Shown here piece by piece: positions 1-64,000 of a DNA stretch of 64,000 nucleotides (position 1 is the stretch's first letter; the number at the start of each line of letters is the position of its first letter). Source of the DNA: Bradyrhizobium elkanii USDA 76 (GTDB lineage Bacteria > Pseudomonadota > Alphaproteobacteria > Rhizobiales > Xanthobacteraceae); assembly GCF_023278185.1 (NCBI RefSeq), contig NZ_CP066356.1, forward strand, positions 1,852,001 to 1,916,000, in the 5' to 3' direction. Position numbers and translations under genes: made by a program. Below the pieces are notes generated by a model. The model was not told where the DNA came from. It searched no databases and was given only the letters and a program-made list of their open reading frames with translations.

Positions 1-485
1 ATCGCGATACGCTTGACGTTCGACCTTGACTGCTCGGACCTCGGCAGCGTCACGGTGAGGACGCCGTTCTTGAAGTCGGCCTTCGCCTTATCTTCCTCGA
101 CGCCATCAAGCGGAATCTGGCGCTCGAAAGAGCCGTAGTATCGCTCGCTGACGAACTTGGAATCGTCGCTGCGTTCGGCTTTCCTTTCACCCCGGATTGA
201 CAGGATGCCATTGGCGATTTCAACCTGGACATCCTTTTCGCTGAGGCCTGGAAGCTCGGCGGAAACCGTAACCTCCTTATCGGTTTCATTCAGTTCAAGG
301 CGTGGCCAACTAAACTGGCCCTCCATCAACGGAGCGTTGATGCGACCGAATGAGCCGAAGCCGCGAAAGGCGTCATCGAACAGACGGTTCATCTCACGGT
401 GAAGCGTGAGAAACGGATCGAATGCCTCTCGTCCGGTTGAGAGTTCTTGCCCTTTGCCCCAGGGAACGAGATCCCGAATACCCAT
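1..485 (-). CDS. Hsp20 small heat-shock protein (3' end outside window)
   Basis: Small heat-shock chaperone that would hold unfolding proteins in large oligomers in the cytoplasm. About 161 residues are visible, starting MGIRDLVPWGKG; the C-terminus lies beyond the left edge. The alpha-crystallin domain starts near residue 55 (LNETDKEVTVSAELPGL) and includes GVLTVTLPR, the conserved G-x-L strand near the domain end. The start at 485 is fixed by a strong ribosome site (AAGGAGGA) just upstream. It follows a second hsp20 gene by 84 bp on the same strand, so the two probably share a transcript that begins with the ROSE element. Confidence 0.93.
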   Translation of the reverse strand, partial: MGIRDLVPWGKGQELSTGREAFDPFLTLHREMNRLFDDAFRGFGSFGRINAPLMEGQFSWPRLELNETDKEVTVSAELPGLSEKDVQVEIANGILSIRGERKAERSDDSKFVSERYYGSFERQIPLDGVEEDKAKADFKNGVLTVTLPRSEQSRSNVKRIA

Positions 486-569
486 GATATCCTCCTTAAC
501 TTGACATGCAGCTGGTCAGCGCACGGACGGTTACCGTCCGTGCGTGTTTTGGCCCAATAGGAAGCGGGC

Positions 570-1019
570 TCAGGCCGCCTTCTGCGTGATTTGTCCGCCA
601 GGAGCGCCACTTCCGATGGCAATACGCCGAGGCTTCATGGCCTCGGGGATTTCGCGCACGAGCTCGATCCGCAGCAGACCGTTCTCGACCATTGCCGACT
701 TGACCTGCACGTAGTCGGCGAGGTTGAACTGTCGCTTGAACGGACGCGCCGAGATACCCTGATAGAGGTATTCGTGCTGGTCCTTGTCGCCCTTGCGGCC
801 TTCCACGGTCAGCACGTTCTGCTCAGCCGTCACCGAAATCTCGTCCTGGTTGAAGCCGGCCAGTGCGACCGAGATCTGGTAGCGGTCCTCTCCGAGCCGC
901 TCGATATTGTAGGGCGGGTAGTTGTCTTCGGGCCGATGCTGGGTTTCGTCGAGCAGATCGATGAGGCGGTCGAATCCAATACTCGAACGCCACAGGGGAG
1001 TGAAATCGTATGTCCTCAT
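570..1019 (-). CDS. Hsp20 small heat-shock protein, IbpA-like
   Basis: 149-residue class A type small heat-shock protein beginning MRTYDFTPLWRSSIGFDRL, an N-terminus typical of IbpA-like rhizobial Hsp20 proteins. The alpha-crystallin domain runs from about residue 35 to 130 and includes GLLRIELVREIPE. The same frame stays open far upstream, but the start at 1019 is chosen because GGAGGA lies 7 nt upstream inside a ROSE hairpin. It is the first gene of a two-gene hsp20 operon. Translation is likely heat-induced by melting of that hairpin. Confidence 0.93.
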   Translation of the reverse strand: MRTYDFTPLWRSSIGFDRLIDLLDETQHRPEDNYPPYNIERLGEDRYQISVALAGFNQDEISVTAEQNVLTVEGRKGDKDQHEYLYQGISARPFKRQFNLADYVQVKSAMVENGLLRIELVREIPEAMKPRRIAIGSGAPGGQITQKAA

Positions 1020-1146
1020 AGCCAAGTCCTCCAGAGAGCAAGATGGATACGAAGGAGCGCAAGACGATCGTTGCAAGACACCTGTCCGGCGCCCTGGTTG
1101 CTTTGCCGAGCCCAACCTGGCGCCCGGCACCGCCCGTAAAGCGGCA
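1020..1146 (-). promoter_or_regulatory. ROSE-type RNA thermometer in the hsp20 5' UTR
   Basis: On the minus strand the last part of the leader reads CTTGCTCTCTGGAGGA before the start codon. This is the ROSE signature: a UUGCU segment able to pair imperfectly with the AGGA Shine-Dalgarno. Upstream are at least two further stems (GCCGC...GCGG and GCCGGGCGCC...GGGCTCGGC), as in the multi-hairpin ROSE leaders of Bradyrhizobium heat-shock genes. Family knowledge: the last hairpin opens on heating and frees the ribosome site. The assignment is by eye; a covariance search was not run. Confidence 0.85.
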
Positions 1147-1152
1147 AAAATC

Positions 1153-1180
1153 CAATTAGAAAAACGGCGATCAGTTTCAA
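1153..1180 (-). promoter_or_regulatory. Candidate sigma-70 type promoter of the hsp20 operon
   Basis: TTGAAA (1175-1180) and TAATTG (1153-1158) are separated by 16 bp on the minus strand. This would start transcription near 1146, where the predicted ROSE structure begins. No good RpoH-type -10 was seen. Confidence 0.5.
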
Positions 1181-1492
1181 GAGCGTTCGCAAAAATTTTT
1201 TGGCTTGGTTTTAGTCGGGTTATTCTGGCCCGCGCACCGGAACCGAGTTCGGGCAGTTGGCTCGCGAGGCACGCCCGCCATCTGCGCCGGGTCGGGAGAC
1301 CGCTCAATGCTGAACCTCGCGCGAGACCGGAGAGGTTTGCACTTTGTCCCCGGGCGTGCCGGCCCCATTGCGGTATTTCCATTTGCTCTGGAGCCGGCTG
1401 CCGTGCAAAGGCTCACCACGAAGGCACGCGTCATGTGAGATCCGTTGCGCAGCCGGCGCGGAAGCCTAGCTTGCAACTGGCCTGTCAGAATC
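1181..1492. other. Intergenic, nothing recognised
   Basis: About 310 bp between the hsp20 promoter and the end of the MarC-family gene. Several overlapping open frames exist, but none has a ribosome site or recognisable protein. The minus-strand frame is only the open extension of the hsp20 frame. Confidence 0.5.
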
Positions 1493-2128
1493 TCAGCCGG
1501 CCAATCCGGGCAATTCGCTCCGCAGGCCAGTCATAATGAAGTGCACGCCTATCGCCGCTACAATGAGCGCCATGGTGCGGGTCATAACGTTGATCCCGGT
1601 TTTTCCCAGGAACCGCTCGATCGCCGCCGCCGTCCAGAGTGTCAATCCGATCAGGAATGTTGCGATGATTGACGCCGCAGCAAGCAGCGCCTTCGCAAGC
1701 CAGCCAGGATTATCATTGGAAAGGGTGATCATGATGCCGACTTGGGCTGGTCCGACGAGCAAAGGGAATGCAAACGGTGTTATCGCCATTCCATGGATAT
1801 CTACTTCGCTGCTGTCAACTCCGCTGGTTGATTGCAAGAATTTCCCATACTGTGCCTGAAACATCTCGAGCGCGATGACCAGTGCAAGCAACCCGCCTGC
1901 GATACGAAAGTCATCGAGACCGACATTGAAAAAGCCGAGGATCTGCTTGCCGAGGACCGCGGCTCCCACAAAGAAAACCGCAACCGCCGTGCATGCCAAG
2001 ACGATGATACGATGGATATTTGCGCTTCGCGCCTGCCGCGTGATCGCAAGAAATACTGGAATGGCTCCGACCGGACTCGTCAGCGCATAGAGCAGCATCG
2101 TGATTCCGACGAACTGATTCCAAAGCAT
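1493..2128 (-). CDS. MarC/UPF0056 family inner-membrane protein
   Basis: 211-residue polytopic membrane protein of the MarC family, whose transport role is not established. Start MLWNQFVGITMLLYALTSP is preferred over a longer frame because it fits the family N-terminus. The MarC hallmark 'NPVGAIPVFL' appears as SPVGAIPVFLAIT near residue 17. About six membrane segments alternate with short loops, and a conserved PFAFPLLVGPAQ segment lies in the middle. It stands alone between the hsp20 promoter and a small hypothetical gene on the same strand. Confidence 0.85.
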   Translation of the reverse strand: MLWNQFVGITMLLYALTSPVGAIPVFLAITRQARSANIHRIIVLACTAVAVFFVGAAVLGKQILGFFNVGLDDFRIAGGLLALVIALEMFQAQYGKFLQSTSGVDSSEVDIHGMAITPFAFPLLVGPAQVGIMITLSNDNPGWLAKALLAAASIIATFLIGLTLWTAAAIERFLGKTGINVMTRTMALIVAAIGVHFIMTGLRSELPGLAG

Positions 2129-2166
2129 AGTCGTAGCCCACCTCTGACAGCTGAACGCCGCCGCCC

Positions 2167-2388
2167 TCAATCCTTTTCGATGGTAATTTGTGAGTCAGCT
2201 GCGAGGCCAGCCAGTGAACTCACTATTGTACGACGCAAAACGTCATCTGAAATGTCGGCGGGTTTACACACGATAATGCGTGGCGCCTCGCTACGACCGG
2301 CCCAGACCAAGCTGTATTTGTGAATCAAACCGCCCGACTTGATGCTTTCAAGGGCCTCGGTAAGTAAATCGTGAAGCTGTGCCGTCAT
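2167..2388 (-). CDS. Small hypothetical protein
   Basis: 73 residues starting MTAQLHDLLTEALESIKSGG and ending ITIEKD. Mixed helix/strand composition without membrane span or motif. It lies 38 bp upstream of the MarC-family start on the same strand and may be co-transcribed. No strong ribosome site is visible. Codon composition resembles the surrounding genes. I do not recognise a family. Confidence 0.5.
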   Translation of the reverse strand: MTAQLHDLLTEALESIKSGGLIHKYSLVWAGRSEAPRIIVCKPADISDDVLRRTIVSSLAGLAADSQITIEKD

Positions 2389-2424
2389 GATGGAGCCCGC
2401 AGTTAGGTGCCCAACGTCTCCAAT

Positions 2425-2660
2425 TCAGTCATTTCCAATTCGCAACATCGCGCGAGCGAGCTCGAGCTCACTGATTGCCTGGCGCAATGCCGGCGGGCCG
2501 CACTCTTGTCGCCGTTCGCACAGGCTGCGCTCAATTCAGCAAGGTGTCGACGCGCCGTCTCCGCGTGCGCACAAGATCCGCAGCCCCTGCAAAGCTGGAT
2601 CCCCGTTTCGGGTCCATGGTCAAATTGTCTCCGAGGACCTTTCGGCAAGCTGAAGCTTGC
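2425..2660 (-). pseudogene. Fragment of a small hypothetical gene, frameshifted
   Basis: Two minus-strand frames look like pieces of one short protein: an upstream AHAETARRHLAEL segment and a downstream ALRQAISELELARAMLR segment ending at the TGA at 2425. They are joined only by a frame change. No start codon with a ribosome site is visible. The idea of one former gene is inference. Confidence 0.3.
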
Positions 2661-2747
2661 CCACAACAGACGATAGGAGCAGAGTCAGCCATTTCAAGGG
2701 TTCTTGGCGATGGTCGCAGCCCGGAAGGCTTGTGATTGTAGAGCCGC

Positions 2748-2987
2748 TCAGATTTCGGTCAGCACGGTTGTCGCTGGAAGCTTGATCGAACCGACCGGGT
2801 CCATGGGACAAGGGGATCTTGGAACATCCCGGTTGCTGGCCACCTTGTGTCGGTTGCCAATCGCAATGGCACGGCCGTCGCGCCCGTGCCATACGAGTAC
2901 GCCGAGCATCTTGTGCTCGGCATCGTGAGATTCAGCGAGTAGGACCTTCTCCACGGAGCGCCTATGACGGTCCATGGTAAGCGGCAA
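2748..2987 (-). CDS. Hypothetical protein, doubtful
   Basis: 79-residue frame starting MPLTMDRHRRSVEKVLLAES. The middle (HKMLGVLVWHGRDGRAIAIG) looks protein-like, with hydrophobic beta-type alternation. It abuts a scrap of IS66 transposase at 2998 and may itself be a remnant. No recognised family. Confidence 0.3.
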   Translation of the reverse strand: MPLTMDRHRRSVEKVLLAESHDAEHKMLGVLVWHGRDGRAIAIGNRHKVASNRDVPRSPCPMDPVGSIKLPATTVLTEI

Positions 2988-2997
2988 GCTGAGGCCG

Positions 2998-3165
2998 TCA
3001 GGCGGCGTGGTTCCATGGCATAAGCGCGTCGAGTTCGCTGTTCGGCCAACCGTTGGCGATACGCTGAAGTGTTACGGCGAGCCAGGCGAACGGATCGACG
3101 TTGTTCATCTTCGCCGTCTGCAGCAGTGTCGCGATCGTCGCCCAAGTTCGTCCCCCGCCGTCGAT
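2998..3165 (-). pseudogene. IS66 transposase C-terminal fragment
   Basis: About 55 codons end in a stop at 2998. They contain ATIATLLQTAKMNNVDPFAW and IANGW...LMPWNHAA, the C-terminal region shared by IS66 TnpC proteins (compare the intact copy at 36305-37957, which has [14 protein letters not shown] at the same point). The rest of the element is missing. It marks an old insertion at the edge of the phage remnants. Confidence 0.75.
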
Positions 3166-3179
3166 GATCGTCCCTTCAA

Positions 3180-3740
3180 CGCATCCCGTCGGGCCATATT
3201 CTAAAGGGTCGACTGCCGGGATCTGACGTCAACATGGTGATCGACTCCGCGCGCCGGCTCAGCGATCTCCCGCTCTACATCGACGATACATCCTCGCTTT
3301 CCGTTGGCGAGGTGAGCGCCAGAACCAGAAGTCTCGCCGAGCGGGCGCAGCGGGAAGGGCGCCGGCTGGGCTTCATCGTCATCGACTATCTGAAGTACCT
3401 GAAAGCGTCATCCTAATATCGCGGCCAGCGTCACTATGCGGTGGTCTGAAGTCGCTGGCCAAGGAGCTGAATATCGTCGTCATCCTGCTCGTGCAGCTCA
3501 ATCGAGAAGTCGAGAAACGAGATGACAAGCGGCCACAGTTTTCCGATCTGCGTGAGAGCGGCGACATTGAGGCTGACGCCGATACGGTGCTGTTTCTCTT
3601 CGGGGAGGAATATTACCTGTCCAAGCTCGAGCCGAAGCCGGGCATACCCGAGCACATGGAGTGGCAGACGAAGATCGAAAGCTGCCACAACCGCCTCGAA
3701 ATCATCGTTGCGAAGCAGCGAAGCGGGCCCACTGACTCGT
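3180..3740 (+). pseudogene. DnaB-like replicative helicase, C-terminal remnant
   Basis: Two frames together give the C-terminal core of a DnaB/phage replicative helicase. The first frame reaches LPLYIDDTSSLSVGEV and the Walker B-like GFIVIDYLKYLK, then hits TAA at 3415. The second frame continues with ELNIVVILLVQLNREVEKR and DLRESGDIEADADTVLFLF, matching DnaB motifs H3 and H4. Homology runs without an own start from about 3180. The N-terminal half and Walker A are absent. Remnant of a phage replication gene; not expected to function. Confidence 0.8.
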
Positions 3741-4273
3741 CAGGGGTATTCTGTGACCCCGCAGCATCAGCTATGCGCTCGACTTGGTCGCGACGATCAC
3801 GCGGCTGCAGGCATCGTCGGCGACCAAGCTGGCGGTACGCTGCCCTCTGGGTGCCGAACCGCGCGATCGCGACCAACATCTCCAAGCCGGTGCAATGCGA
3901 CATGATGCCGATCAAGCGGGCAGGTGGGTGGTACGAGGCGCCGGGCGCGACGATGGACCGGGCGGTTGATCTCGCTGCGTTCAGGATACATCCCGGCGCG
4001 ACGATGCTTTGGCATGATGATGTTCTGCGGAGATGGCGAGATCAGGCAGTGTGACAAATGCATAGCGAAAGTGTCATTAGGAGACGAATGAGTATTTTGA
4101 ACCGTTTGAGTATTTTTGAATGAAAACAATTATTTACGCGTGTAACGTGGGATATAGAAGCCCGCCGCTGCCCCTAGTATTTATTCCTCATCACCGCACG
4201 GCTTTGGGTATCTATCGGTGATGAGATCGCCGTCACCGCGCTCCCGCCTTCTTGCAACGGAAAGGAGTGCGCT
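3741..4273. other. Decayed phage-flank sequence without a clear gene
   Basis: The helicase frame runs on to 4054 but shows no recognisable family after 3735. 4060-4260 is AT-richer (AAACAATTATTTACG and similar) and holds no gene. A ribosome site for the next gene lies at 4261-4267. Confidence 0.4.
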
Positions 4274-4507
4274 GTGGTCATCAAGCGTCGCAATCGAACG
4301 AAACATACCAAGACATTCGAAGAGAGATTGGCCGAGGAGGCTGCTCGCTTCAGGGTCGCTGCTGCGCATCTCCCGCCCGGCACTCAGCGCGAGCTATATC
4401 TCCGCCGAGCGCGTCAGGCCGAAACGGCAGCCCATATCAACGAGTGGCTGACGTCGCCAGGGCTACAGCCGCCTAAGGCGCTCGAGGACATACACATGAG
4501 GAAGTAA
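4274..4507 (+). CDS. Small charged hypothetical protein (R-A-E-T-x-x-H family, copy 1)
   Basis: 77 residues starting at GTG (VVIKRRNRTKHTKTFEERL) with AAAGGAG 6 nt upstream. The middle is predicted helical and charged (EERLAEEAARFRVAAAHLPP), followed by RARQAETAAHINEWL. Two relatives lie in this window: 56379-56549 shares the VIKRR start, EERL..EA and RQAETGAH, and 48535-48745 shares LPPGTEEE and the TEWLSAPGLQPP tail. It is followed by a 33-residue membrane peptide after 1 bp. Function unknown. Confidence 0.7.
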   Translation: MVIKRRNRTKHTKTFEERLAEEAARFRVAAAHLPPGTQRELYLRRARQAETAAHINEWLTSPGLQPPKALEDIHMRK

Positions 4508-4508
4508 C

Positions 4509-4610
4509 ATGACCCCCAGAGAACGCCGTGACATGCCGTGGATTATTGGAGCTGCCACTTTGGTTTTTGTCCTGTCGATCGTCGTTGGCGGCATGACGTA
4601 CTTCCGGTAA
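4509..4610 (+). CDS. 33-residue single-span membrane peptide
   Basis: Starts MTPRERRDMPWIIGAATLVF and ends GGMTYFR. A positively charged N-terminus precedes one hydrophobic helix of about 20 residues, so an inner-membrane peptide with a cytoplasmic N-terminus is likely. The ATG lies 1 nt after the preceding stop, suggesting coupled translation. It is one of about nine such peptides in the window. Function unknown. Confidence 0.6.
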   Translation: MTPRERRDMPWIIGAATLVFVLSIVVGGMTYFR

Positions 4611-4682
4611 GACAGCCGGCCTTGTGGAGTGAGATCCCCAGTGGATTGACTTTTGCAGTCGTAGCCAATATTCGCCCGAAAA

Positions 4683-5039
4683 TCAGCTTGAGTGAATAGA
4701 TGCGCCCGGCGGCTCCCGTCCGGGCGTCTCTCGTTTCACGCAGCTTTCGCGGTCGATCGGTTTGATCTTTTCCAGGTCGCTGCCAAGTTCTTGTTCGGCC
4801 ATCTGCACGTCATAGGCATTCTGCAGGTTCAGCCAAAGCTGAGCAGAGGTTTTCAGCGCCTTGGACAGGCGAAGAGCAGTGTCCGCGGTAATCGAGGTCT
4901 CCTCGTTCGCAATACGCTCAATCCTGGTACGGGGAACGCCGCAAACCTTGGCGAGCGCACCGGCCGAAATGTTGAGCGGGATGAGAAATTCCTCGCGTAG
5001 CACCTCACCGGGGTGCAATGGGGACAGTTTCTTTGCCAT
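4683..5039 (-). CDS. higA: HigA-family antitoxin / XRE transcriptional regulator
   Basis: 118 residues starting MAKKLSPLHPGEVLREEFL, the canonical HigA N-terminus. Helix-turn-helix residues about 22-60 include AGALAKVCGVPRTRIERIAN, followed by the family signature TALRLSKALKTSAQLWLNLQNAYDV. Strong ribosome site AAGGAGG upstream of 5039. Family role: binds and neutralises the HigB mRNA interferase and represses the operon. Here the upstream higB is frameshifted, so this is an orphan antitoxin. The C-terminal tail (GREPPGASIHSS) is unlike the family and may come from a late frameshift. Confidence 0.9.
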   Translation of the reverse strand: MAKKLSPLHPGEVLREEFLIPLNISAGALAKVCGVPRTRIERIANEETSITADTALRLSKALKTSAQLWLNLQNAYDVQMAEQELGSDLEKIKPIDRESCVKRETPGREPPGASIHSS

Positions 5040-5057
5040 ATGACCTCCTTGGTCTGG

Positions 5058-5336
5058 CTAGTGGTAGTCAACGAACTCGACCTCCTTTGGACCTTCAGCG
5101 GTCCAGGAGAAGTAAATGCGGAACTTATCGTTCACGCGGATGGAATATTGCCCCTTGCGGTCGCCTTCAGGGCTTCAAGGTGATTGCCGGGAGGGGCCAA
5201 AAGGTCGTGTAGGTTCACAGCTGCGTTCAGATACTGGAGCTTACGGCGAGCTAGCTTGAGCAGATCGGCCGGAAAGCCTTTTGGCTTTGCCGTTGAAGGC
5301 TGCTTCGGTCAGCTCGTCCTTGAAGCACTTGATCAT
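5058..5336 (-). pseudogene. higB: higB toxin, inactivated by two frameshifts
   Basis: Reads in pieces as a HigB/RelE-like toxin: MIKCFKDELTEAAFNG, then FPADLLKLARRKLQYLNAA...LLAPPGNHLEALKG in a second frame, then GQYSIRVNDKFRIYFSW...VEFVDYH. One frameshift lies near 5285 and another near 5165. The catalytic C-terminal strand survives in sequence but cannot be joined to the start. It sits immediately upstream of higA with 18 bp between, in the normal toxin-first order. The order of gene loss is inference. Confidence 0.85.
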
Positions 5337-5345
5337 GATCGGAGT

Positions 5346-5395
5346 GTATCATGCGGTGATACGCCTCGCAAGAGGTTTGTATCATAATATGATAC
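5346..5395. promoter_or_regulatory. Twin palindromic operator of the higBA operon
   Basis: Two 17-bp palindromes 33 bp apart: GTATCATGCGGTGATAC (5346-5362) and GTATCATAATATGATAC (5379-5395). Both have GTATCA/TGATAC arms. They lie 10-60 bp upstream of the higB start, where HigA operators are found. The preserved symmetry suggests the orphan HigA may still bind here. Confidence 0.75.
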
Positions 5396-5448
5396 GTTCT
5401 TGTAGATCCGCAAGTTTTCCGATGCGGAATCCTCCTACCGAATAGGTG

Positions 5449-6143
5449 GGAGCCGCGGGATTACCACGCCGCTCTGGAGTGCGCTTGAGGCCGGGTGTCG
5501 GCGCGCGATCGGGATTTGGCATCGTCGAGCCGGCAAGGATGACGTTTGCCTGCACTGGGCGGCCGCGTCGGCATTCGAGCGGCCCGCAGGCGCGCAAAGC
5601 GATCTTTTCATTCGGTTCAAGCACGGGGCGACCTGGCAGGTCGTCGGCTCGGATAGCTATAACTCGTCGGTCGGGTCTCCTCCAGCCGGTGTGACGTTCT
5701 CCGAATGGGCGCTTGCGAACCCAGCAGCGTATGCGTACCGCGCCCTGATCCCCGTCGAGAATAGCGGCTGGGCGCTGTTCATCACGTCGCGCGGACGCAA
5801 CCACGCCAAGTCGATGCTGAAATATGGCGCGCGGGAGCTCGGACTGGTTCGCGCAGGTTCTGACTGTCGACAACACGGGCGCGACCTCGCGTGAAGCCGT
5901 TGAGATCCAGCGCAGGGAGTATCACGGTATCTACAGCGACGAGGCCGGCGATGCGCTGATCGAGCAGGAATATTTCTGTCCTTCGAGGCTGCGGTTCGCG
6001 GCTTCTATTGGGGCAAGCAGCTCCGAGAGGCAGAGCAGGGCGGCCGGATCCTCGATGTCGCGGTGAATAGCGATCTGCCCGTGAACACGGCGTGGGATAT
6101 CGGTGTCGACGATGCGATGGCGATCTGGTGCTTCCAAGTCTAT
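5449..6143 (+). pseudogene. Phage terminase large subunit, decayed
   Basis: Frames in succession give SGITTPLWSALEAGCRRAI and IWHRRAGKDD (the Walker A-like segment of large terminases), then FIRFKHGATWQVVGSDSYN, PPAGVTFSEWALANPAAY, GWALFITSRGRNHAKSML, REAVEIQRREYHGIY, DEAGDALIEQEYFC and VNTAWDIGVDDAMAIW (nuclease-type aspartates). An internal deletion follows KDD and at least three frameshifts are needed. Former role: ATP-driven DNA packaging. Downstream fragments keep phage gene order. Confidence 0.8.
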
Positions 6144-6453
6144 TTCATGTTCCTGCGCCCGGTGCTCCATGCGATCCCGGCGCTCAAGGGCTTCTACGCT
6201 GAAGCCAACACGTTCTGGGGCAAGGTCTGGGCGCTCACGGGGCGTTCGGTCACGGTGCTATGGGCTTGTTCCTGACTGGCATCGGGACCGTATTTCAGTG
6301 GCTTGATCCAATTGCCGCGGCGCTTGGCGATCCTGATCTGAAGGCCCAGGTGATGGAGGCGCTGATGGACAACCCGCAGTACCTCGCTTACGTGTTAATG
6401 GGGATTCAGCCATCACTATCGCGGCTCGGCTTCGGTCGGTTGGGAAGGCCTGA
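6144..6453 (+). pseudogene. Small phage protein remnant
   Basis: After the terminase fragment the frame switches to LHAIPALKGFYAEANTFWGK, then TGIGTVFQWLDPIAAALGD and MEALMDNPQYLAYVLMGI, then ITIAARLRSVGKA before a TGA at 6451. At least two frameshifts are needed. It probably fused to the terminase remnant through a deletion. Function unknown; it lies directly before the holin-like gene, as in phage lysis or tail modules. Confidence 0.55.
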
Positions 6454-6456
6454 CCG

Positions 6457-6831
6457 ATGTGGGAGACCGTCATTGGATGGTTCTTGAAGGGGCCGCTTGA
6501 CCGCATCTTCAGAACCGTGGACAACGCGATCAACAATGAGACGACCCGAGAGCAGATCAAGGCCGATCTCGCGAAGTCCTGCCTCTCGTCTCAAGTCGCT
6601 ATTTTAACCGGTCGCGGATGGTGGTTCCCACTACTGTTCATCGTGCCAGCAGGCTTCTGGTTTGCTGCTGTATGCGTCTATTCAGTCCTTTGGTGTAAGG
6701 CACGCGCCTTTCCACAGTCGTGGACGATTGCGGCGCTTCCCTCCCCACTGGATCAATGGATGGGAGCCATCGTTGGCTCGCTGTTCATCGCCAAAGTTGG
6801 CGGCGAAATTGTCGCGCGGCTTAAGCGGTAG
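6457..6831 (+). CDS. Phage holin-like membrane protein
   Basis: 124 residues starting MWETVIGWFLKGPLDRIFRT. An amphipathic N-terminus, then hydrophobic segments at about residues 52-75 (WWFPLLFIVPAGFWFAAV) and 100-118 (WMGAIVGSLFIAKVGGEI). Size and layout resemble the 3TM holins of gene-transfer agents and rhizobial prophages, a tentative match. It is the only open phage gene in the remnant; all neighbours are frameshifted. Former role would be opening the inner membrane at lysis. Confidence 0.6.
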   Translation: MWETVIGWFLKGPLDRIFRTVDNAINNETTREQIKADLAKSCLSSQVAILTGRGWWFPLLFIVPAGFWFAAVCVYSVLWCKARAFPQSWTIAALPSPLDQWMGAIVGSLFIAKVGGEIVARLKR

Positions 6832-6842
6832 GGCAATGCGAA

Positions 6843-7051
6843 GTGGACTTGGCACAGGAGCTGTTGAAACTCGGCCCTGCGGGCCTGATCTGCGTCATTT
6901 TTGTGTACTCGCTAAGGATATCCGACTCCCGCTGCTCGAAAACCAGCTGATCGAAAGCTATGACGAGCGCGTGTTGGCTGCCGATCGCCTCGCCGAAGCC
7001 ATTCACAGCACGCGTACCGCGTTGGAAGCCCTGACGCGGGCAAAGCGATGA
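6843..7051 (+). pseudogene. Small phage membrane protein, frameshifted
   Basis: Begins VDLAQELLKLGPAGLICVIF with a short hydrophobic helix, then shifts frame near 6925 to LLENQLIESYDERVLAADRL and ends EALTRAKR. One base change breaks an otherwise coherent protein of about 68 residues. It lies between the holin-like gene and another small remnant whose ATG overlaps its stop region. Confidence 0.55.
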
Positions 7052-7225
7052 ACCAGATCATCAATCAGTTTCGACGCATCTTCGCCGACGACGGGCGCGG
7101 GGACAAAGATTTCACCCAGCAGGAAGAGCGGTTTGAAGAAGGCGCAGGATGAGCTGAAGGAAGCATCCGCTTCATTGGCGCGAGCCGCTAACCATCTCGC
7201 CGACTTCATCAAAGCCAGGATGTGA
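7048..7225 (+). pseudogene. Small phage protein, frameshifted
   Basis: Starts MNQIINQFRRIFADDGRGDK and stops after about 34 codons. A second frame continues AQDELKEASASLARAANHL and ADFIKARM to TGA at 7223. Helical, charged and soluble. Unknown function. Confidence 0.45.
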
Positions 7226-7241
7226 TGGAGTTCCAGCCTTC

Positions 7242-7334
7242 ATGATCGTTCTCTCGGTTCTCACCATCGCCATCGCGTTCCAGGAGTGGCGCGGGTGGCG
7301 AAAGAATCCGCCTGATCTTCTGGACAGGCGGTAG
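7242..7334 (+). CDS. 30-residue membrane-associated phage peptide
   Basis: MIVLSVLTIAIAFQEWRGWR then a charged tail ending LLDRR. A short hydrophobic N-terminus of about 13 residues. No ribosome site stands out. Last element of the phage remnant. Confidence 0.35.
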   Translation: MIVLSVLTIAIAFQEWRGWRKNPPDLLDRR

Positions 7335-7581
7335 CTCGGCCTGATGCTTCACGCCTGTTTCCCTCCCTAGCTTTCCCAGCGCCCTTTCGGGCACGCCGAG
7401 ATGTTGAGGAAGTTACGACCTTGCCCCCGGGTGTGATTCTGATGCTGTGCCCATTAGGGCAGCTGAGATCGGATATCGTCCGGGACGCGAAGGCAAGCGT
7501 TGCTGCCGAAAGGATCAACGCTAGCTCGCGACAAATCGGGCACAGATACTTTTTGTCTGAAGGCGGTATTGGCGACGCCAT
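7261..7581 (-). CDS. Hypothetical protein with two CxxC-like motifs, doubtful
   Basis: Frame starting MASPIPPSDKKYLCPICREL with a second cysteine near SDLSCPNGHSIRIT. The N-terminal 50 residues look like a small metal-binding protein. The Arg/Ala-rich tail is low-complexity and antisense to the preceding peptide. The true end may lie earlier. Confidence 0.3.
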   Translation of the reverse strand: MASPIPPSDKKYLCPICRELALILSAATLAFASRTISDLSCPNGHSIRITPGGKVVTSSTSRRARKGAGKAREGNRREASGRATACPEDQADSFATRATPGTRWRW

Positions 7582-7618
7582 CGGGCTCTCCGCCAAAACA
7601 CTGCCGGGAAAACGCAGG

Positions 7619-7810
7619 TTAGGATTGCGGGTTCCCGTACTGGCTCTCCTCTTGCGGGAAAGGATCGTGCGTCTTGCGGTCGAGGAAGGTGTCGGGCGGA
7701 GGTAGTTTTAATAGTTCAGCCGCCTTTGCAATGAGTTCGCGGACGAATGCGGTCTGCTTGGATATTTGGGCGGCTTCATCGTGAACCCGATGAACAGGTT
7801 GGATTGGCAT
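7619..7810 (-). CDS. Small protein of the PPPDTFLGRKT family, copy 1
   Basis: 63 residues starting MPIQPVHRVHDEAAQISKQT and ending with the family motif PPPDTFLDRKTHDPFPQEES. Three further members or remnants lie at 42736-42930, 47426-47686 and 48014-48490, with a scrap near 41560-41630. The N-terminal half is helical. The start at 7810 is set by AAGGAGC upstream, inside the hairpin of leader copy 1. Function unknown; the conserved FxxRKTxxPFPxxE tail looks like a binding peptide. Confidence 0.7.
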   Translation of the reverse strand: MPIQPVHRVHDEAAQISKQTAFVRELIAKAAELLKLPPPDTFLDRKTHDPFPQEESQYGNPQS

Positions 7811-7891
7811 GGCTGTGCTCCTTGGCTTTGCAGGCGGGAGCGCTCTCGGTCTCTCAGCCACCGACGCCTACGAGCAGAGCCTTGGCCGGTG
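7811..7891 (-). promoter_or_regulatory. Repeated SD-masking leader, copy 1
   Basis: Minus-strand leader with the conserved core GGTGGCTGAGAGACC and the segment GCTCCCGCCTGCA, followed by AAGGAGC and the ATG. GCUCC can pair with GGAGC, hiding the ribosome site behind a 14-nt loop. A second stem, UCGGU/ACCGA, holds GGCUGAGAG in its loop. Confidence 0.65.
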
Positions 7892-7946
7892 ATAACTCAT
7901 CAACGGCGCTGGAGCGATTTGCTCAATAGTGAACATAAGCTGGCGC

Positions 7947-8140
7947 CTAATCGGCGTCGGGCTCTTCTTTGTGCCTCGCCACAGCTTCATTAACTTTGTG
8001 GCGGTCGAGCCGATCTTCGGGGGAGAGCATCGAGACAGGGCGCCAGATGCTAACGTTGATCTCCAAGTTTGAATTACGTGGCTCCGTGGCCCACTCCCAC
8101 CCATCGATCAAATGCGTCTTTGGTCCACGACTCCGGCGAT
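7947..8140 (-). pseudogene. Small conserved protein remnant
   Basis: The frame ending at 7947 reads WATEPRNSNLEINVSIWRP, SMLSPEDRLDRHKVNEAV and ARHKEEPDAD. The N-terminal part (SWTKDAFDRW) lies in another frame, so a one-base shift near 8110 is likely. No start codon with a ribosome site. Family not named. Confidence 0.4.
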
Positions 8141-8207
8141 ATTTGCCGGGTGTTCTTGATCTTCCCCTGCCTGGATATGGTTCGGGCCGGCGCTGCCTAG
8201 CGCCGGT

Positions 8208-8954
8208 TCACCCGGCTGCCATTATGATCGCGCGCGGACTTGGGACTTTTAGCGCATGGAGATAATCGGCGCTGAACTCGGCCACCGTTTCAAGCTCCTC
8301 GCGCCGAAGCACGTAGGCGATTTGTCCGCGCCAATCGAGCAATCCCATCTTTCTCAGTTCCTGAACTGTGCGATTGACATGGACGGTTGAGAGGCCACAG
8401 GCATCCGCAAGGTCTTGCTGCGTTAAAGGAAGACGGAAGGTGTCGTTGTCGAGCAAACCCACCATCTCAAAACGGGTGGCAAGCTCGCAGAACAGATGCG
8501 CGACTCTTGGCAGCGCCGCCCTTGAGCCCAGGTTTTCGACCCATTCTCGGTAGATCGCTGCATGGATAAGGGTCTCTCGCCAAAATGCGTTTGTCAGCCC
8601 CGGAGATTCCTTCAACATCCGCCGGAGATGCGAATGGGATATGAAGGCCACAGTCGAGGTCCCCTCGCTGCAGAGATCGTGATCCAAAACGGGCAGATGC
8701 AGCGTATGGAGATCAGGTACGTCCCCCGGTACGTAGATGGACGATATTTGATTGCGTTCGGAAACAACCCTTCGACGCGACAGCATTCCAGTCATCACGA
8801 CGGCACAATGCACGGGCACGTCGCCTTGCCGTGCGACGCGGTCGCCGTCTCTAAATGTTTTGATGATGTGAGGCATCTGCTGGAGCCGGACCTTGTCTTG
8901 CTCGGACAGCTCAACGACGGACAGCAAACGCGCGATTAGCTTGACATGCGGCAT
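8208..8954 (-). CDS. Crp/Fnr-family transcriptional regulator
   Basis: 248 residues starting MPHVKLIARLLSVVELSEQD. N-terminal cyclic-nucleotide-binding fold (about 20-130) with IIKTFRDGDRVARQGDVP. C-terminal winged helix-turn-helix (about 165-235) with LPLTQQDLADACGLSTVHVN and RTVQELRKMGLLDWRG. There is no N-terminal cysteine cluster, so it is not an Fe-S FNR. The start at 8954 is chosen because GGGAGGGAG precedes it within leader copy 2. Transcription probably begins near 9040 from an EcfG-type promoter. Expected to bind DNA as a dimer; ligand unknown. Confidence 0.9.
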   Translation of the reverse strand: MPHVKLIARLLSVVELSEQDKVRLQQMPHIIKTFRDGDRVARQGDVPVHCAVVMTGMLSRRRVVSERNQISSIYVPGDVPDLHTLHLPVLDHDLCSEGTSTVAFISHSHLRRMLKESPGLTNAFWRETLIHAAIYREWVENLGSRAALPRVAHLFCELATRFEMVGLLDNDTFRLPLTQQDLADACGLSTVHVNRTVQELRKMGLLDWRGQIAYVLRREELETVAEFSADYLHALKVPSPRAIIMAAG

Positions 8955-9036
8955 CAGACACTCCCTCCCCTTTGCAGGCGGGAGCACGAGAGTGTCTCTC
9001 AGTCACCAGCGCCCACAGAAAAGGCCTTGGCCGATG
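8955..9036 (-). promoter_or_regulatory. Repeated SD-masking leader, copy 2 (before Crp/Fnr gene)
   Basis: Shares the blocks CGGCCAAGGC, ACTGAGAGAC and GCTCCCGCCTGCA with copies 1, 3 and 4, but the downstream gene is unrelated to theirs. CUCCC can pair with the GGGAG of the ribosome site. The 5' border coincides with the start predicted from the EcfG-type promoter at 9047-9071. Confidence 0.65.
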
Positions 9037-9046
9037 ATGCACAAGC

Positions 9047-9071
9047 AACGCGGGAAAGGGAACTAAGTTCC
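9047..9071 (-). promoter_or_regulatory. EcfG-type promoter (GGAAC-N16-CGTT)
   Basis: Minus strand GGAAC (9071-9067), 16 bp, CGTT (9050-9047). Exact match to the consensus I know for alphaproteobacterial EcfG sigma factors. Predicted start near 9040, directly at the conserved border of leader copy 2. Confidence 0.75.
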
Positions 9072-9310
9072 CGCGCTGACTGAACCATCAGGTGCGTGTT
9101 CGCCCTGCGAGAAAGTAGGATTTCTGGCTGTAACAAATCGATACAGAAAGTGCGCTCCCGCCGGGCGCGAGATTCACCTCGGTTATTTCGGGAACCCAAC
9201 TTTGCCAAGATCCTCAATGGCATGGGGCAGGTGATTTTCATTTCCTATTTTTACAGCCCTAAAATGACGACCGCTGCATCCTGGCGGACAGCGGTTCGGC
9301 AATCAGTCTA

Positions 9311-9345
9311 GGCCCCAGCCAGTCCCCTCGCTGGGGCCTTTTTTT
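9311..9345 (+). terminator. Rho-independent terminator-like hairpin
   Basis: GGCCCCAGC / GCTGGGGCC stem with a 10-nt loop, followed by seven T. Best formed member of a hairpin family repeated in the window. No coding gene on this strand clearly needs it, so a short RNA upstream is possible. Confidence 0.75.
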
Positions 9346-9405
9346 GGAACAGGGGGCGACAGGCGCGGTTCTAGTCTCGCTTTGATGAGGAGTGGAACGA
9401 CCCCT

Positions 9406-9443
9406 CGGCCTCAGTGCTCTTCCCGGGCACTGGGGCCGTTTTT
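9406..9443 (+). terminator. Repeated GGCC-stem hairpin
   Basis: GGCCTCAGTGC / GCACTGGGGCC with one mismatch, followed by GTTTTT. Second hairpin of a pair with the terminator at 9311; the spacer contains GAGGAGTGGAACGACC, similar to the pair at 44302-44443. Confidence 0.6.
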
Positions 9444-9454
9444 GCAGTTTGAGG

Positions 9455-9703
9455 TTAGCTCACTTTGTTGCGGCTGATCGCGAAGGAAAAGCGGACCGTC
9501 ATAACGGGGCCGGCGTCGTCCCGGACCTCGATCTCCATTTGCTCAGCGCCGCTACCGCTGAGGGTCGCTACGGCATCATGGGCCATGCCGCCTAAAGATC
9601 GCGCAGCCTCGTCCTGTGCCGCGTCCAGATCCCGAAGATCGAGGCCTTCCTCGTCAGGGGTTGTTCCGTTGCCATCCTTTAAATCGAAGTAATACCGAGG
9701 CAT
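9455..9703 (-). CDS. DUF6894-type small protein
   Basis: 82 residues starting MPRYYFDLKDGNGTTPDEEG and then LDLRDLDAAQDEAARSL. Matches a small, very common rhizobial family (P-R-Y/F-Y-F-D start, acidic DEEG turn, LDAAQDEAARSL helix, V-R-D-x-x-G strand). Function unknown. A paralogue that has lost its start codon lies at 47832-48083. Single gene, no operon partner on this strand. Confidence 0.7.
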   Translation of the reverse strand: MPRYYFDLKDGNGTTPDEEGLDLRDLDAAQDEAARSLGGMAHDAVATLSGSGAEQMEIEVRDDAGPVMTVRFSFAISRNKVS

Positions 9704-9925
9704 TGAGCGCGCCCATTCATTTCCTAACATTTCAAAGCGAAATTCGAGGGGCGTTCCTAGTGGCCCCGCTTTTTGAAATGCGGCGGCCTGTTTGGGGAGC
9801 ACAGGAACAGGTCCTCATTCGGCGGTTGGGTCATTGGCGGGTCGCGCTGCCCGCCGCGGTATTCGGACAACGACGGAAGCCGAGCTCCAGCGACGCCCCC
9901 GCGCTGGGGCTACTTCTCTAGGCCA

Positions 9926-9990
9926 TCACCCGAACGGGTCTTTGCCTGGCTGAAATATCCTCACGAACGTCCCGCTCTCGCCTGGATCGT
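9926..9990 (-). pseudogene. Fragment with TFVRxxQxGKDxF tail
   Basis: Minus strand reads ESGTFVRIFQPGKDPFG then stop. The same tail recurs near 44804-44875 (TFVRMLQSGKDLFV), 51268-51340 and 58030-58115, always broken or at a cassette end. A repeated gene fragment, not an expressed gene. Confidence 0.45.
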
Positions 9991-10125
9991 TTCTTCAGAA
10001 TTGCTCATTTCGAAATACCCATTATCAGGCAGCAACCAACGGACGAGAATAATCGAGAAGTCAACTTATACCTTTGGGCGCTTTTCTCGTTGCACTGCGC
10101 TAGTCTTTTGCCTCGGAGCAGGGGA

Positions 10126-10329
10126 ATGGCGAGCGAGCTAAAACAAGCGGAGTACCGGGCAGGCGGGGGCGCGCCAATGCTTAGCCGGCTGCGCCGTGTC
10201 GAAGAATGGCGCAGGGCGCGCTTCCGGCAGTTGCTGGATGGGCCGGACCGAGAATCGGCAATCAGAGCGGCGCGACTCTATCTGGAGGTTGGGGCGCGGC
10301 GCATGGCAGCTGAGCGGGGGCTTGTTTAG
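10126..10329 (+). CDS. Small hypothetical protein
   Basis: 67 residues starting MASELKQAEYRAGGGAPMLS with GGAGCAGGGGA upstream, so the start at 10126 is preferred. Strongly helical and basic (RVEEWRRARFRQLL, AIRAARLYLEVGARRMAAE). Converges with the next gene, overlapping it by a few bases at the 3' end. Unknown function. Confidence 0.55.
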   Translation: MASELKQAEYRAGGGAPMLSRLRRVEEWRRARFRQLLDGPDRESAIRAARLYLEVGARRMAAERGLV

Positions 10330-10640
10330 CGAACCCTGGTAGGCTTGCTCATCTCCGCAAGCCCGCCAGCAGTAATGCGATAGCTGACCTTTCCGTCAGC
10401 TTCTCGAATCTCAATCCACTGATGGCGAAGTAAGGTCAGTTTCAACTTTGCCTGATCTGGCAGATCGACAGCGGGGACCCATTCACCGCCCCGAAGGTGC
10501 TCCAGAAATTGCCGATGGCGATGATTGAAGGAAGTGGCCAAGCCAAGCCCAAAGAGCAAAAATTGTTCAGAGTGGACGAATCCAGCAGTCCAGACATCAT
10601 GGGCATCGAAGGCCCGTCCGTCGTGATCCAAATGGATCAC
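10326..10640 (-). CDS. Hypothetical protein
   Basis: 104 residues from GTG at 10640 (VIHLDHDGRAFDAHDVW) to SKPTRVR. The frame is open further to 10721, so the start is uncertain. Middle: QFLLFGLGLATSFNHRHRQF; end: LTLLRHQWIEIREADGKVSY, which could be a winged-helix-like beta hairpin. No family recognised. Confidence 0.5.
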   Translation of the reverse strand: MIHLDHDGRAFDAHDVWTAGFVHSEQFLLFGLGLATSFNHRHRQFLEHLRGGEWVPAVDLPDQAKLKLTLLRHQWIEIREADGKVSYRITAGGLAEMSKPTRVR

Positions 10641-10759
10641 TGACTTATCCCGCGCGAGGCCGACCCGTGAAATACAGCGACAGAACGCTCCCGACGCGAT
10701 AGAGTGAGTTGTTGAACACAACCGAATGCGTCAAGTGGCTCGATATTGGGAGATCGTTC

Positions 10760-11179
10760 ATGAGATTCTTTTTCCTCGGTATCGCAATGGTCGGAATCGT
10801 AGTCGGGACACAAGCAAAGGCAGGCGCGAGCCGAGACTATGAAGTTGACTACTACGCGGAGCGACAGCTTCGGACGCAGGTTGGAACGTTCTACAAGCCA
10901 TGCGGTACCGGCGCCGCCACAATGAACGGGCAGCGAACGCACTACTTCAAGAAGTCGCAATCATCATGTCTGGTCACTGGGGGACATCCGCCGCCAGCGA
11001 CAATAAGCTGCGAGTTCACCCAAGCGGGTTGCACAGACGCTCTCGCACATGCGTTTCCGCTCATCCCTCACGCACCCGGCTTCAGCCTGAGCATGGGTGC
11101 TGCACCCGCGTTGTTCCAAGCTAGCGCCGCTGACCAGGAGCTTTATAAGCGAAACAAGCGCGATTCCGGCGTGAAGTAA
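10760..11179 (+). CDS. Exported hypothetical protein
   Basis: 139 residues starting MRFFFLGIAMVGIVVGTQAKA, a clear signal peptide with a likely cut after AKA. GGGAG lies 8 nt upstream of the start. The mature part has four or five cysteines (KPCGTG, SSCLV, ISCEF, AGCTD), consistent with a disulfide-bonded periplasmic protein. No family recognised. Flanked by unrelated small genes. Confidence 0.55.
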   Translation: MRFFFLGIAMVGIVVGTQAKAGASRDYEVDYYAERQLRTQVGTFYKPCGTGAATMNGQRTHYFKKSQSSCLVTGGHPPPATISCEFTQAGCTDALAHAFPLIPHAPGFSLSMGAAPALFQASAADQELYKRNKRDSGVK

Positions 11180-11202
11180 ATCGGATTGTAGCTTTACGCG
11201 AC

Positions 11203-11480
11203 TTAGGTGGCCTCCGGATTAGCCGCATTTGGGGGCGCCGCCTTTGCCGCGGCCAGTTCATTCGCCTTGTTAGCGCTGAGCGCTTTGATTTCCGCCAGCC
11301 GCATTTCTCACTTATGCTTCTCGACGTACCATTCATCAAAAAGCATCTCGATCAAGTCAATCAACATCTGAACCTCGCCGGGCTCGATGTCGACGATTAG
11401 ATTCACGTCCTTTTCCATGTGGGCGCCAATATTGCCAAAGCTGCGAACCGCGTCGATCGCTCTCGCGCGTTACGCCCTTT
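11203..11480 (-). pseudogene. DUF4145-like C-terminal fragment
   Basis: Reads ARAIDAVRSFGNIGAHMEKD, VNLIVDIEPGEVQMLIDLI and FDEWYVEKHK, then an in-frame TGA, then EMRLAEIKALSANKAN to a stop at 11203. The AIDAVRxFGNIGAH segment resembles the C-terminal helices of DUF4145 proteins. An upstream in-frame TAA shows the N-terminal part is gone. Confidence 0.55.
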
Positions 11481-11533
11481 GGAGCCGTATGATCGTCTAG
11501 CTGTTTTCGTCGATTAACGGCGGAATCTGCCTC

Positions 11534-12982
11534 CTAGAATTTCAAAGTCGTGCGCAGGCCGAAGACTGTTGCGTTCTTGAGCGCTCGGCCCGGGATCGGC
11601 CCCGCCGGGTCCGTTGCTCCGCCCCCGGGATGAATGATGTATTGGAAATTTGGCTGCAGGGTCCAGCCGTCCCGTAACTGATATTGATACACCGCCGTCA
11701 ACAGTCCTTCGAAGCTGCGCACCGGCCATGTCGGACCAAAGAGTACGCGATAGTCGACGTCCAGTGCCTGAGCCCGCTTCGAGACGTGGGCGTAGCCAGC
11801 AGCGATGCCGAATTTGTCGTCTGGTCGTTTGTCGCTGAGGCCGATGAACTCCAGTCCGGCGTCGGCGTAGAGATCAATCAGATTGCGGTCCGCGGGAGCG
11901 CCGGAGATGCGAGCGAAAACGCCGATTCCCCGATCATCGCTTTTGGGCACGCGATAAATCTGCTGCTCGAAGACCGCCCATCCGCCGACATCGCCTGCCA
12001 ACATCAGGGGAGTGCCGCTGCTGGCCGGCGCCGCAAGCGAAACGCCGTTGCTGGCGAGTTGAAGATCGGAGAATGGCCCGAGGTGACGCCACCCGCCGAA
12101 CTTGATCTGGCCCGTCAGATTGGGATCGCCCTTCGTGTTGTTCCAGGAGTACTGGATTTGGCCCAGCAGAAGGGGCGGATCGTTAATCCGGAAGTTGACG
12201 CCATATCGGTTGCGTTGTTGTGGATCGCCTGGGCCCGGACCCGCCTGGTTGCCGTCGAAGACGCCGCCAAGAATGGATAGCTGATCCGTGGCGTTGACCA
12301 GCAGCCGGGTGCCCATTGCCGCCAACGGCGGCGACGGACCGCCGCTGGGCAGGTCGAGAGATGTGATTGCCGGCCACCCCATCGATGCGTTGGTGAAGAC
12401 ATCTGTATATTTCGTGTTGAAGAACTCGCTATCGGCGGCGAGCTGCCCGAACTTCAGGGAGACCTTTTTGTTACCCCACTGCTTCTCGAAGTAGGCTTCG
12501 TAAAGTCGCGTCGACGGCAATGCCTCGATGCCGCTGACGACGAAGAGATTGTCGAGATAGTTGCGCGACAGTCCCGCACCGTGAATCTGGAACATGTTGG
12601 CGTGGAAGGTAAGCTTGTCGATGCCGGCGAGCTTCTGCAGGTCGACATCGACGGCAAGGTTCAGCCGGCCTTCGTAGATCGCTCCCTGCTTCAGCCCGCC
12701 GGAGACATTTCCGAGCGTCTCGCCGATGTAGGTCGCGGCGAACTTGATCCCGTATTTTTGAAACGGGTTCGGCAGAAGTCCAAGCGTCTTCTCCTCGATG
12801 GTGCTCTCGCCGGTGTCCGGATCGGCAGGCTTGTCTTCGTCGGTCTTCTTGTCTTCCTGCGCGAAAGCGTGGGTGCCGGCGAGAAGCCCCGCAACAAGGA
12901 CCGCCAGCGTCAGGCATCTAACGACCATGTTCAATCGAACCGCATAGCGAGGAGTCCGCAAGACAGAGGCACATTGGGACAC
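11534..12982 (-). CDS. OprB-type carbohydrate-selective porin
   Basis: 482 residues. A signal peptide ends about VAGLLAGTHAFAQ, so MVVRCLTLAVLV at 12928 is an alternative start. An acidic linker (KKTDEDKPADPDTGES) precedes the OprB domain: GIKFAATYIGETLGNVSGG, then alternating beta strands such as KLTFHANMFQIHGAGLSR and AYFEKQWGNKKVSLKFGQL, ending in the outer-membrane phenylalanine (RTTLKF). Family role: 16-strand outer-membrane channel for sugars. Monocistronic. No terminator seen. Confidence 0.9.
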   Translation of the reverse strand: MSQCASVLRTPRYAVRLNMVVRCLTLAVLVAGLLAGTHAFAQEDKKTDEDKPADPDTGESTIEEKTLGLLPNPFQKYGIKFAATYIGETLGNVSGGLKQGAIYEGRLNLAVDVDLQKLAGIDKLTFHANMFQIHGAGLSRNYLDNLFVVSGIEALPSTRLYEAYFEKQWGNKKVSLKFGQLAADSEFFNTKYTDVFTNASMGWPAITSLDLPSGGPSPPLAAMGTRLLVNATDQLSILGGVFDGNQAGPGPGDPQQRNRYGVNFRINDPPLLLGQIQYSWNNTKGDPNLTGQIKFGGWRHLGPFSDLQLASNGVSLAAPASSGTPLMLAGDVGGWAVFEQQIYRVPKSDDRGIGVFARISGAPADRNLIDLYADAGLEFIGLSDKRPDDKFGIAAGYAHVSKRAQALDVDYRVLFGPTWPVRSFEGLLTAVYQYQLRDGWTLQPNFQYIIHPGGGATDPAGPIPGRALKNATVFGLRTTLKF

Positions 12983-13087
12983 GGTCGAATAGCAAACTCA
13001 AGAGCGCGCGCGCTGGCTGGTTCCGTCCAGGTGATTTTCCAAGCCCGTGATTTTTGCGGCAGCGCAACGGCAACCCCGGGAACAATC

Positions 13088-13112
13088 GGAACTTTGCCTT
13101 GACGCTGCCGTT
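13088..13112 (+). promoter_or_regulatory. EcfG-type promoter (GGAAC-N16-CGTT)
   Basis: GGAAC 13088-13092, 16 bp, CGTT 13109-13112. Exact consensus, 30 bp upstream of the next start codon. Confidence 0.75.
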
Positions 13113-13141
13113 CGTGAGTGGGGCCAGAATGGAGGAGTGAG

Positions 13142-13369
13142 ATGAATAAGCTGATCGTCTGCGGCGCCCTTGCCACTTTTGTACTCGGTGCGCAGGCTGC
13201 GAGCGCCGCCGAATTCTACATCGTGCGCGATGCCGCGACTAAGAAATGCACGGTCGTCGACACAAAGCCGACAACTACCACCACGACGGTCGTTGGCGAC
13301 GGCGTCTATAAGACCAAGACGGAAGCCGAATCCGCCGTGAAGACCACCAAGGTCTGCACCGAACAGTGA
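13142..13369 (+). CDS. Small exported protein
   Basis: 75 residues starting MNKLIVCGALATFVLGAQAA with a signal peptide cut after ASA. The mature chain has two cysteines (KKCTVVD and KVCTEQ at the C-terminus) and a Thr run (TTTTTTVV). Ribosome site GGAGGAG 5 nt upstream. Placed directly behind an EcfG-type promoter, so probably stress-induced in the periplasm. This type of small secreted protein is frequent in Bradyrhizobium; function unknown. Confidence 0.75.
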   Translation: MNKLIVCGALATFVLGAQAASAAEFYIVRDAATKKCTVVDTKPTTTTTTVVGDGVYKTKTEAESAVKTTKVCTEQ

Positions 13370-13420
13370 TGATCCGTCGGCCATGGTTCGGGCCGGTCGG
13401 AAGGACAAGGAGGATGAACG

Positions 13421-13501
13421 ATGCCTGTATTTCTGTTGTGGGCCGTTCCCGCCGTCATCGTGATCGGCGGCGCCGGCTATTGGCTGATTCACATACACTG
13501 A
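13421..13501 (+). CDS. 26-residue single-span membrane peptide
   Basis: MPVFLLWAVPAVIVIGGAGY then WLIHIH. AAGGAGGATG upstream is a strong ribosome site. Almost entirely one hydrophobic helix. Follows the exported protein by 51 bp and probably shares its EcfG-driven transcript. Confidence 0.6.
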   Translation: MPVFLLWAVPAVIVIGGAGYWLIHIH

Positions 13502-13661
13502 TCAAACAACGATGATCACGAAGCGGCCCGTCCGGTCATGTCAGGCGAGCCGCTTTTCTGCCGGGACGGCGCCCGTTTCGGACGGGCAGCGGACGAACCC
13601 AGGCAACCATGCCGACCGCCGTACGTTGACCCTCGAATGGGGCGCAGCTACGGAGCCGCCG

Positions 13662-13853
13662 ATGATCGAAACCGATACCCTTTTGGTGAAGTGCCCCAAC
13701 TGCGGCGCCTGGCCTATGGCGGCGGGCCCGAACGCCCCCTATTCCCATCAGGACGTTCGGCTGAGATGCGCCAAGTGCGGCCATGGCGAGGATGGCCGGC
13801 TGCGACGCTCCGCGTCCGTCGAACACCCCCCGCAGCAGCCGCATGCCGCTTGA
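13662..13853 (+). CDS. Small zinc-ribbon protein
   Basis: 63 residues starting MIETDTLLVKCPNCGAWPMA and containing a second pair CAKCGHGE near residue 40. Two CxxC pairs about 28 residues apart form a typical zinc ribbon. Likely a nucleic-acid- or protein-binding knuckle; target unknown. Followed by another conserved small gene 3 bp later. Confidence 0.65.
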   Translation: MIETDTLLVKCPNCGAWPMAAGPNAPYSHQDVRLRCAKCGHGEDGRLRRSASVEHPPQQPHAA

Positions 13854-13856
13854 ATC

Positions 13857-14102
13857 ATGAAGATACGCGTGCACTTGCAAAGCCACATCGTCGAGCTCGA
13901 TGACGGCTCGAGATGGCAGGTCTTTCCGGGCGATCTCGACTTGACGCTGAACTGGAAGCCGGAAACGGACCTGATGGTTCTCGATGCAGACGACGAAGTT
14001 GCGTCTCATGTCCTGGTCGGTGGTGGCGCAAAGGTGCGCGCGAGGCGCGTGGGCGACAGCTGGCCTGCGACGCAAGTCAAGGACGCGCTGAAGGGCGGTT
14101 GA
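13857..14102 (+). CDS. Conserved small hypothetical protein
   Basis: 81 residues starting MKIRVHLQSHIVELDDGSRW, then QVFPGDLDLTLNWKPETDL. Beta-rich, resembles a conserved rhizobial family that I recognise only as hypothetical. The ATG overlaps the region just after the zinc-ribbon stop, suggesting coupled translation. Confidence 0.65.
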   Translation: MKIRVHLQSHIVELDDGSRWQVFPGDLDLTLNWKPETDLMVLDADDEVASHVLVGGGAKVRARRVGDSWPATQVKDALKGG

Positions 14103-14133
14103 GCGCTTTTTGCAACCCGCCGGTTGGAGATCC

Positions 14134-14331
14134 ATGGAAGACGAGAGGGCCCATTGGCTCGCGGAGGCGTAGGGATGCCGACGCCTGGCGTTGTCGATCA
14201 GCGATCTGGATACTGTCGAGCGGCTAAATGCGCTGGGCGATCCTACTCCGGAAGAGAAGCTGCTCGCGAAGATCGACACCGCGCTGAGCTTGCTCGAGCC
14301 GCGACGTGTTGCCGGACCGAGCAGCAAATGA
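14134..14331 (+). pseudogene. Small hypothetical gene with in-frame amber stop
   Basis: MEDERAHWLAEA then TAG at 14170, then in the same frame RLALSISDLDTVERLNALGD, PTPEEKLLAKIDTALSLL and a normal stop. Reading straight through gives a coherent helical 65-residue protein, so one point mutation appears to have broken it. Confidence 0.5.
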
Positions 14332-14632
14332 ACCGGCGCTGCCGCCAGTCAGCGCTCGGCAAGCTGACAAAGCGATCTCGGACGATGATCGGGCCGCGTA
14401 GCTCCGTGTGGCGCAGGGCCGGTAGGCCTACTCCGGAGACGCCCGCAGTCGGAGCAAGAGGCGTTCGAAGCCAGAAGCGAAGCCGACGGCACAGGGCAGC
14501 CCGACTCGGAGGCCTCGAACTAGCGATAATTGGTGAACAATGCGCGAGTGGCTCCGATCTCCCGGACTCCAGCGGTCCACCTAGCTTGACCTACGTCAAC
14601 GTGGCTTTGGCCGCTGGCCTGAGAGTTTCGGC
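14332..14632. other. Intergenic, nothing recognised
   Basis: 300 bp with open frames of Arg/Ser-rich composition but no ribosome site, family or strong hairpin. Confidence 0.4.
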
Positions 14633-14722
14633 ATGACCGAGCGATACGACCGGATCACTATTGCCGGATACGTCGCCATCGCCTTTGGCGTCGCGGCGTT
14701 GATTTGGCTGCTGATGTCGTAG
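14633..14722 (+). CDS. 29-residue single-span membrane peptide
   Basis: MTERYDRITIAGYVAIAFGV then AALIWLLMS. A charged N-terminus and one helix. Its stop overlaps a strong terminator whose stem is nearly identical to the one after the 43616 peptide. Confidence 0.6.
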   Translation: MTERYDRITIAGYVAIAFGVAALIWLLMS

Positions 14723-14748
14723 AGGCCGCCTCAGTCGGCGGCCTCTTT
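14721..14748 (+). terminator. Terminator hairpin after membrane peptide
   Basis: AGAGGCCGCC / GGCGGCCTCT, a perfect 10-bp stem with loop TCAGTC, followed by TTTC. The same stem with loop TCAGTT lies at 43705-43730. Confidence 0.8.
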
Positions 14749-14927
14749 CATCCTAGATCCAATTCATATGTTGGCCGAAAATCCGGCGAAGTGCCATCAT
14801 ATTGGGATACTGAATACCCAAAAGATGACCGAGGTATTGGCGCAGCGCTCTCATTCCGGTATCTGACAGGAACTGCTGGTCTTGCGGTCCTTCGGGCCCT
14901 GAGCACTTGCGGCCCCGCCAGCCGGCG

Positions 14928-16196
14928 TTATTCGGCCTGTTCGATCGCGGCTGGCATTTTGGCTACCGACATCAGAGATCGAGCGACTTGGTTTAGCAAC
15001 TGATCAGAATTCTCCTCTTCCGCAAGTGACTTCGACAACAGCGCGACGACTGCACTGTGGCGTAGCTGCTGGGCGAGATTCTTCGCCATGGTGTAAGCCG
15101 AGATTTCATAGTGCTCCACACGCTGTGCAGCTCCGATTAAGGCGAGGTCCGCGGCCGCGTCTTCCTTTTCCTCTCCTTCAGCCATGATTTCCTGGCCTTC
15201 CTCGATAAGCCCCATCATGCCCTTGCAAGGCTTCGCTCGGACGGTCTTGCCGAGCAACTCGAAGCATTCATTGATGCGCTCCACCTGGTTTTCGGTCTCG
15301 ACGAGATGTTGCTCAAGCAGCTCTCGCAACTGATCGAAGCGAGCTGCCTCGGCCATCTTCGGAAGCGTCTTGGTGAGTTGCTTTTCGGCATGCAGGATGT
15401 CGCGTAGCTCATCGATCAACAAGTCGCCAAGCCCGGCTTGGTCGTCTGGCGGCGAACTTTCCGCGACGATCGCGGCGGACGCGCCGGGGTCAGCCTGGAT
15501 CGCTGGCGATTCCGTGAAGACCCAGCCATTGCCCTCGTTCCACGGACCGCGGGCGTCGATCTCACCGTGGTCGCCGGCCCCGGTGGAGTCGTTGAAGAAC
15601 TGGTCGACCAGTCCCGGTGTTGGGGCGATGCGGCCGATGCTGAAAGCGGGCTTGGCCATGCTCTCGAGCGCCAGCGCGAACGCTCTCATGTGTGTGATTT
15701 CCCGAGTCATCAGGAACTGCAGCGCGTCCTTGGTACCGGCGTCGTCGCAGAAATTGATTAGGCGTTCATAGACGATCTTGGCCCGCGCTTCGGCGGCGAT
15801 GTTGCTGCGCAGATCGACGTCGAGCTCGCCGGTTATCTTCAGGTAGTCGGCCGTCCACGCATTGCCCTGGGAATTGAACAGGTTCACGCCGCCGCCACCA
15901 GCGATCGCAATCAGGGGATCGGCTTCGGCGGCCTGGCGATCGAACTTCGCCGGCTTGAGGTGCATCCGGGCGAGTGTCCCCACGACTTCGAGGTGACTCA
16001 GTTCCTCGGTGCCAATATCCATCAGCAGGTCCTTGCGATCCGGATCCTCGCAGTTGAGCCCCTGTATTGAATATTGCATCGCCGCAGCGAGCTCGCCGTT
16101 GGCACCACCGAACTGTTCAAGAAGCATGTTGCCAAAACGAGGGTCTGGTTCGTCGACGCGGACAGTGAACATCAGCTTCTTGACATGGTGGTACAT
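14928..16196 (-). CDS. Manganese catalase fused to DUF892 (YciE/F) ferritin-like domain
   Basis: 422 residues starting MYHHVKKLMFTVRVDEPDPR. Residues 1 to about 230 are a Mn-catalase: FGNMLLEQFGGANGELAAAM, then DIGTEELSHLEVVGTLARMH with the metal-site Glu/His pairs and MTREITHMRAF. Residues about 255-420 are DUF892, a ferritin-like four-helix bundle: LIDELRDILHAEKQLTKTLP, HLVETENQVERINECFELLG, GAAQRVEHYEISAYTMAKNL. Mn-catalase converts H2O2 to water and oxygen; the role of DUF892 is not established. An exact EcfG-type promoter lies 36 bp upstream. Cytoplasmic, no signal peptide. Confidence 0.9.
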   Translation of the reverse strand: MYHHVKKLMFTVRVDEPDPRFGNMLLEQFGGANGELAAAMQYSIQGLNCEDPDRKDLLMDIGTEELSHLEVVGTLARMHLKPAKFDRQAAEADPLIAIAGGGGVNLFNSQGNAWTADYLKITGELDVDLRSNIAAEARAKIVYERLINFCDDAGTKDALQFLMTREITHMRAFALALESMAKPAFSIGRIAPTPGLVDQFFNDSTGAGDHGEIDARGPWNEGNGWVFTESPAIQADPGASAAIVAESSPPDDQAGLGDLLIDELRDILHAEKQLTKTLPKMAEAARFDQLRELLEQHLVETENQVERINECFELLGKTVRAKPCKGMMGLIEEGQEIMAEGEEKEDAAADLALIGAAQRVEHYEISAYTMAKNLAQQLRHSAVVALLSKSLAEEENSDQLLNQVARSLMSVAKMPAAIEQAE

Positions 16197-16231
16197 CGAA
16201 AGGCCTTGCAATGAGAGGGGAGATCATCCCG

Positions 16232-16256
16232 AACGGAAGCCAGGATCGTTTGTTCC
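16232..16256 (-). promoter_or_regulatory. EcfG-type promoter (GGAAC-N16-CGTT)
   Basis: Minus strand GGAAC (16256-16252), 16 bp, CGTT (16235-16232), 36 bp upstream of the Mn-catalase start. Confidence 0.78.
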
Positions 16257-16378
16257 TATCGGACGGAGGATTCCTGCCCGGACGCCGAACCGCCGACTTT
16301 CCTTGTTGGAAAGCCGGGGGAGGACCTCGACGGCACGTTGAGCGTTGGGGAGGTACTTATCTTTTCGATCGTTGAGAC

Positions 16379-17007
16379 ATGTTCAAGATCGCTAGCTTGT
16401 CAGCAAGGCGCCTTGGCCGCAGTCCAAGCTTTCCGGTGAATGTTAGACCGACCAGAGCGGATGTCGCGGTGGCACATTCAATCGCCCGCAGCACTGCGCC
16501 GGCCCCGGAGCAGGTGGCCCGCGCCCTGACCTGGGGCGCAGATGAGAAGCTTCTTCTGGTCCTGACAGCCGTCGGCTGGCTTGCCTCGCGCGGTTGTGGG
16601 GTGCCGCTGCGGCGCGCAGGAAACCATGCTCTGCCAGTGACGGTCACTGCGTCGCTGCTGCCCGATGATTTAAAACTCGTATTCGACCAAACTCGGCCGG
16701 ATCGTCAGACGGTGATTGGGCATATGCATGGCGTCCCGCTTTCCGGCAAACGAAAAGATGCGTTTCCCTCAGGCCACGCGCTGCACATGGACTGGCACCG
16801 GCGGCCTGCGGGTTGCCAGCTGGTCCCCGGCGGGCGATCCGCGCGATTGCGGTCGGGCTGTCGCTCACTCGCATTGCGATCCTGGCGCATTGGGCGAGCG
16901 ATGTCGTTGCCGGCTTCGCACTCGGGGCGATTCTCGAACGGGGCCTCCGGCTTTGGACCGGCTACTCGAACGGAATTTCAAAGGAGGATGATCATGCCGA
17001 CTCTTGA
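16379..17007 (+). pseudogene. PAP2-family phosphatase, frameshifted
   Basis: The three PAP2 phosphatase motifs are present but split between frames. KLVFDQTRP (K-x6-RP) and PSGHAL lie in the first frame from 16379. SLTRIAILAHWASD (R-x5-H-x3-D) lies in a second frame that ends at 17007. A one-base shift near 16790 separates them. Membrane phosphatase family (lipid phosphates or phosphatidylglycerol phosphate). It overlaps the start of the following cupin gene. Could be a sequencing error, since the next gene has a similar single shift. Confidence 0.8.
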
Positions 17008-17598
17008 AGACCTGAAGGGATACATGGAGCGCGCAACCGGTCTGAAGCGCCCCGGCAAGCGGAAGGCTGTGGATCTCGCGCGAGCGCGAAAGCCTGTTAC
17101 GGTTCGCTTTAAGGACGACGGTCTCATTCCAAATCACCCGCGATGGCCGCTCGTACTGTATCGAAACGCGGTCGCTTTCGACGAAGACCTGGACGCCGCA
17201 GCCTGATCGAAGACCTATTTGAAGCGAACGGATGGGGAGATAGCTGGCGGGATGGCATCTACGATTACGTGCATTATCACTCCAGGATCCATGAGGTACT
17301 CGGCATCGCGCGCGGCAAGGGCCGCGTTCGGTTCGGCGGCAACAAAGGGAAGATCTTCACCCTGAAGGCTGGGGACATCGCGGTTCTTCCCGCCGGCACA
17401 GGACATCAGTGCCTTTCCGCGGGCGATGAGTTCCTCGTCATCGGGGCATACCCGCCGACCGGTACATACGACGAGTGCACGAGCGTCGAAGACCGTCAGC
17501 GGGCGCTGAAAGCCATTCCGAAGGTTTCGGTGCCGCGTAAGGATCCGGTCTCTGGGGCCGGCGGGCCGCTCTCGAAGCTCTGGAAGAAAGCGAAATGA
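16994..17598 (+). pseudogene. Cupin-domain protein, frameshifted
   Basis: First frame from MPTLEDLKGYMERATGLKRP (AAGGAGG upstream) to a stop at 17206, second frame LIEDLFEANGWGDSWRDGIY to 17598. The second part holds the cupin core: HYHSRIHEVLGIARGKGRV, AGDIAVLPAGTGHQCLSAGD, VIGAYPPTGTYDEC. A single base change near 17200 breaks a gene of about 200 codons. Its stop overlaps the ATG of the DUF3147 gene (ATGA), so the four genes from 16379 to 18415 look like one operon. Confidence 0.8.
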
Positions 17599-17942
17599 CC
17601 GAGTACGTCATCCGCTTCGTCCTCGGGGGCGCCGTCGTATCGGCCTTCGCGATGCTGGGAGATCTCCTGCGTCCAAAGAGCTTCGCCGGCCTGTTCGGAG
17701 CAGCGCCCTCGGTCGCGCTCGCGACGCTTGGGATCGCGGTGTATCAGCACGGGGTCAATTACGCCGCCTTGCAAGCTCAGGCGATGATTGCGGGAGCGGT
17801 TGCGCTCGCCATCTACAGTGTCGTCGCCTGCCATCTGCTTGTCCGCGCAAAGCTGCGAGCGGTGACGGCGACCTTGCTGTCACTCGTCATTTGGCTGGTC
17901 GCCGCTTTCGGGCTGCTGGTTTTCGCTGGAGGTCAGACGTGA
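17595..17942 (+). CDS. DUF3147 family membrane protein
   Basis: 115 residues starting MTEYVIRFVLGGAVVSAFAM. Four hydrophobic segments. The pattern RFVLGGxxV...GLFxAxPSVALA is typical of DUF3147. The start overlaps the cupin stop and its end overlaps the next gene, so translation is coupled. Function unknown. Confidence 0.75.
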   Translation: MTEYVIRFVLGGAVVSAFAMLGDLLRPKSFAGLFGAAPSVALATLGIAVYQHGVNYAALQAQAMIAGAVALAIYSVVACHLLVRAKLRAVTATLLSLVIWLVAAFGLLVFAGGQT

Positions 17943-18415
17943 GCCCGATCCGCCTTTCAACGTCATCTCTCAAGGAAGGCCGCTGGTACGAATATCTGAT
18001 TCGCTTCGTGCTTGGCGGCGCTGCGACCGTCTTTACCGGCCTCATCAGCAGTCGCTATGGAGCAGTCATCGGTGGCGTTTTTCTTGCCCTTCCAGCCATA
18101 TTCTGCGCGAGCGCAACGCTGATTGAGAAGCATGAAATTCGCCGCAAGCGCGAAGCGGGTCTCGCCGGCAAGCGCCGCGGGCAAATGGCGGCCGCCGTCG
18201 ATGCCGCTGGCGCTGCGCTCGGCGCGCTGGGCATGCTGGCCTTCGCGGTTGGTTTCTCGATGCTAATCCCACGCGGCAACATCCCCGCCGTCTTCGTCGG
18301 CGCCTCCCTCGCCTGGTTGACTGTCGCGGTAGCGGCTTGGTACGTGCGCCGGAAAATGCGATCGATGCGGACCGTGAAAGAGCCCAGCGGCTCCACGAAT
18401 TCGCGAACGCGATAG
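17939..18415 (+). CDS. DUF3147-like membrane protein, second copy
   Basis: 158 residues starting at GTG (VSPIRLSTSSLKEGRWYEYL), overlapping the preceding stop by 4 bp. LIRFVLGGAATVFTGLISSR and GGVFLALPAIFCASATLI repeat the DUF3147 pattern of the previous gene, with a longer cytoplasmic loop (EKHEIRRKREAGLAGKRRG) before the last two membrane segments. The pair may form a heteromeric membrane complex; this is inference. Confidence 0.7.
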   Translation: MSPIRLSTSSLKEGRWYEYLIRFVLGGAATVFTGLISSRYGAVIGGVFLALPAIFCASATLIEKHEIRRKREAGLAGKRRGQMAAAVDAAGAALGALGMLAFAVGFSMLIPRGNIPAVFVGASLAWLTVAVAAWYVRRKMRSMRTVKEPSGSTNSRTR

Positions 18416-18458
18416 ACGGGCTGGCGATCTTCTCTTCATTAGTTCGCAATGAGGAAGT

Positions 18459-19127
18459 TTGATCTCGTCATGGCCGAGCTACCTTCCGGGCATTCATATC
18501 GGCACCCGTCACCGGCCCCAGATATTGATTTCCCAGCCTCATCCGGACGACGCCGGCCTTATCGGCGCGCTATATCGCGCTCCATCCTGGATCTTCGAAG
18601 CGCACGACTCCATCCTTGCCGTGGACATCGGACGCACGAACATCCGCTGCGGCGTCGTGGAAACGCGACGCAAGAAGGCGCCGAACCTCTCCGAGGCGTG
18701 CGTGTGGCAGTTCGAGCTATGGCGTCATGCCGACGACGAGCCGTCGCGTGAGAACGCTGTGAGGCGCCTTGTCAAGATGCTCAAAGAACTGATCGCGAAG
18801 GCGGAAGACGAGGGATTCAAGCTCGCGCCATTCATCGGCATCGCATGCCCAGGCGTTATCAAGAGCGACGGCTCGATCGAGAAGGGCGCGCAGAACTTGC
18901 CCGGCAACTGGGAGAGCAGCAAGTTCAATTTACCCGCAAGTCTCGTCCAGGCGATCCCGCAGATCGGGGAGAACGACACCGCCGTCATCATGCACAACGA
19001 TGGGGTGGTGCAGGGACTTTCTAAGGTCCCCTTCATGCAAGACGTGAAGCGTTGGGGCGTGCTGACGATCGGCACCGGTCTCGGCAACGCCCGCTTTACC
19101 AACCGCAATGGCAAAGGCGAACGCTGA
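18459..19127 (+). pseudogene. ROK-like sugar kinase/regulator homologue, probably 5' truncated
   Basis: 222 codons open, no ATG with a ribosome site in frame. LPGIHIGTRHRPQILISQPH leads into the phosphate-binding motif LAVDIGRTNIRCGVVE (D-x-G-x-T), then GIACPGVIKSDGSIEKGAQN, LPGNW and TIGTGLGNARFTN near the end. These are ROK-family motifs, but about 30-50 residues come before the motif where a ROK protein would begin, and the usual C-terminal part is short. Either a divergent ROK-like protein or a fragment. Confidence 0.6.
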
Positions 19128-19496
19128 GGTTATCGGAAGAAGGTGGCTCGATAACCGGTAAAATGAGGGCCGATCGTTGGCTGGGTTGTGAAACGCTTTT
19201 TTGGGGGAGACCAAGATCGGCATCTCAGGAGGCAGCTGAAATTTCCTTCCTGAACTGGCATAGGCGGCGGTCACCACCGCGATTTCGTTCGGCCAAGGGC
19301 GACTTTTTGCCGCTCATAGGGCAAGGTTTCAACGGAGGAACCTCGCTGACTTCGCGGGTTTATCACCGGAAGGAGGGATCGGCGCTAGCGAGTGGAAATG
19401 ACTGCTGTGATAGCGGCGGCCGAGCGTGTCGCTGACGACTAACCGTCGAAGAGGCCGTGATTAGCGGAAACCGAGCCCACGATCCCTACAGAGTTG
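19128..19496. other. Intergenic, nothing certain
   Basis: 370 bp. A site resembling an EcfG promoter (GGAAC 19339-19343, GTTT 16 bp later) is one base short of the preferred spacing. No gene recognised. Confidence 0.35.
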
Positions 19497-19509
19497 AAGG
19501 AGGCACGTG

Positions 19510-19671
19510 GTGACCCAACCGACCGAAAAGGAAATCGAGAAGCGCGCCTACGAGATATGGGAGCGGAGCGGCAAGCCCGAAGGCAGGGAGGAAGAATTCT
19601 GGCGGCTGGCGGAGCAGGAGTTGCGAAACGAGGACAAGTCATCTCCCCTCCGCACTCCAGATAGCCTGTAA
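19510..19671 (+). CDS. DUF2934 family protein
   Basis: 53 residues starting VTQPTEKEIEKRAYEIWERS, with AAGGAGG 6 nt upstream of this GTG (an adjacent GTG at 19507 is possible). EIEKRAYEIWERSGKPEGRE and FWRLAEQEL are the DUF2934 signature. Small soluble helical protein of unknown function, often found near stress genes in rhizobia. A membrane-protein gene follows 22 bp later. Confidence 0.8.
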   Translation: MTQPTEKEIEKRAYEIWERSGKPEGREEEFWRLAEQELRNEDKSSPLRTPDSL

Positions 19672-19693
19672 GCAGAGAAGAAGCGCTAACCGG

Positions 19694-20248
19694 ATGTCTC
19701 ATTCCGCAGCAGCCGAAACTGTATTGCTGTACTTTGTGCTGCCCCTTTGGTTATTGGCGGGGTTTGCTGATTATCTTTGCCATCGCGCATCTCGGATTGA
19801 GACGACAAGCGGCTATAAGGAAACCCCACTTCATCTGTTGATGTTGATCGAACTTGCGATACCATTGCTGGCGGCGATTTTTTTTGAAATCAACGCTCTT
19901 ATTATTGCGGCTATGATCGTCGGCTTTGTTACGCACCAGCTGACAGCCCTCTGGGATACAACATTCGCCAGCCATAAGCGGAGCATCACGCCCATCGAAC
20001 AGCAGGTCCATAGTTTTCTCGAACTGATGCCTCTCATGGCGATGGTGATCGTCATCATCTTAAACTGGCCGCAATTCCTCAGCCTTTGGGGACTGGGTTC
20101 TGGGCCCGCACGTTACGAACTCGCCCTGAAGCGAGAGCCATTACCATGGACGTATGTGGCGGCGTTTCTATTCGCGGTCCTGCTGTTTGAAGTCCTTCCC
20201 TATATGGAGGAATTCGTTCGAGGCTTACGGTCGCGGAAGAGGGCTTAG
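19694..20248 (+). CDS. Conserved multi-span membrane protein
   Basis: 184 residues starting MSHSAAAETVLLYFVLPLWL. Five or so hydrophobic helices. Conserved-looking polar motifs lie between them: FADYLCHRASRIETTSGYKE, HQLTALWDTTFASHKRSITP and EQQVHSFLELMP. The His/Asp clusters at membrane edges (DYLCHR, THQ, WD, SHKR, EQQVH) could bind metal, as in membrane hydroxylases, but I cannot assign a family. AT-richer codon use than its neighbours. Confidence 0.65.
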   Translation: MSHSAAAETVLLYFVLPLWLLAGFADYLCHRASRIETTSGYKETPLHLLMLIELAIPLLAAIFFEINALIIAAMIVGFVTHQLTALWDTTFASHKRSITPIEQQVHSFLELMPLMAMVIVIILNWPQFLSLWGLGSGPARYELALKREPLPWTYVAAFLFAVLLFEVLPYMEEFVRGLRSRKRA

Positions 20249-20270
20249 CTCCGAACGCGGAGCACTTCAA

Positions 20271-20360
20271 TGAAGGTTACCGTCATCGGAGCGACAGGAC
20301 TTTTAAGGTCCGCTATTGTGGCTGGCTTTCCTCGCACGGCCATTCGGTCCTTTCGATGAG
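20271..20360 (+). pseudogene. Rossmann (SDR/NmrA) N-terminal scrap
   Basis: MKVTVIGATGLLRSAIVAGF, an N-terminal GxxG nucleotide-binding start, ends in a stop within 30 codons. The rest of the gene is absent. Confidence 0.5.
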
Positions 20361-20409
20361 TAGAATCGCCGACATTAGGTGTCCTGGCACGATCTCAACG
20401 AGGCGCGGA

Positions 20410-20618
20410 TTGTATCTTCACAGCCACCGCTGTCGTTGCACAGCCCGTCATAGGCTCGCTGCTTGTGCTGCACGTCGGTTACTCCTTCTGGGAAGGATGG
20501 ATCGTGGTCGATGGTGCTGTATCTCTCGTCTCACCGAATCTGCTGGCTGTGGTTTGCCTTCGGCATTCCAGTGTTCATGGCGGTGGCCGCTATACTCTGG
20601 CTGATGATAGCTAAACCT
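20410..20618 (+). pseudogene. DUF2269 membrane protein, internally deleted
   Basis: IFTATAVVAQPVIGSLLVLH and VGYSFWEGWIVV in one frame, then CWLWFAFGIPVFMAVAAILW and LMIAKP with the stop at 20616 in another. These are the middle and end of DUF2269 proteins with the intervening part lost. Confidence 0.6.
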
Positions 20619-20823
20619 TAACTAGAGGTGTTTTGAAGCGTGATGGCAGTGCCGAGCTCGCCAGGATGCTCCGCTCGCGGTGGCATGCCAGCTTGCAGTA
20701 GTTGCCGGGGAGCGCGCAGGCCTCCGGGATGGTCGAGCGGATAGGAGGGGATACCTGCTAGGCCGCCAAAGCGCCTGTTGCTCAGGCGCGCCTCCGTTAT
20801 TGGCCAAGAACTCTGCGTGCGAG

Positions 20824-21180
20824 ATGAATATACGCAATCGCTCTGGATGAATGTCCCGGTGGTCGAAGTTGCTAGCCTGTCGGGATCCGACCGGGCGGAC
20901 GTGGTCGTGGTCGGTTCTGGCATTGCTGGGCTGCCGGTGGCGTAGAGCTTGCAAGCCGTGGGCGCTATCGACACCGGCATGACGGCACGCACGACCGCGC
21001 ATCTCGCCACAGCGCTGGACGACTATTCCGAGGAGCTCGTGGGCGCGCGCGGCGAGGAATGTGCGCCTTACTACCAAAGCGTCATGACCGCGATTGACCG
21101 CTGAAGCTATCCTGGAACTCGAAAACGTCGACTGCGATTTCTGCCGGGTCGACGGAATCTGGGTGCATTGCCGAATCCCA
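20824..21180 (+). pseudogene. FAD-Rieske oxidoreductase paralogue, decayed
   Basis: Fragments SLWMNVPVVEVASLSGSDRA, DVVVVGSGIAGLPVA (then TAG), GMTARTTAHLATALDDYSEE and DFCRVDGIWVH parallel SLWMETEILPEAG, DVAVVGSGIAGLSTA, GMTARTSAHLAPLCDDLMSE and DFLRLDGYLFQ of the intact gene at 24184. Several frames, a deletion and a stop. An old duplicate. Confidence 0.75.
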
Positions 21181-21214
21181 GACCGGGCGGCCAACCGCCA
21201 GCGGCAGCAAAAGG

Positions 21215-21241
21215 GGAAAGGAGCCGCCTCGCAACGGCTCC
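21215..21241 (-). terminator. Terminator after DUF4142 gene
   Basis: Minus strand GGAGCCG / CGGCTCC stem followed by TTTCCCCTTTT, 10 bp after the stop of the DUF4142 gene. Confidence 0.7.
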
Positions 21242-21250
21242 GTCCTTCCG

Positions 21251-21811
21251 CTATTTCTTGCCCTCGCCGACCGTAGGCGCGGGCTTCTTGTCGAGATCCT
21301 GCGCCATCTCAAGATGATGCTTAAGCGCCGGCAGGGTTTTGCCGGCCCAATTCTTCAGATCCGCGTTATCGCCGCCCTTGGCATAGCGCTCGAACAGGTC
21401 GACGGCATCCTTATGAGCGCTGACCTGCATCGAATTGAACTCCGAGCTGAAGTCGTTACCGTTGGCACCCTTCAGCTTGTCGAGCTTGCTTTGGTGCGAT
21501 GAATCGAGAGCGCTGGGCAACTCGGCTTTCACCTTGCCACTGGTGACAAGTCCCTTCAGCTCGGTGCTGGTTTTGGTGTGGTCCGTTACCATCTGGGAAG
21601 CGAAAGTCTTCTCCGCTGCATTTCCCTTCTGCTGTGCGAGCTTGTTAGACTCGATTTCAAACATGTCCGATATCGCGACCTGCTTGACAAAATCCACCGT
21701 CGAGGGGCTGACCCCGAGCACGGAATTGACCCCGGTCTTTTCGCCGACGGATTGCGCCATGACCGGTGTCGCCAGCAAAATGCACGCGATTGCTATCATA
21801 GTGCGTCTCAT
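21251..21811 (-). CDS. DUF4142 exported protein
   Basis: 186 residues from MRRTMIAIACILLATPVMAQ (signal peptide; GGAG 7 nt upstream). The mature part is a helical ferritin-like DUF4142 domain: FVKQVAISDMFEIESNKLAQ, ASQMVTDHTKTSTELKGLV, FNSMQVSAHKDAVDLFERYA, KNWAGKTLPALKHHLEMAQD. Periplasmic, function unknown. The C-terminal half of a close relative survives at 40296-40610. Ends in a good terminator. Confidence 0.85.
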   Translation of the reverse strand: MRRTMIAIACILLATPVMAQSVGEKTGVNSVLGVSPSTVDFVKQVAISDMFEIESNKLAQQKGNAAEKTFASQMVTDHTKTSTELKGLVTSGKVKAELPSALDSSHQSKLDKLKGANGNDFSSEFNSMQVSAHKDAVDLFERYAKGGDNADLKNWAGKTLPALKHHLEMAQDLDKKPAPTVGEGKK

Positions 21812-21870
21812 GTGTATCTCCATCAGTTTGCGGTCTTGCAATTGACGCCCTTGCGAGGCGTTAGTTGAGC

Positions 21871-22131
21871 TTAGTCGCCGTCTGCTCGTCGAATTTGGCG
21901 GCGAGGGATCGAACGATATCGTGTGGCTGAGCTTTCCATCCAGGCGATCAAGACGTCGTAGTGGCGACCGGCCGCAACAGGAGACCCGCCTTCGACCGCT
22001 CGGGCGGTGGAACGATCCCGTGACCAAACGAGCCAGTTGCGGGTGTAGACCTCCTTGCGGTTGGGGTGGAACTGGACGCAGTAGCCGCCGCATTTGCGCT
22101 TTTCGCTGATTCCCGCCCCGTTCTTGGCCAA
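21871..22131 (-). CDS. Small hypothetical protein, start uncertain
   Basis: 86 residues from TTG at 22131. Core SEKRKCGGYCVQFHPNRKEV and YTRNWLVWSRDRSTARAV looks like a real conserved protein. The frame is also open upstream (HLAFDDS), and the C-terminal tail is Arg-rich and may be out of frame. No clear ribosome site. Confidence 0.4.
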   Translation of the reverse strand: MAKNGAGISEKRKCGGYCVQFHPNRKEVYTRNWLVWSRDRSTARAVEGGSPVAAGRHYDVLIAWMESSATRYRSIPRRQIRRADGD

Positions 22132-22251
22132 GCTATCGTCAAAGGCGAGGTGGTGGTTGGCCTACGCACTACCCTGAAGTTTTAAGCCGAGTGCCGGTAA
22201 ACGTGGCGGAGGTATACGCGTCACTACGCAGTGACCTGTACATCGGCTCCA

Positions 22252-22458
22252 TTACTTCTTTTTCTTGGGGACGTTCTTGCCTTTTTTGCGGGCCTTGGAA
22301 AGTCCGATCGCGATCGCCTGCTTCTTGCTTTTTACCTTGCCGCCCTTTCCGCCACGGCCACTTTTGGCCGTCCCCTTCTTGTACCGTCGCATCTCGCTCT
22401 TGACGTCCGAGCCCGAGCTCTTCGAGTAGCGACGCTTCTTCTTGGCTTTTTTTGCCAT
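22252..22458 (-). CDS. Lysine-rich small basic protein (DUF6496-like)
   Basis: 68 residues starting MAKKAKKKRRYSKSSGSDVK and ending KKGKNVPKKKK. More than a third of the residues are Lys/Arg, with the central AIAIGLSKARKKGK segment seen in DUF6496-type proteins. GAGAAG upstream. Likely binds nucleic acid (inference from charge). Confidence 0.75.
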   Translation of the reverse strand: MAKKAKKKRRYSKSSGSDVKSEMRRYKKGTAKSGRGGKGGKVKSKKQAIAIGLSKARKKGKNVPKKKK

Positions 22459-22539
22459 GGGTTCTTCTCTTTCCACTAAAAGACACTGCTAGTTGAACTG
22501 CCAGAAGCATGACTTCCGCGCCGTCGGCTTTCCCATCCA

Positions 22540-22915
22540 CCGCATCGACAATCTAGATGGCGCTGGCAAGTTCCAACGCACCATTCCGAGCATCCGTTAG
22601 AGGATATACCGAATGCGGTGTCCTCATAGGAACGCTGTCAGATGTTTCACGCTTGATAGGTTGGAGAACCTCGATCGATGCGCCGCACCAGAATTCGGCT
22701 CAAGCACCAGCCATCCGACCAAGCCGGCCGACGCGGTTGGCGGCTTAGCACCGAGGAAGATGAAGAAGGTATCGAGGATTGGATGGTCGGCGGAGGCGAC
22801 AGCCCGTCAGCTTGAACGGCAAATAGTCCCGGAAATTGTTGCTGCATCAACCAAGGGATCAGGGTAGCCACACGATGGTTCGTCCCAAGGGTTCACCTCC
22901 TATTTCAAGCCCGAT
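22540..22915. other. Intergenic, no convincing gene
   Basis: Open frames of about 60-80 codons, one ending TARQLERQIVPEIVAASTKG, but no ribosome site or family. No terminator for the pyrophosphatase gene was seen. Confidence 0.35.
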
Positions 22916-23431
22916 TCAGCGGGCCAGCCGTTTGATGGTCTTGGCCGCACGGCTGGGACCATGCCAGCCGAGAAACTTCAGCTCCTTGTTCTCCAGCGCA
23001 TTCGTTGCTCGAAAGAACTGTTCGAGGTCATCGCGTGCATGGGTGGGAAGATCGCGGATATCCTTGAGATCAGTTTCGAGCGGTGATCTATCAGGCACCG
23101 CAAACACCCGATCGTTGCGCTCCGTCTCGCCCTTTTTCTTCTGTTCGACTTCGAGAATGCCGATGGGACGGCAGCGCAGCACGACGCCCGGATAGGTCTG
23201 CGCGTCATGCAAGATCAGCACATCCAGCGGATCGCCATCCTCGGCCTTGGTCGAGGGAATGAACCCCCAGTCATAGGGATAGGTCAGGCCGGCCATCAGT
23301 GGCTTCGCCAAGGCAAAAACGCCAAGCTTCGGATCGAAATCGAGCTTGCACGAACTGCCGCGCGGCGTCTCGACCACGGCGAAGATGTTCTTATCGTCGG
23401 CCCAACTCGGCAGTTTTGTCAGATTGGTCAT
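22916..23431 (-). CDS. ppa: Inorganic pyrophosphatase
   Basis: 171 residues starting MTNLTKLPSWADDKNIFAVV. Family I soluble pyrophosphatase: E-x7-KLDFDP near the N-terminus, YPYDWGFIPSTKAEDGDPLD with the catalytic D-G-D-P-x-D motif, and a later aspartate/lysine stretch (ETDLKDIRDLPTHARDDLEQ). It cleaves PPi to phosphate in the cytoplasm. Slightly divergent and short, so perhaps a stress-linked second copy rather than the housekeeping enzyme. It follows the DUF892 gene by 70 bp on the same strand, probably one EcfG-driven transcript. Confidence 0.88.
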   Translation of the reverse strand: MTNLTKLPSWADDKNIFAVVETPRGSSCKLDFDPKLGVFALAKPLMAGLTYPYDWGFIPSTKAEDGDPLDVLILHDAQTYPGVVLRCRPIGILEVEQKKKGETERNDRVFAVPDRSPLETDLKDIRDLPTHARDDLEQFFRATNALENKELKFLGWHGPSRAAKTIKRLAR

Positions 23432-23501
23432 GGCGGACGACTCGGACCTCGAAAGGAGCAGCGGGCCCGACGGAAATCGATCCGCCGAGCCCTGCCGGGA
23501 A

Positions 23502-24017
23502 TCAGGCGGAGGTGGAGGCCTTCTTGTTGACACCCTTGCGCAACGCAACCGTATTGAGCTTGGCGTTCGCGGCCTTCTCTTCGTTTAGGTTCGTGGTAAG
23601 GAAGCGCACGATATCGTCGTGGCCGAGCTCCTCCGCCCAGGCGATCAAGGTGCCGTAGCGGCATATCTCGTAGTGCTCGACGGCCTGCGCGTTGGCGACG
23701 AGCGCCGCATCCAGCACCGTCTTGTCCTCGATCTCGCCGGCCGTCTCGTCGGCTTCCTTGATGATCCCGTCGATGGCTGGGCATTGCGTGCCGCTTGGCG
23801 ATTGGCCGAGTTTCTCGAACACCTTTTCGAGACGCTCGATCTGCTTGTTGGTCTCCTCGAGATGGTTCTTGAGGCCCGTGGCCAGATCCCGGTTGGTGGC
23901 TTTGTCGATCATCTTCGGCAGGGCCTTGGTGATCTGCTCCTCGGCATAATAGATGTCCTGCAAGCCATGCAGCAGCAGATCATCCATCGTCTTGATGTCT
24001 TTGGTGAATAGTCCCAT
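23502..24017 (-). CDS. DUF892 (YciE/YciF-type) ferritin-like protein
   Basis: 171 residues starting MGLFTKDIKTMDDLLLHGLQ. DUF892 signature segments: DIYYAEEQITKALPKMIDKA, HLEETNKQIERLEKVFEKLG, ANAQAVEHYEICRYGTLIAW and FLTTNLNEEKAANAKL. The four-helix bundle carries Glu/His pairs (AEEQ, EHYE, NEE) of a possible di-metal site. Family members are induced by osmotic and general stress. The start is 30 bp downstream of an exact EcfG-type promoter shared back-to-back with the FAD-Rieske gene. ppa follows. Confidence 0.88.
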   Translation of the reverse strand: MGLFTKDIKTMDDLLLHGLQDIYYAEEQITKALPKMIDKATNRDLATGLKNHLEETNKQIERLEKVFEKLGQSPSGTQCPAIDGIIKEADETAGEIEDKTVLDAALVANAQAVEHYEICRYGTLIAWAEELGHDDIVRFLTTNLNEEKAANAKLNTVALRKGVNKKASTSA

Positions 24018-24045
24018 GACGCCGCTCCTCGCTCCTAAAGCGGGG

Positions 24046-24072
24046 GGAACGCATGCTCGCCGTGCTGGTTCC
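24046..24072. promoter_or_regulatory. Divergent, palindromic EcfG-type promoter
   Basis: GGAAC (24046-24050) and GTTCC (24068-24072) are inverted copies 17 bp apart. On the minus strand this gives GGAAC-N16-CGTT (exact); on the plus strand GGAAC-N16-GGTT. The same 27 bp can therefore serve the DUF892-ppa pair (start 24017) and the FAD-Rieske gene (start 24184). Confidence 0.75.
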
Positions 24073-24183
24073 TGGGCGTGAACGCCACAGCCGGCCGGGA
24101 AGATTATGATGGTGGGGCGTCTCGTGCGTCCGCAGGAACTCGCGCAAACAGGCCGCGTTTTGCCTCTTTGGGTGGAGTTCAAC

Positions 24184-25689
24184 ATGGTCAGCACCTCGCT
24201 CTGGATGGAGACCGAAATCCTGCCGGAGGCGGGTGCCCTCAAAGGCGATGTGCAATGCGATGTCGCCGTGGTTGGTTCGGGCATCGCCGGACTGTCGACG
24301 GCGTACGAATTGATGAAGCGCGGCCGCTCGGTCATCGTCATCGACCGCAAGGGTATCGCAAGCGGCATGACGGCGCGCACCTCGGCGCATCTTGCGCCGC
24401 TTTGCGATGATTTGATGAGCGAATTCAGGAAGCTGCGCCGCGCCGAGGTCGCCAAGCTGTTCTACGAAAGTCAGGCCGCCGCCGTGGATCGCATCGAGGA
24501 AATCCAGACAAGCGAGAAAATTGCCTGCGACTTTCTCCGTCTTGACGGTTACCTTTTTCAAGGCAATGGCATGCCGGCCGACATATTCGATGAGGAGCTG
24601 GAAGCGGTGCGCGAGGTCGGCGCACCGGTGCACCGGCTGGTCGGCGTGCCGCTCAAGGGCTGCGAGAGCCGGCACGTCTTGCGCTATCCGCGCCAGGCAA
24701 AATTCCATCCCCTCAAATATCTCGCCGGACTTGCCGCCGCTTGCGCAAGCGGCAGCGTCCGTTTCTTTGCCAACAGCCCGGTCGAGGAAGTCGCCGAACA
24801 TGACGGCGGCGTCACGCTGCGAACCTCACAGGGGCAGATCACGGCCGTGCATGCTGTCATCGCGACCAACGCATCAATCGCCGACCGCTTTCAACTGCAT
24901 ACCAAGGTTTCTCCTTACCGCACTTACGTGCTCGCCTTTGCCATCGCGCGGGGCGAACTGCCCGACGCGCTCTATTGGGACACCGAAGATCCCTACCATT
25001 ATGTGCGGCTGCAAACGGGCCCCGAGGAGGATGATTTCGTGCTGGTCGGCGGCGAAGACTATAAAAGCGGTGAGGCCAACGATGCCGACCAGCGCTTTGC
25101 TCGGCTGGAGAACTGGGCGCGTGAATTGATCCCGGCTTTGGACCGCATAACCCATCGCTGGTCGGGTCAGGTTCTCGACACGATCGACTATGCCGGCTTC
25201 ATCGGCCGCGAGCCCGGCAGCGAGCGCATTTACCTTGCGATGGGCGATTCAGGCCAGGGTCTGACCCATGGTGTGATGGGCGCGATGCTGAACACAGCCC
25301 TCATTCTGGGCGAAGATCATCCGTGGAAGTCCGTCTATGCGCCGGATCGCAAGCCGCTCGCTGCGGCGCGGAATTTCCTGCGCGAGAACATGACGATCCT
25401 GCAAAACCTCGCGGAATATGTGGCGCCGGGTGAAATCGCTTCGCTCGAAGAGCTTCAGCCCGGTGACGGCGCCATTCTGCGGCGGGGACTCGAAAAGATC
25501 GCAGCCTACAAGGACAAGGCTGGCGAACTGCATCTTCATTCGGCCAGTTGCACGCATATTGGCTGTCATCTGCACTGGAACAGCTTCGAGAGCTGCTGGG
25601 ATTGTCCGTGCCACGGTTCGATCTTTGCGCCCAACGGACGGCCGATCAATGCTCCGGCCGTGTCGGCTTTGCGCCCGGTAAAAGTCTAG
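24184..25689 (+). CDS. FAD-dependent oxidoreductase with C-terminal Rieske domain
   Basis: 501 residues from MVSTSLWMETEILPEAGALK; GGAG upstream. N-terminal FAD-binding DadA/GlpO-like domain with VAVVGSGIAGLSTAYELMKR (GxGxxG) and the acidic end of strand 2 (VIVIDRKGI). C-terminal Rieske [2Fe-2S] domain from about residue 420: CTHIGC and CWDCPCHGSIF supply Cys/His ligands. Likely transfers electrons between a small-molecule substrate and FAD. Substrate unknown. Expressed from the divergent EcfG-type promoter. A decayed paralogue lies 3 kb upstream. Confidence 0.88.
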   Translation: MVSTSLWMETEILPEAGALKGDVQCDVAVVGSGIAGLSTAYELMKRGRSVIVIDRKGIASGMTARTSAHLAPLCDDLMSEFRKLRRAEVAKLFYESQAAAVDRIEEIQTSEKIACDFLRLDGYLFQGNGMPADIFDEELEAVREVGAPVHRLVGVPLKGCESRHVLRYPRQAKFHPLKYLAGLAAACASGSVRFFANSPVEEVAEHDGGVTLRTSQGQITAVHAVIATNASIADRFQLHTKVSPYRTYVLAFAIARGELPDALYWDTEDPYHYVRLQTGPEEDDFVLVGGEDYKSGEANDADQRFARLENWARELIPALDRITHRWSGQVLDTIDYAGFIGREPGSERIYLAMGDSGQGLTHGVMGAMLNTALILGEDHPWKSVYAPDRKPLAAARNFLRENMTILQNLAEYVAPGEIASLEELQPGDGAILRRGLEKIAAYKDKAGELHLHSASCTHIGCHLHWNSFESCWDCPCHGSIFAPNGRPINAPAVSALRPVKV

Positions 25690-25831
25690 CGAGATCCGGT
25701 CAAGGCTTAGGGAGCGTTCCATCTTCAAGGACGAGGACATCGAGCAGGGCGATCTGCGTAGCCCGCGCACACCGTGGGCCGTCCTACGGCCGCTGCCAAT
25801 TGAGCCGATCGTTGACAGCTTTCGGTGCAAG

Positions 25832-26950
25832 GTGCTGATCGTCGGTGCCGGCATCACCGGTGCGCTGATGGCCGAGCGCCTGACACGGCAAGGCCGCCAG
25901 GTGGTCATCATCGATCGCGAGCTTCCCAGTCTCGGCAGCACGGTGGCCAGCACCGCCATGCTGCTCTGGGAAATCGACCGGCCGCTGTTCGAACTTGCGC
26001 AGCTCTATGGTTTCGAGAAGGCGGTGCGCTGCTATCGGGCCAGCCACCATGCCGCGCAGGGATTGCCGTCCCTGGTTTGGCAGCATGGAATTGCCTGCCA
26101 GATGCGACGGCGTCTCTCGCTCTATCTCGTCGTCGATGACAGTCCGAACCTTGTTCAGGATGAATGTGCGCTGAGGGGCCGCGCCGATCTGCCGTCCCTC
26201 TATCTCGATCACGCCGCGCTGCTGAAGCGCTTCGGCATCGCGCGGGCGGGCGCCCTTTTGTCAAGGGACGCGGCTGATGCCGATCCTGTGCTGCTCACAC
26301 ATGGCCTGCTTGATATCTCCCTGCAACGCGGTGCCCGCCTTCTCAAGGCCAACGCGGTTGCCTATGACAGCACGGCCCAGAGCGTCACCGTCGGCCTTGA
26401 GAACGGACTTTCGATCGAGGCGCGCCAGGTTGTGCTCGCGACCGGCTATGTGATGCCGGATATTGTGCGGCCCACGGCGCAGCAGCCAGCTTCCAGCTGG
26501 GCCATCGCGAGCCGGCGGCAGCCAGGCCATCTGTGGCCCGAACAGGCGCTCATCTGGGAAGCGAGCCGGAACTATCACTATGCGCGGACCACCACTGATG
26601 GCCGCATCATCCTTGGTGGCGAAGATGACCGTGCGCTCATCGAGCCTCACGCTCGTGATGACGCCACGCCTGCCAAGGTGAGGGCGCTCAAAGATTATCT
26701 GAAGGCGCTTTGGCCGCATGCATCGGAAGATGTGGCGTTCGGCTGGTCGGGCGCCTTCGATACCACACATGACGGATTGCCGTTGATCGGCAGGGTGCCC
26801 GGCTCCAAGAATATCTTCGCCGCCTTTGGCTATGGCGGCAACGGCATTACCTTCAGCTTCCTCGCGGCGGAACTTATGGCGGCGATGTTTGCCGGAGGTT
26901 CTTCGCCCCTGTTCGATGATCTTGCGATTGATCGCGATATTCCCGGCTAA
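25832..26950 (+). CDS. FAD-dependent oxidoreductase (DadA-like)
   Basis: 372 residues from GTG at 25832 (MLIVGAGITGALMAERLTRQ). FAD-binding GxGxxG at the very N-terminus, VVIIDRELPSLGSTVASTAM, and the C-terminal FAD loop FAAFGYGGNGITFSFLAAEL. The frame extends upstream with protein-like sequence (RSIFKDEDIEQGDLRSPRTP and LRPLPIEPIVDSF) but without any ATG, GTG or TTG, so a start codon may have been lost or an unusual one is used. It lies 140 bp behind the FAD-Rieske gene; the two could act in one pathway. Confidence 0.8.
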   Translation: MLIVGAGITGALMAERLTRQGRQVVIIDRELPSLGSTVASTAMLLWEIDRPLFELAQLYGFEKAVRCYRASHHAAQGLPSLVWQHGIACQMRRRLSLYLVVDDSPNLVQDECALRGRADLPSLYLDHAALLKRFGIARAGALLSRDAADADPVLLTHGLLDISLQRGARLLKANAVAYDSTAQSVTVGLENGLSIEARQVVLATGYVMPDIVRPTAQQPASSWAIASRRQPGHLWPEQALIWEASRNYHYARTTTDGRIILGGEDDRALIEPHARDDATPAKVRALKDYLKALWPHASEDVAFGWSGAFDTTHDGLPLIGRVPGSKNIFAAFGYGGNGITFSFLAAELMAAMFAGGSSPLFDDLAIDRDIPG

Positions 26951-27256
26951 GACGCGCGATCAGGCTGCCCAGCATGAAGGCGACGAGCAGCGAGGGCAGC
27001 GGAGCCTCTCGCACCACATCACGCAGAAACGCGAGCGCCTGGCCCGGCGGCTGCCCTTCTTCCAGCTTTCGTGCTGTGATTGCGCTTCATCGCTCCGCGC
27101 CGCACCTGATCCGCCATTCCCTGCTCCTTCAATCTGGGCAATAGACCGGCGGCGGAACCGTTCCTACTGCGAACGCTTTGGCCGTACCGGTGCTTTAGCA
27201 ACGAAGGGGACCCGAGGCCGTTCTGAAAGGACCGACAACGATCGATCAAGGATGGT
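26951..27256. other. Intergenic, nothing recognised
   Basis: 300 bp with no family match. GGAACCGTTCC (27171-27181) is a short inverted repeat but lacks a matching -10 for an EcfG promoter. Confidence 0.35.
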
Positions 27257-27420
27257 CATGGCTCAAGATCCGCCGGAGCCTAAACGAGACGGCAAAGGGG
27301 CCACATCTCGGGCTCTCGCAAGCCTGCACGGGAAGTTCAGGAGCCCTTCACCATCCGCCCGCCGGAAACCGATCACGGCTCAATGCCCAATCTGAAATGG
27401 TCGTTCGCTGCTGAACCAAT
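27257..27420 (+). pseudogene. Bicupin (oxalate-decarboxylase-like) N-terminal scrap
   Basis: One frame begins MAQDPPEPKRDGKGATSRAL; a second continues EVQEPFTIRPPETDHGSMPN and LKWSFA, resembling the TDHGxxPNLKxSFSD segment near the N-terminus of oxalate decarboxylase-like bicupins. The cupin cores are absent. Confidence 0.45.
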
Positions 27421-27550
27421 GGCTTCCACGCGCGCTTGTCGAAGCGCATTTGAAAGTCACGGGTGACGTCCTGGCGCGGCTCCTGACCACCAAAGCGGCG
27501 GTGATCGCACGATGGTATTCCCGCGACCAATCATCGAGCAGGAGGTCGAA

Positions 27551-28597
27551 ATGCCGCCGCGTGGCGTCCGTATGGAGGCGATGGAGGCACGTTCTGTCGA
27601 TGCCATTCCAGTCGGAAAGGAGTGGCAATATGAACCCAAATGGGACGGATTTCGTTGCCTGCTGGCGCGGGACCGGGACGCGGTGTCCATGCGCTCGAAG
27701 TCCGGCCAGGATCTCGCCCGATACTTCCCGGAGATCGTCGCCGCAGCCCGCGATTTGCGCGAACGGAGGTTTGTGCTTGACGGCGAGCTCGTCGTCGAGG
27801 TTGGCGGGCAATTTTCGTTCGATGACCTCCTGCAGCGCATCCATCCGGCCGCTAGCCGCGTCCAGAAGCTGTCCCGGGACACGCCGGCCCTGTTTCTCGC
27901 TTTCGATCTGCTGGAGCTGGGCGACAAAAAGTTGGCCGACCAACCGTTGTCCCGACGGCGACCTCAGTTGGAAAAGCTTGCTGGCCGCAATTTTTCGCGC
28001 GCGCCGCTATTTCGGCTATCGCCGGCCAGCACGAAGTTCGGGGATGCCGAGCGGTGGCTGCAATCGGCAGGCGGCGGAAGTGACGGCGTGGTCGCCAAGC
28101 GGCTCGATCTTCCGTACCAGACCGGGAAGCGCGAGGGCGTGCAGAAGATCAAGCGATATCGCAGCGCTGATTGCGTCATTGGAGGCTTTCGCTACGGCGA
28201 GAAGCTGCAGGCCGGCCGCAAAGCTGTCGCCTCATTGCTGCTGGGGCTTTACGATGCAGACGGCCTCCTGCACCACGTCGGCTTTTCGTCAGCCATCAAG
28301 GCAAAGGACAAACCGGCGCTGACCGAAAGACTCGAGATGATTGCGGCGACCAAAAGCTTCACTGGCAACGCGCCAGGCGGACCAAGCCGATGGTCGACGA
28401 GACGATCGTCCGAATGGCAGGCGGTGAAGCCGAAATACGTTGTCGAAGTGTCCTACGATCACTTCACCGGTGGCCGCTTTCGGCACGGTACGACCATCCT
28501 TAGATGGAGGTCCGACAAGAAGGCGGACCAGTGCACCATGGAACAGATGAAGCAAAAGATCGCGCGGGACCTCATGAGGGCGATCGAGCCAGCCTGA
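27551..28597 (+). CDS. ATP-dependent DNA ligase (LigC-type)
   Basis: 348 residues from MPPRGVRMEAMEARSVDAIP with AGGAGGTCG upstream. Adenylation motif I is EPKWDGFR (Lys is the AMP acceptor), followed by VLDGELVV (motif III-like) and SDGVVAKR (motif IV-like). The OB-fold part starts near CVIGGFRYGEK. No polymerase or nuclease domain, so it is a stand-alone repair ligase of the LigC/LigD-ligase-domain family. Family role: sealing breaks in stationary-phase repair, often with Ku, which is not in this window. It stands near uvrA2. Confidence 0.9.
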   Translation: MPPRGVRMEAMEARSVDAIPVGKEWQYEPKWDGFRCLLARDRDAVSMRSKSGQDLARYFPEIVAAARDLRERRFVLDGELVVEVGGQFSFDDLLQRIHPAASRVQKLSRDTPALFLAFDLLELGDKKLADQPLSRRRPQLEKLAGRNFSRAPLFRLSPASTKFGDAERWLQSAGGGSDGVVAKRLDLPYQTGKREGVQKIKRYRSADCVIGGFRYGEKLQAGRKAVASLLLGLYDADGLLHHVGFSSAIKAKDKPALTERLEMIAATKSFTGNAPGGPSRWSTRRSSEWQAVKPKYVVEVSYDHFTGGRFRHGTTILRWRSDKKADQCTMEQMKQKIARDLMRAIEPA

Positions 28598-29047
28598 CGG
28601 ATACTTGGGGTCTATCGCATGTCCCGGATCTCGCAGGCCAACACGCCCCGATCGCGTTCGCGCCAACGACAACCCAGTCTTGGCGCAGCAGGTCGTAGAC
28701 GACCTACAACGTAGGCCCAAGGGTGAGGGCTGCGAGCATCCCAAGCGAGAGGTCGCCCGTCGATCCACGCGGCCAAGCCTTCCTCAACTGAGGGATGTAA
28801 GACAGCGATGCGAGAAAGGCCGCGATGCCGCCAATAGAGGATGCGAATTTACCTATCACACTCTATGGCCACTCCTCGCCTGCCGACGGTGCAGATCCTC
28901 GGAGCGAGCCGGTTGCTCGGACTGCCGGCCAGCATTCGCGTCGTATCCCCTGTCAATGAATGCCGCACGGCAAACAGTGAGGAATAAGAACCGTTCCTAA
29001 CGTCCTGCGATCGTCACGCGAGCCACCGGCCATCAGCGTTTCCGTCG
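28598..29047. other. Intergenic, no gene recognised
   Basis: 450 bp. Open frames are Arg/Pro-rich and lack ribosome sites. GGAAC-N16-TGTT can be read on the minus strand near 28974-28998, but it points into the end of the next gene's downstream region. Confidence 0.35.
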
Positions 29048-29623
29048 TCACTCGACCTGCTCGCCGAACCGGTTCAAGTAGACCGCCATCATGGCGTCGT
29101 GAGTCTCGTCCGCGGAACTGCAGAACGCGTCGGTCACCAGGACGACGCGAAAAGCCCAATCGATCGCGCCGAGCGCGGTAGCGAGCACGCAAACCTCCGT
29201 CTCGCCTCCCGTAACGACGATCGTACCGACCAGCTTCTCGCGCCGGCGAAGATGCAGGTCGGATCCGGTCGACGGAGAGTAAACGTGCTTGTCGTAAATC
29301 GTGGCCGGGGGAACGAAGCAGGCGAGCTCCGGAACGAGATCGACTATATCTGGGCCAAGACGATCGATTGTCATCGAGCTCCGTCGCTCGTAGTACCGTC
29401 GCCACATCCCCGCACCTTGGCCTGAGGACCGGGCTGGGATGAAGCGGGTAAAAGTCGCCCGCTCGGGATGCCTTGCCGTGATGGCGACGATACTAGGAAT
29501 CAGCCGATCGAACCACGGCGTCCTCCATTCGGTGTCCTCTGCGAACATCCAGTGCATGTCGACGCAGATGTGAATCGTGTTGGCGCCGGATGGCCCCAGC
29601 CGTAGCACATCTCTCTTGGCCAT
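29048..29623 (-). CDS. Cysteine hydrolase, isochorismatase-like
   Basis: 191 residues starting MAKRDVLRLGPSGANTIHIC. Isochorismatase-like alpha/beta fold: DMHWMF carries the catalytic Asp, PATIYDKHVYSP the Lys, and IVVTGGETEVCVLATAL the nucleophilic Cys (G-G-x-T-E-V-C). Family members hydrolyse amides such as nicotinamide or N-carbamoyl compounds; the substrate here is unknown. The start is 38 bp downstream of an EcfG-like promoter on this strand. Its 5' end lies head-to-head with uvrA2. Confidence 0.85.
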   Translation of the reverse strand: MAKRDVLRLGPSGANTIHICVDMHWMFAEDTEWRTPWFDRLIPSIVAITARHPERATFTRFIPARSSGQGAGMWRRYYERRSSMTIDRLGPDIVDLVPELACFVPPATIYDKHVYSPSTGSDLHLRRREKLVGTIVVTGGETEVCVLATALGAIDWAFRVVLVTDAFCSSADETHDAMMAVYLNRFGEQVE

Positions 29624-29660
29624 CCTTCGGTCGTCTCAAGGACTTTGCCGTATCGGACGC

Positions 29661-29685
29661 AACAAGGGTGTTCCTTCATGGTTCC
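29661..29685 (-). promoter_or_regulatory. EcfG-like promoter (GGAAC-N16-TGTT)
   Basis: Minus strand GGAAC (29685-29681), 16 bp, TGTT (29664-29661). One base from the CGTT consensus, well placed for the cysteine hydrolase. Confidence 0.55.
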
Positions 29686-29802
29686 TTCGTTAACGCGCCC
29701 CGGGCGACTCGACCGGATGCCCTCGGGAACCACGAGATGCAGCCGGGCTTTTACCTCTCGATGTTCGAGAAAGCCGATAGAAGTGAAGAACTGACTTCCG
29801 CG

Positions 29803-32286
29803 ATGGCCGACGGTTTCGTCCGCGTCCGCGGAGCGCGGGAGCATAACCTCCGGAACGTTTCGCTCGACATCCCACGCAATGAGCTCGTGGTCTTCACAGG
29901 CGTGTCCGGATCCGGCAAGTCCTCCTTAGCGTTTGGGACGTTATACGCGGAGGCTCAACGTCGTTATCTCGAATCCGTATCACCTTACGCACGTCGGCTA
30001 TTCCATCAGATGCAGGTGCCCGACGTCGACGCAGTTGAAGGATTGCCGCCAGCCGTCGCCCTTCAGCAGCAGCACGGATCGCCGACAACCAGGTCGTCGG
30101 TGGGAAGCGTCACGACGCTCTCCAACCTCTTGCGCATACTGTATTCGCGGGCGGGCACATATCTGCGCGGGCAGGCCTTGCTTTACGCGGAGTCCTTCTC
30201 GCCTAACACGCCGGAAGGCGCCTGTCCGAACTGTCACGGCATCGGGCGAATTCATCAGGTCGTCGAACGAAGTCTGGTACCCGACGACACTTTGACGATC
30301 CGTGAGCGCGCCATTGCGGCTTGGCCTTCGGCTTGGCAGGGCCAGAATCTCCGGGACATTCTCGTCACCTTGGGGTATGACGTCGATAGGCCGTGGCGCG
30401 AGCTTTCGAAGAAAGATCGTGACTGGATTCTCTTCACGGACGAGCAGCCAACCGTACCGGTGTATGCGGGATACACGCCAGCCGAGACGCGAAAAGCCCT
30501 GAAGCGTAAGGAGGAGCCCAGCTATATGGGCACCTTCACCGGCGCCCGCCGGTACGTGCTTCAGACATATGCCACCACGCAGAGCATCATGATGAAGCGG
30601 CGTGTAGCACAGTTTCTGTCGAGCGATGATTGCCCGGTCTGCGATGGAAAGCGGCTAAAAGCGGAAGCGCTTTCGGTCAAATTCGCAGGAATGGACATTG
30701 CCGAGATGTCTCGCCTGCCGTTGGGCAAGCTCGACGAGCTTATCAAACCGTACATTGATGGAAGCAAGAAAGACGGTACCGACGATCCTCCCGAAAAGGC
30801 GCTTGTCGTTCAGAGAATCGTCGAGGATCTCGTCGGGCGTCTCGAAGTTCTGCTTGAGCTAGGCCTCGGTTATCTCACCTTAGAGCGCAGCACGCCGACG
30901 TTATCGCCGGGCGAACTGCAGCGTCTGCGGCTCGCGACGCAGGTCCGATCGAACCTGTTCGGGGTCGTCTACGTACTGGACGAGCCCTCCGCTGGCCTGC
31001 ACCCGGCAGACATTGAGGCGCTCTTGCGGGCACTCGGGCGCCTGAAGGCATCGGGAAATTCGCTCTTTGTCGTTGAACACGAGCTCGATGTGGTGCGCGA
31101 GGCCGACTGGATCGTCGACGTTGGGCCCGCTGCCGGGGACCAGGGCGGTCGGATACTCTACAGCGGGCGCCTTGCCGGTTTGGCCAAAGTCGAAGCGTCC
31201 CAAACACGAAGGTATCTGTTCGAAGATGCCGCGAGGGCACCACGCAAGATCCGTCGGCCGAGCAGCTGGCTGAAGCTGCGGAACGTGACGCGGAATAACC
31301 TGAGCCGTCTCGATGCCGACCTCCCTCTCGGCGTCCTTACATGTGTGACCGGCGTGTCTGGCTCGGGCAAATCCACTCTCATCAGCCAGTTTCTCGTCGA
31401 GGCGATCGCGGAGAAGCTAGGTCAGCGCCGCAAATCCGATCTGGACGAAGCTGAGCTGCAGGAGACCGTGCGTACGCTGAGTGGGGAGATTACGGAAGGG
31501 TTGGATCGCGTTAAACGTCTCGTTGTGGTCGATCAGAAGCCGATCGGGCGGACCCCGCGGTCCAATTTGGCGACTTACACCGGCTTGCTCGATCACGTGC
31601 GTAAACTTTTCGCCGGGACGAAGCAGGCGCGTGCCAGGCGCTACGACGCGGGCAGATTTTCGTTCAATGTGGCCAAGGGCCGTTGCGAAACCTGCGAGGG
31701 CGAAGGCTATGTATGCGTAGAGCTGCTGTTCCTTCCGAGCGTCTATACTCCGTGTCCGACGTGCCGGGGCGCTCGCTATAACCCGAAAACGCTCGAGATC
31801 AAGATACGGGACAAGTCGATCGCCGATGTGCTGGCGATGACCGTCGACGCGGCTTTCGAGTTCTTTAAAGACGATGACGTTCTTTCGCGCTCTTTGGGCG
31901 TTCTGCGCGAGGTCGGGCTCGGTTACATTAGACTTGGCCAGTCGGCCACCGAACTTTCAGGAGGAGAGGCGCAACGCGTCAAACTCGCCACCGAGCTCCA
32001 GCGCGCCCATCGTGGCGGCACATTATACGTTCTCGACGAGCCGACGACGGGACTGCATCCGTCCGATGTCACAAAGCTCGGCAATCAGCTGCAAGGGCTC
32101 GTCGAGGCTGGCAACACCGTCGTTCTGGTCGAGCATGATATGTCTGTTGCAGCGGAGAGCGACTGGATCGTAGAAGTCGGCCCTGGCGCTGGAAACGAAG
32201 GAGGTCGCATCGTGGCGTCCGGACGACCGGATCAAGTTGCTGCCTCCGGGAGCCGGACAGCAGAATATTTGAAGCGAGCGCTCTAA
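29803..32286 (+). CDS. uvrA2: Class II UvrA-like excinuclease ATPase (UvrA2)
   Basis: 827 residues from [20 protein letters not shown]; the frame is open upstream, but this start fits the UvrA N-terminus. Two ABC ATPase halves: Walker [10 protein letters not shown] (about residue 32) and GVSGSGKST (about 515), signature motifs [12 protein letters not shown] and [12 protein letters not shown], Walker [15 protein letters not shown] and [13 protein letters not shown]. Zinc modules CPNCHGIG...CPVCDG and CETCEGEG...CPTCRG. About 110 residues shorter than canonical UvrA, as in class II proteins that lack the UvrB-binding domain. DNA-damage recognition or protection from DNA-acting toxins are the known roles of the class. 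Confidence 0.92.
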
Positions 32287-32316
32287 CGAGTTCATCGAAG
32301 GCCGCCAGCCCCCATA

Positions 32317-32341
32317 GGAACACCGGGGGACGCAGTTGGTT
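32317..32341 (+). promoter_or_regulatory. EcfG-like promoter (GGAAC-N16-GGTT)
   Basis: GGAAC 32317-32321, 16 bp, GGTT 32338-32341, 32 bp upstream of the next start codon. Confidence 0.6.
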
Positions 32342-32372
32342 GTTTGCCATCGCCTGCCCGAAAGAGACACGC

Positions 32373-32660
32373 ATGGAAAGCATCCTCGTCGCCGAATTCG
32401 ATACTAGCCGCGCGGCAGAGCTCGCGGTCGAGCACGTTGTGCAGGAGTGCGGAGTCCAGAGAACCGACGTGGTGCAGCCGATGGGCGCCGACAATACATC
32501 CGGCGATCGACCCGCGCTCGCCGACGTGAAGGTAAAGCCGAAGCCGGGCGAGAAGCTTGGGGGCCCGATCGAAGTATCCGTCGACTTCCATGGCGACGAT
32601 CCGAAGCGCGTCGCGGACGCGCTGAAATCCGTTGGTGCTAAGGCCGTCCGGATGAAGTAA
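32373..32660 (+). CDS. Small hypothetical protein, ferredoxin-like fold suggested
   Basis: 95 residues starting MESILVAEFDTSRAAELAVE. Beta-alpha-beta pattern with VAEFDTSRAAELAVEHVVQ at one end and DPKRVADALKSVGAKAVRM at the other. A Pro/Lys-rich loop (VKVKPKPGEKLGG) lies between. Twelve bp upstream of the SDR gene, in one operon behind an EcfG-like promoter. Unknown function. Confidence 0.65.
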   Translation: MESILVAEFDTSRAAELAVEHVVQECGVQRTDVVQPMGADNTSGDRPALADVKVKPKPGEKLGGPIEVSVDFHGDDPKRVADALKSVGAKAVRMK

Positions 32661-32671
32661 AGGACAGAATC

Positions 32672-33529
32672 ATGCCCGAATATCCCAAACCGCCGTTTCC
32701 CAGCCAGCGACAACCCATGCCAGGCTCGACGGGGAAGATGGACCCGCGCCCGGATCATGGCGAGACAAGCTATAAGGGCTCGGGACGGCTTCAAGGCAAG
32801 TGCGCCATTATTACTGGCGGCGACAGCGGCATCGGGCGCGCGGTCGCCATAGCCTTCGCCCGCGAGGGCGCCGACGTCCTGATCGCCTACCTTGACGAAA
32901 GCGACGATGCGAAAGAAGTCGCGGCGATGATCGAGAAGGAAGGGCGCAGGGCTGTCCTCGTCGAGGGCGACCTTCGCTCGGCCGACCATTGCCGCACCGT
33001 GGTCGACCGCGCCGTGCAGGAACTTGGCGGCGTCGACATTCTCGTCAATAATGCCGCGCATCAGGCGACCTTCGCCGACATCGGCGACATCAGCGACGAA
33101 GAATGGCGCATGACCTTCGAGGTGAACATCCATGCGATGTTTTACCTCGCCAAGGCCGCGGTCCCGCATATGAAGCCTGGAGGCGCCATCATTAACACGG
33201 CATCGGTAAATTCCGACATGCCGAACCCGATACTGCTCACCTACGCGACGACGAAGGGAGCGATCCAGAACTTTACGGGCGGTCTGGCCCAGATGCTGGC
33301 GGAGAACGGCATCCGGGTGAATGCCGTTGCGCCGGGTCCAATTTGGACCCCGCTCATTCCCTCGACGATGCCAGAGGAAACCGTAAAGAACTTTGGCAAG
33401 CAAGTGCCGCTGAAGCGGGCTGGCCAGCCGGCTGAACTCGCCACAGCCTACGTGATGCTCGCCGACCCGCTATCCAGCTACACTTCGGGCACGACCGTCG
33501 CGGTGACCGGAGGCAAACCCTTCATCTGA
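32672..33529 (+). CDS. SDR-family oxidoreductase (YghA-like)
   Basis: 285 residues starting MPEYPKPPFPSQRQPMPGST. An N-terminal extension of about 45 residues precedes the Rossmann fold: ITGGDSGIGRAVAIAFAREG (TGxxxGIG), DILVNNAA, catalytic Ser in NTASVNS, YATTK for the Tyr-x-x-x-Lys pair, and VNAVAPGPIWTPL. The extended N-terminus and G-G-K-P-F-I end fit the YghA-type stress dehydrogenases. NAD(P)-dependent; substrate unknown. Second gene of the EcfG-driven pair. Confidence 0.9.
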   Translation: MPEYPKPPFPSQRQPMPGSTGKMDPRPDHGETSYKGSGRLQGKCAIITGGDSGIGRAVAIAFAREGADVLIAYLDESDDAKEVAAMIEKEGRRAVLVEGDLRSADHCRTVVDRAVQELGGVDILVNNAAHQATFADIGDISDEEWRMTFEVNIHAMFYLAKAAVPHMKPGGAIINTASVNSDMPNPILLTYATTKGAIQNFTGGLAQMLAENGIRVNAVAPGPIWTPLIPSTMPEETVKNFGKQVPLKRAGQPAELATAYVMLADPLSSYTSGTTVAVTGGKPFI

Positions 33530-33536
33530 GAGGTGG

Positions 33537-33726
33537 CCGGCATAAAGCATCCCGTGACGCCCGATGGCCGCTACTTCGTCGTAAATGGGAAGCTTGGGTC
33601 TCAGCAATGCGGACGTTGAGCCGGGCGCCTCCATAGAGCTTGGGAGGCAGGCTTTCAGCGAGGGGGCAAGTTGGGCGATGCGCATCGATGGTCCTTTAGA
33701 TAGGAAGCACCGCTCGGAGCAGTAAG
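33537..33726 (+). pseudogene. Small conserved protein, frameshifted
   Basis: VAGIKHPVTPDGRYFVVNGK then a frame change into LSNADVEPGASIELGRQAF with a stop at 33724. The HPxTPDGRYFVVxGxLWRLSNP pattern is that of a small conserved rhizobial protein. One base was lost at the LWR position. Confidence 0.55.
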
Positions 33727-33830
33727 ATGATTGCAGCCGAACCGAAGTTCGGCAATGCTCCGCCTTGCGGTGCCGATCACCGCGCGCGTGCCCTCTTTAG
33801 TGATGCGCTTGAGGAGCTCTTGCGCACGCG

Positions 33831-34040
33831 TCAATGTTCGTCTTCGGAAAGCTGACTGAGATAGGCCAATCCGAAACTTGCGAGGTCTTCGGCATCGCCT
33901 TCGCGGCGATCCCATCTCCCATAGAGGTGACGCTCAAGCAGGCAACGACGCCTATCTGATGTATCAATCCCGGAGTGAGTGGCGCAGAAAACGCTCCAAG
34001 CGATATCGATCGCCGTCCGCAATGTGATTGCATTTGCCAT
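33831..34040 (-). CDS. Small conserved hypothetical protein
   Basis: 69 residues starting MANAITLRTAIDIAWSVFCA with GGAG 5 nt upstream. Helical; RRRCLLERHLYGRWDRREGD and AEDLASFGLAYLSQLSEDE follow. Regular codon use and a clean ribosome site support a real gene. Unknown function. Confidence 0.6.
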   Translation of the reverse strand: MANAITLRTAIDIAWSVFCATHSGIDTSDRRRCLLERHLYGRWDRREGDAEDLASFGLAYLSQLSEDEH

Positions 34041-34193
34041 TTCAGCTCCGCGACACCGGCATCATTGCCGTGCAATCCCTTTCCACGGCGAAGGTTGCAT
34101 CTTTTTCCCAACCTTAAAGCTGGCACCGGGCGTATCGTAGGAACCTTGCTCTCCCGAAGACATTTGCCGTTAAGATCTTGAACGGAGGATGTT

Positions 34194-34553
34194 ATGGCAC
34201 TCGAAGCGAAGGAATCGGGCAACTTGATCGGCAGCGACAAGGTTGAAGGCACGACAGTTTACGGTGCAGACAGTCAGAAGATCGGCAGTATCGAGCGGGT
34301 GATGATCGACAAAAAGAGCGGAAAGGTCTCCTACGCGGTCCTGAGCTTCGGCGGCCTTCTTGGCATCGGCGATGACCACTATCCACTGCCTTGGCAATCG
34401 TTGAAGTACGACACCAATCTTGGCGGGTACGTCACAGGCGTGACAGAAAGCCAACTGCAGGGCGCGCCCAAATATCGTGATGAGACGGCATGGAATTGGA
34501 ATGATCCGGCTGCCGGTCGATCGGTAAATGACTATTACCGAGTACCAATCTGA
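34194..34553 (+). CDS. PRC-barrel domain protein
   Basis: 119 residues starting MALEAKESGNLIGSDKVEGT with GGAGG upstream. A PRC barrel at about residues 10-75: LIGSDKVEGTTVYGADSQKI, GSIERVMIDKKSGKVSYAVL, GGLLGIGDDHYPLPWQSLKY. The C-terminal tail is Asn/Trp-rich. Such stand-alone PRC-barrel proteins are common, often stress-linked, in Rhizobiales; partner unknown. An imperfect EcfG-like site (GGAAC 34139-34143, CATT 16 bp on) lies upstream. Confidence 0.85.
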   Translation: MALEAKESGNLIGSDKVEGTTVYGADSQKIGSIERVMIDKKSGKVSYAVLSFGGLLGIGDDHYPLPWQSLKYDTNLGGYVTGVTESQLQGAPKYRDETAWNWNDPAAGRSVNDYYRVPI

Positions 34554-35778
34554 TTGCCCTCGAAATGCGGCGTGCTCGTCATCAAAGTGCGCTGCATTCG
34601 CGAAAAGCGTGTGGGAGCATCGTCGAATAGCCGGTCAGCCGCAAATCGGGTCTTGAAAGCGAGTTCTAGGAAGCGCTCGCGCGAGCAAGCCTAGCGCAGG
34701 TACTCGCCCGCGCCGCGGGAACCTTATCTCCTCAGACGAAGCTATATAGCGCGCCTCAACCTTCCCGCACCACGAGGCCCTGCGAAAAATGTGGAGGCCC
34801 GGCACGCGCGCGGCTGAACGCCTAGTGCGCTCGGCCCAGTCAGGGCCACTGGTTACGAGTTAGTCGGACTGCGATATGTCGGACATCTGAGTCCATGTAT
34901 CTCAAGCGCTAGGGTTCACGGCCAAGGCCGGGATTAGGAACGCGGTGTGGGTCCGTATCCGGGCCCGGGGAAGCGGATCTAATTGCTGTTCAGGAGCTGT
35001 CGCATTAGCGGCAAGCACGCCGCACGGCCTTGCAAGTCAGCAAGTTAGGTGCGCGCGAACGTGGAATATGAGAGCGGATAGTCTATCCGAGGCTGAGGAC
35101 GTAGAAATACATCGCCACGATTATCGCGACGCTTAGTAGCGTGATGCCGAAACTTTCCTATCCCGAACCGATTTGACGACCGCTCAAACGTTCCGGCGCT
35201 GCGACATCCTGTCAAAGCGCTTGATGAGCAATGTGCCTCACTCCTCGTCGCCCGATTAACTTGGTGGACGCCCACGATGGGGCAGCTTCGGGCCAGTGAT
35301 CCGGTCTGCCGCGACGCGAAGGGTGCCGGCGTGTTTCATCGCTTCAACGCGAGCCGGCCCAGGCGGCAAAGCGCGCGCATGATCCAGCGCCAGTATCGCT
35401 TCCGCATCGAGGTCAGCTGCCGACTACCGATCGACCGTTCTCTTCATGCGACTCGCGCGACCTAATGCCTGCCGAACTAGGGCGCATAGCTTGTTTCGGC
35501 GCTAGGAAAGAAGCGGACATTTGAGGGTACGATTCACGCATGTTAGTGTTTGAAGTTGAACCACGAAAGTGTGTCGCGCTCGCAACGTGGCAATAGTTCC
35601 GCTGAACATCGGACCCGTTTGGACTTCACGGCGATACGGATCCACTGTTTACTAATCGTGGACCATTGAAGACGATTTTTATTTGCAAGATGTTCATTTC
35701 AGATCGGGTCCAGGAGGTCGTTGTCCAGCGCCAGCGGCCTCCTCGTTTTGCTTTCTCGAACTGCAAGGGAATCGTGTA
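34554..35778. other. 1.2-kb stretch without a clear gene
   Basis: Frames are short and low in protein-like content. On the minus strand 35083-35155 reads FGITLLSVAIIVAMYFYVLS before a stop, a membrane-peptide-like segment with no start codon. GGAAC at 34937 lacks a matching -10. Looks like decayed DNA. Confidence 0.4.
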
Positions 35779-35871
35779 ATGCCAGTGCAGGTATGGGCCG
35801 TTGCCGCTTCGATTGGGTGGACAGCTGTTGTCGGAACGATGCTGCTGTATATGATTTTCGGCCCTAACTGA
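35779..35871 (+). CDS. 30-residue single-span membrane peptide
   Basis: MPVQVWAVAASIGWTAVVGT then MLLYMIFGPN. One hydrophobic helix. GGGA upstream is a moderate ribosome site. Isolated just upstream of the IS66 element. Confidence 0.55.
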   Translation: MPVQVWAVAASIGWTAVVGTMLLYMIFGPN

Positions 35872-36068
35872 TCGTATTCCTGTTCTCCCAACCATCGGGT
35901 CCCGGCGGGTTCAAGGCGGAGAGTCCTTGTAGTTCGCGCCAGGCGATTGCCCTCAATCGATTGCTGAACAAAACGCCGGCTATTCGCTGCAGCCGGCGCA
36001 TCACAGCCCTGTCAACTGATGTAAATGCACCGTCTGGTTAAGGGTATCCATTCGGCGTAGGCCGCAGG

Positions 36069-36308
36069 TCACCGCTTCAGCAGTCCAGGGTTTTCCTTGT
36101 AGAACTTGATAAGCTCGATCAGGTTCTCGATTCCGAAGTCGGTGAACGCCTGGACGCCGTCTTCTCCGACGCCATAGACCCAGATCACGCCATGCTCGAT
36201 CTCCATTTCGATGGCGATGTCCCACAGCCAATCTTCGTCTTCGCCGAGGTCCTTGGCGACCTGGGCAATGGTGGTGACGTGATGGACTTTGTTGACGTGG
36301 GTGGTCAT
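36069..36308 (-). CDS. IS66 passenger protein, unknown
   Basis: 79 residues starting [20 protein letters not shown]; the ATG overlaps the tnpC stop (ATGA). Acidic and helical: [20 protein letters not shown] then [16 protein letters not shown] and [17 protein letters not shown]. Inside the element borders, so it moves with the IS. Similar small downstream genes occur in some IS66 elements; the role is unknown. Confidence 0.7.
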
Positions 36309-37957
36309 GCCGCTGCTCGAGCGGAGAGCGCTGATGCCGGTGTCCAATTCCAGGGCAGCAGTTCGTCCAGCCGGTGAGCCGGGTGGGCAGCAATGCGAGC
36401 GAGAACATCCGCCAGCCAGGCTTGCGGGTCGATGCCGTTCATCTTGGCGGTGATGATCAGGCTGTACATGGCCGCCGCACGCCGTCCGCCGCGATCAGAG
36501 CCGCAGAACAACCAGGACTTTCGCCCCAGAGCGATACCTCTTAGGCCTCGTTCGGCGGCATTGTTGGACAGACATACCCGCCCATCATCGAGGAACAGGG
36601 TGAAGCTCGCCCAGCGCTTCAGGATATAGTTGAACGCCTTAGTCAGGTCGTGCCCACGGGAGAGTTTGGCGAGCTGTTCTCTCATGTAGACTTGAAGATC
36701 GTCGACCAGGGGCCGGCTCTGCGTCTGCCGTACCTGAAGGCGATCCTCGGGACTCCTGCCATTGATGGAGCGCTCGATCTCGAACAGCGCGTCGATCCGC
36801 CTCACGACCTCGATCGCGATCGGCGAGAGCGGGATCTCCTTCTTGCCGGCGGCCTTGCGCCGGGCATTCTCTTCGATGTCGGCCATGGCAAAGAACGGGC
36901 GCCGTCCGTGCGACCAGCAGGCAGCCTCCCGGATTGGGCCTGGCTGGCGTCCCGCTAGATAGAGCTGGTTGTACCCATCATAGGCATCGGCCTGCAGGAT
37001 GCCGGCATATCGGGCCAGATGCCCCCGGGGATGCTCGCCCTTGCGGTCGCGGGAGTAATAGAACATCGCCGCCGGCGGCCCCGCGCCGCCAAACGGCCGG
37101 TCGTCCCGGACGTAGATCCAGCATCGCGCCGTATCGGTCTTGCCTTTGGCCAGTACGGGCACGGTCGTATCATCGGCATGCAGGCGCTCGGCCGCCATGA
37201 CATGGGCTTCGACCAAGCGCAGGAGGGGATCCAGCGACGCACAGACCGATCCCATGGCGTCCGCCATGGTCGACAGCGCGATCGGCACGCCTTCCAGGAC
37301 GTAGCGCTCCGCCTGGCGGTTTAAGGGCTGATGTTGGCCGAACTTCTCGAACATGATCATGGCCAACAGACTCGGGCCGGCCCATCCGCGGGCGACGGCA
37401 TGGAACGGCGCCGCCGTCTGGCTGATCTTCTCGCAGTCGCGGCAGGAGAACTTCTCCCGGACCGTCTCGATCACCTTCCACTGGCGCGGTACCACTTCCA
37501 GCGTCCGAGTTACGTCCTCGCCGAGCTTGCGCAGGCGAGTGCCCCCACAACAATCGCAAGCCGTTGGCCCATCGATCACCACCCGCTCCCGGGGAAGATT
37601 TTCGGGGAACGTCTGGCGCTCGGCGCGCTTGCGCGTAAATCCGCGCACCGCCGTCGCCTTGGCCACGGCCCGTTCCGCCGCAAGCTCGTCCTCGGTGGCG
37701 TCGGCTTCCAGCTCTTCGAACGTCAGCGCCAGCTGTTCGATCAGCCGCGCCGAACGCTCCGATCGTTGCCCATAGATCTGATGCTTCAGCTTGGCGATCT
37801 GCAGCTTCTGCTGGGCAATCAGCGCCTCGTCTTCCGACGCTTTCGCGCGGGCGACCGCGAGCTCGGCGGCGATCTCAAACCCCTTCGCGCGCTCGGCCGC
37901 CAACGCCTCTTTCAGGGCGGCAACGTCATCCGGAGCAGCGTCGCGATCAGCATTCAT
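36305..37957 (-). CDS. tnpC: IS66 transposase TnpC
   Basis: 550 residues starting [20 protein letters not shown]. An N-terminal coiled coil leads to the leucine-rich IYGQRSERS segment, a zinc-binding part ([17 protein letters not shown] and CRDCEKI), then the DDE core: [29 protein letters not shown] and the late glutamate in [21 protein letters not shown]-terminal IS66_[16 protein letters not shown]. Full length and uninterrupted, so probably active. Confidence 0.95.
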
Positions 37958-38025
37958 GCGACGCAGTGAATCACAAGTTGGACGCGATGGGACTCCTTAA
38001 AAAGCTGAAGGCCGCAGATATTTGC

Positions 38026-38373
38026 TCAACCCGCGCTCCGCGGCCGCCAGCTCAGTTGCGGATTCCGCCAGTCGATGCCTTCGAGCATGTAGGCCATCTG
38101 GGCCGCCGAGATCGATACCGCACCGTCCGACGCCGAAGGCCAGATAAACTTGCCGCGGTCCAAACGCTTGGCATAAAGCGACATGCCCAACCCATCATGC
38201 CAAAGGATCTTGACCAGATCGCCGCTGCGCCCCCGGAAGATGTAGAGATCGCCCGCATGAGGATCCCGCTTCAGGCTTTCCTGCACTGTGAGAGCCAAGC
38301 TTCGCATGCCGCGACGCATATCGGTGTGGCCAGTGGCGATCCAGACCCTGACGCCGCTCGGGATCGGGATCAT
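38026..38373 (-). CDS. tnpB: IS66 accessory protein TnpB
   Basis: 115 residues starting MIPIPSGVRVWIATGHTDMR, then RGMRSLALTVQESLKRDPH and AGDLYIFRGRSGDLVKILWH, the standard TnpB (IS66 Orf2) pattern. Overlaps the end of tnpA by 4 bp (ATGA). Confidence 0.95.
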   Translation of the reverse strand: MIPIPSGVRVWIATGHTDMRRGMRSLALTVQESLKRDPHAGDLYIFRGRSGDLVKILWHDGLGMSLYAKRLDRGKFIWPSASDGAVSISAAQMAYMLEGIDWRNPQLSWRPRSAG

Positions 38374-38792
38374 CGGCGTCGCAGGAGCTCGAGAACCCGC
38401 TGTAGCGCCTCAGTGTCCACGTCACGATCTACCCGCACGCGGCAACCACCAAGCTCGATCTCGATGATTCCGACCCTCGCGCGCTGCGCAGGCGGTGAAG
38501 ACGGCACCTGCGGCGCGCACGTCGATGCCGAAGCTGGCGTAGAGGTGATCTCCACGGGTACAAGCGCAGGCACCGCGTCCTCCGCCAGCCGGCCGTCGCG
38601 CGCCAGCCGGCGCCACGTGAACAATTGGCTCGTCGACAATCCGTTGCGACGTGCCGTTACCGACACCAATCGTGGCCCGCTGTAGCTCTCGGCAACGATC
38701 CGCTGCTTCTCCTCCAAAGTCCAGCGGCGCCGTGCGCCCGTCGAGACGACTTCAAGTCGGGAAACCTTCGGCATAGGCATATAGTCAGTCAT
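38370..38792 (-). CDS. tnpA: IS66 accessory protein TnpA
   Basis: 140 residues starting MTDYMPMPKVSRLEVVSTGA. A helix-turn-helix segment RRWTLEEKQRIVAESYSGP and VSVTARRNGLSTSQLFTWRR, as in IS66 Orf1 / IS3-type N-terminal proteins. First gene of the element. Confidence 0.93.
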   Translation of the reverse strand: MTDYMPMPKVSRLEVVSTGARRRWTLEEKQRIVAESYSGPRLVSVTARRNGLSTSQLFTWRRLARDGRLAEDAVPALVPVEITSTPASASTCAPQVPSSPPAQRARVGIIEIELGGCRVRVDRDVDTEALQRVLELLRRR

Positions 38793-38944
38793 GCGCCTAT
38801 GTCTTCACGTTGCCACCTCACTCGGCAAGGCGGTCGCCCCCGGAGGGATACGGTTAAGGCGGCTTTTCGCAACTGGAAGTGCGTTTAGGAACGCCGATCT
38901 CCCGGTGTGTTGCTCGCACTGACAAACGGAAAGGAAGCGTTCAA

Positions 38945-39247
38945 ATGAAGGTTGCAAGGATCGCGCTGGCAGCGGCATTCATTCTCGGTTCGATAGCTGC
39001 CGCGAGCGCTCAAGGGGGCGGCGGAGGCGGTGCGGGTGGAGGCGGTGCAGGCGGAGGCGGTGCGGGCGGTGGAGCGGGTGCGGGTGCCGGCGCAGGCGGC
39101 GCAGGCGGTTCCGGAAGCGGTGCGGGTGCCGGCGGTGGCGGTGGTGACTCTCCGGCCGCGGCTAGCGGTCAAGGTGCCTCAAGTAGCCCCAGACACGGGA
39201 ACCCGGGGGCGACCATGAACGATACGAAGGAGCGCCGAGATCGCTAA
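38945..39247 (+). CDS. Glycine-rich exported protein
   Basis: 100 residues starting MKVARIALAAAFILGSIAAA with a signal peptide cut after ASAQ. The mature part is almost all Gly, Ala and Ser in repeats of GGGGAGGG / GAGAG, then a charged tail (NDTKERRDR). AAGGAAG upstream. A near-match EcfG site (GGAAC 38887-38891, GTT 16 bp on) precedes it. Low complexity; a disordered periplasmic or secreted protein is likely. No catalytic features. Confidence 0.65.
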   Translation: MKVARIALAAAFILGSIAAASAQGGGGGGAGGGGAGGGGAGGGAGAGAGAGGAGGSGSGAGAGGGGGDSPAAASGQGASSSPRHGNPGATMNDTKERRDR

Positions 39248-39529
39248 CTAGATTCGGCCATCCCGGATGGGCTCATAAGGCGGGACGGCCTCCAAGAGCC
39301 TTTGCAGGCCGCCGTCTCGGAGGCTGAGTAGGTGCGCGTGCGATCCAGTTATGGAAGCTGTACGAAGACATTCCGCCGCAAGCGCAGTGGGTATCAATAC
39401 AGGGCAATGCGCCGACGCTGAGGAGACATCGCCGGGGCCCTGAAGACGAATTTCTGGATGGGGGGGTTCTAGCGTCCATTCCGGTTCCTTCGCCATAGAG
39501 CTCGCGCTTTCGCTGGATATGGTCGCTCG

Positions 39530-40290
39530 GCAGAAATAGTGGCCGTGCGGCGGGAGAGTTTTAGTTTCAAGCAGCTTGCAACGCCTCTTGGCGTCGGCCG
39601 GCGCCGCGCTCTTTTGGTCATCGTCGAAATAGACATAAACATCGCAGCCACGCCGATTCCAACCGCGGATATGCTTGGCCCATTCGGAGAGCTGGGCCGG
39701 TTTGTAACATCCGCTGTAGCGTCCGCCCGGACCATGGCCGCGAACGTGGACAAAATCTGCAGCCCGCTTCCAAGGCGCTGGCGCATCGTGATGATCGGAG
39801 ATGCAGAGCGCGATGTTCTGGGCGGATAGCAAACTCAGGATGTGCGGCTCGTACCAACTTGAATGACGGAACTCGAAGACATAGCGACGCCGTCGCTTCA
39901 ACAGATTGAGGAAGGCGGCTAGCTGGTCCGCGTCGACTGAAAGATTTGGCGGCAGTTGAAACAATACAGGGCCGGCCTTCTTACGCAGCAGCGACAGACG
40001 GTCTTCCAGCAGTTCGAGACTGTTGATCGAGCTCCCGGACAGTCGCTTCCAGTGCGTGATGAACTTCGAAGCCCTCTGGCGAAGACGAAGCCGTCGTCAG
40101 TAGCGTCGCGCCAGTCGGCTACGGCGTTTTGCGTCGGCGTGCGGCGGAACACGCCGTTCAACTCCGTCGTGCAAAACTGACTCGCATAATAGTCGAGTTG
40201 CCGTTTTATGGGCAATTCTTTCGGAAAGAACCGGCCGCGCCGGGATGGATAGTGCCATCCGAATGTGCCTATCAGAACACGTCCCGGCAC
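39530..40290 (-). pseudogene. DUF72 (YecE-like) protein, frameshifted
   Basis: N-terminal frame MPGRVLIGTFGWHYPSRRGR and FFPKELPIKRQLDYYASQF with TELNGVFRRTPT is DUF72. It shifts near 40050 into LFQLPPNLSVDADQLAAFLN, YVFEFRHSSWYEPHILSLL and DFVHVRGHGPGGRYSGCY, then WNRRGCDVYVYFDDD, and is lost again near 39570. At least two frameshifts. Confidence 0.8.
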
Positions 40291-40295
40291 TCCGG

Positions 40296-40830
40296 CTATT
40301 TCCGATTCTTGTCCATGTCTTGCGCCATCTCAAGATGGTGCTGGAGCGCGCGGCGGGTCTTGCCCGCCCAGTGCTTCAATTTCGGATTGTCGCCGCCCTT
40401 GGCGTAGCGTTCGAACAGCGAGACCGCGTCCTTGTGCGCGCTGGCCTGCATAGGTTCATATTCGCTGGAGAAGCCGTCCGTCTTGGCGTCGCGCAGCCGC
40501 GCCAGTTTCTTTTCGGAGCTGTCGTCGAGCTTGGTCGGCAGCGCCGAGCTCATCTCGCCGCTGACCAGCTGCTTCAGCTCCGAACTGGTCTTGCCATACC
40601 CTCGCATCGCACTTCTTGCCGCGCGCCGGCTTACCCATCAGCTCGAAGATCGGCTCGAGCCGCTCGATTTGGCCTTCGGTCTCGTCGTGGTGCTTTTCGA
40701 ACGCGGCGCGCAATTGATCTGAGGAGGCTGCCTTGGCCATCTTCGGCAGTGCCTTGTAGATCTGCTTTTCGGCGTAGTAGATGTCCTTCAGGGTATCAAG
40801 GAAGAGGGCACTAAGATCTTTCTCGGCCAT
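40296..40830 (-). pseudogene. Deletion chimera of DUF892 and DUF4142 genes
   Basis: Residues from MAEKDLSALFLDTLKDIYYA to FELMGKPARGKKCDA (40830 to about 40612) are the first half of a DUF892 protein. The sequence then passes, out of frame, into YGKTSSELKQLVSGEMSSAL, SSEYEPMQASAHKDAVSLFE and AGKTRRALQHHLEMAQDMDK, the second half of a DUF4142 protein close to the one at 21251. The junction lies at about 40610. A deletion between two adjacent genes is the simplest reading. Confidence 0.75.
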
Positions 40831-41039
40831 GGGTCGCACCAGGATTGCAGGTTGCTTTGCAGCCGACAACGAGAGCATCACAACCAGGCTCCTATTTTCC
40901 GACCCTCGTCTCTAGCGGTCCTTGCGGCGCACGTTTCGACTGGTGCCGGGTTTTTGACGGATGGTCGAGGAGCGACGCCCTCGTTCGGTCATGTGTGCGG
41001 TTGAGCTCGTCGGAACAAGGTTCAATCCGCCAGGGAGGC

Positions 41040-41450
41040 CTAGCCGCTAATTGCATCCGGATGGCTGAAGACCTCGAATGCGCTTCCACGCGCAACAGCA
41101 ATTAACGTAATTCCGCACGCCTGGGCCGCACGGACCGCGAGCGCCGTCGGAGCCGACATCGCGACGAGCATGGGACAGCTGATCGCGGCAGCCTTTTGTA
41201 CAAGCTCGATCGAGACGCGACTTGTCAGGACGATCGCGCCTTCGGTGGCGGAGACGTTGTTGGCGGCGAGCGCGCCAGCGAGCTTATCCAAGGCATTGTG
41301 GCGACCGACATCCTCGCGAATCGCGACCAGTTCTTGATCGGGATGGAAGAAGCCGGCCGCATGCGTGGCGCGCGTCGCGCGGTTGAGCGTCTGGGCGTCC
41401 GACAATGCGAGCAGGGCGCTCTCGACTTGCCGAGCCCTAATGATAGACCT
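41040..41450 (-). pseudogene. fdhD: fdhD C-terminal fragment
   Basis: [60 protein letters not shown] and [20 protein letters not shown] are the C-terminal two thirds of FdhD, the sulfurtransferase that activates formate dehydrogenase. The N-terminal part with the CxxC motif is missing and replaced by hairpin repeat DNA at 41501. The open frame upstream is not FdhD. Confidence 0.8.
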
Positions 41451-41500
41451 CGTCAAGTGCGCCGCCGGACGCGCGGCGTCAGCTCGCTGGGGCACCGAAT

Positions 41501-41535
41501 CGGCCTCAGCACGTCCTCTCGCTGGGGCCGTTTCG
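41501..41535 (+). terminator. Repeated GGCC-stem hairpin
   Basis: GGCCTCAGC / GCTGGGGCC then GTTTCG. Followed by GGGAACAAGCAGCGGTCC, a tail shared with the copies near 44338 and 55507. Confidence 0.5.
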
Positions 41536-41554
41536 CTTCGGGAACAAGCAGCGG

Positions 41555-41630
41555 TCCACGACGTTGCCGGCAGCTTCAGCAGCTCGGCCGAGCTCGCGAA
41601 TGAACGCACTCTGTTTGGAGATTCTTGGGC
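41555..41630 (-). pseudogene. Scrap of the PPPDTFLGRKT family
   Basis: Minus strand can be read QSAFIREL then AAELLKLPA across a frame change, matching QTAFVRELIAKAAELLKLPP of the copy at 7619-7810. The conserved tail is absent. Confidence 0.4.
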
Positions 41631-41639
41631 GCTCGACCC

Positions 41640-41924
41640 TTACTCTTCCTCAGCCCAACTCAGCTTCTCGCAGCTTACGCAGCGGCGAAGGCGATAGCTC
41701 TTACCTTGGCGACTGTCGAGGATAGACATTGCCGAAGTGACACCGCCGCAGCGGAAGCAGGCATAGGAATCGGGCCGCAGCGGCTTTTGCTCGCCATCAG
41801 CGGCGAACGCGCCGTTCTTTTCTATCTGGGCTGGTCCTTTGAGTTCGCTATCGTAGACCATCCATCCGTTGCCACCCTGCCGAACGAGGAAACGTCCCCG
41901 CATCGGGCGTCCAATAAATTCCAT
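41640..41924 (-). CDS. Small protein, MEFIGRPMRGRF family with zinc ribbon tail
   Basis: 94 residues from MEFIGRPMRGRFLVRQGGNG (or two residues upstream). The first 45 residues are nearly identical to the protein at 55563-55802, then the two diverge. Here the C-terminal part is a zinc ribbon: CFRCGG ... CVSCEKLSW. GGTGG precedes the start in both. Preceded by a conserved two-hairpin leader. A fusion of the shared N-terminal module to a metal-binding tail; function unknown. Confidence 0.65.
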   Translation of the reverse strand: MEFIGRPMRGRFLVRQGGNGWMVYDSELKGPAQIEKNGAFAADGEQKPLRPDSYACFRCGGVTSAMSILDSRQGKSYRLRRCVSCEKLSWAEEE

Positions 41925-42053
41925 TTGCATCCACCATCTGCAAAATACGAGCGCGTCGATTAGCTCGAAGGATGGAGCGCCCGGCATTGAACTATGTGAA
42001 TCGTGACGATCAACTTTGGATAAGCGCCACCTGGCTTTCGCGGCGAACTGAAA

Positions 42054-42095
42054 GCGGCCCCAACCGGGGGGCCGCCAACCCGAACGATACGGGTT
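42054..42095 (-). promoter_or_regulatory. Two-hairpin leader of the MEFIGRP genes, copy A
   Basis: Minus strand: AACCCG/CGGGTT hairpin (42095-42077), then GCGGCCCC/GGGGCCGC (42075-42054) followed by CTTTC. The same pair, with sequence changes in the stems, lies at 55854-55894 before the paralogue. Confidence 0.5.
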
Positions 42096-42303
42096 TTCCT
42101 CTGGCAGTCGGGGGGCACCTTGGCTGACCAGAAGCGCCAATTAGACGCTGATCTCCTCTCTATGGTTCCTCGCCTGACGTGGCAATTGGACAGGAGCGTA
42201 TTAAAACTAGCTTCGTCGGATCGCGCGGGAAGAACTAGCAACTTCTGACAGCCGTGTTAGCTTCAAAGCCTCGGGTCACGTCCCGATTCATCATAGGACG
42301 ACT

Positions 42304-42352
42304 GGCCTCAGCACCGGCCTCTAGGCCCCCAGAGGTGCTGGGGCCGTTTCTT
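42304..42352 (+). terminator. Repeated GGCC-stem hairpin
   Basis: GGCCTCAGCACC / GGTGCTGGGGCC (one mismatch) with a nested GGCCTCTAGGCC, followed by GTTTCTTT. Upstream of the membrane peptide at 42417. Confidence 0.6.
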
Positions 42353-42416
42353 TGGGTTACCCTCGCTGACATGCATATCCAAATGCAGAATGGTGCTGCC
42401 GGGCGATCCTGCGGGG

Positions 42417-42524
42417 ATGTTCAGTTTCGGTCGCATGGATGGTGTTGAATACGGCTTTCTCAGCTTTGCTGGAATGTCGTTTGTGGCGCTCATCGTCAGC
42501 GTAAGTTGGCTGCTGATCGGCTGA
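42417..42524 (+). CDS. 35-residue single-span membrane peptide
   Basis: MFSFGRMDGVEYGFLSFAGM then SFVALIVSVSWLLIG. One helix after a polar N-terminus. A frameshifted relative (MDRVEWG, SFAAMSFVALVVFSS) lies at 47131-47230. Lies between two repeated hairpins. Confidence 0.55.
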   Translation: MFSFGRMDGVEYGFLSFAGMSFVALIVSVSWLLIG

Positions 42525-42556
42525 GCGTCCTACCTCTCGTGATGACATGACGACTT

Positions 42557-42592
42557 GGCCTCAGCGTGTAACCCCTTCGCTGGCCGTTTCTT
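42557..42592 (+). terminator. Repeated GGCC-stem hairpin
   Basis: GGCCTCAGCG / CGCTGGCC (imperfect) followed by GTTTCTTT, 33 bp after the membrane-peptide stop. Overlaps the 3' end of the small gene on the other strand. Confidence 0.5.
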
Positions 42593-42752
42593 TAGTGCCC
42601 TTCGTGTCTACATTTTGAGGACCAGGGCGGATATCGGACTTCATCATCTCCAGTTCGATTGGCTTCAGTTTAGCACTCAATCGCCGCAACCTGGCTCGCG
42701 CCCGCTTGGCTGGGGTATCAAGTCGCTCGCCCACGGTCCGTTTCTTCGCCAT
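42561..42752 (-). CDS. Small basic protein, MAKKRTxGERL family, copy 1
   Basis: 63 residues starting MAKKRTVGERLDTPAKRARA, Lys/Arg-rich. A second copy (MAKKRTAGERLNTPAKR) lies at 47344-47508. In both places the ATG overlaps the C-terminal codons of a PPPDTFLGRKT family gene, so the two form a repeated two-gene module. Unknown function; possible nucleic-acid binding from charge. Confidence 0.6.
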   Translation of the reverse strand: MAKKRTVGERLDTPAKRARARLRRLSAKLKPIELEMMKSDIRPGPQNVDTKGTKETASEGVTR

Positions 42753-42930
42753 ACCTGCTTTCCTCTTGCGGGAAAGGCTCGTGCGTCTTTGCGGCCGATG
42801 AACGTATCCGGCGGCGGATTGTCTTTGAGCAGCCGGGCAGCTTCGGCCGAGACCTGGAGGGCCGCATCAACGATGTGCCCGTCCTGCCGTTGATCGCTGC
42901 AATGCGATTGATGACGCGCTGATCGGCCAT
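42736..42930 (-). pseudogene. PPPDTFLGRKT family, copy 2, frameshifted
   Basis: MADQRVINRIAAINGRTG, then after a shift DAALQVSAEAARLLKDNPPP and DTFIGRK, then after a second shift THEPFPQEESRYGEE. The second shift is an extra A in the GRK codons. Near-identical to the intact copy at 47426-47686. Preceded by leader copy 3. Confidence 0.7.
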
Positions 42931-43012
42931 AGCCGCGCTCCCTCGCTCAATGCAGGCGGAAGCACTTGGTCTCTCAGCCACCGACGCCCACGGGCAGAGG
43001 CTTGGCCGGTGA
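42931..43012 (-). promoter_or_regulatory. Repeated SD-masking leader, copy 3
   Basis: Core GGTGGCTGAGAGACC, then GCTTCCGCCTGCA, then GAGGGAGC before the ATG. GCUUCC pairs with GGGAGC through one G-U pair: the single C-to-U change relative to other copies keeps the helix. Confidence 0.65.
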
Positions 43013-43194
43013 TGACGATATAATGTGCCAACTAACATAGGTTGCCAGGCGGCCGATCGATCCTCCTTGTCGAGGACGCATTCCGTTCTCAGCCTGGAAC
43101 AAAAAGCTTGTGTGCTGTTCTGGACAGAATTTCTGGAACAAAATGCCCATTTGCACGTCATGAATCCGTTGCGATAGGAGCAACGGGGAACGAC

Positions 43195-43383
43195 GTGCCG
43201 TCCGCAGAATATCACCTACGCCAAGCCGAACTTGCAGCCCGGCTTGCGCTCGCTGAAGCAGAACCATCCAAAGCCGCAGCTCTCCACGTTCTCGCACTAG
43301 AGCAGTACGATAAGGCCGCGAAGGCTGGGGCCAAGCCGGATCAGATGTCGCGAATACCGGCCCTGAGAGACCAGATGAGCTGA
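43195..43383 (+). CDS. Small helical hypothetical protein
   Basis: 62 residues from GTG (VPSAEYHLRQAELAARLALA). Helical and Ala-rich with AALHVLALEQYDKAAKAGAK, like one or two TPR-type helices. CAACGGGGAACG upstream is a moderate ribosome site. The next peptide gene follows 2 bp later. Confidence 0.55.
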   Translation: MPSAEYHLRQAELAARLALAEAEPSKAAALHVLALEQYDKAAKAGAKPDQMSRIPALRDQMS

Positions 43384-43385
43384 AT

Positions 43386-43526
43386 ATGGTTGACCTGGAT
43401 CAAGACAAGGCAATCGCATCTGATGAGTGTATCGGCATGGCCGATCGCGACGACTGGATTTCCATCGCCTGCTTGACCGCGATTGCGCTTACGACTGTTG
43501 CCGCGACTGCGGCCTTGTTCCTGTAG
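43386..43526 (+). CDS. 46-residue single-span membrane peptide
   Basis: MVDLDQDKAIASDECIGMAD, then RDDWISIACLTAIALTTVAA and TAALFL. An acidic N-terminus and a C-terminal helix. Starts 2 bp after the preceding stop, so probably translationally coupled. Confidence 0.5.
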   Translation: MVDLDQDKAIASDECIGMADRDDWISIACLTAIALTTVAATAALFL

Positions 43527-43615
43527 AACGCGGGGCCGCGCGGTGGCACAAATTGCACTAGCGGTCGCCCAGCATCGAGGAATAGGATTTCAACCCCAAA
43601 CGCAGGGGTTGTGTG

Positions 43616-43702
43616 ATGAGTAGTGACCTACCTTTTAGCGCGCTCATCGTGGCGCTCGGGCTGAGCCCCATCGCAATAGTGGCTATCGCCTTGTTCATGT
43701 AA
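43616..43702 (+). CDS. 28-residue single-span membrane peptide
   Basis: MSSDLPFSALIVALGLSPIA then IVAIALFM. A similar segment (FSALVVVLGLSPIVIV) ends the protein at 47344-47508 on the other strand. Followed directly by a perfect terminator. Confidence 0.6.
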   Translation: MSSDLPFSALIVALGLSPIAIVAIALFM

Positions 43703-43704
43703 AA

Positions 43705-43732
43705 AGAGGCCGCCTCAGTTGGCGGCCTCTTT
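43705..43732 (+). terminator. Terminator hairpin after membrane peptide
   Basis: AGAGGCCGCC / GGCGGCCTCT stem, loop TCAGTT, then TTAT. Same stem as at 14721. Confidence 0.8.
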
Positions 43733-43971
43733 ATCCTGGCAGCTTGCCTTCCCATTCGGATCGAGCCCGTCGCGATTCGGTGCCATGGAACACCCGCAGC
43801 CGCGAATTCGAACACTTGTGGAGTATCCACGAGGGTAGCTTTCGTTGCTACTTTATCCCATTACGGTGCATTGCGCTGTGGGGGCGCAGAGAACGGCCCC
43901 AGTTCACTGGCCCTGCTAGCCCCAAGATGGTGCCGGGGTCGTTCCCTTGCTGCGATGCGGAACGAGATGGA

Positions 43972-44190
43972 ATGAGCGCGAATAGATTTAAGAGTTGGAC
44001 TGAAACCGAAGAACGTTTGCTGGTTGCGCTGCATGAGTCAGGGATGGATCACCGCCTCATAGCGATCCAGATGCGCAGGACGGAAGCCGGGATCGATAAC
44101 CGACTCGCGGTGATCACCAAAAGGGCTAGACGGGCGGAGAGCGTCAGCCCGGCGTCGCTCGATAGTCCATCGCCGGCCGTTCGCGGATGA
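43972..44190 (+). CDS. Small SANT/Myb-like protein
   Basis: 72 residues starting MSANRFKSWTETEERLLVAL. The pattern W-T-x-x-E-x-x-L-L-x-A-L-H-x-x-G-x-D-x-x-x-I-A-x-x-M-x-R-T-x-x-G-I-x-x-R-L matches a SANT/Myb-like DNA-binding helix-turn-helix. A basic tail follows. Likely a small DNA-binding protein; target unknown. Confidence 0.6.
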   Translation: MSANRFKSWTETEERLLVALHESGMDHRLIAIQMRRTEAGIDNRLAVITKRARRAESVSPASLDSPSPAVRG

Positions 44191-44301
44191 CGGCAGGGTG
44201 CGATACGCTCTGCGACGTGTCGTCGGCTAGGAACGAACGTTTCTCCACGGGGCCCGATTGAGCACAAGTCTTGGTGCTTCAATGTCGGTAGCACCCGACA
44301 C

Positions 44302-44338
44302 GGCCTCGGTGCTCTCCTCGTGCTGGGGCCGTTTCTTT
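44302..44338 (+). terminator. Repeated GGCC-stem hairpin
   Basis: GGCCTCGGTGC / GTGCTGGGGCC then GTTTCTTTT. First of a tandem pair with 44404; the spacer has GGGAACAAGTGGCAATTC and GAGGAGTGGGACGACC. Confidence 0.6.
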
Positions 44339-44403
44339 TCGGGAACAAGTGGCAATTCTTGACGTTGCAAACGTCGGTCGGGTTGAGGAGTGGGACGACC
44401 ATC

Positions 44404-44443
44404 GGCCTCAGCGTTCTCCCCGGGGCGCTGGGGCCGGTTTTTC
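44404..44443 (+). terminator. Repeated GGCC-stem hairpin
   Basis: GGCCTCAGCGTTC / GGCGCTGGGGCC with GGTTTTT. Twelve bp upstream of the membrane-peptide gene at 44455, so it lies in that gene's possible leader. Confidence 0.6.
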
Positions 44444-44454
44444 CGAGGTGCAGT

Positions 44455-44541
44455 ATGACGGACGAACGTCGGGATTGGACCCTGATCATCGGATTTCTAA
44501 GCATCGCGGTCGCAGTGTTGATAATCGACCTTGCCTTCTAG
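44455..44541 (+). CDS. 28-residue single-span membrane peptide
   Basis: MTDERRDWTLIIGFLSIAVA then VLIIDLAF. A charged N-terminus and one helix; GAGGTG upstream. Confidence 0.6.
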   Translation: MTDERRDWTLIIGFLSIAVAVLIIDLAF

Positions 44542-44580
44542 GCCGTCCTCGTTGAGCAAGGAAGAGCATGCTCTCCGACC

Positions 44581-44764
44581 TCAATGCGTGATTTTGAGAT
44601 GGCTGGCCACCCGATCCTCGTTGTTCGCCAGCAGCTCATAATCATCTGCCAGCTTGAGATAGGCTCGACGTATTCCGTCGTCCATCGCGTACGACGACAG
44701 TGTGCGATACTCTTCTGCTATGCGTCGGTGTCTGGCCGCCTCAGCGGCGTAATCGTCAATTCAT
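44581..44764 (-). pseudogene. Small conserved protein, start region damaged
   Basis: The frame ending at 44581 reads HRRIAEEYRTLSSYAMDDGI, then RRAYLKLADDYELLANNEDR and VASHLKITH. It looks like an intact, conserved helical protein, but the only upstream ATG (44764) is in another frame, and a stop precedes the reading frame. A one-base shift after the start is likely. GAGGGG lies upstream of that ATG. Confidence 0.5.
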
Positions 44765-44803
44765 GGGAGGGGCCCCTGAGGTGACCCTACCAAATCGTGC
44801 CGG

Positions 44804-44889
44804 CTAGACGAACAGGTCTTTGCCCGACTGCAGCATCCTCACGAACGTCCCGCTTTCGTGGTACTCGAGCCAGCAAGCCAGCCCAATAC
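44804..44889 (-). pseudogene. Fragment with TFVRMLQSGKDLF tail
   Basis: ARVPRKRDV in one frame; WLEYHESGTFVRMLQSGKDL in another. Terminal piece of the cassette that includes 44890-45504. Relatives at 9926, 51268 and 58030. Confidence 0.5.
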
Positions 44890-45504
44890 TCAGCCGACGT
44901 CGCCTTGTCCTGGTAGATCATCGGATAGTTGATCCTTTCGATATAGATCCGGCCGATCTCGGATCGGCTCAAAGGCGCGGGCATGTTCCATGATCCGGCG
45001 CGCGGCTTCCTCCGGGTCCGCCCAGCGACGGTCTTCCTTCATTTTCATCGTCGAATTCCGTCGCGCCTTTGCGCAGCGTAGATGGTGAGGGGTGTGAATC
45101 TGGCTTTCGGCCGGACGGTGGCTATCAAACGTCGCGCCACAGGGACAGCGCATCAGCGACGACGGTTGTTGAGACGGCAGCTTTTCGCCGCGATCCCACA
45201 TGGCCTGCTTGCGTGCGATCCAGTCGCGATGATCGCGCCATGCCTGGAAGTCCGCCTCGGTCAGGGTCGGCAGCAACGCACCCCATGCCGCTTCGAACCC
45301 CGCGCGCCGGTCGTCGAACGTCGCGGCCGGTCCGCCGGTCGACCGGTCAGATCCGGGATAGAAGCCGCATTTCCATTCCCATTGGTCCGCGTGGTTCGGC
45401 ACGCCCTTGCGCAGCCCGATCGAACCAACGACGACGTCGCGATAAAGGATGCTCCATTTCTCGCGGGCAGCTTCCTTGTCGCGCCGGCGTGTGAGCTTGG
45501 TCAC
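44890..45504 (-). CDS. Hypothetical protein with CPCG motif, read-through fusion of two cassette genes
   Basis: 204 residues from GTG (VTKLTRRRDKEAAREKWSIL), overlapping the preceding stop by 4 bp. Middle: GFYPGSDRSTGGPAATFDDR, TLTEADFQAWRDHRDWIARK, then MRCPCGATFDSHRP with a late HTPHHLRC. From MKMKEDRRWADPEEAARRIM the frame enters what looks like a separate gene (compare 51268-51530). A piece of the first part recurs at 53323-53600 in a different frame at this junction, so the fusion is probably the result of a one-base shift. Function unknown. Confidence 0.6.
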   Translation of the reverse strand: MTKLTRRRDKEAAREKWSILYRDVVVGSIGLRKGVPNHADQWEWKCGFYPGSDRSTGGPAATFDDRRAGFEAAWGALLPTLTEADFQAWRDHRDWIARKQAMWDRGEKLPSQQPSSLMRCPCGATFDSHRPAESQIHTPHHLRCAKARRNSTMKMKEDRRWADPEEAARRIMEHARAFEPIRDRPDLYRKDQLSDDLPGQGDVG

Positions 45505-45921
45505 GTCGCGTCTCCGATCGGGCAGCGCTGCCACAGTTGCAGCAGCTCCGCGGCCGGCCGCTTGCCAGTCGCGCTGCACTTCACGCAGCGCAGGCGGTCG
45601 GCGAGATCGTGCACCCTGGTGGTCGGAACGTGGCGCAGGGCAGCCCAGGTCAACCGCGCGCGGCGTCTTGCACCGCGAGCATTTGATCTCAAGCCACGGA
45701 TAGCCGGCATTGATAGCCTGGTCGATCGAGTGCTCCACCATCATCACCAGCACCACCTGCCGATTTGCGCTCGACCTGAGTGCTGGACCTGCATATTCCC
45801 GTCGAGCCATTTCGGTGAGGGCGCTCCGCTGTTCACGGAGGAAGGCACGTTCGAATCGTGCGGCGGGAGCCAATTTCAATCGAGCAGTGCGCGTCGCAGA
45901 GTCGAGGAGCGCCAGCGTCAT
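45501..45921 (-). pseudogene. Four-cysteine zinc-binding protein, frameshifted
   Basis: MTLALLDSATRTARLKLAPA to GYPWLEIKCSRCKTPRAVDL in one frame, then AALRHVPTTRVHDLADRLRC and VKCSATGKRPAAELLQLWQ after an extra G near 45655. The CxxC...CxxC layout and W/YLEVxC start match the intact relative at 49135-49548. The gene overlaps the following one (GTGA). Confidence 0.65.
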
Positions 45922-45979
45922 CAATCAGTGTCTGGCAATCCCGAGATTCACTTAGTGTATTGGCCCTTAGATGGCGGCG

Positions 45980-47029
45980 TCACCGATCGTCGCGCGCGAG
46001 CACGACCTTCACTTCGCAGCCGTTCGGGAGCGGGCTGCGGGATACCGAACCCTTCATTTGGGCCGCGAGAAGCTTGATCAGCCGGCTACCCATCCCAGTT
46101 TTTGCCTCCGAGGGGCAGCCTACCCCGTCGTCCTTGACGACGATGCTGAGCCTGCGTTCGTCGGCCTTGACATCGACGTCGATGGCGCCAGCCCGCTCGT
46201 TCGGGAAGGCATATTTGAAGGCGTTGGTAACCAGTTCGTTCACAATCAGCCCGATATTGGCCGCTTGCACGCTGGCCAGGGAGATCTCGTCGCAGCGCAC
46301 GCGAACGGCGATCGGCCGCACGCCGCGCTGCAGGTCGCCGAGGCTTCCGCAGAGCGTTTCGATGTAGGGCCCGAGCCGGATCTTGCCGTCGCCGCCCATG
46401 CTGTGCAGCCTATCGTGGACCTTGGCGATGACCTCGACGCGCCCGATGGCGGCATGGAGGGCGGCCTGCACCTCCGGATTGACGTCGGCCCGCGCCTGCA
46501 GCCGCAACATGGACACGATGGTGGTGAGATCGTTCTTGGTCCTGTGCACCAGCTCCTGCAGCAACACGTCGGAATAGACCTTGGCTTTGGCCAAGCTCTC
46601 TGTGGTGGAGCGCAGAGCTTCGGTGATCCCTGCTAAGCCGAAGCCGGTCAATATGAATACGATCAGTGGTGGCGCCGCCGCAGCGGCGGACCGCGGCAGG
46701 AAGAACACGGACGCGAGCACCGCGCTCGCGATCGTGGCGAGAAAGCCGCTCCCTCGGTCAAACAATACGGATGCGAGAAACACGGCGGGTACGAAAAAGA
46801 GGAGAGGATAGGCCCCCAAGGGCTCCGGCGCCAAAAGTCGCCCCAGGCATGCGCCTCCCACCAGGGTGAGCGATAGCACGTAGCGCAGCCAGATCGGATA
46901 GCTTGGCATCATGTGAAGGAGCTTGAAGACGAACCAATCCATCTTGGGCAACAGCTGCTCCCGGCTAGCTGTTCCTGCATCGAATTCCATGAGGCCAGCG
47001 TTGCGCGTGATGACGTTGGCGTTAAACAC
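45980..47029 (-). CDS. Sensor histidine kinase, HisKA_2/HWE type, with DUF4118 membrane domain
   Basis: 349 residues from GTG at 47029 (ATG at 46990 possible). Four membrane segments at about 45-135 (LRYVLSLTLVGGACLGRLL, YPLLFFVPAVFLASVLF and two more) form a DUF4118/KdpD-like sensor. Kinase: LLQELVHRTKNDLTTIVSML carries the phospho-His; the ATPase follows with NELVTNAFKYAF (N box) and DDGVGCP (G box). HisKA_2/HWE kinases in Alphaproteobacteria commonly feed the PhyR-EcfG stress pathway, so this could be the sensor for the promoters seen here; that link is inference. No partner regulator adjacent. Confidence 0.88.
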   Translation of the reverse strand: MFNANVITRNAGLMEFDAGTASREQLLPKMDWFVFKLLHMMPSYPIWLRYVLSLTLVGGACLGRLLAPEPLGAYPLLFFVPAVFLASVLFDRGSGFLATIASAVLASVFFLPRSAAAAAPPLIVFILTGFGLAGITEALRSTTESLAKAKVYSDVLLQELVHRTKNDLTTIVSMLRLQARADVNPEVQAALHAAIGRVEVIAKVHDRLHSMGGDGKIRLGPYIETLCGSLGDLQRGVRPIAVRVRCDEISLASVQAANIGLIVNELVTNAFKYAFPNERAGAIDVDVKADERRLSIVVKDDGVGCPSEAKTGMGSRLIKLLAAQMKGSVSRSPLPNGCEVKVVLARDDR

Positions 47030-47130
47030 TCGCAGCCCGCCAAGAATTAGGACAGGCTGCTTGACTTGCCTATGCGCATGCGTCGACAGCTCGCCCGGCC
47101 CATCCTACGAGCACGCTTCAGTCTCACCAT

Positions 47131-47277
47131 ATGGACAGAGTAGAATGGGGGCTACTAGCTTTGCTGCCATGTCATTCGTGGCCCTCGTGGTCTTCTCCTC
47201 GAATAAGCCGGTCCTTCAGGGGATGACGTCGACTCGACCTAAGCGGGAAACCCCCTCGCTGGAGCCGTTTCGTTGGG
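47131..47277 (+). pseudogene. Frameshifted membrane peptide with degenerate hairpin
   Basis: MDRVEWG, then after a shift SFAAMSFVALVVFSSNKP, parallels the peptide at 42417. It is followed by a decayed copy of the repeated hairpin (CGACCTAAGCG ... CGCTGGAGCCGTTTCG). Confidence 0.45.
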
Positions 47278-47343
47278 GCAGCTATCAAGGGGCTTATGGC
47301 TCAAAAGAAAGAGGCCGCTAAGGAGGTGGCCTCCGTCTTCACA

Positions 47344-47508
47344 TCAATAGGGCGATAGCACTATCACGATGGGGCTCAGCCCGAGCACCACGACGAGCGC
47401 ACTAAACCGCCAGGCCGAGGCGGCCTTACGGCCTTTCTCTCTTATCTCGCTGTTTTGCCGCTTCGCTGGGGTATTCAGTCGTTCGCCCGCGGTCCGTTTC
47501 TTCGCCAT
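47344..47508 (-). CDS. Small basic protein, MAKKRTxGERL family, copy 2, with membrane tail
   Basis: 54 residues starting MAKKRTAGERLNTPAKRQNS. The basic N-terminus matches copy 1 at 42561, but the C-terminal half is AWRFSALVVVLGLSPIVIVL, like the membrane peptide at 43616. Probably a recombination product. The start lies in the coding end of the upstream family gene. Confidence 0.5.
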   Translation of the reverse strand: MAKKRTAGERLNTPAKRQNSEIREKGRKAASAWRFSALVVVLGLSPIVIVLSPY

Positions 47509-47686
47509 ACCTGCTTTCCCCTTGCGGGAAAGGCTCGTGCGTCTTGCGGCCGATGAACGCATCCGGCGGCGGATTGTCTTTGAGCGACCGGACAGATTCA
47601 GCCGAGATCCGGAGGGTCTCATCAATGATGCGCCGGTCTCGCCGCTGGTCGCCGTAAATGAGATTGATGACGCGCTGATCGGCCAT
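47426..47686 (-). CDS. Small protein of the PPPDTFLGRKT family, copy 3
   Basis: 86 residues starting MADQRVINLIYGDQRRDRRI, then RISAESVRSLKDNPPPDAF and IGRKTHEPFPQGESRYGEE. AAGGGAGC lies 6 nt upstream, within leader copy 4. Intact, unlike its near-twin at 42736. The C-terminal part overlaps the start of the MAKKRT gene at 47508. Unknown function. Confidence 0.65.
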   Translation of the reverse strand: MADQRVINLIYGDQRRDRRIIDETLRISAESVRSLKDNPPPDAFIGRKTHEPFPQGESRYGEETDRGRTTEYPSEAAKQRDKRERP

Positions 47687-47769
47687 GGCCGCGCTCCCTT
47701 GCTCAATGCAGGCGGGAGCACACTCGGTCTCTCAGCCACCGGCGGCCACGGCAGAGCCTCGGCCGGCGA
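47687..47769 (-). promoter_or_regulatory. Repeated SD-masking leader, copy 4
   Basis: Core GGTGGCTGAGAGACC, then GCTCCCGCCTGCA, a 15-nt loop and GGGAGC: a perfect 6-bp GCUCCC/GGGAGC helix over the ribosome site. CGGU/ACCG forms the upstream stem. Confidence 0.7.
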
Positions 47770-47831
47770 GAGGTACATGCACCTAAACGCTTATTCGTTG
47801 CTAGGAATTAAACCATCCGCAGTCGGGCAAT

Positions 47832-48083
47832 TCAGGAAGTCTTGCCCCTTTTAGTCTGGAGATCGAAGATCAATCTGACCTGCATGATGGTGCCGGCTTC
47901 GTCCCTGACATCGATGGTCATGTCGCGCGGCTTTGCCGACCTCGAGTGGATCGCGTCACGAGCCATATCCGCCAGCGACTTGGCGGCCTCGACTTGAGCG
48001 GCCTCGACACTCTTCAGTTCCAGTCCCTCCTCGTCGAGGGCCATTGCCTCTCCCTCGTAGAGATCGAAATAAAAGCGAGGTGC
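47832..48083 (-). pseudogene. DUF6894-type protein, start codon missing
   Basis: APRFYFDLYEGEAMALDEEG, then LELKSVEAAQVEAAKSLADM, then MTIDVRDEAGTIMQVRLIF: a clear relative of the protein at 9455-9703. Where the family has Met before PRFYFDL this copy has GCA, and an in-frame stop lies 12 codons upstream. Translation from the internal ATG at 48044 would give a shortened protein. Confidence 0.55.
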
Positions 48084-48490
48084 CTTGTTGCGCGAGGAAT
48101 GGCCCCTAGCACTCTGCTTCTATCGTCGCGCACTATCACCGCTCGGCCTGTCGCATCTGCCATCTCTCGTGCTTTCCTTAGCGCGGCGTCCGCGTCGGGA
48201 AGATCGAGTACTATGCGCTTTCGGCCCTTTTGCTTAACGGACATCGTCCCGACCGAAGCATCCTGTTGGCCCGCGCCTGCGGGGGAAAGCTGCTGGATCG
48301 ACGGTGGAACGTTGGACATTAATCCGTTTTCGCTTTCCTGCTTTGGGAAGGGCTCCTGCGTCTTTCGTCCCAGGAATGTATCGGGAGTCGGTGTCGCCAG
48401 CAGCTTCACCGAGGCCGATATTCGACCACGCATGAAAGCGAGGCGCGCTTTGACGGCATCGCCGTCCTGGATGCGATGAACAACCGCCAT
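48014..48490 (-). CDS. PPPDTFLGRKT family, copy 4, extended
   Basis: 158 residues from MAVVHRIQDGDAVKARLAFM, with ISASVKLLATPTPDTFLGRK and TQEPFPKQESENG in the first 60 residues. The second half (MSVKQKGRKRIVLDLPDADA and ALRKAREMADATGRAVIVRD) looks like another small protein in the same frame, and the tail overlaps the DUF6894 copy out of frame. So this is a fused or run-on gene. Ribosome site weak (GGGGAAG). Confidence 0.5.
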   Translation of the reverse strand: MAVVHRIQDGDAVKARLAFMRGRISASVKLLATPTPDTFLGRKTQEPFPKQESENGLMSNVPPSIQQLSPAGAGQQDASVGTMSVKQKGRKRIVLDLPDADAALRKAREMADATGRAVIVRDDRSRVLGAIPRATRHLAFISISTRERQWPSTRRDWN

Positions 48491-48534
48491 TGACCGATCT
48501 TCCCCGTTTTTTGGCGCAGAGCGCCATTTGGGCC

Positions 48535-48745
48535 CTACGTCGGCGGTTGAAGGCCGGGAGCCGATAGCCACTCAGTCATGCGCGCGGCCCTCTCATCCTG
48601 GTGGGCTTTCTGCAGAATCGCCTCTTCCTCAGTGCCTGGCGGAAGCTCCTTGGCTTGCGCGCGCAGGCGCAACGCGGTGATGTTCGTTAACGAATCGAAA
48701 GGTGCGGCGTTCCAGCCGCGCTGGAACTTCTGTTCATCCGGACGC
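48535..48745 (-). pseudogene. R-A-E-T-x-x-H family relative, no start codon
   Basis: FDSLTNITALRLRAQAKELP, PGTEEEAILQKAHQDERAAR and MTEWLSAPGLQPPT. The last part matches the copy at 4274-4507 (INEWLTSPGLQPP). No ATG, GTG or TTG lies in frame before a stop; an ATG in another frame at about 48749 suggests a one-base shift. Confidence 0.5.
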
Positions 48746-48832
48746 CATGACCGTCATGGGCTAAAAACTGGCGCCCCGGAAAACCGTGCCGCTACCGAGA
48801 TGGGATCACCGGCAGCCGAGCCAGCACCCGCC

Positions 48833-49153
48833 TTAAGAGCGAGCCGGATTGGCAGGTCGCCTGCCTTCGGGATGCTTGTCGATTGTCCGCTTCGCTGCAG
48901 CGATCGCTTCCTGAGTGCGTTGATAAGTCATTGTTCTGATGGTTTGGCCGCCGGCGATCGGCGTGACTTCGACCAAGAACCCACCGCCGGGTTGCTCGAT
49001 AATCACCAATCGGTGCGCTAGATATTCAAGTTCATCCGTCACGTTGGTGATCTCGTTCTGGATTTCGGAACAAGCGGGTAAGGCCTGGAATGTTCCAGTG
49101 GTGGGACTTTCGGGGGCAGCAAGCTCTGCTGGTGTCAGCGCTCTCCCGGCCAC
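48833..49153 (-). CDS. Hypothetical protein
   Basis: 106 residues from GTG (VAGRALTPAELAAPESPTTG). Middle: ACSEIQNEITNVTDELEYLA then HRLVIIEQPGGGFLVEVTPI and ERTIDKHPEG-like end. Overlaps the end of the zinc protein by 19 bp, so co-translated. Unknown function. Confidence 0.5.
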   Translation of the reverse strand: MAGRALTPAELAAPESPTTGTFQALPACSEIQNEITNVTDELEYLAHRLVIIEQPGGGFLVEVTPIAGGQTIRTMTYQRTQEAIAAAKRTIDKHPEGRRPANPARS

Positions 49154-49548
49154 AAGGTTGAGGGCGGGTTCATGGCGGAGATCTTAGTCGTCCGCAGTAC
49201 CACAAGATGGCTGCGCTTGAACGGGTAGCCGGAGCGTAGCGAGCACAGCTTGCAGCGCATATAGCGCTCCAGCTCGTGGATCGGCGTCCACTTCGGCCGC
49301 CTCACGATATCGAGCGCGACCGTCTGATGCGTCTCGCAGCCGAGGCACGTCACTTCGAGGTAGCGGAAACCGGCGTTGAGTGCATCGCCGAGCGCGGGCG
49401 ACGGCTGGGCGGGCCCCTGAAAAGCGAGTATGCGGGCGTTCCATGCTCGGCAGGCCGCGCCATCCGCCACCAGCCGGGCCTCCTTGACGGGCTCAGCCAG
49501 ATGCCTGACCGTGGCGCCGAACGTGTACTCGCGTGACTTCGATCCCAT
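49135..49548 (-). CDS. Four-cysteine zinc-binding protein
   Basis: 137 residues starting MGSKSREYTFGATVRHLAEP. GFRYLEVTCLGCETHQTVAL and ERYMRCKLCSLRSGYPFKRS supply two CxxC pairs about 32 residues apart: a small zinc-ribbon fold. Intact relative of the frameshifted gene at 45501-45921. Likely nucleic-acid- or protein-binding. Confidence 0.6.
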   Translation of the reverse strand: MGSKSREYTFGATVRHLAEPVKEARLVADGAACRAWNARILAFQGPAQPSPALGDALNAGFRYLEVTCLGCETHQTVALDIVRRPKWTPIHELERYMRCKLCSLRSGYPFKRSHLVVLRTTKISAMNPPSTLWPGER

Positions 49549-49579
49549 GGGGATCCACCTCCCGGCCTGTCGCAAATCC

Positions 49580-50850
49580 GCAAGATGTGGGGTTCGGGAC
49601 GGCCGACCGCGTGGCGAGGATCGTCGTTACAACCCGGGCGCCTCACGCGCAGACGACAGCCGTGGAGCTTCGTCAGTTCCTGCAACGCGAGTTGGCCTCA
49701 TTCAAGATTCCGCGTCACATCCTGATCCTCGACCAGCTGCCAAAAGAAGACACGGGAAAGATTCAAAGGCGACAGCTGCGCGAATTGTTCGACGGGCGGT
49801 CGGGTCAACAGGTGTCGATGCGCGTGCCCCGCGCCGCCAAAGGACCATTGGATCTGGAAGCAGAATTGCTGATGCTGTGGAGGCGGCTGCTCAAGTCCGA
49901 TGCGGTGACGCTCGACGATGATTTCTTCGCGTGCGGTGGTGATTCCCTCCTGGCGATGGAAATGCTGCTTCAGCTCGAACAGCTGATTGGCAAGGCGGTC
50001 CCGGAAACGATTCTGTTCGGGGCGGAAACCATTCGACAACTTGCCCAGAAATTAGAGACGGAGACTGACGCGCCGCCGACGCCGATCGCTCAGTTCCGTA
50101 CTGGGGGCCATCGGCCTCCGTTGTACTTTTTCAATGGGGATCTTAGAAACGGCCACACCGGTCTCCGGCGGATGGTCGAACTTTTGGGGTCCGATTATCC
50201 GATCATTTCCATCAATCCTCACGGATTTCGTGGAGAACCGATCCCGGCCTCAATCGAGCAAATGGCCGCCGATCGCCTTCCGCTCATCCTGGAACGGCAG
50301 GCCAGCGGTCCTTTCCTTCTGGGCGGCAGGTGCAATGGTGCCATGGTGGCGTTCGAAGCAGCTCGCCAGCTAGTGGCGACCGGGCACAACGTTCATATGG
50401 TCGCGATGATCGACCCGCCGACCGTTAATGCCCGTCCGGCCACCCGAGCGATCGTCGGGCTGATGAAGCCGATCGCCTCGCGCCACTTTCTACGCAGAAT
50501 ATTTGAACGTCTGGCGCGGCAGGAGCGAGACGCCAAGCATTCGACGAGCGAACCGGTATGGACCGCCAAGGGCAAGATTTCGCCGGCTCTGTGGGATGCT
50601 TATTCGATGGCGATGGCGCGATATCTTCCGGCATCGCTCGAGGTCGCCGTTGCCTTTTACGCGGCCGAACACGAGGGACGGAACTGGCGGCACCTGTGTT
50701 CTCAGCTCGAGGTCGTCCAAGTGCCTTAGGGGCATGATGGCTGCATGACTGTCGGTGCGGAGCGGCTGGTTGATCAACTGCGGCAAAGAATCAACGCTCT
50801 AGCCTCGCGTGCGCCTCCTTACGGCCGAGCAGATGGAGCGCGCGTCTGAA
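49580..50850 (+). pseudogene. Truncated NRPS: adenylation end, carrier protein, thioesterase
   Basis: Adenylation C-terminal subdomain: QFLQRELASFKIPRHILILD with LPKEDTGKIQRRQL (A10 lysine). Carrier protein: LDDDFFACGGDSLLAMEMLL, phosphopantetheine Ser in GGDSL. Thioesterase: PLYFFNGDLRNGHTGLRRMV and GPFLLGGRCNGAMVAFEAAR, where the nucleophile position is Cys (G-R-C-N-G), plus IDPPTV. The main part of the adenylation domain is missing upstream. The end is frameshifted: stop at 50729, then HDGCMTVGAERLVDQLRQRI in another frame. A remnant of a one-module synthetase. Confidence 0.8.
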
Positions 50851-50859
50851 AACGCGACA

Positions 50860-51260
50860 AAGCGGGACAAAAATTCAAGGTGAGACATTACCGAACTTAG
50901 ACACGTGTCAAGTCGAGGTAATCCGGCAGAGCGGTCTAAAATGCTGAGATTTCCCGGTAGACTGACGGTGCGCTCAGCCAGTCGCGCGCTGAGGATGCGG
51001 TCCGGGGAGGATCACATCCGGAAAGAAGCCCTGACGCCGCTAGCCCCCGTCGGGGCTTCTTGCTGCTTACGCCGGCTCAGAATGTACGAACGCCGCCCGC
51101 TTAAAATGCATGCGGACGGCGTCGGTTCTAGCCCCAGGAAGGATCTGCAAAATCCTGGCTAAGCTAAGTCTGCACAAAGACTTAAAAAGTTTAATACCCC
51201 TGAAGGGGTAGCTTGCCGTCAGAACGCGCGGCGCGCCCCACGTTGTCGCACGACTGGCGT
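50860..51260. other. Intergenic with one hairpin
   Basis: No gene recognised. AGCCCC/GGGGCT with loop CGTC at about 51039-51053, followed by TCTT, could terminate plus-strand transcription. GTTTAATACCCC and an AT-rich patch lie at 51185-51200. Confidence 0.4.
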
Positions 51261-51267
51261 GGTCTCT

Positions 51268-51530
51268 GCCGATCAGCCGAACAGGCCTTTGCCAGGCTGC
51301 GCCATTCTGACGAAGTTGCCGTTCTCGCGGTACTCAAGCCACTTCATGTTTCCTCGGCATACTTCAGGTCAGCCCAATACTCAGCCGGTGTCGCCTTATC
51401 CCGGTAGAGCATTGGATAGTTGATCTTCTCGATCTAGATCCGGCCGCCCTGGATCGGCTCGAATGCGTGAGCGTGCTCCATGATCCTGCGGGCGGCTTTC
51501 TCGGGACTGGCGTAAAGGACGATCTGCGGT
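51268..51530 (-). pseudogene. Cassette gene remnant (FEPIxxGRI family)
   Basis: KAARRIMEHAHAFEPIQGGR, then an in-frame TAG where Tyr is expected, then IEKINYPMLYRDKATPAEYW. Another frame has MKWLEYRENGNFVRMAQPGK and GLFG. Matches RRIMEHARAFEPI and INYPMIYQDKATSAEYW at 44850-45000. A decayed second copy of that two-gene cassette. Confidence 0.6.
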
Positions 51531-51767
51531 CAGTTTCATCGGCGGTTTGGAGATGAGCTACTTTTCTGCGGGGGCGCCGTTCCGTGTGCATTCATTGGAA
51601 AATATGGCGCTCTCACGGCAATCGAAGCGAAAGACTTGAGATCGACGAAGCTACAGTATTGGTTCGATCGATCGATGCATGGCTGATGTCGATTATACCA
51701 GTCACCGAGTCCTACAGCCTCAGCGATGAAGAGAAAGTCAGCCTCGCTTAATTTGAAGGTCAAAGCC

Positions 51768-52124
51768 CTACCGCTGTTCAACCCTGGTGCGCCACAGGGC
51801 ATCGAAGGTATTCTGGCGAGATGGCGTCCATTCTTCTGAACCGATCGGATCGCTGGGCTTCTCTATGAGTGCACTTGCAAGCTCCTCGGTGGGACGTGCC
51901 TGCGTCGAAATCCGCACGGGCCACTCCAATAATGATTTTGAAAGCATGGGCTTGCCTTCGTACCAGCATTTTCGTCCGTCGATGAGGCGCCAAGACCAAT
52001 ACTCGCGCGGATTTGGGGGCATCACCGCACTGCATTGCTGTTTTGCCTGCGCGGTCGGCATTCCAATCAATAGAAAAGTAGCGATGCGAGCGGCCAAAGG
52101 AATAAATGAAAATTGCCTCTTCAT
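51768..52124 (-). CDS. Small exported protein
   Basis: 118 residues starting MKRQFSFIPLAARIATFLLI, a signal peptide cut near AQA. Mature part: QCSAVMPPNPREYWSWRLID then GRKCWYEGKPMLSKSLLEWP, with two cysteines and many aromatics. I recognise this as a recurring rhizobial secreted family without known function. No strong ribosome site. Confidence 0.6.
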   Translation of the reverse strand: MKRQFSFIPLAARIATFLLIGMPTAQAKQQCSAVMPPNPREYWSWRLIDGRKCWYEGKPMLSKSLLEWPVRISTQARPTEELASALIEKPSDPIGSEEWTPSRQNTFDALWRTRVEQR

Positions 52125-52132
52125 CGGAACAC

Positions 52133-52309
52133 TTAGAGACTACTTCGTTGCCGCAGTCGACTTACAGCAACGACCAAGTCGGGCCGCTCAAGAACCTCAA
52201 CTAACTTGTCGAGTATGCGTTCACTGTCGTGGGGGCGGGGCAGAAGATACTCGTCCAATATGCACAGGGCTTCGCTGACGGCATGAAGAGCCAGCTGTTG
52301 ATCGGTCAT
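52133..52309 (-). CDS. 58-residue helical hypothetical protein
   Basis: MTDQQLALHAVSEALCILDE, then YLLPRPHDSERILDKLVEVL and ERPDLVVAVSRLRQRSSL. AAGAAG precedes the start. It ends 9 bp before the exported-protein start on the same strand, so the two may be co-transcribed. Unknown function. Confidence 0.55.
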   Translation of the reverse strand: MTDQQLALHAVSEALCILDEYLLPRPHDSERILDKLVEVLERPDLVVAVSRLRQRSSL

Positions 52310-52898
52310 CGCTTCTTACCCATTCGAATTGGCGGAGCGTTGCGATTTCAAGGAAGCTTAAAGATCAAGTCAGCTTTTGGACTTATCCCATCAAATTTTA
52401 TTTCAATCGAGGGTGAATTTAGGTCAGCGCTTCTGACTCAGGATTGCGATTTGGCTATCGCCTCACCGCCGCTCCGCGCGACGCCACGTGCACTTCGATG
52501 GGCGTATCGCTACACAAACGAAGAGTCCGACAAGGCGCTGCGCCTCCACGCCCGGATTAGCGCGACGGATCACGCGATGGGAGCGCGAGGATCTGCTCGA
52601 CGCTTTGCAGCAGCGGCTCGATGCGAACCCGCTTGCTATGCGCCTTCGTCGCGAGACGGTCGAGCATCCGTTCAGCGTCACCTCATCAAGCCGTGCGAAA
52701 TGAGCCTTCAAATTTTTCAAGTCAGTGAATTTCTTGCATAGCGCCAGCAACTACCACCGTTGCCCGATCTTCTTGACTCCCGATCTCGGAAGAACGGCGC
52801 GGGCGCGGGAGTTAAGGCTCAATAGATTGGGGCCAAAAAAGCGAAGTGTGGCAGGATCACTGGCTTGTAGCAGCCACCAGTCGGCGCATAGTCAAGCA
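52310..52898. other. Largely non-coding; one short helical fragment
   Basis: Minus strand 52560-52680 reads MLDRLATKAHSKRVRIEPLL and QSVEQILALPSRDPSR, protein-like but short and without context. The rest shows nothing. Confidence 0.35.
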
Positions 52899-53081
52899 AT
52901 GATCGAGCAGCGCCCAGCCTTCATGGCTTGCAAAAACCCCGGCACCGGCTGGAGAATCGATATTCTGTGGGCCGATGGCGAAACCGAAGTCATCAAAGGT
53001 TTTGTTACGGAGCACGACGCAACCAAGTGGATTTCCGAGCATTCGGCGGCGTGCCAAGAAAGCGCTAGCCCACCGCGCTAG
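52899..53081 (+). CDS. Small conserved hypothetical protein
   Basis: 60 residues from MIEQRPAFMACKNPGTGWRI (or Met at 52923). Core GTGWRIDILWADGETEVIKG and FVTEHDATKWISEHSAAC is a compact alpha/beta unit, apparently conserved. Followed 30 bp later by another small gene. Confidence 0.6.
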   Translation: MIEQRPAFMACKNPGTGWRIDILWADGETEVIKGFVTEHDATKWISEHSAACQESASPPR

Positions 53082-53111
53082 CATGGCTTCTAGTTCGGAG
53101 GAGCGGCGACG

Positions 53112-53288
53112 ATGGATCGCGAGACGGAAGAACTGGCAAGTAAAATCGCAGAATGCGCGAGACAGGCGCGCCATCAAGCCGCGCTTCTGCCGGAAGGTCC
53201 AGTCCGCGACGCACTGATAGGAAAAGCCAAGCATTACGAAGCACAAATCCCCGCCGACTCTACGTATACGACTGTTGCGCAGCGCTAA
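53112..53288 (+). CDS. 58-residue hypothetical protein
   Basis: MDRETEELASKIAECARQAR, then HQAALLPEGPVRDALIGKAK and HYEAQIPADSTYTTVAQR. GGAGGAG at about 53098-53104 is the likely ribosome site. Helical, charged, resembles the ALLPxGxxRxxLxxKAxxxE pattern of the 4274/48535/56379 family. Confidence 0.6.
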   Translation: MDRETEELASKIAECARQARHQAALLPEGPVRDALIGKAKHYEAQIPADSTYTTVAQR

Positions 53289-53322
53289 TGGGCAGGTGAC
53301 TGCATTGCTTCGGCGCTCCGAC

Positions 53323-53600
53323 TCATCCGGCAGGCTTCCACCCGAGGTTTGCCTTTGAGTTAAGTGTTCTTCCTTCATCTTCATCGTCGAATTGCGTCGT
53401 TTTTAGATGTGCCCGCGGTGTGTGCAACTCTCGGCCGGTGGTGGCTATCGACGTTGCGCCGCAGGGACAGCGCATCAGTGACACGGCCTCCCTGAGGGCA
53501 GTTTTTCGCCGCATGCCCCATGGCGCTGCTTGCGCAATCCGGTCCGCTGATTGCGCCAGCCTTGGAAGTGCTCTCCGATCAGTATCGGCCGCAACCAAAT
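53323..53600 (-). pseudogene. CPCG-motif cassette gene remnant
   Basis: REAVSLMRCPCGATSIATTG, RELHTPRAHLKTTQFDDED. Parallels SSLMRCPCGATFDSHRP and IHTPHHLRC of 44890-45504. Only the last third survives. Confidence 0.55.
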
Positions 53601-53708
53601 GGAGACCGACCTCGCCATTGCTCTACAGTGTAAAGACATTGAAAATGAATGATTTGGAATTGCGCTTGATGCTGGCAGGAGTCCGTTTGGTGACGTCAAA
53701 GAGCTCTT

Positions 53709-54490
53709 AGTTCAAGGCCAAATCTGAAATGCGAGCGGGGGCGGGCGATCGAGCTGCTGCCGGGGCAGGCCACGGCGACGAAATAGTCTTGCTCGGGGGC
53801 GCCGCTGAGATTGGCGAATGGAAGCACGACCATAGAAAGACGGGGACGACGAATGCCTTGCGATATCAGGCGATGTCACCGTCGTGCTGAACGAGCCACC
53901 AGTGGCGACCGCAAAGGCCCGAACCGGACGAGAAATGTTCTTGAGCACTTGCTCGCCAAGGATCGACGACATCGACATCAACCTTTCCTTGGATTTGATC
54001 GTGGATAGATAACGAGATGCAGATGCCGCCCGACGCTGAGATGCCTTCAAGACGCGCAGCGATATTGACGCCGTCTCCGAATATGTCGTGTGGCTCGACG
54101 ATTATGTCGCCGATATTGACGCCGATGCGAAAGGCGACACGGCCATGTTCCGGATCAGCAGCCGCAAATTCGTGGATGCGGGATTGAAACCGTAATGCGG
54201 CTCGAACCGCTTCGACCGCGCTCGGAAACTCTGCCAAGAACCCGTCTCCGGTGTTCTTCACGATACGGCCGCCGTGACTGGCAATAGCGGGCTCACTTCT
54301 CTTGCGAGAAGTTCGCTCAGCTTGCCGTGCGTGGCCTCTTCGTCATCGTGCATGAGCCGTGAATAGCCGGCGACATCGGCGGCCATTATGGCCGACAGCC
54401 TGCGCTCTATCCGACCTGGCCGCTCTTGCACTATGGACCCGCGATCCAAGCGATGCCCGATTGTACGACGGACAAGTCGCGCCCCCAACG
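53709..54490 (-). pseudogene. Class III adenylate cyclase, frameshifted and truncated
   Basis: IERRLSAIMAADVAGYSRLM (metal Asp region) and HDDEEATHGKLSELLAREV in one frame, VKNTGDGFLAEFPSAVEAVR (G-D-G-F) and FRIGVNIGDIIVEPHDIFGD with GVNIAARLEGI in a second, QVLKNISRPVRAFAV in a third, and VVLPFANLSGAPEQDYFV (TolB-like start of the usual C-terminal part) before a stop. At least three frameshifts; C-terminal TPR part absent. Confidence 0.8.
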
Positions 54491-54550
54491 GCCTTGACGA
54501 AGATGCCCGAGAGGCCGCCGATCAGCTATCGGCCCGAACGGCACAACCTA

Positions 54551-54576
54551 GGAACAGTCGATATTCGCCGGACGTT
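54551..54576 (+). promoter_or_regulatory. EcfG-type promoter (GGAAC-N17-CGTT)
   Basis: GGAAC 54551-54555, 17 bp, CGTT 54573-54576, 53 bp upstream of the next start. Spacing 17 is within the accepted range. Confidence 0.65.
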
Positions 54577-54628
54577 AGCGCTCATGCAGCAAGTCCGTTT
54601 GGTGGGCGACCGGCGCGAGGAGACTTAC

Positions 54629-54844
54629 ATGGCTGACGAAAGCTCAGTTGCACCTACTGCCACGCCCGAGCAGCGAATAGACCGAGCTTCAGAAGCGATC
54701 CGGCGGATGGCTGAAGACGACGCGTTGCAACATTTGCCACAACATGATCGGTGGCTGCATCATTTGAGTGAAGCGACCCGGGCAGCTCCATTTCAGTCCC
54801 TTGCCGTTGCATTCTTGCTAGGCGCCTTCCTAGCTCGTCGGTAG
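54629..54844 (+). CDS. Small C-tail-anchored protein (ElaB/DUF883-like layout)
   Basis: 71 residues starting MADESSVAPTATPEQRIDRA with GAGGAG upstream. A helical soluble part (SEAIRRMAEDDALQHLPQHD) and a C-terminal hydrophobic helix ending in Arg (FQSLAVAFLLGAFLARR), the layout of ElaB/YqjD-type membrane-anchored stress proteins. Directly downstream of an EcfG-type promoter. Confidence 0.65.
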   Translation: MADESSVAPTATPEQRIDRASEAIRRMAEDDALQHLPQHDRWLHHLSEATRAAPFQSLAVAFLLGAFLARR

Positions 54845-54887
54845 CGTCCATGCAGCGCAGCCCTACGAATTGCCAGACGGCAATATC

Positions 54888-55070
54888 TTATTCGGATTGC
54901 TCAATGACCTTGCTCACATCAGGCTCATAAATCCCATCCGCCCGATTGCACTCGCAAGGCATGCCGGCGCCGCACTGACAGCCATGTGCCTCCGCCGTCC
55001 AAGGCAAGTGCGGATGGTTCTCGCAGACCCAGCCCAACCCCAAGCAAATCGGACAGGTGGGTTTGGTCAT
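54888..55070 (-). CDS. Cysteine-rich small metal-binding protein
   Basis: 60 residues starting MTKPTCPICLGLGWVCENHP and containing HGCQCGAGMPCECN. Seven cysteines and two histidines in CxxC-like groups: a likely zinc protein. The ATG overlaps the stop of the DUF3606 gene (ATGA), so translation is coupled. Confidence 0.65.
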   Translation of the reverse strand: MTKPTCPICLGLGWVCENHPHLPWTAEAHGCQCGAGMPCECNRADGIYEPDVSKVIEQSE

Positions 55071-55261
55071 TCTTGAGCTTTGTCGGGCAGACCCAATTCC
55101 TTGCGGACCGCAGCAGCGGAGTTGCCGACCTTTTCGACGACCTTCTGAAGGTCATTCTTCGACACACCAAGTGCATGGGTCCAATACTTCACCTCGTATG
55201 GCTCGTGCATGTTGATCTTCGAGCGATCTGGCTGGACGCGGTTGGTTAAATTGTCCGGCAT
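55067..55261 (-). CDS. DUF3606 family protein
   Basis: 64 residues starting MPDNLTNRVQPDRSKINMHE. D-x-x-x-I-x-x-x-E-x-Y-E-V-x-Y-W-T-x-x-L-G-V-S and VEKVGNSAAAVRKELGL are the DUF3606 signature. Small helical protein, function unknown. First gene of a pair with the cysteine-rich protein. Confidence 0.82.
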   Translation of the reverse strand: MPDNLTNRVQPDRSKINMHEPYEVKYWTHALGVSKNDLQKVVEKVGNSAAAVRKELGLPDKAQE

Positions 55262-55477
55262 TGCCTCTATCCCAAAATAAAAGGTCGCGGCCGTTGGCTG
55301 GTCCGAAGAAGATCAGGCTATTGTCGGGGCGGTTTGCAAAATTGACCGTCGCGGCAGTAACGTCGGCCACCCAAAGCTAGTTCCTACCAACGCTTCCTTG
55401 CCCTCGAAGATCCGGGGCACATTCTCAATCAGTTTAAACCGGTGGCCCCGGCTGCACCTGGCTAGGGCCGTCGACTC

Positions 55478-55507
55478 GGCCTCAGCGTCTCGCCGGGGCC
55501 GTTTCTG
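55478..55507 (+). terminator. Repeated GGCC-stem hairpin (short form)
   Basis: GGCCTCAGCGTCTCGCCGGGGCC then GTTTCTGTTC. The right arm is shortened. Pairs with 55570. Confidence 0.45.
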
Positions 55508-55562
55508 TTCAGGGAACGAGCAGCAGTCCACGACGTCAAATCTAAACGATGGACTGGGACTA

Positions 55563-55802
55563 TTACCGCGGCCTTAGCGTTCTCCGCGGGCGTTGAGGCC
55601 ATTCTAACGTCAGGGGCCGGTTTTCGCGACTCGTGAGTAGCTTCGCTAAAATCTCAGCCTGTTCTTTTGTCAGCTTCTCGGCGAACGCGCCGTCCTTTTC
55701 TATCTGGGCCGGTCCTTTGCATTCGCTATCGTAGACCATCCAGCCGTTGCCGCCTTGCCGAACGAGGAATCGGCCTCTCATCGGGCGTCCAATAAATTCC
55801 AT
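55563..55802 (-). CDS. Small protein, MEFIGRPMRGRF family
   Basis: 79 residues starting MEFIGRPMRGRFLVRQGGNG, then WMVYDSECKGPAQIEKDGAF and AEKLTKEQAEILAKLL. The N-terminal 45 residues equal those of 41640-41924. Here a helical tail replaces the zinc ribbon. AGGTGG lies 7 nt upstream. Preceded by the second copy of the two-hairpin leader. Function unknown. Confidence 0.65.
   Translation of the reverse strand: MEFIGRPMRGRFLVRQGGNGWMVYDSECKGPAQIEKDGAFAEKLTKEQAEILAKLLTSRENRPLTLEWPQRPRRTLRPR
55570..55604 (+). terminator. Repeated GGCC-stem hairpin
   Basis: GGCCTTAGCGTTC / GGGCGTTGAGGCC then ATTCT; weak T-tract. Preceded by GATGGACTGGGACTATTACC, similar to the spacer of the other pairs. Confidence 0.45.
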
Positions 55803-55853
55803 TGCAACACCACCTGTGAAATTGAAGGGTTTCATGCGTCCAGCGAATTGAAA

Positions 55854-55894
55854 CGGCCCCAACCCGAGGGCCGCCAACCCGAACAATGCGGGTT
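55854..55894 (-). promoter_or_regulatory. Two-hairpin leader of the MEFIGRP genes, copy B
   Basis: Minus strand AACCCG/CGGGTT (55894-55876) then CGGCCC/GGGCCG (55873-55854) followed by TTTC. The stems match copy A at 42054-42095 with changed loop bases. Confidence 0.5.
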
Positions 55895-56044
55895 TTCCTC
55901 CAGCAGCCGGGGGGGGCCTGGATCGGCTGGGGGACCTGAGCCGACTCGTTGCCAAGCCGATCGTTCCTATTATCGATCGTTAGGATAAACGGCCCAGTGG
56001 TGCTGGTTTTGGCATGCAGGTGATCGTGGCAACCCCTCCGCGCC

Positions 56045-56071
56045 GCGCCTCACCGCGTTGGGGCCGTTTTT
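56045..56071 (+). terminator. Repeated GGCC-stem hairpin (degenerate)
   Basis: GCGCCTCACCGCG ... CGCGTTGGGGCC then GTTTTT. Confidence 0.4.
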
Positions 56072-56247
56072 GCAAAGACTACGCGAAAAGGTCTTTGCTG
56101 ACCTGGTGATCCGCGGAGTGCCAGCGTTATTAGCGAACCGAAATAAAAATGAAGTCGTGTTTATTCGGTTAGCCGAACAGATTCTCGCCGGCCTAGGGTC
56201 ATGCGATTGGGTGCCGTCCTAGTTAGGACATTCGCTGCGGGCCTACC

Positions 56248-56349
56248 TTAGAACGCGACAAAGGAAAAACCCATCAGTGGCAGGGCGAGCAAAACAGACG
56301 CCCCGGCCGCTATCTTTAGTCCGGCGCTTGGCTTCGCTGATTGGTTCAT
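56248..56349 (-). CDS. 33-residue single-span membrane peptide
   Basis: MNQSAKPSAGLKIAAGASVL then LALPLMGFSFVAF. A polar N-terminus and one C-terminal helix. No strong ribosome site. Confidence 0.45.
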   Translation of the reverse strand: MNQSAKPSAGLKIAAGASVLLALPLMGFSFVAF

Positions 56350-56378
56350 ATTGGGGGCCGTAACCCGCGAGATTGAAG

Positions 56379-56549
56379 TCACTCGCTCATATGCGCGCCG
56401 GTCTCAGCTTGCCGGGTTCTCTTAAGTAGCTGCTCTTTTTCCATACCTGCGGGGAGTACGCTTGCTTCTTCACGAAGACTCTTGGCCTCTTCAGTAAGGC
56501 GTTCCTCTAGAGAGTGCTCTTGCTTGAAGTGCCGACGCTTAATGACCAT
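56379..56549 (-). CDS. Small charged protein (R-A-E-T-x-x-H family, copy 2)
   Basis: 56 residues starting MVIKRRHFKQEHSLEERLTE, then EAKSLREEASVLPAGMEKEQ and LLKRTRQAETGAHMSE. AAAGGAC upstream. Closest relative in the window is 4274-4507. Ends without the LQPP tail of that copy. Confidence 0.65.
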   Translation of the reverse strand: MVIKRRHFKQEHSLEERLTEEAKSLREEASVLPAGMEKEQLLKRTRQAETGAHMSE

Positions 56550-56759
56550 GCGCTGTCCTTTCCGTGGCGGAAGGCGACGTGTCCCCCGAGCTGGAGCTAC
56601 TTCGAGATAGCGATGCGGCGTTGAGCGCGTCGCCGAGGGGCGGATGGGCGCGGAGGCGACCATGTGGATTCGAGAATGCCCCGGCGTAGCGTTCTCAAGC
56701 AGAAAAAGTGGGTGCGCGTTTGCGACCGCTTTTTCTTGATGTCAGTTTGAGGGGACCTC

Positions 56760-57131
56760 TTACTTTGCAGGCTCCATCATTGGTTTACCCTTATCGACGA
56801 TATGGACCGTCAACATCTTCAGGGTTTTGTCGCCTGCCACCTTGAAACCACCGTGGGGCACGTCGCGAATGTTGATTGTTGCTGCTCCCGTAGGAAATGG
56901 CACCTCTTTTCCATCGGGTAGCGCCAACGTTGCGCCCTCTAGAACGTAAACGGCTTCCTCGCCATGATGCGTGTGGCGGATGAGATTATTTCCGGGCTGT
57001 ACGTCGACGACGCTGACTACAATCTCCATATTCGTGCCGCTTAGGTCGGCGCGTTTCAACTCGGTGCGGTTTGTTTGGGCATTCGCGGACCAGGTAAGGG
57101 CGAAGAAAATAAGAGCAGTGATCCGAAGCAT
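56760..57131 (-). CDS. Exported single-domain cupin protein
   Basis: 123 residues from MLRITALIFFALTWSANAQT, a signal peptide with a cut after NAQ; GAGGAGG upstream. Small cupin barrel with the first metal motif in GNNLIRHTHHGEEAVYVLEG (H-x-H-x4-E) and a second motif around DVPHGGFKVAGDKTLKML. Likely a periplasmic metal-binding cupin; substrate unknown. No operon partner. Confidence 0.8.
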   Translation of the reverse strand: MLRITALIFFALTWSANAQTNRTELKRADLSGTNMEIVVSVVDVQPGNNLIRHTHHGEEAVYVLEGATLALPDGKEVPFPTGAATINIRDVPHGGFKVAGDKTLKMLTVHIVDKGKPMMEPAK

Positions 57132-57188
57132 ACTTTCCTCCTCAAATGGACAATGAAATGTTTCGCGACACGCCAATGTGACGCCCAC

Positions 57189-57640
57189 TTATCCAACAAC
57201 AACCATTACGAGAGTGCAAGGGAAGTGCAGCATAATCCATCCTGAAGCAGATTGTGGCGATTGAGGCGACGACTACACCACCCCGCCGATCGTGGTATCG
57301 ACCCGTGATGGTCGCATCGTCAGAGATTACGAAGCAAAGTAAACCTCCGCGCATCGGAAGTTTACCAGTAGGAGAAATCGGCAGGGCCTACCAGAGACGT
57401 CCTTGGCGAATTGATCACTTCGCCTCAGTCGACCCGGGTATCAACCCAGCCGACCTTGCCGCAGGCGGTGAACTTGCGGTGCACCGAGATCTCAGCCCAA
57501 TCCCATCTGCAAGTCGGCAAGCTTCAGCAGCCGCTATGATGTTGGCAGCCGACGCAAGAACACAAGCACCGTCTTGAAACCGGCGTTGCGATCGACAGGG
57601 CCAGTCCAATAACGGAGATGACGGGCGGGTTTTCGACGCC
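57189..57640. other. Decayed sequence
   Basis: No intact gene. Minus strand near 57425-57510 reads EISVHRKFTACGKVGWVDTR before a stop, a protein-like scrap of unknown family. Confidence 0.35.
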
Positions 57641-57645
57641 AAGGC

Positions 57646-57930
57646 ATGGGCCGATATACTCAGTGCATCGAGTTCATGGCCGGTCGGGCTGCGGAGCGCA
57701 TGTTGCTAGGCGGCGAACTCGCCGCTCCGGTTGAAGAACGTCCTTGGCGGGGATCGCTTGTGCATTTCCCTGCACGAACGAAAACATCCAGGTCCGGAAG
57801 CTTCATTCGCGGCTCCTCAACGAAGAGCGGGCGAGCAAGCGCCGCCGGCAGTCACGCGGTGGCGACAATCCACTCCGAAGAGCTGCAGCAGGCTCGGCGG
57901 GGATAGGGCGTCCCCGGCAGATGAGTTCTA
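57646..57930 (+). pseudogene. FtsH-peptidase-like small protein, fragment
   Basis: GRYTQCIEFMAGRAAERMLL then GGELAAPVEE resembles the metalloprotease helix region of M41/FtsH-like small rhizobial proteins (GRAAExxLLG). The frame then changes and the similarity is lost. Confidence 0.35.
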
Positions 57931-58029
57931 GAAGCTGGTTTTGCGAACCGAGCTGACAAGCCAGGATTGGGCTGCGCGGCAGCGGCCCAGCATTGGCTTC
58001 CACCGCCCCAGGAGTGCTGGCACCGTTTC

Positions 58030-58115
58030 GTATGGGCGAAGGGTCATTGCCCGCCTGAAGCACCCGGACGAAAGTCCCGCTCTCATGGTACTCGAGCCAG
58101 GCCCTTGACCGATGG
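58030..58115 (-). pseudogene. Fragment with TFVRVLQAGND tail
   Basis: WLEYHESGTFVRVLQAGNDP. Fourth copy of the tail seen at 9926, 44804 and 51268. No start. Confidence 0.4.
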
Positions 58116-58650
58116 CGTGCTGCAGCCAACCTAATACTTGGCTGGCGTCGCCTTGCGCAACCACCGGTAGAGAAAAAATCCGTGGACGCCCGCATAATCG
58201 AAAGTAGTGGGAAGCAGGCTCTCCACGGCGCCGCGCTGGGGACGGCGGCAGCATTTACCCGCGGCGGGGAATTGATTTCTTAACTCAAACCTTGGGTCCG
58301 GTGATCGCGAAGCTTGAGAACTTCCGAAGCGGTCCCTTGCCGGAAATTGGGCTTCATCCGCGATAGGTCGGGCCATGGGCTTTGCCGGTCATCATGTCCC
58401 GCTGAAACGTAACCCCGCGCCCATTATGCCGGGAGTGCCGCCGTCTCTTAAGAGTGGTCGCTGACAAGAGACGGCAAGGCACCCCTGCGCACGGATATCC
58501 CCAGCCTCGTTGTCCACATCCGCAACTCCTTGAAGCTGCAGCAAAGACGAATGCCCTCGGAGCGCGCACCATAAACCCACGTATTGTTCGGGAAACGAAT
58601 ATCGCCGGCGGCCTAGTTTCAAGTGCAGAAGCGATGTTTGCCTTCGGGGT
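58116..58650. other. Decayed sequence, nothing recognised
   Basis: Open frames only by chance; Arg/Pro-rich. Confidence 0.35.
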
Positions 58651-58654
58651 CGAT

Positions 58655-58795
58655 GCCGTAGCCCGTCGACATTCGCCGTCGCCCGCTCGTAACTGGCCTT
58701 CAACTGCTTGACCTGCTGGCGTGTTTGCGCGAGCGATGCCTCGAGCTGGTTGACTTTGTACTGGAACTGCGCCGGATCGATACGAAACAGCATCG
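58655..58795 (-). pseudogene. HlyD/membrane-fusion protein fragment
   Basis: LFRIDPAQFQYKVNQLEASL then AQTRQQVKQLKASYERATAN: the start of the coiled-coil hairpin of an HlyD/EmrA-type membrane fusion protein. Both ends are missing. Confidence 0.6.
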
Positions 58796-58799
58796 CGCC

Positions 58800-59549
58800 G
58801 GCGACCGCGGTGGTGTGCCTGGCACATGGGATAGGTTGATTGTCCGGGCGTCATCGACCCGCGACCCGTCTAGAAATGGTATCCGCGCGACAGGGAGAGG
58901 TCTGGCGCTTCTGGTAGGTCAAGTTGAGAAATTGGCCGGAGCTGGTCGGAAGGAAGCAGACGAGGAGCACCACGCGCCTACGGCACGATGCCGGCACCGA
59001 ATACGGGCTTTCGATATTCCGCGACAGAGGTCGATTTCGCCTGACCTACAGGCGAAGGTCTTTCAACGTTCCGCTTTGTTGGGATAAATCTGTGCTCGCC
59101 ACACGGGCTCATGAACTGCCCTATGCGAAGGATTGGATGATGTATCGTAGGTTTGGTTGGTGTGGGGAAAGGCGGTAGCGCTCCCCCGCTACCATGCGTC
59201 CAGGCTACGATCGTTTGCGATTTCGCACCCTCAATAGTGGCGAATCTCGGAGCCAACCGACCCGTCTTGCATGTACCGAGTGGCTGCGCATCACGCCATT
59301 GCCGGCGCCGCATTCGGATCAGGCACATCGAATATGACCAATGCCAAGACCATCGGCCGCCGTGCTGTGATTCCGGCATTCAGCGACGTTGGTCACGAAG
59401 TGCGCTATTCCATTCCCGAAAGTCAACGCGAACCTGACGGGCCAATCGCTCAACCGACCAAGCCGAGAACGCGTAACGAAGTGGATGAAGCGACCGATAG
59501 CCGTGCTGCGTAGAATATTTGTGACCGAGTTGTTGTCTCTGGCGCTGAG
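58800..59549. other. 750 bp without a recognised gene
   Basis: Several 60-130 codon frames on both strands, none with a ribosome site or family features. Border between the decayed mosaic and the TRAP operon. Confidence 0.4.
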
Positions 59550-61079
59550 CTAGGAGCGCTTTTCGAGCCGCGGCCGTGGCCCTTCGGTGATGCGGAATCG
59601 GGACAGCACGTCGGTGCGAATGGCGCCGCGGAGGATCTTGCCGATTCCGTTGCGCGGCAATTCGTCGAGGGCAATCAGCAGGCGCGGGCGCTTGTAGTCG
59701 GTCATGGTCGGCACCACGCGATTGATGCGCTCCTCCCAGCCCGGCGCAGGATTTTCCACCGCTGCCAGAATGACCTCGCCCCAATAGTCCGAGGGAATGC
59801 CGACCACCGCGACTTCCGATGGCTGCAGCGCCGGCGCAAGCAATCGTTCGACCTCTTCCGGCGCAACTTTGTAGCCGCCCGACTTGATGACGTCGGCGCT
59901 ACGGCCGATGAGGTGCAGCCGGCCGCGTGCATCGACGTAGCCGAGATCGCCGGTTTCGTGGAATTCATTCGGTGCGAGCGCGCTAAAACCCTCGGTGGTG
60001 CGATACCCGGTCATCAGGTGTTGTGCACGGATCAGAACCTCGCCGTTGCCGCCCGCCGGGGCCGGCCGGCCGTCCTCGCCGCGGATGACGATCTCAACAC
60101 CAGGAGCGGGCCAGCCGACGCAGGCGTCCTCGCCTCCGGATGCATACCAGGACTCAGTTTCCTCGGCTTCAAGCACCGTGATCGGATTGAATACTTCGCT
60201 CTTGCCATAGGTGACCCGCACCACGGGGCCGAACATCTCCTTGACGCGCGCGTAGAGCGTGGGCTTCAGCACCGCCGTGCCGCAGAAGATCGTGCGCAGC
60301 GACGAGAACTGGCGCGTGCCCGCGGCAGCCACGATCTTTGCGAGCACGGTCGGCGGCGCAAACATGGCATCGCATGCGCCGCGTTCGAGCATATCAAGCA
60401 CGCGCGGCGGGTCGACGCCGTCGAGCAGTGTCACGGCCGCACCCGACGACAGATAGGCATGCGTCATCAACGAGGAGCCGTGCGAGAATGGCGTCATCAG
60501 CAGGACATTGCTGCCGGCATCCGGGCGGAACGGCAGGTTCGCCCGCAGCAATATGTTGGCCGTCCAGCGGCCGATCTGGCTGTGAACCGCGCCTTTCGGG
60601 CGTCCGGTGGTACCCGAGGTAAAGACGATACGCGCCGGCGCGTCGCCGTCGACCTGCGGGAGGGCGTCCGGATCCAACGCGGTCCGTTCGATGCTTTCGA
60701 CCTCGATGATGCTCGGACCGCCGGCAGCCTTTTCGGTCGCGAGGGCCGCGCCGGTGATCAACAGGCGAGCGTTGGCGACCGCGAGGCAGTAAGCGCGTTC
60801 GTCGCTGCTCAGCGCAGGGTTGATCGGGACTTCGACGGCGCCCGCCAGCATGACGCCGAAAGTTGCCGCAACGGCGTCGGCGCTGTTGCGGAACAATGTA
60901 GCCACGGCATCTCCCGGGCCGACCCCGGCCTGCATCAGGGCATCCGCAACGCCGGCGGCTTTGGCGAACAATTCCGCATAGGATGTTGTGCCGGCGGCGT
61001 CGACGACGGCCGGCCTGTTGCCGTAGCGGAGCGCGAGCGCGGAGAATTCGTCGGCCCAATGGATCGATTTCGATGACAT
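59550..61079 (-). CDS. Acyl-CoA synthetase, AMP-binding
   Basis: 509 residues starting MSSKSIHWADEFSALALRYG. Class I adenylate-forming enzyme: P-loop ARIVFTSGTTGRPKGAVHSQ, then FGPVVRVTYGKSE, then the hinge-region GEVLIRAQHLMTGYRTTEGF, HETGDLGYVDARGRLHLIGR and the C-terminal SGGYKVAPEEVERLL; catalytic lysine near PRNGIGKILRG. Activates a carboxylic acid to its CoA thioester. It follows the TRAP permease by 32 bp, suggesting that the imported acid is the substrate. Confidence 0.92.
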   Translation of the reverse strand: MSSKSIHWADEFSALALRYGNRPAVVDAAGTTSYAELFAKAAGVADALMQAGVGPGDAVATLFRNSADAVAATFGVMLAGAVEVPINPALSSDERAYCLAVANARLLITGAALATEKAAGGPSIIEVESIERTALDPDALPQVDGDAPARIVFTSGTTGRPKGAVHSQIGRWTANILLRANLPFRPDAGSNVLLMTPFSHGSSLMTHAYLSSGAAVTLLDGVDPPRVLDMLERGACDAMFAPPTVLAKIVAAAGTRQFSSLRTIFCGTAVLKPTLYARVKEMFGPVVRVTYGKSEVFNPITVLEAEETESWYASGGEDACVGWPAPGVEIVIRGEDGRPAPAGGNGEVLIRAQHLMTGYRTTEGFSALAPNEFHETGDLGYVDARGRLHLIGRSADVIKSGGYKVAPEEVERLLAPALQPSEVAVVGIPSDYWGEVILAAVENPAPGWEERINRVVPTMTDYKRPRLLIALDELPRNGIGKILRGAIRTDVLSRFRITEGPRPRLEKRS

Positions 61080-61111
61080 GCTCGAGCTCTCCGTCGTGAC
61101 CATCCGCGATG

Positions 61112-62395
61112 CTAACCCGCGCCATAGACCAGATTGGGTAGCCAAAGCGAAAGCTGCGGGACATAGGTGATGATCGCAAGGCACAGCAGCAGCAGACCGA
61201 GGAACGGCAGAACGCCGCGCACCACTTCGGTAACCGGCGCCGTCGAAATCGTGGCCAGCACGTAGAGGTTCAGTCCGACCGGGGGATGAACCAGCGCGAT
61301 CTCCATGTTGTGGGTGAAGACGATCGCGAAATGGACGGGATCGATTCCGAGCGGTTTCAGCGCTGGCGCAAGGATCGGCATCACCACCAGCAGCGTGGCG
61401 GCGACCTCGAGGAAGCATCCGAGCACGAGCAGCAGCACGTTGATCGCGAGCAGGAATTGCCAGGGATGAAGCTGGTTGTCGAGCGTGAACTTCACCAGCG
61501 ACGCCGGAATGCCCGAGTCCGTCATCCAGTGGCCGAACGCCAAGGCGGTCGCGACGATGATCATGATCGTCGCGGCGCTCTTGATTGCCTCGGCGATCAC
61601 CTCGAGCGTCTGGCTGACCTTAAAGCCGCGATAGAAGAACAGGCTGACGAGAAGCGCCACCGTGGCCGAAACCGCGGCGGCTTCGGTGACCGTCATCAGG
61701 CCGCCGTAGATTCCGACCATCACGATGAAAGGCACGCAAAGGGCGGGCAGGGCATTGAGGCTCATCCGCACCAGTTCGACGCGTGGCACGGCCGGCTCGC
61801 GCGGCAGCTCGTATTTGTGCGAGTAGTAGAACACCCAGCCGAAGAACATCGCTGCCTGCAGCAGCCCGGGCATGATGCCGGCCAGGAACAGGCGCGGCAC
61901 GGACTGCTCTGCGATCAGCCCGTAAAGAATCAGCGACAGGCTGGGAGGAATCACGATGCCGATCGTGCCGGAAGCGCCGACCACGCCAAGCGCAAAATGA
62001 CGGGGATAGCCGCGCTCGATCATCGCCGGCACCAGAATGGTGCCCATGGCGAGCGCGGTCGCAACTGAGGAGCCGCAGATCGCGGCAAATAGGGTGCATG
62101 ACACCACCGTCACGAGACCGAGCGCGCCCCGCAATCGTCCGAACCAGGCGATCGCGACATCGACCAGCGCCTTGGCGACGCCGCCGCGCCGCATGAATGC
62201 GGCGGCCATCACGAACAGCGGCAAGGCCATCAGTGTGCTGGAATTCATTTCATCGGCGATCTTCTGTGCGATCGCTACCAGAGGCTGGTCGCTGAAACCG
62301 AACAGGACTGCCGCGCAGAGACCCAACACCAGAAAGATCGGCATTCCCGCGCAGAGCAGCCCGAAGAACATCAGCAGGAAAAGCATCGTCCACAT
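61112..62395 (-). CDS. dctM: TRAP transporter large permease DctM
   Basis: 427 residues starting MWTMLFLLMFFGLLCAGMPI. Eleven or twelve membrane segments with family motifs: GVVGASGTIGIVIPPSLSLI, MPLFVMAAAFMRRGG-like ALPLFVMAAAFMRRGGVAKA, and PPVGLNLYVLATI near the end. Part of a sodium-driven uptake system with DctQ and DctP. Confidence 0.95.
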   Translation of the reverse strand: MWTMLFLLMFFGLLCAGMPIFLVLGLCAAVLFGFSDQPLVAIAQKIADEMNSSTLMALPLFVMAAAFMRRGGVAKALVDVAIAWFGRLRGALGLVTVVSCTLFAAICGSSVATALAMGTILVPAMIERGYPRHFALGVVGASGTIGIVIPPSLSLILYGLIAEQSVPRLFLAGIMPGLLQAAMFFGWVFYYSHKYELPREPAVPRVELVRMSLNALPALCVPFIVMVGIYGGLMTVTEAAAVSATVALLVSLFFYRGFKVSQTLEVIAEAIKSAATIMIIVATALAFGHWMTDSGIPASLVKFTLDNQLHPWQFLLAINVLLLVLGCFLEVAATLLVVMPILAPALKPLGIDPVHFAIVFTHNMEIALVHPPVGLNLYVLATISTAPVTEVVRGVLPFLGLLLLCLAIITYVPQLSLWLPNLVYGAG

Positions 62396-62505
62396 CGTGT
62401 CGGTCTCGTTGTTGCTGGACCTGAAGCGTCCCGATGCGGGACCACGACGGTCAGTTTACCGATGGCAGATCGGTCATTAAGACGGCTGACGTCGCCGCCG
62501 ATCGC

Positions 62506-63009
62506 TCAGTGATCGTGAACGGCGATGACCATGGTGGCGGGATCGAAGCGGAAGACGAGCAAATAAAGCTTGATGAGGTAGCGCAACAGCATCAGCACGG
62601 CGCCGGTCAGGATGGCCGAGTAGTAGATCCACATCGGGAATTCGAGGCCCGTGATGCTGCGCTCGTCGAGGCTGCGGGCGACGTCGGCAACCTGGAAGCC
62701 GAAATAGGCCAGGCCGCCACAAAACAAGATCGCGACACAGCAGTTGAATGCCTCGACCCATCTTTGCCCTTGCGGCGGCAACAGTCGCAGGACGACGTCG
62801 GGCCTGACATGCCCATCGGTCCGGACCAACTGGCTCGACGCCAGAAACACCGCCCAGACCGTCAGATAGACCACTACCTCCTCGCCATTGATGAAAGCGA
62901 AGTTCTTGTTCACGTAACGGCCGATGACCTGAAAGGTCCCGACCGTCAGCGCGGCGGCGCCGAGAACTCCTATCAAGAGGAGTTCAAGCCTGTTCCAGAC
63001 CTTCATCAT
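62506..63009 (-). CDS. dctQ: TRAP transporter small permease DctQ
   Basis: 167 residues starting MMKVWNRLELLLIGVLGAAA. Four membrane segments, with GRYVNKNFAFINGEEVVVYL and RTDGHVRPDVVLRLLPPQGQ, the conserved DctQ loop. About 110 bp before dctM and 9 bp after the dctP stop. Confidence 0.93.
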   Translation of the reverse strand: MMKVWNRLELLLIGVLGAAALTVGTFQVIGRYVNKNFAFINGEEVVVYLTVWAVFLASSQLVRTDGHVRPDVVLRLLPPQGQRWVEAFNCCVAILFCGGLAYFGFQVADVARSLDERSITGLEFPMWIYYSAILTGAVLMLLRYLIKLYLLVFRFDPATMVIAVHDH

Positions 63010-63018
63010 GGGTGGCAA

Positions 63019-64000
63019 TCAATGGCCGATGGTCGTTACATCCGCCTGCACCTGCTGCAGCAAGGCGGGCGAAATCCGCAACTCCTTCGCGATGCCGTCC
63101 TGCAAAGGCAGCATCTTGGCGCGGACCTCAGCGAGCGCGCTCTCGGACGGCGAAACGAACACGACGCCGTTCTTCTCCAGCGTGTGGCGCGCCTCGGTCT
63201 GAGCTTCTTCCATGCTCTTGCGGTAGGCATGGATGTTCTCCTGCCAGAGGTCGATGACCAGCTTCTGGAGATCCGGCGGCAGCTTCCTGTAGAAGCTCTC
63301 GCTGATCATCGGCACGTAGAACCCGACGAATTCGCGATCCGCAAAGCCATATTTCACGCCGGATTCCCAGAGCTTTGCGCTGGCAAGGCTTTCATCGGTC
63401 GAGCTCAGCCCGTCGAACGTGCCTTGCGACAGCGCCAGCGGAACGTCCGGCCATGCCGTCACGTTCGGTGACGCGCCGAAGAATTTGGCGCGTGCCGACT
63501 GTCCCGCGCCGCCGGAGTTGCGGATCTTCATGCCGGCCTGGTCGGCGAAGTCGCGGATCGGCTTGTTGGTGCTGTAGGTGTTTTGATATCCGAGCTGCAG
63601 CCAGGGGCCGAGCAATTTGACATCGAGCTTGCTCTCGAATTGCTTGTTGATGATCTCGCCGATCTTGCCGTCGGCAGCAGCATAGACGACCGGGTAGGGC
63701 TGCCCGAAAAATGCCGGCAGCTGGAAGACGTCTGCATCGGGGACGAAGCCGGTCAGCACCCAGGTGCCGGGGATCGCCATCTCGACGGCGCCCTGACGCA
63801 GCGCCTTCACCACGTCGCGGTCGCGAAACAACTGGCCGCTGTGGAACAGCTCGGTCGTGATCCGGCCGCCTGATTTTTCCTGCAGCTTCTTCAGGTAGTC
63901 GGCGGCGGACAATGTCCGTCCGTGTGTCGCCGACGTGTCCACCGAAGCCCGCAGCTTGAACTGAGGTTCGGCTGCTAGCGCTCCCTGGCTGCACTGAATC
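63019..64000 (-). CDS. dctP: TRAP transporter substrate-binding protein DctP (5' end outside window)
   Basis: About 327 residues visible, entering from the right edge as GALAAEPQFKLRASVDTSAT; the signal peptide is cut off. TRAP solute-receptor fold: YLKKLQEKSGGRITTELFHS, VKALRQGAVEMAIPGTWVL, FADQAGMKIRNSGGAGQSAR (the conserved Arg that salt-bridges the substrate carboxylate lies in this region) and LALSQGTFDGLSSTDESLAS. Periplasmic binder of an organic acid. First gene of the dctPQM-acyl-CoA synthetase operon in this window. Confidence 0.93.
   Translation of the reverse strand, partial: IQCSQGALAAEPQFKLRASVDTSATHGRTLSAADYLKKLQEKSGGRITTELFHSGQLFRDRDVVKALRQGAVEMAIPGTWVLTGFVPDADVFQLPAFFGQPYPVVYAAADGKIGEIINKQFESKLDVKLLGPWLQLGYQNTYSTNKPIRDFADQAGMKIRNSGGAGQSARAKFFGASPNVTAWPDVPLALSQGTFDGLSSTDESLASAKLWESGVKYGFADREFVGFYVPMISESFYRKLPPDLQKLVIDLWQENIHAYRKSMEEAQTEARHTLEKNGVVFVSPSESALAEVRAKMLPLQDGIAKELRISPALLQQVQADVTTIGH

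Follow-up and report, generated by a model that had tools for sequence, protein, structure and literature searches.

A two-hairpin leader that looks like an uncatalogued translational switch in front of many genes in Bradyrhizobium and its class

Several described RNA classes resemble, in one respect or another, the leader studied here. SAM-II and preQ1-II are pseudoknotted translational riboswitches with a hidden Shine-Dalgarno (SD) sequence, while the GEMM riboswitches respond to a second messenger, c-di-GMP, and recur many times within a genome. The TPP riboswitch carries a CUGAGA motif, and ROSE RNA thermometers occur in Bradyrhizobium. The serC element of Alphaproteobacteria is described as having two hairpins and a putative transcription start directly 5' of them, and its last hairpin is proposed to cover the ribosome site immediately 5' of the start codon (PMC1273637). 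A further candidate, Rhizobiales-1, stands in a 2010 list without an Rfam number, and its row there, with the column meanings that we assume, reads as not cis-regulatory. Our literature search returned nothing on the present leader; a 2017 list of 224 candidate RNAs, which lies outside the scope of that search, may already name it.

The window, that is the whole 64-kb stretch of DNA analysed, was reported in a first-pass annotation to hold four copies of the leader on the minus strand. All four are present, and the borders given by our model R1 agree with the reported ones within about 3 nt: copy 1 at 7808..7893 (from 5' AUCACCGG to AUG; 100.6 bits, E 3.7e-18), copy 2 at 8952..9038 (71.2 bits, E 4.4e-12), copy 3 at 42928..43013 (96.8 bits, E 2.2e-17) and copy 4 at 47684..47770 (94.1 bits, E 8.2e-17). 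The SD pairings are also as reported, with a G-U pair in copy 3. The strings that were quoted as shared hold as a consensus but not as identical letters in all four copies: copy 4 has CGGCCGAG, copy 2 has GGTGACTGAGAGACA and copy 3 has GCTTCCGCCTGCA. To these four copies and the SD helix we add a second hairpin, P1, and a divergent fifth copy on the plus strand at 4190..4276 (AUCACCG, then CGGUGAUGAG, GCGCUCCCGCC and AGGAGUGCGC, with a GUG start). Copy 5 scores 31.1 bits with R2 (E 4.8e-4, whole genome) and 27.8 bits with R3 (E 2.6e-4, search over the collected loci); it is absent from the R3 matches at E<=1 in the search of its own genome.

Comparative analysis establishes two hairpins, P1 (AUCACCGGC with GYCGGUG) and P2 (GYGCUCCC with GGGAGCRC), the SD being the 3' strand of P2. 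The single SD helix described earlier therefore exists, as P2, but it is only half of the structure, since P1 lies upstream. In copy 1 (minus strand throughout), covariation places the P1 strands CACCGGC at 7885..7891 and GUCGGUG at 7859..7865. The near-invariant linker CUGAGAG, recognised by its conservation across elements, occupies 7851..7857; the alignment and the folding of P2 place the anti-SD strand GCGCUCCC at 7836..7843 and, together with the sequence itself, the SD strand GGAGC at 7817..7821. The two putative kissing strands, both located by loop-loop covariation, are AGGC, the last letters of the P1 loop (7866..7869), and GCCU, the first letters of the P2 loop (7832..7835).

Covariation, which had been proposed as a check, is strong once more homologues are included. 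The eight own-genome copies alone contain no pair changed on both sides and do not rise above shuffled controls; alignment A4 was built from 100 sources picked for diversity, and both P1 and P2 had been fitted into the alignments beforehand. In A5 two-sided changes occur at all seven P1 pairs, with pairing in 96.3% of cells. A first null placed substitutions by column rate and left no pair below E=0.03. We judged it too conservative, because changes pile onto few columns, and replaced it with a pair-specific test. Under the first null, the top five in A5 comprised three P1 pairs, the neighbouring-column pair k5-k6 and the loop-loop pair k3-q4; with A4 and A5 combined, k3-q4 came no higher than 16th, and several linker-linker pairs stood ahead of it. 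With the pair-specific, tree-aware test, five of seven P1 pairs reach p<=0.002 and the other two 0.018 and 0.038, while among 93 shifted control pairs none falls below 0.01 and two reach 0.05. At one step two truncated rows were skipped.

The same holds for P1 in sequences that no model had seen. In 33 matches outside every model alignment, 79 cells show two-sided changes against 23.8 after shuffling, and sliding the register yields at most 19. The signal for P2 is more modest: four of eight pairs have p between 0.012 and 0.044, two cannot give a signal as one side never changes, the outermost pair shows no covariation in this test, and the loop-adjacent pair, also without covariation, fails in 45 of 107 A5 cells. 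At one P2 pair C-G and U-A exchange (65/12 in A4 and 37/18 in A5), while 17 and 35 cells, respectively, do not pair there. Minimum free energy folds of the four copies disagree with each other, and their z-scores are weak (-1.57 to 0.23). Of the features generally used to recognise a cis-regulatory structured leader, helices kept by compensatory change and a fixed position directly 5' of a start codon are both found.

Between the hairpins, CUGAGAG is exact in 172 of 217 distinct elements, and its columns changed 2-10 times compared with 23-48 times for columns of the variable loop and spacer. GCUCCCGCC is a second near-invariant stretch. Further, the P1 and P2 loops probably kiss, RGGC with GCCU, which would dock both hairpins; this contact is well supported by the aligned sequences, though not proven. 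In the wider alignment k3 x q4 has p=0.001 and k4 x q3 p=0.044. When 42 loop-loop column pairs were tested, these two, which are the predicted antiparallel neighbours, were the only ones below 0.05 (p 0.005 and 0.035), and no model contains the kissing pairing. A complete 4-bp contact is found in 73 of 106 rows compared with 56.5 after shuffling, a value that none of 2000 shuffles attained. Rows outside the models carry variant contacts, AAGC x GCUU and GAUGC x GCAUC. At fixed register the contact is not significant in 28 of the 33 unmodelled rows (10 vs 7.5 shuffled; 194/2000), five having been dropped for lack of a usable P2 or as judged spurious, and it is weak in A5 when only the 50 rows with letters other than RGGC/GCCU are counted (17 vs 12.3; 76/2000). 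Inside the genus the comparison is uninformative (95/113 vs 93.8 shuffled; 312/2000), and there the same GGC could alternatively close an inner P1 helix (94/113).

The leader recurs far beyond chance. Its own genome holds 25 matches in total, eight of them within 130 kb around the window; at E<1e-3 there are 18 with R2 and 17 with R3, and the exact gapped core matches seven times compared with none for a reversed control pattern. Over 233 loci, many of them overlapping, plus the window, nhmmer gave 237 hits at E<1e-5, and the set retained at E<=1e-3 comprises at least 182 distinct elements. Matches occur in 113 of 146 genomes in the genus sample, 148 of 296 in the family sample and 48 of 397 in the order sample (these samples overlap one another), and in the phylum sample all 33 matching genomes belong to the same class or nearer. 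Seven pattern hits (L055, L058, L059, L076, L093, L098 and L103) have no R1 match at E<=0.1 and were set aside as probable chance; they include Prevotellaceae, Janthinobacterium, Nitrospira and Myxococcales bins. In these genomes the leader is found, at the predicted start of messages, in Bradyrhizobium and more widely in its class.

The genes behind the leader are diverse. Copy 2 precedes, as reported, a Crp/Fnr-type regulator gene of 248 aa (8208..8954, minus strand; HTH_Crp_2 E 1.8e-15, Crp 6.9e-08, cNMP_binding 2e-05). The other three copies do stand before the small genes that had been assigned to one family: a 63-aa ORF ending in RKTHDPFPQEESQYG behind copy 1 (7619..7810), a 70-aa ORF behind copy 3 (42718..42930) and an 86-aa ORF ending in RKTHEPFPQGESRYG behind copy 4 (47426..47686), all on the minus strand, the first and last without a Pfam match. 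The copy-3 gene, however, looks damaged: compared with the copy-4 gene its middle part is read in another frame, apparently through two offsetting frameshifts (read by eye). Copy 5 is followed by a plus-strand ORF without a Pfam match (4274..4480, 69 codons read, beginning VVIKRRNRTKHTKTFEERLAEEA), which by eye is like ORFs behind elements elsewhere. The earlier statement that the leader is not tied to one gene family applies widely, as the downstream genes elsewhere are unrelated and include small proteins, DUF6894 and Crp/Fnr. An ORF of at least 30 aa starts at or near the element end in 214 of 226 aligned elements, 207 of them at offset 0, a count favoured by the AUG being inside the model. 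Short ORFs dominate (186/214 up to 100 aa). The protein scan covered 92 sequences, made up of 89 ORFs selected by hand from the 105 in A5, two from the window and one that had been re-framed, and the downstream proteins read show no metabolic theme that would hint at a ligand.

Upstream of copy 2 the promoter proposed in the first-pass annotation is exact: GGAAC at 9071-9067, a 16-nt spacer and CGTT at 9050-9047, so that it spans 9047..9071 on the minus strand and ends 8 nt before the leader. GGAAC-N16-CGTT corresponds to the consensus of EcfG-type promoters. Exact boxes were not seen upstream of copies 1, 3 and 4. Near the element the strict pattern occurs in 8 of 108 and 12 of 109 copies but never in control windows, where a looser promoter pattern was found 7 and 14 times. 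The distance from a recognisable promoter box, present by the strict pattern in a minority of copies, to the element is about 6-8 nt. A phased upstream pattern is seen across 144 non-redundant copies, reduced from the 166 of the elements retained at E<=1e-3 that have a clear AUC start. These positions make it well supported, though not proven, that the RNA begins at the first base of P1.

Computation also supports the claim that the leader masks the SD. In 184 of 211 elements the SD region is more masked than in the element's own shuffles, with a median unpaired value of 0.137 compared with 0.339; the 211 are taken from 219 distinct elements, eight lacking a start codon at the end. Folding whole elements at several temperatures gave non-monotonic results that were set aside, and P2 of the five window copies was used instead. 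On its own it comes out at -9.4 to -18.4 kcal/mol (37 C), and the computation keeps it closed, with the SD paired, from 20 to 55 C.

We consider it likely that the leader acts in cis, at the 5' end of numerous mRNAs, to control their translation, being off by default and opened by a signal through the linker. The docked P1-P2 fold would keep the SD shut, and a signal recognising CUGAGAG and the junction would loosen it, allowing ribosomes to start translation. Such a signal would most likely be a small molecule or ion and next an RNA-binding protein. Acting on top of each gene's own promoter, one signal could tune mostly small, stress-type genes at some 17 to 25 places in this genome. A bolder proposal, which we put forward only tentatively, is a new riboswitch class whose ligand, be it an alarmone, a nucleotide second messenger or an ion, would signal general stress. 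Through one kissing-hairpin fold it would govern translation of a whole small-protein regulon across Alphaproteobacteria, as a second, post-transcriptional layer over the EcfG general stress response.

The same fold could instead be opened or locked at P2 by an RNA-binding protein or a modified ribosome factor at CUGAGAG, without any small molecule. The high conservation of an unpaired linker and the lack of a metabolic theme downstream fit this possibility, and Corbino et al. raised a similar idea for the serC leader after failed ligand tests (PMC1273637); we hold it to be possible but doubtful. If a trans-acting small RNA paired with the linker, the anti-SD strand or both, and so freed the SD, this would explain why near-invariant CUGAGAG and GCUCCCGCC recur in many mRNAs. 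Simple antisense pairing, however, needs neither P1 nor the loop contact to be kept, yet both appear conserved, and this explanation seems unlikely. If the leader were a constitutive, cap-like structure that protects or times the mRNA through stability or processing, its start at the predicted transcription start and the short ORFs behind it would be natural, but a 3' hairpin built on the SD and a kept linker would be left unexplained, and we regard it as improbable.

Heat could melt P2 and expose the SD, as the first-pass annotation had suggested among its options. A hairpin masks the SD, some copies carry stress-type promoters, and the genus has ROSE elements; but in the five window copies P2 by itself is computed to stay shut over the whole range, which speaks against a thermosensor, and a melting helix has no need of conserved unpaired bases; this reading is quite improbable. 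Finally, a repeated DNA element or duplication travelling with one gene family might be suspected, since one small-protein family follows three of the four copies first reported, and eight of the 25 own-genome matches lie near the window. Such hitch-hiking is hardly credible: it is contradicted by compensatory covariation and by the unrelated families downstream, and the upstream sequences are unlike each other, 144 of 166 being left at <70% identity. Two other candidates were rejected. P1 loops are 11 to 38 nt long, with lengths in all three modulo 3 classes (58, 83 and 76 of 217), therefore the element is not coding and not a leader peptide; a transcription terminator does not fit, as P2 is followed by the start codon and no U run.

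If many unrelated small genes, most of them unstudied, share one short RNA module, then it is the leader and not the promoter that would delimit the regulon, and this would help to find out what the genes do. It also adds a candidate switch class, with consensus and alignment, in a group that includes nitrogen-fixing symbionts.

Set beside the known systems, the leader has the look of an on/off switch, not yet catalogued, that serves a whole group of genes. In agreement with the earlier impression that it belongs to no known class, a cmscan of the whole window against Rfam 15 (4227 families) gave no match at the gathering threshold, and none falls on the element at E<=10 over 7750-9200 or at E<=5 in five diverged loci. 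The letters CUGAGA are common to the linker and the TPP riboswitch, which was rejected as an identity since cmscan gives no such match in the window and no thiamine gene was recognised among the downstream proteins surveyed. ROSE and other thermometers likewise place a hairpin on the SD but differ from a leader with conserved unpaired bases and a P2 computed to stay closed at 55 C. SAM-II and preQ1-II are alike in the long-range loop pairing that locks the SD, whereas this leader has neither an Rfam match nor a metabolic gene theme. With GEMM it shares many copies before unrelated genes in one genome, but there is no gathering-threshold match, and fold and sequence differ. The serC element (RF00517), as far as its partial description goes, is similar in its two hairpins, the position of its start site and the proposed masking, and would work alike. 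Membership in that family was rejected: its model hits this genome at 1670418 (+) and, with a score under the cut-off, also at 354747, with no leader copy at either place, and neither serC nor serA was recognised among the downstream ORFs surveyed or the 92 scanned proteins. Further, serC precedes one operon and its last hairpin has a GNRA tetraloop, while this leader precedes many gene types and has an apparent loop-loop kiss and a kept CUGAGAG linker.

All four leader copies reported in the first-pass annotation are present on the minus strand of the window, at 7808-7893, 8952-9038, 42928-43013 and 47684-47770 (copies 1 to 4, each an element of about 86 nt that ends at a start codon). With R1, a covariance model built from eight copies of this genome, they score 71 to 101 bits; these scores are not independent, as the four copies helped to build the model. 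An exact gapped pattern of the core has 7 matches in the 9.5 Mb genome, against 0 for the reversed control. Two later models, R2 (built from 116 matches) and R3 (built from A5, a family and order alignment of mostly other genomes with a few copies from this one), give 25 and 24 matches here at E<=1, of which 18 and 17 are below 1e-3. R2 also finds copy 5, on the plus strand at 4190-4276, which was missing from the earlier annotation; it is divergent and has a small ORF of its own. Of the five window copies it has the weakest support: R3 does not list it genome-wide, though it gives it an E of 2.6e-4 over a locus set. Of the 25 R2 matches at E<=1, eight lie within 130 kb of the 9.1 Mb contig (G000:C1:1769461-1899770; G000 is this genome, C1 its contig); these eight include weak ones as well as the window copies.

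From 5' to 3' the element consists of AU, the 5' strand of an upstream hairpin (P1), a variable loop, the P1 3' strand, one base, the linker CUGAGAG, a variable spacer, and a second hairpin (P2) with GYGCUCCC as its 5' strand, a loop, and a 3' strand that contains the Shine-Dalgarno sequence (SD); the start codon follows. The linker is exact in 172 of 217 elements, and the P2 loop starts with GCC in 204 of them. The P1 loop is 11 to 38 nt long and ends in RGGC in 164/217.

The helix masking the ribosome site had been proposed from four copies, and covariation is found among more homologues. In three alignments, all fitted to P1 and P2 and to that extent biased in their favour, two-sided changes exceed shuffles: 30 cells against 8.7 in the genus set (above all 500 shuffles), 144 against 48.2 in the family and order set (at most 36 with the partner slid by 1 to 3 columns), and 79 against 23.8 in a further 33 matches (at most 19 when slid). 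This last set holds 25 matches from class genomes outside the order and 8 from this genome; R3 served both to find and to align them, and no model alignment includes any of them. In a custom-written tree-aware test, five of seven P1 pairs reach p<=0.002 and the other two 0.018 and 0.038. The signal for P2 is weaker, with p 0.012-0.044 for four of its eight pairs; two cannot be scored because one side is invariant, and the innermost and outermost pairs give no signal (p 0.95 and 0.31). Shifted control pairs fall below 0.01 in 0/93 cases and below 0.05 in 2/93. At the level of sequence comparison we regard P1, P2, the SD pairing and the position of the leader as shown.

Folding was computed at 37 C for 211 elements and for versions of them with the upstream sequence shuffled: in 184, the five bases of the SD are less accessible in the real element (median unpaired 0.137 against 0.339). 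For P2 folded by itself, the five window copies have computed energies of -9.4 to -18.4 kcal/mol at 37 C. A thermosensor had been among the suggested functions; since the SD of these five copies is computed to stay paired throughout 20 to 55 C, a simple thermometer is unlikely. In one copy, L295 at G000:C1:2661591-2661644 (-), P1 is joined to a possible P2-loop remnant (CCTGTA) and the SD. This arrangement suggests loss of the linker and the anti-SD strand by deletion, and would be a natural always-ON form.

The two loops probably also contact each other, by a pairing of RGGC with GCCU that is part of no model. Of the 42 possible pairs of a P1-loop-end (k) and a P2-loop-start (q) column just two stand out, k3-q4 and k4-q3, which are antiparallel neighbours. 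Their p values are 0.005 and 0.035 in a run of 400 simulations, and 0.001 and 0.044 in a run of 1000. Four standard pairs are possible in 73/106 distinct A5 elements against 56.5 shuffled (0/2000 as high). Fifty of these elements deviate from RGGC/GCCU, and of them 17 have the contact against 12.3 (76/2000). The test is powerless in the genus, where 95/113 have the contact against 93.8 shuffled. In 28 unmodelled rows the count at fixed register is not significant (10 against 7.5, 194/2000), the longest run of pairs at any register is (3.86 against 3.27, 1/2000), and striking rewrites such as GAUGC x GCAUC occur. Alternatively, the same GGC could pair within P1 to close an inner helix, possible in 94/113 genus and 46/106 A5 elements; given this ability in the genus, two mutually exclusive states may be possible. 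We consider the loop-loop contact well supported by the comparison and probably real.

Aligned at the A of AUC, the sequences preceding 144 non-redundant copies show a phased pattern, with approximately TTG(G/C)AAC in positions -35 to -29 and TATT(T/G)T in positions -12 to -7; a regular expression recognises the boxes in a minority of copies only. The strict form GGAAC-N15-17-nGTT, which we take to be the EcfG-type consensus, occurs in 8/108 and 12/109 copies of two sets against 0 in control windows, and ends 6 to 8 nt 5' of the leader. A TATnAT-type box is found in 23/108 against 7 and 23/109 against 14 in controls, with a peak 6 nt 5' of the leader. As the boxes are of differing types, the promoter type appears to change while the leader stays; as they are phased to it, the RNA should start with the first base of the leader, a prediction that is well supported. 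A second recurrent promoter-like pair, approximately CTCGCTATT-N11-GGCGYA, lies just 5' of loci L249, L263, L298, L300, L370 and L383; this type occurs in different genomes (3/108 against 0 in the regular-expression count).

R1 has matches in 113/146 genomes of the genus sample (E<=0.01). At E<=0.001, R2 matches 148/296 genomes and 31/47 genera of the family sample, and 48/397 genomes and 18/141 genera of the order sample (14 of the 48 in the genus, one more in the family, 33 beyond). R3 matches 18/385 genomes of the class sample, 15 outside the order, several only at E near 1e-4 with about 0.4 false matches expected over the sample, and 33/398 of the phylum sample, all 33 from the same class or nearer, the share of the 398 outside the class not being given. 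Match counts per genome are lower bounds because only 11 to 30 candidates were scored in each. Among the matches listed from the core-pattern scan (at least 80 named stretches) most are Bradyrhizobium; R1 also matches Microvirga massiliensis, a Phenylobacterium bin and a Rhodospirillaceae strain, while seven other stretches fail R1 and are probably chance matches. Back-to-back pairs on opposite strands, about 100-180 bp apart, occur at L034, L046, L061, L178, L188, L336, L345 and L371; often one of the two is a divergent variant and the other ordinary.

Of 226 aligned elements, 214 have an ORF of 30 aa or more at their end (median 71 aa; 186 at most 100 aa). Among 92 downstream proteins Pfam identifies 16 DUF6894, 6 cyclic-nucleotide-binding domains, 5 Crp-type helix-turn-helix domains, 1 cytochrome c and a few zinc ribbons; for at least 54 there is no match at E<=0.001. 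The gene behind copy 2 is of Crp/Fnr type, as annotated (HTH_Crp_2, E 1.8e-15); for the ORFs that follow copies 1, 4 and 5 Pfam gives no match. Single linkage groups 163 downstream ORFs of the genus-centred set into 17 clusters. The largest, with 116 members, chains several small-protein types, FLGRKTQEPFP-like proteins being commonest among the ORFs listed. Seven clusters of 2 to 10 include one of Crp/Fnr proteins, one Crp/Fnr-like and one DUF6894-like (the last two by eye) and one of a small membrane protein; nine are singletons. This diversity rules out hitch-hiking of the leader with one gene, in agreement with the argument of the first-pass annotation.

The small gene of copy 3 (42718-42930, -) matches that of copy 4 at its ends, with the middle in another frame; given these two offsetting frameshifts, seen by eye, it is probably decaying. 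A histidine kinase (HisKA_2, HWE_HK, weak DUF4118; 45980-47029, -) is encoded on the same strand as the copy-4 small gene, some 400 bp downstream of it. Kinases of this type often feed the general stress response. The window also encodes an Hsp20 (573-1382, -), an ATP-dependent DNA ligase (27512-28594, +) and an IS66 transposase (36308-37957, -).

We infer the following order of events. With a stress sigma promoter driving some of the copies, transcription would begin at AUCACC. P1 would fold first and its loop capture the GCC of the nascent P2 loop, after which P2 would shut over the SD, so that the default state of translation would be OFF. The signal that throws the switch, whatever its nature, would act at the conserved linker and junction, the natural site.

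The leader had not been recognised as a known class, and no Rfam 15 match falls on it. It is undescribed in the parts of the literature covered by our search, including those of PMC4842269, PMC2864571 and PMC1273637; a 2017 list of 224 candidates lies outside that scope. Membership of the serC family is rejected: with the RF00517 model this genome yields one serC leader (G000:C1:1670418-1670469, +, E 1.1e-13) and no copy of the present element. The known element closest to it in plan is serC, from the same bacterial class, as presented in the part of PMC1273637 covered.
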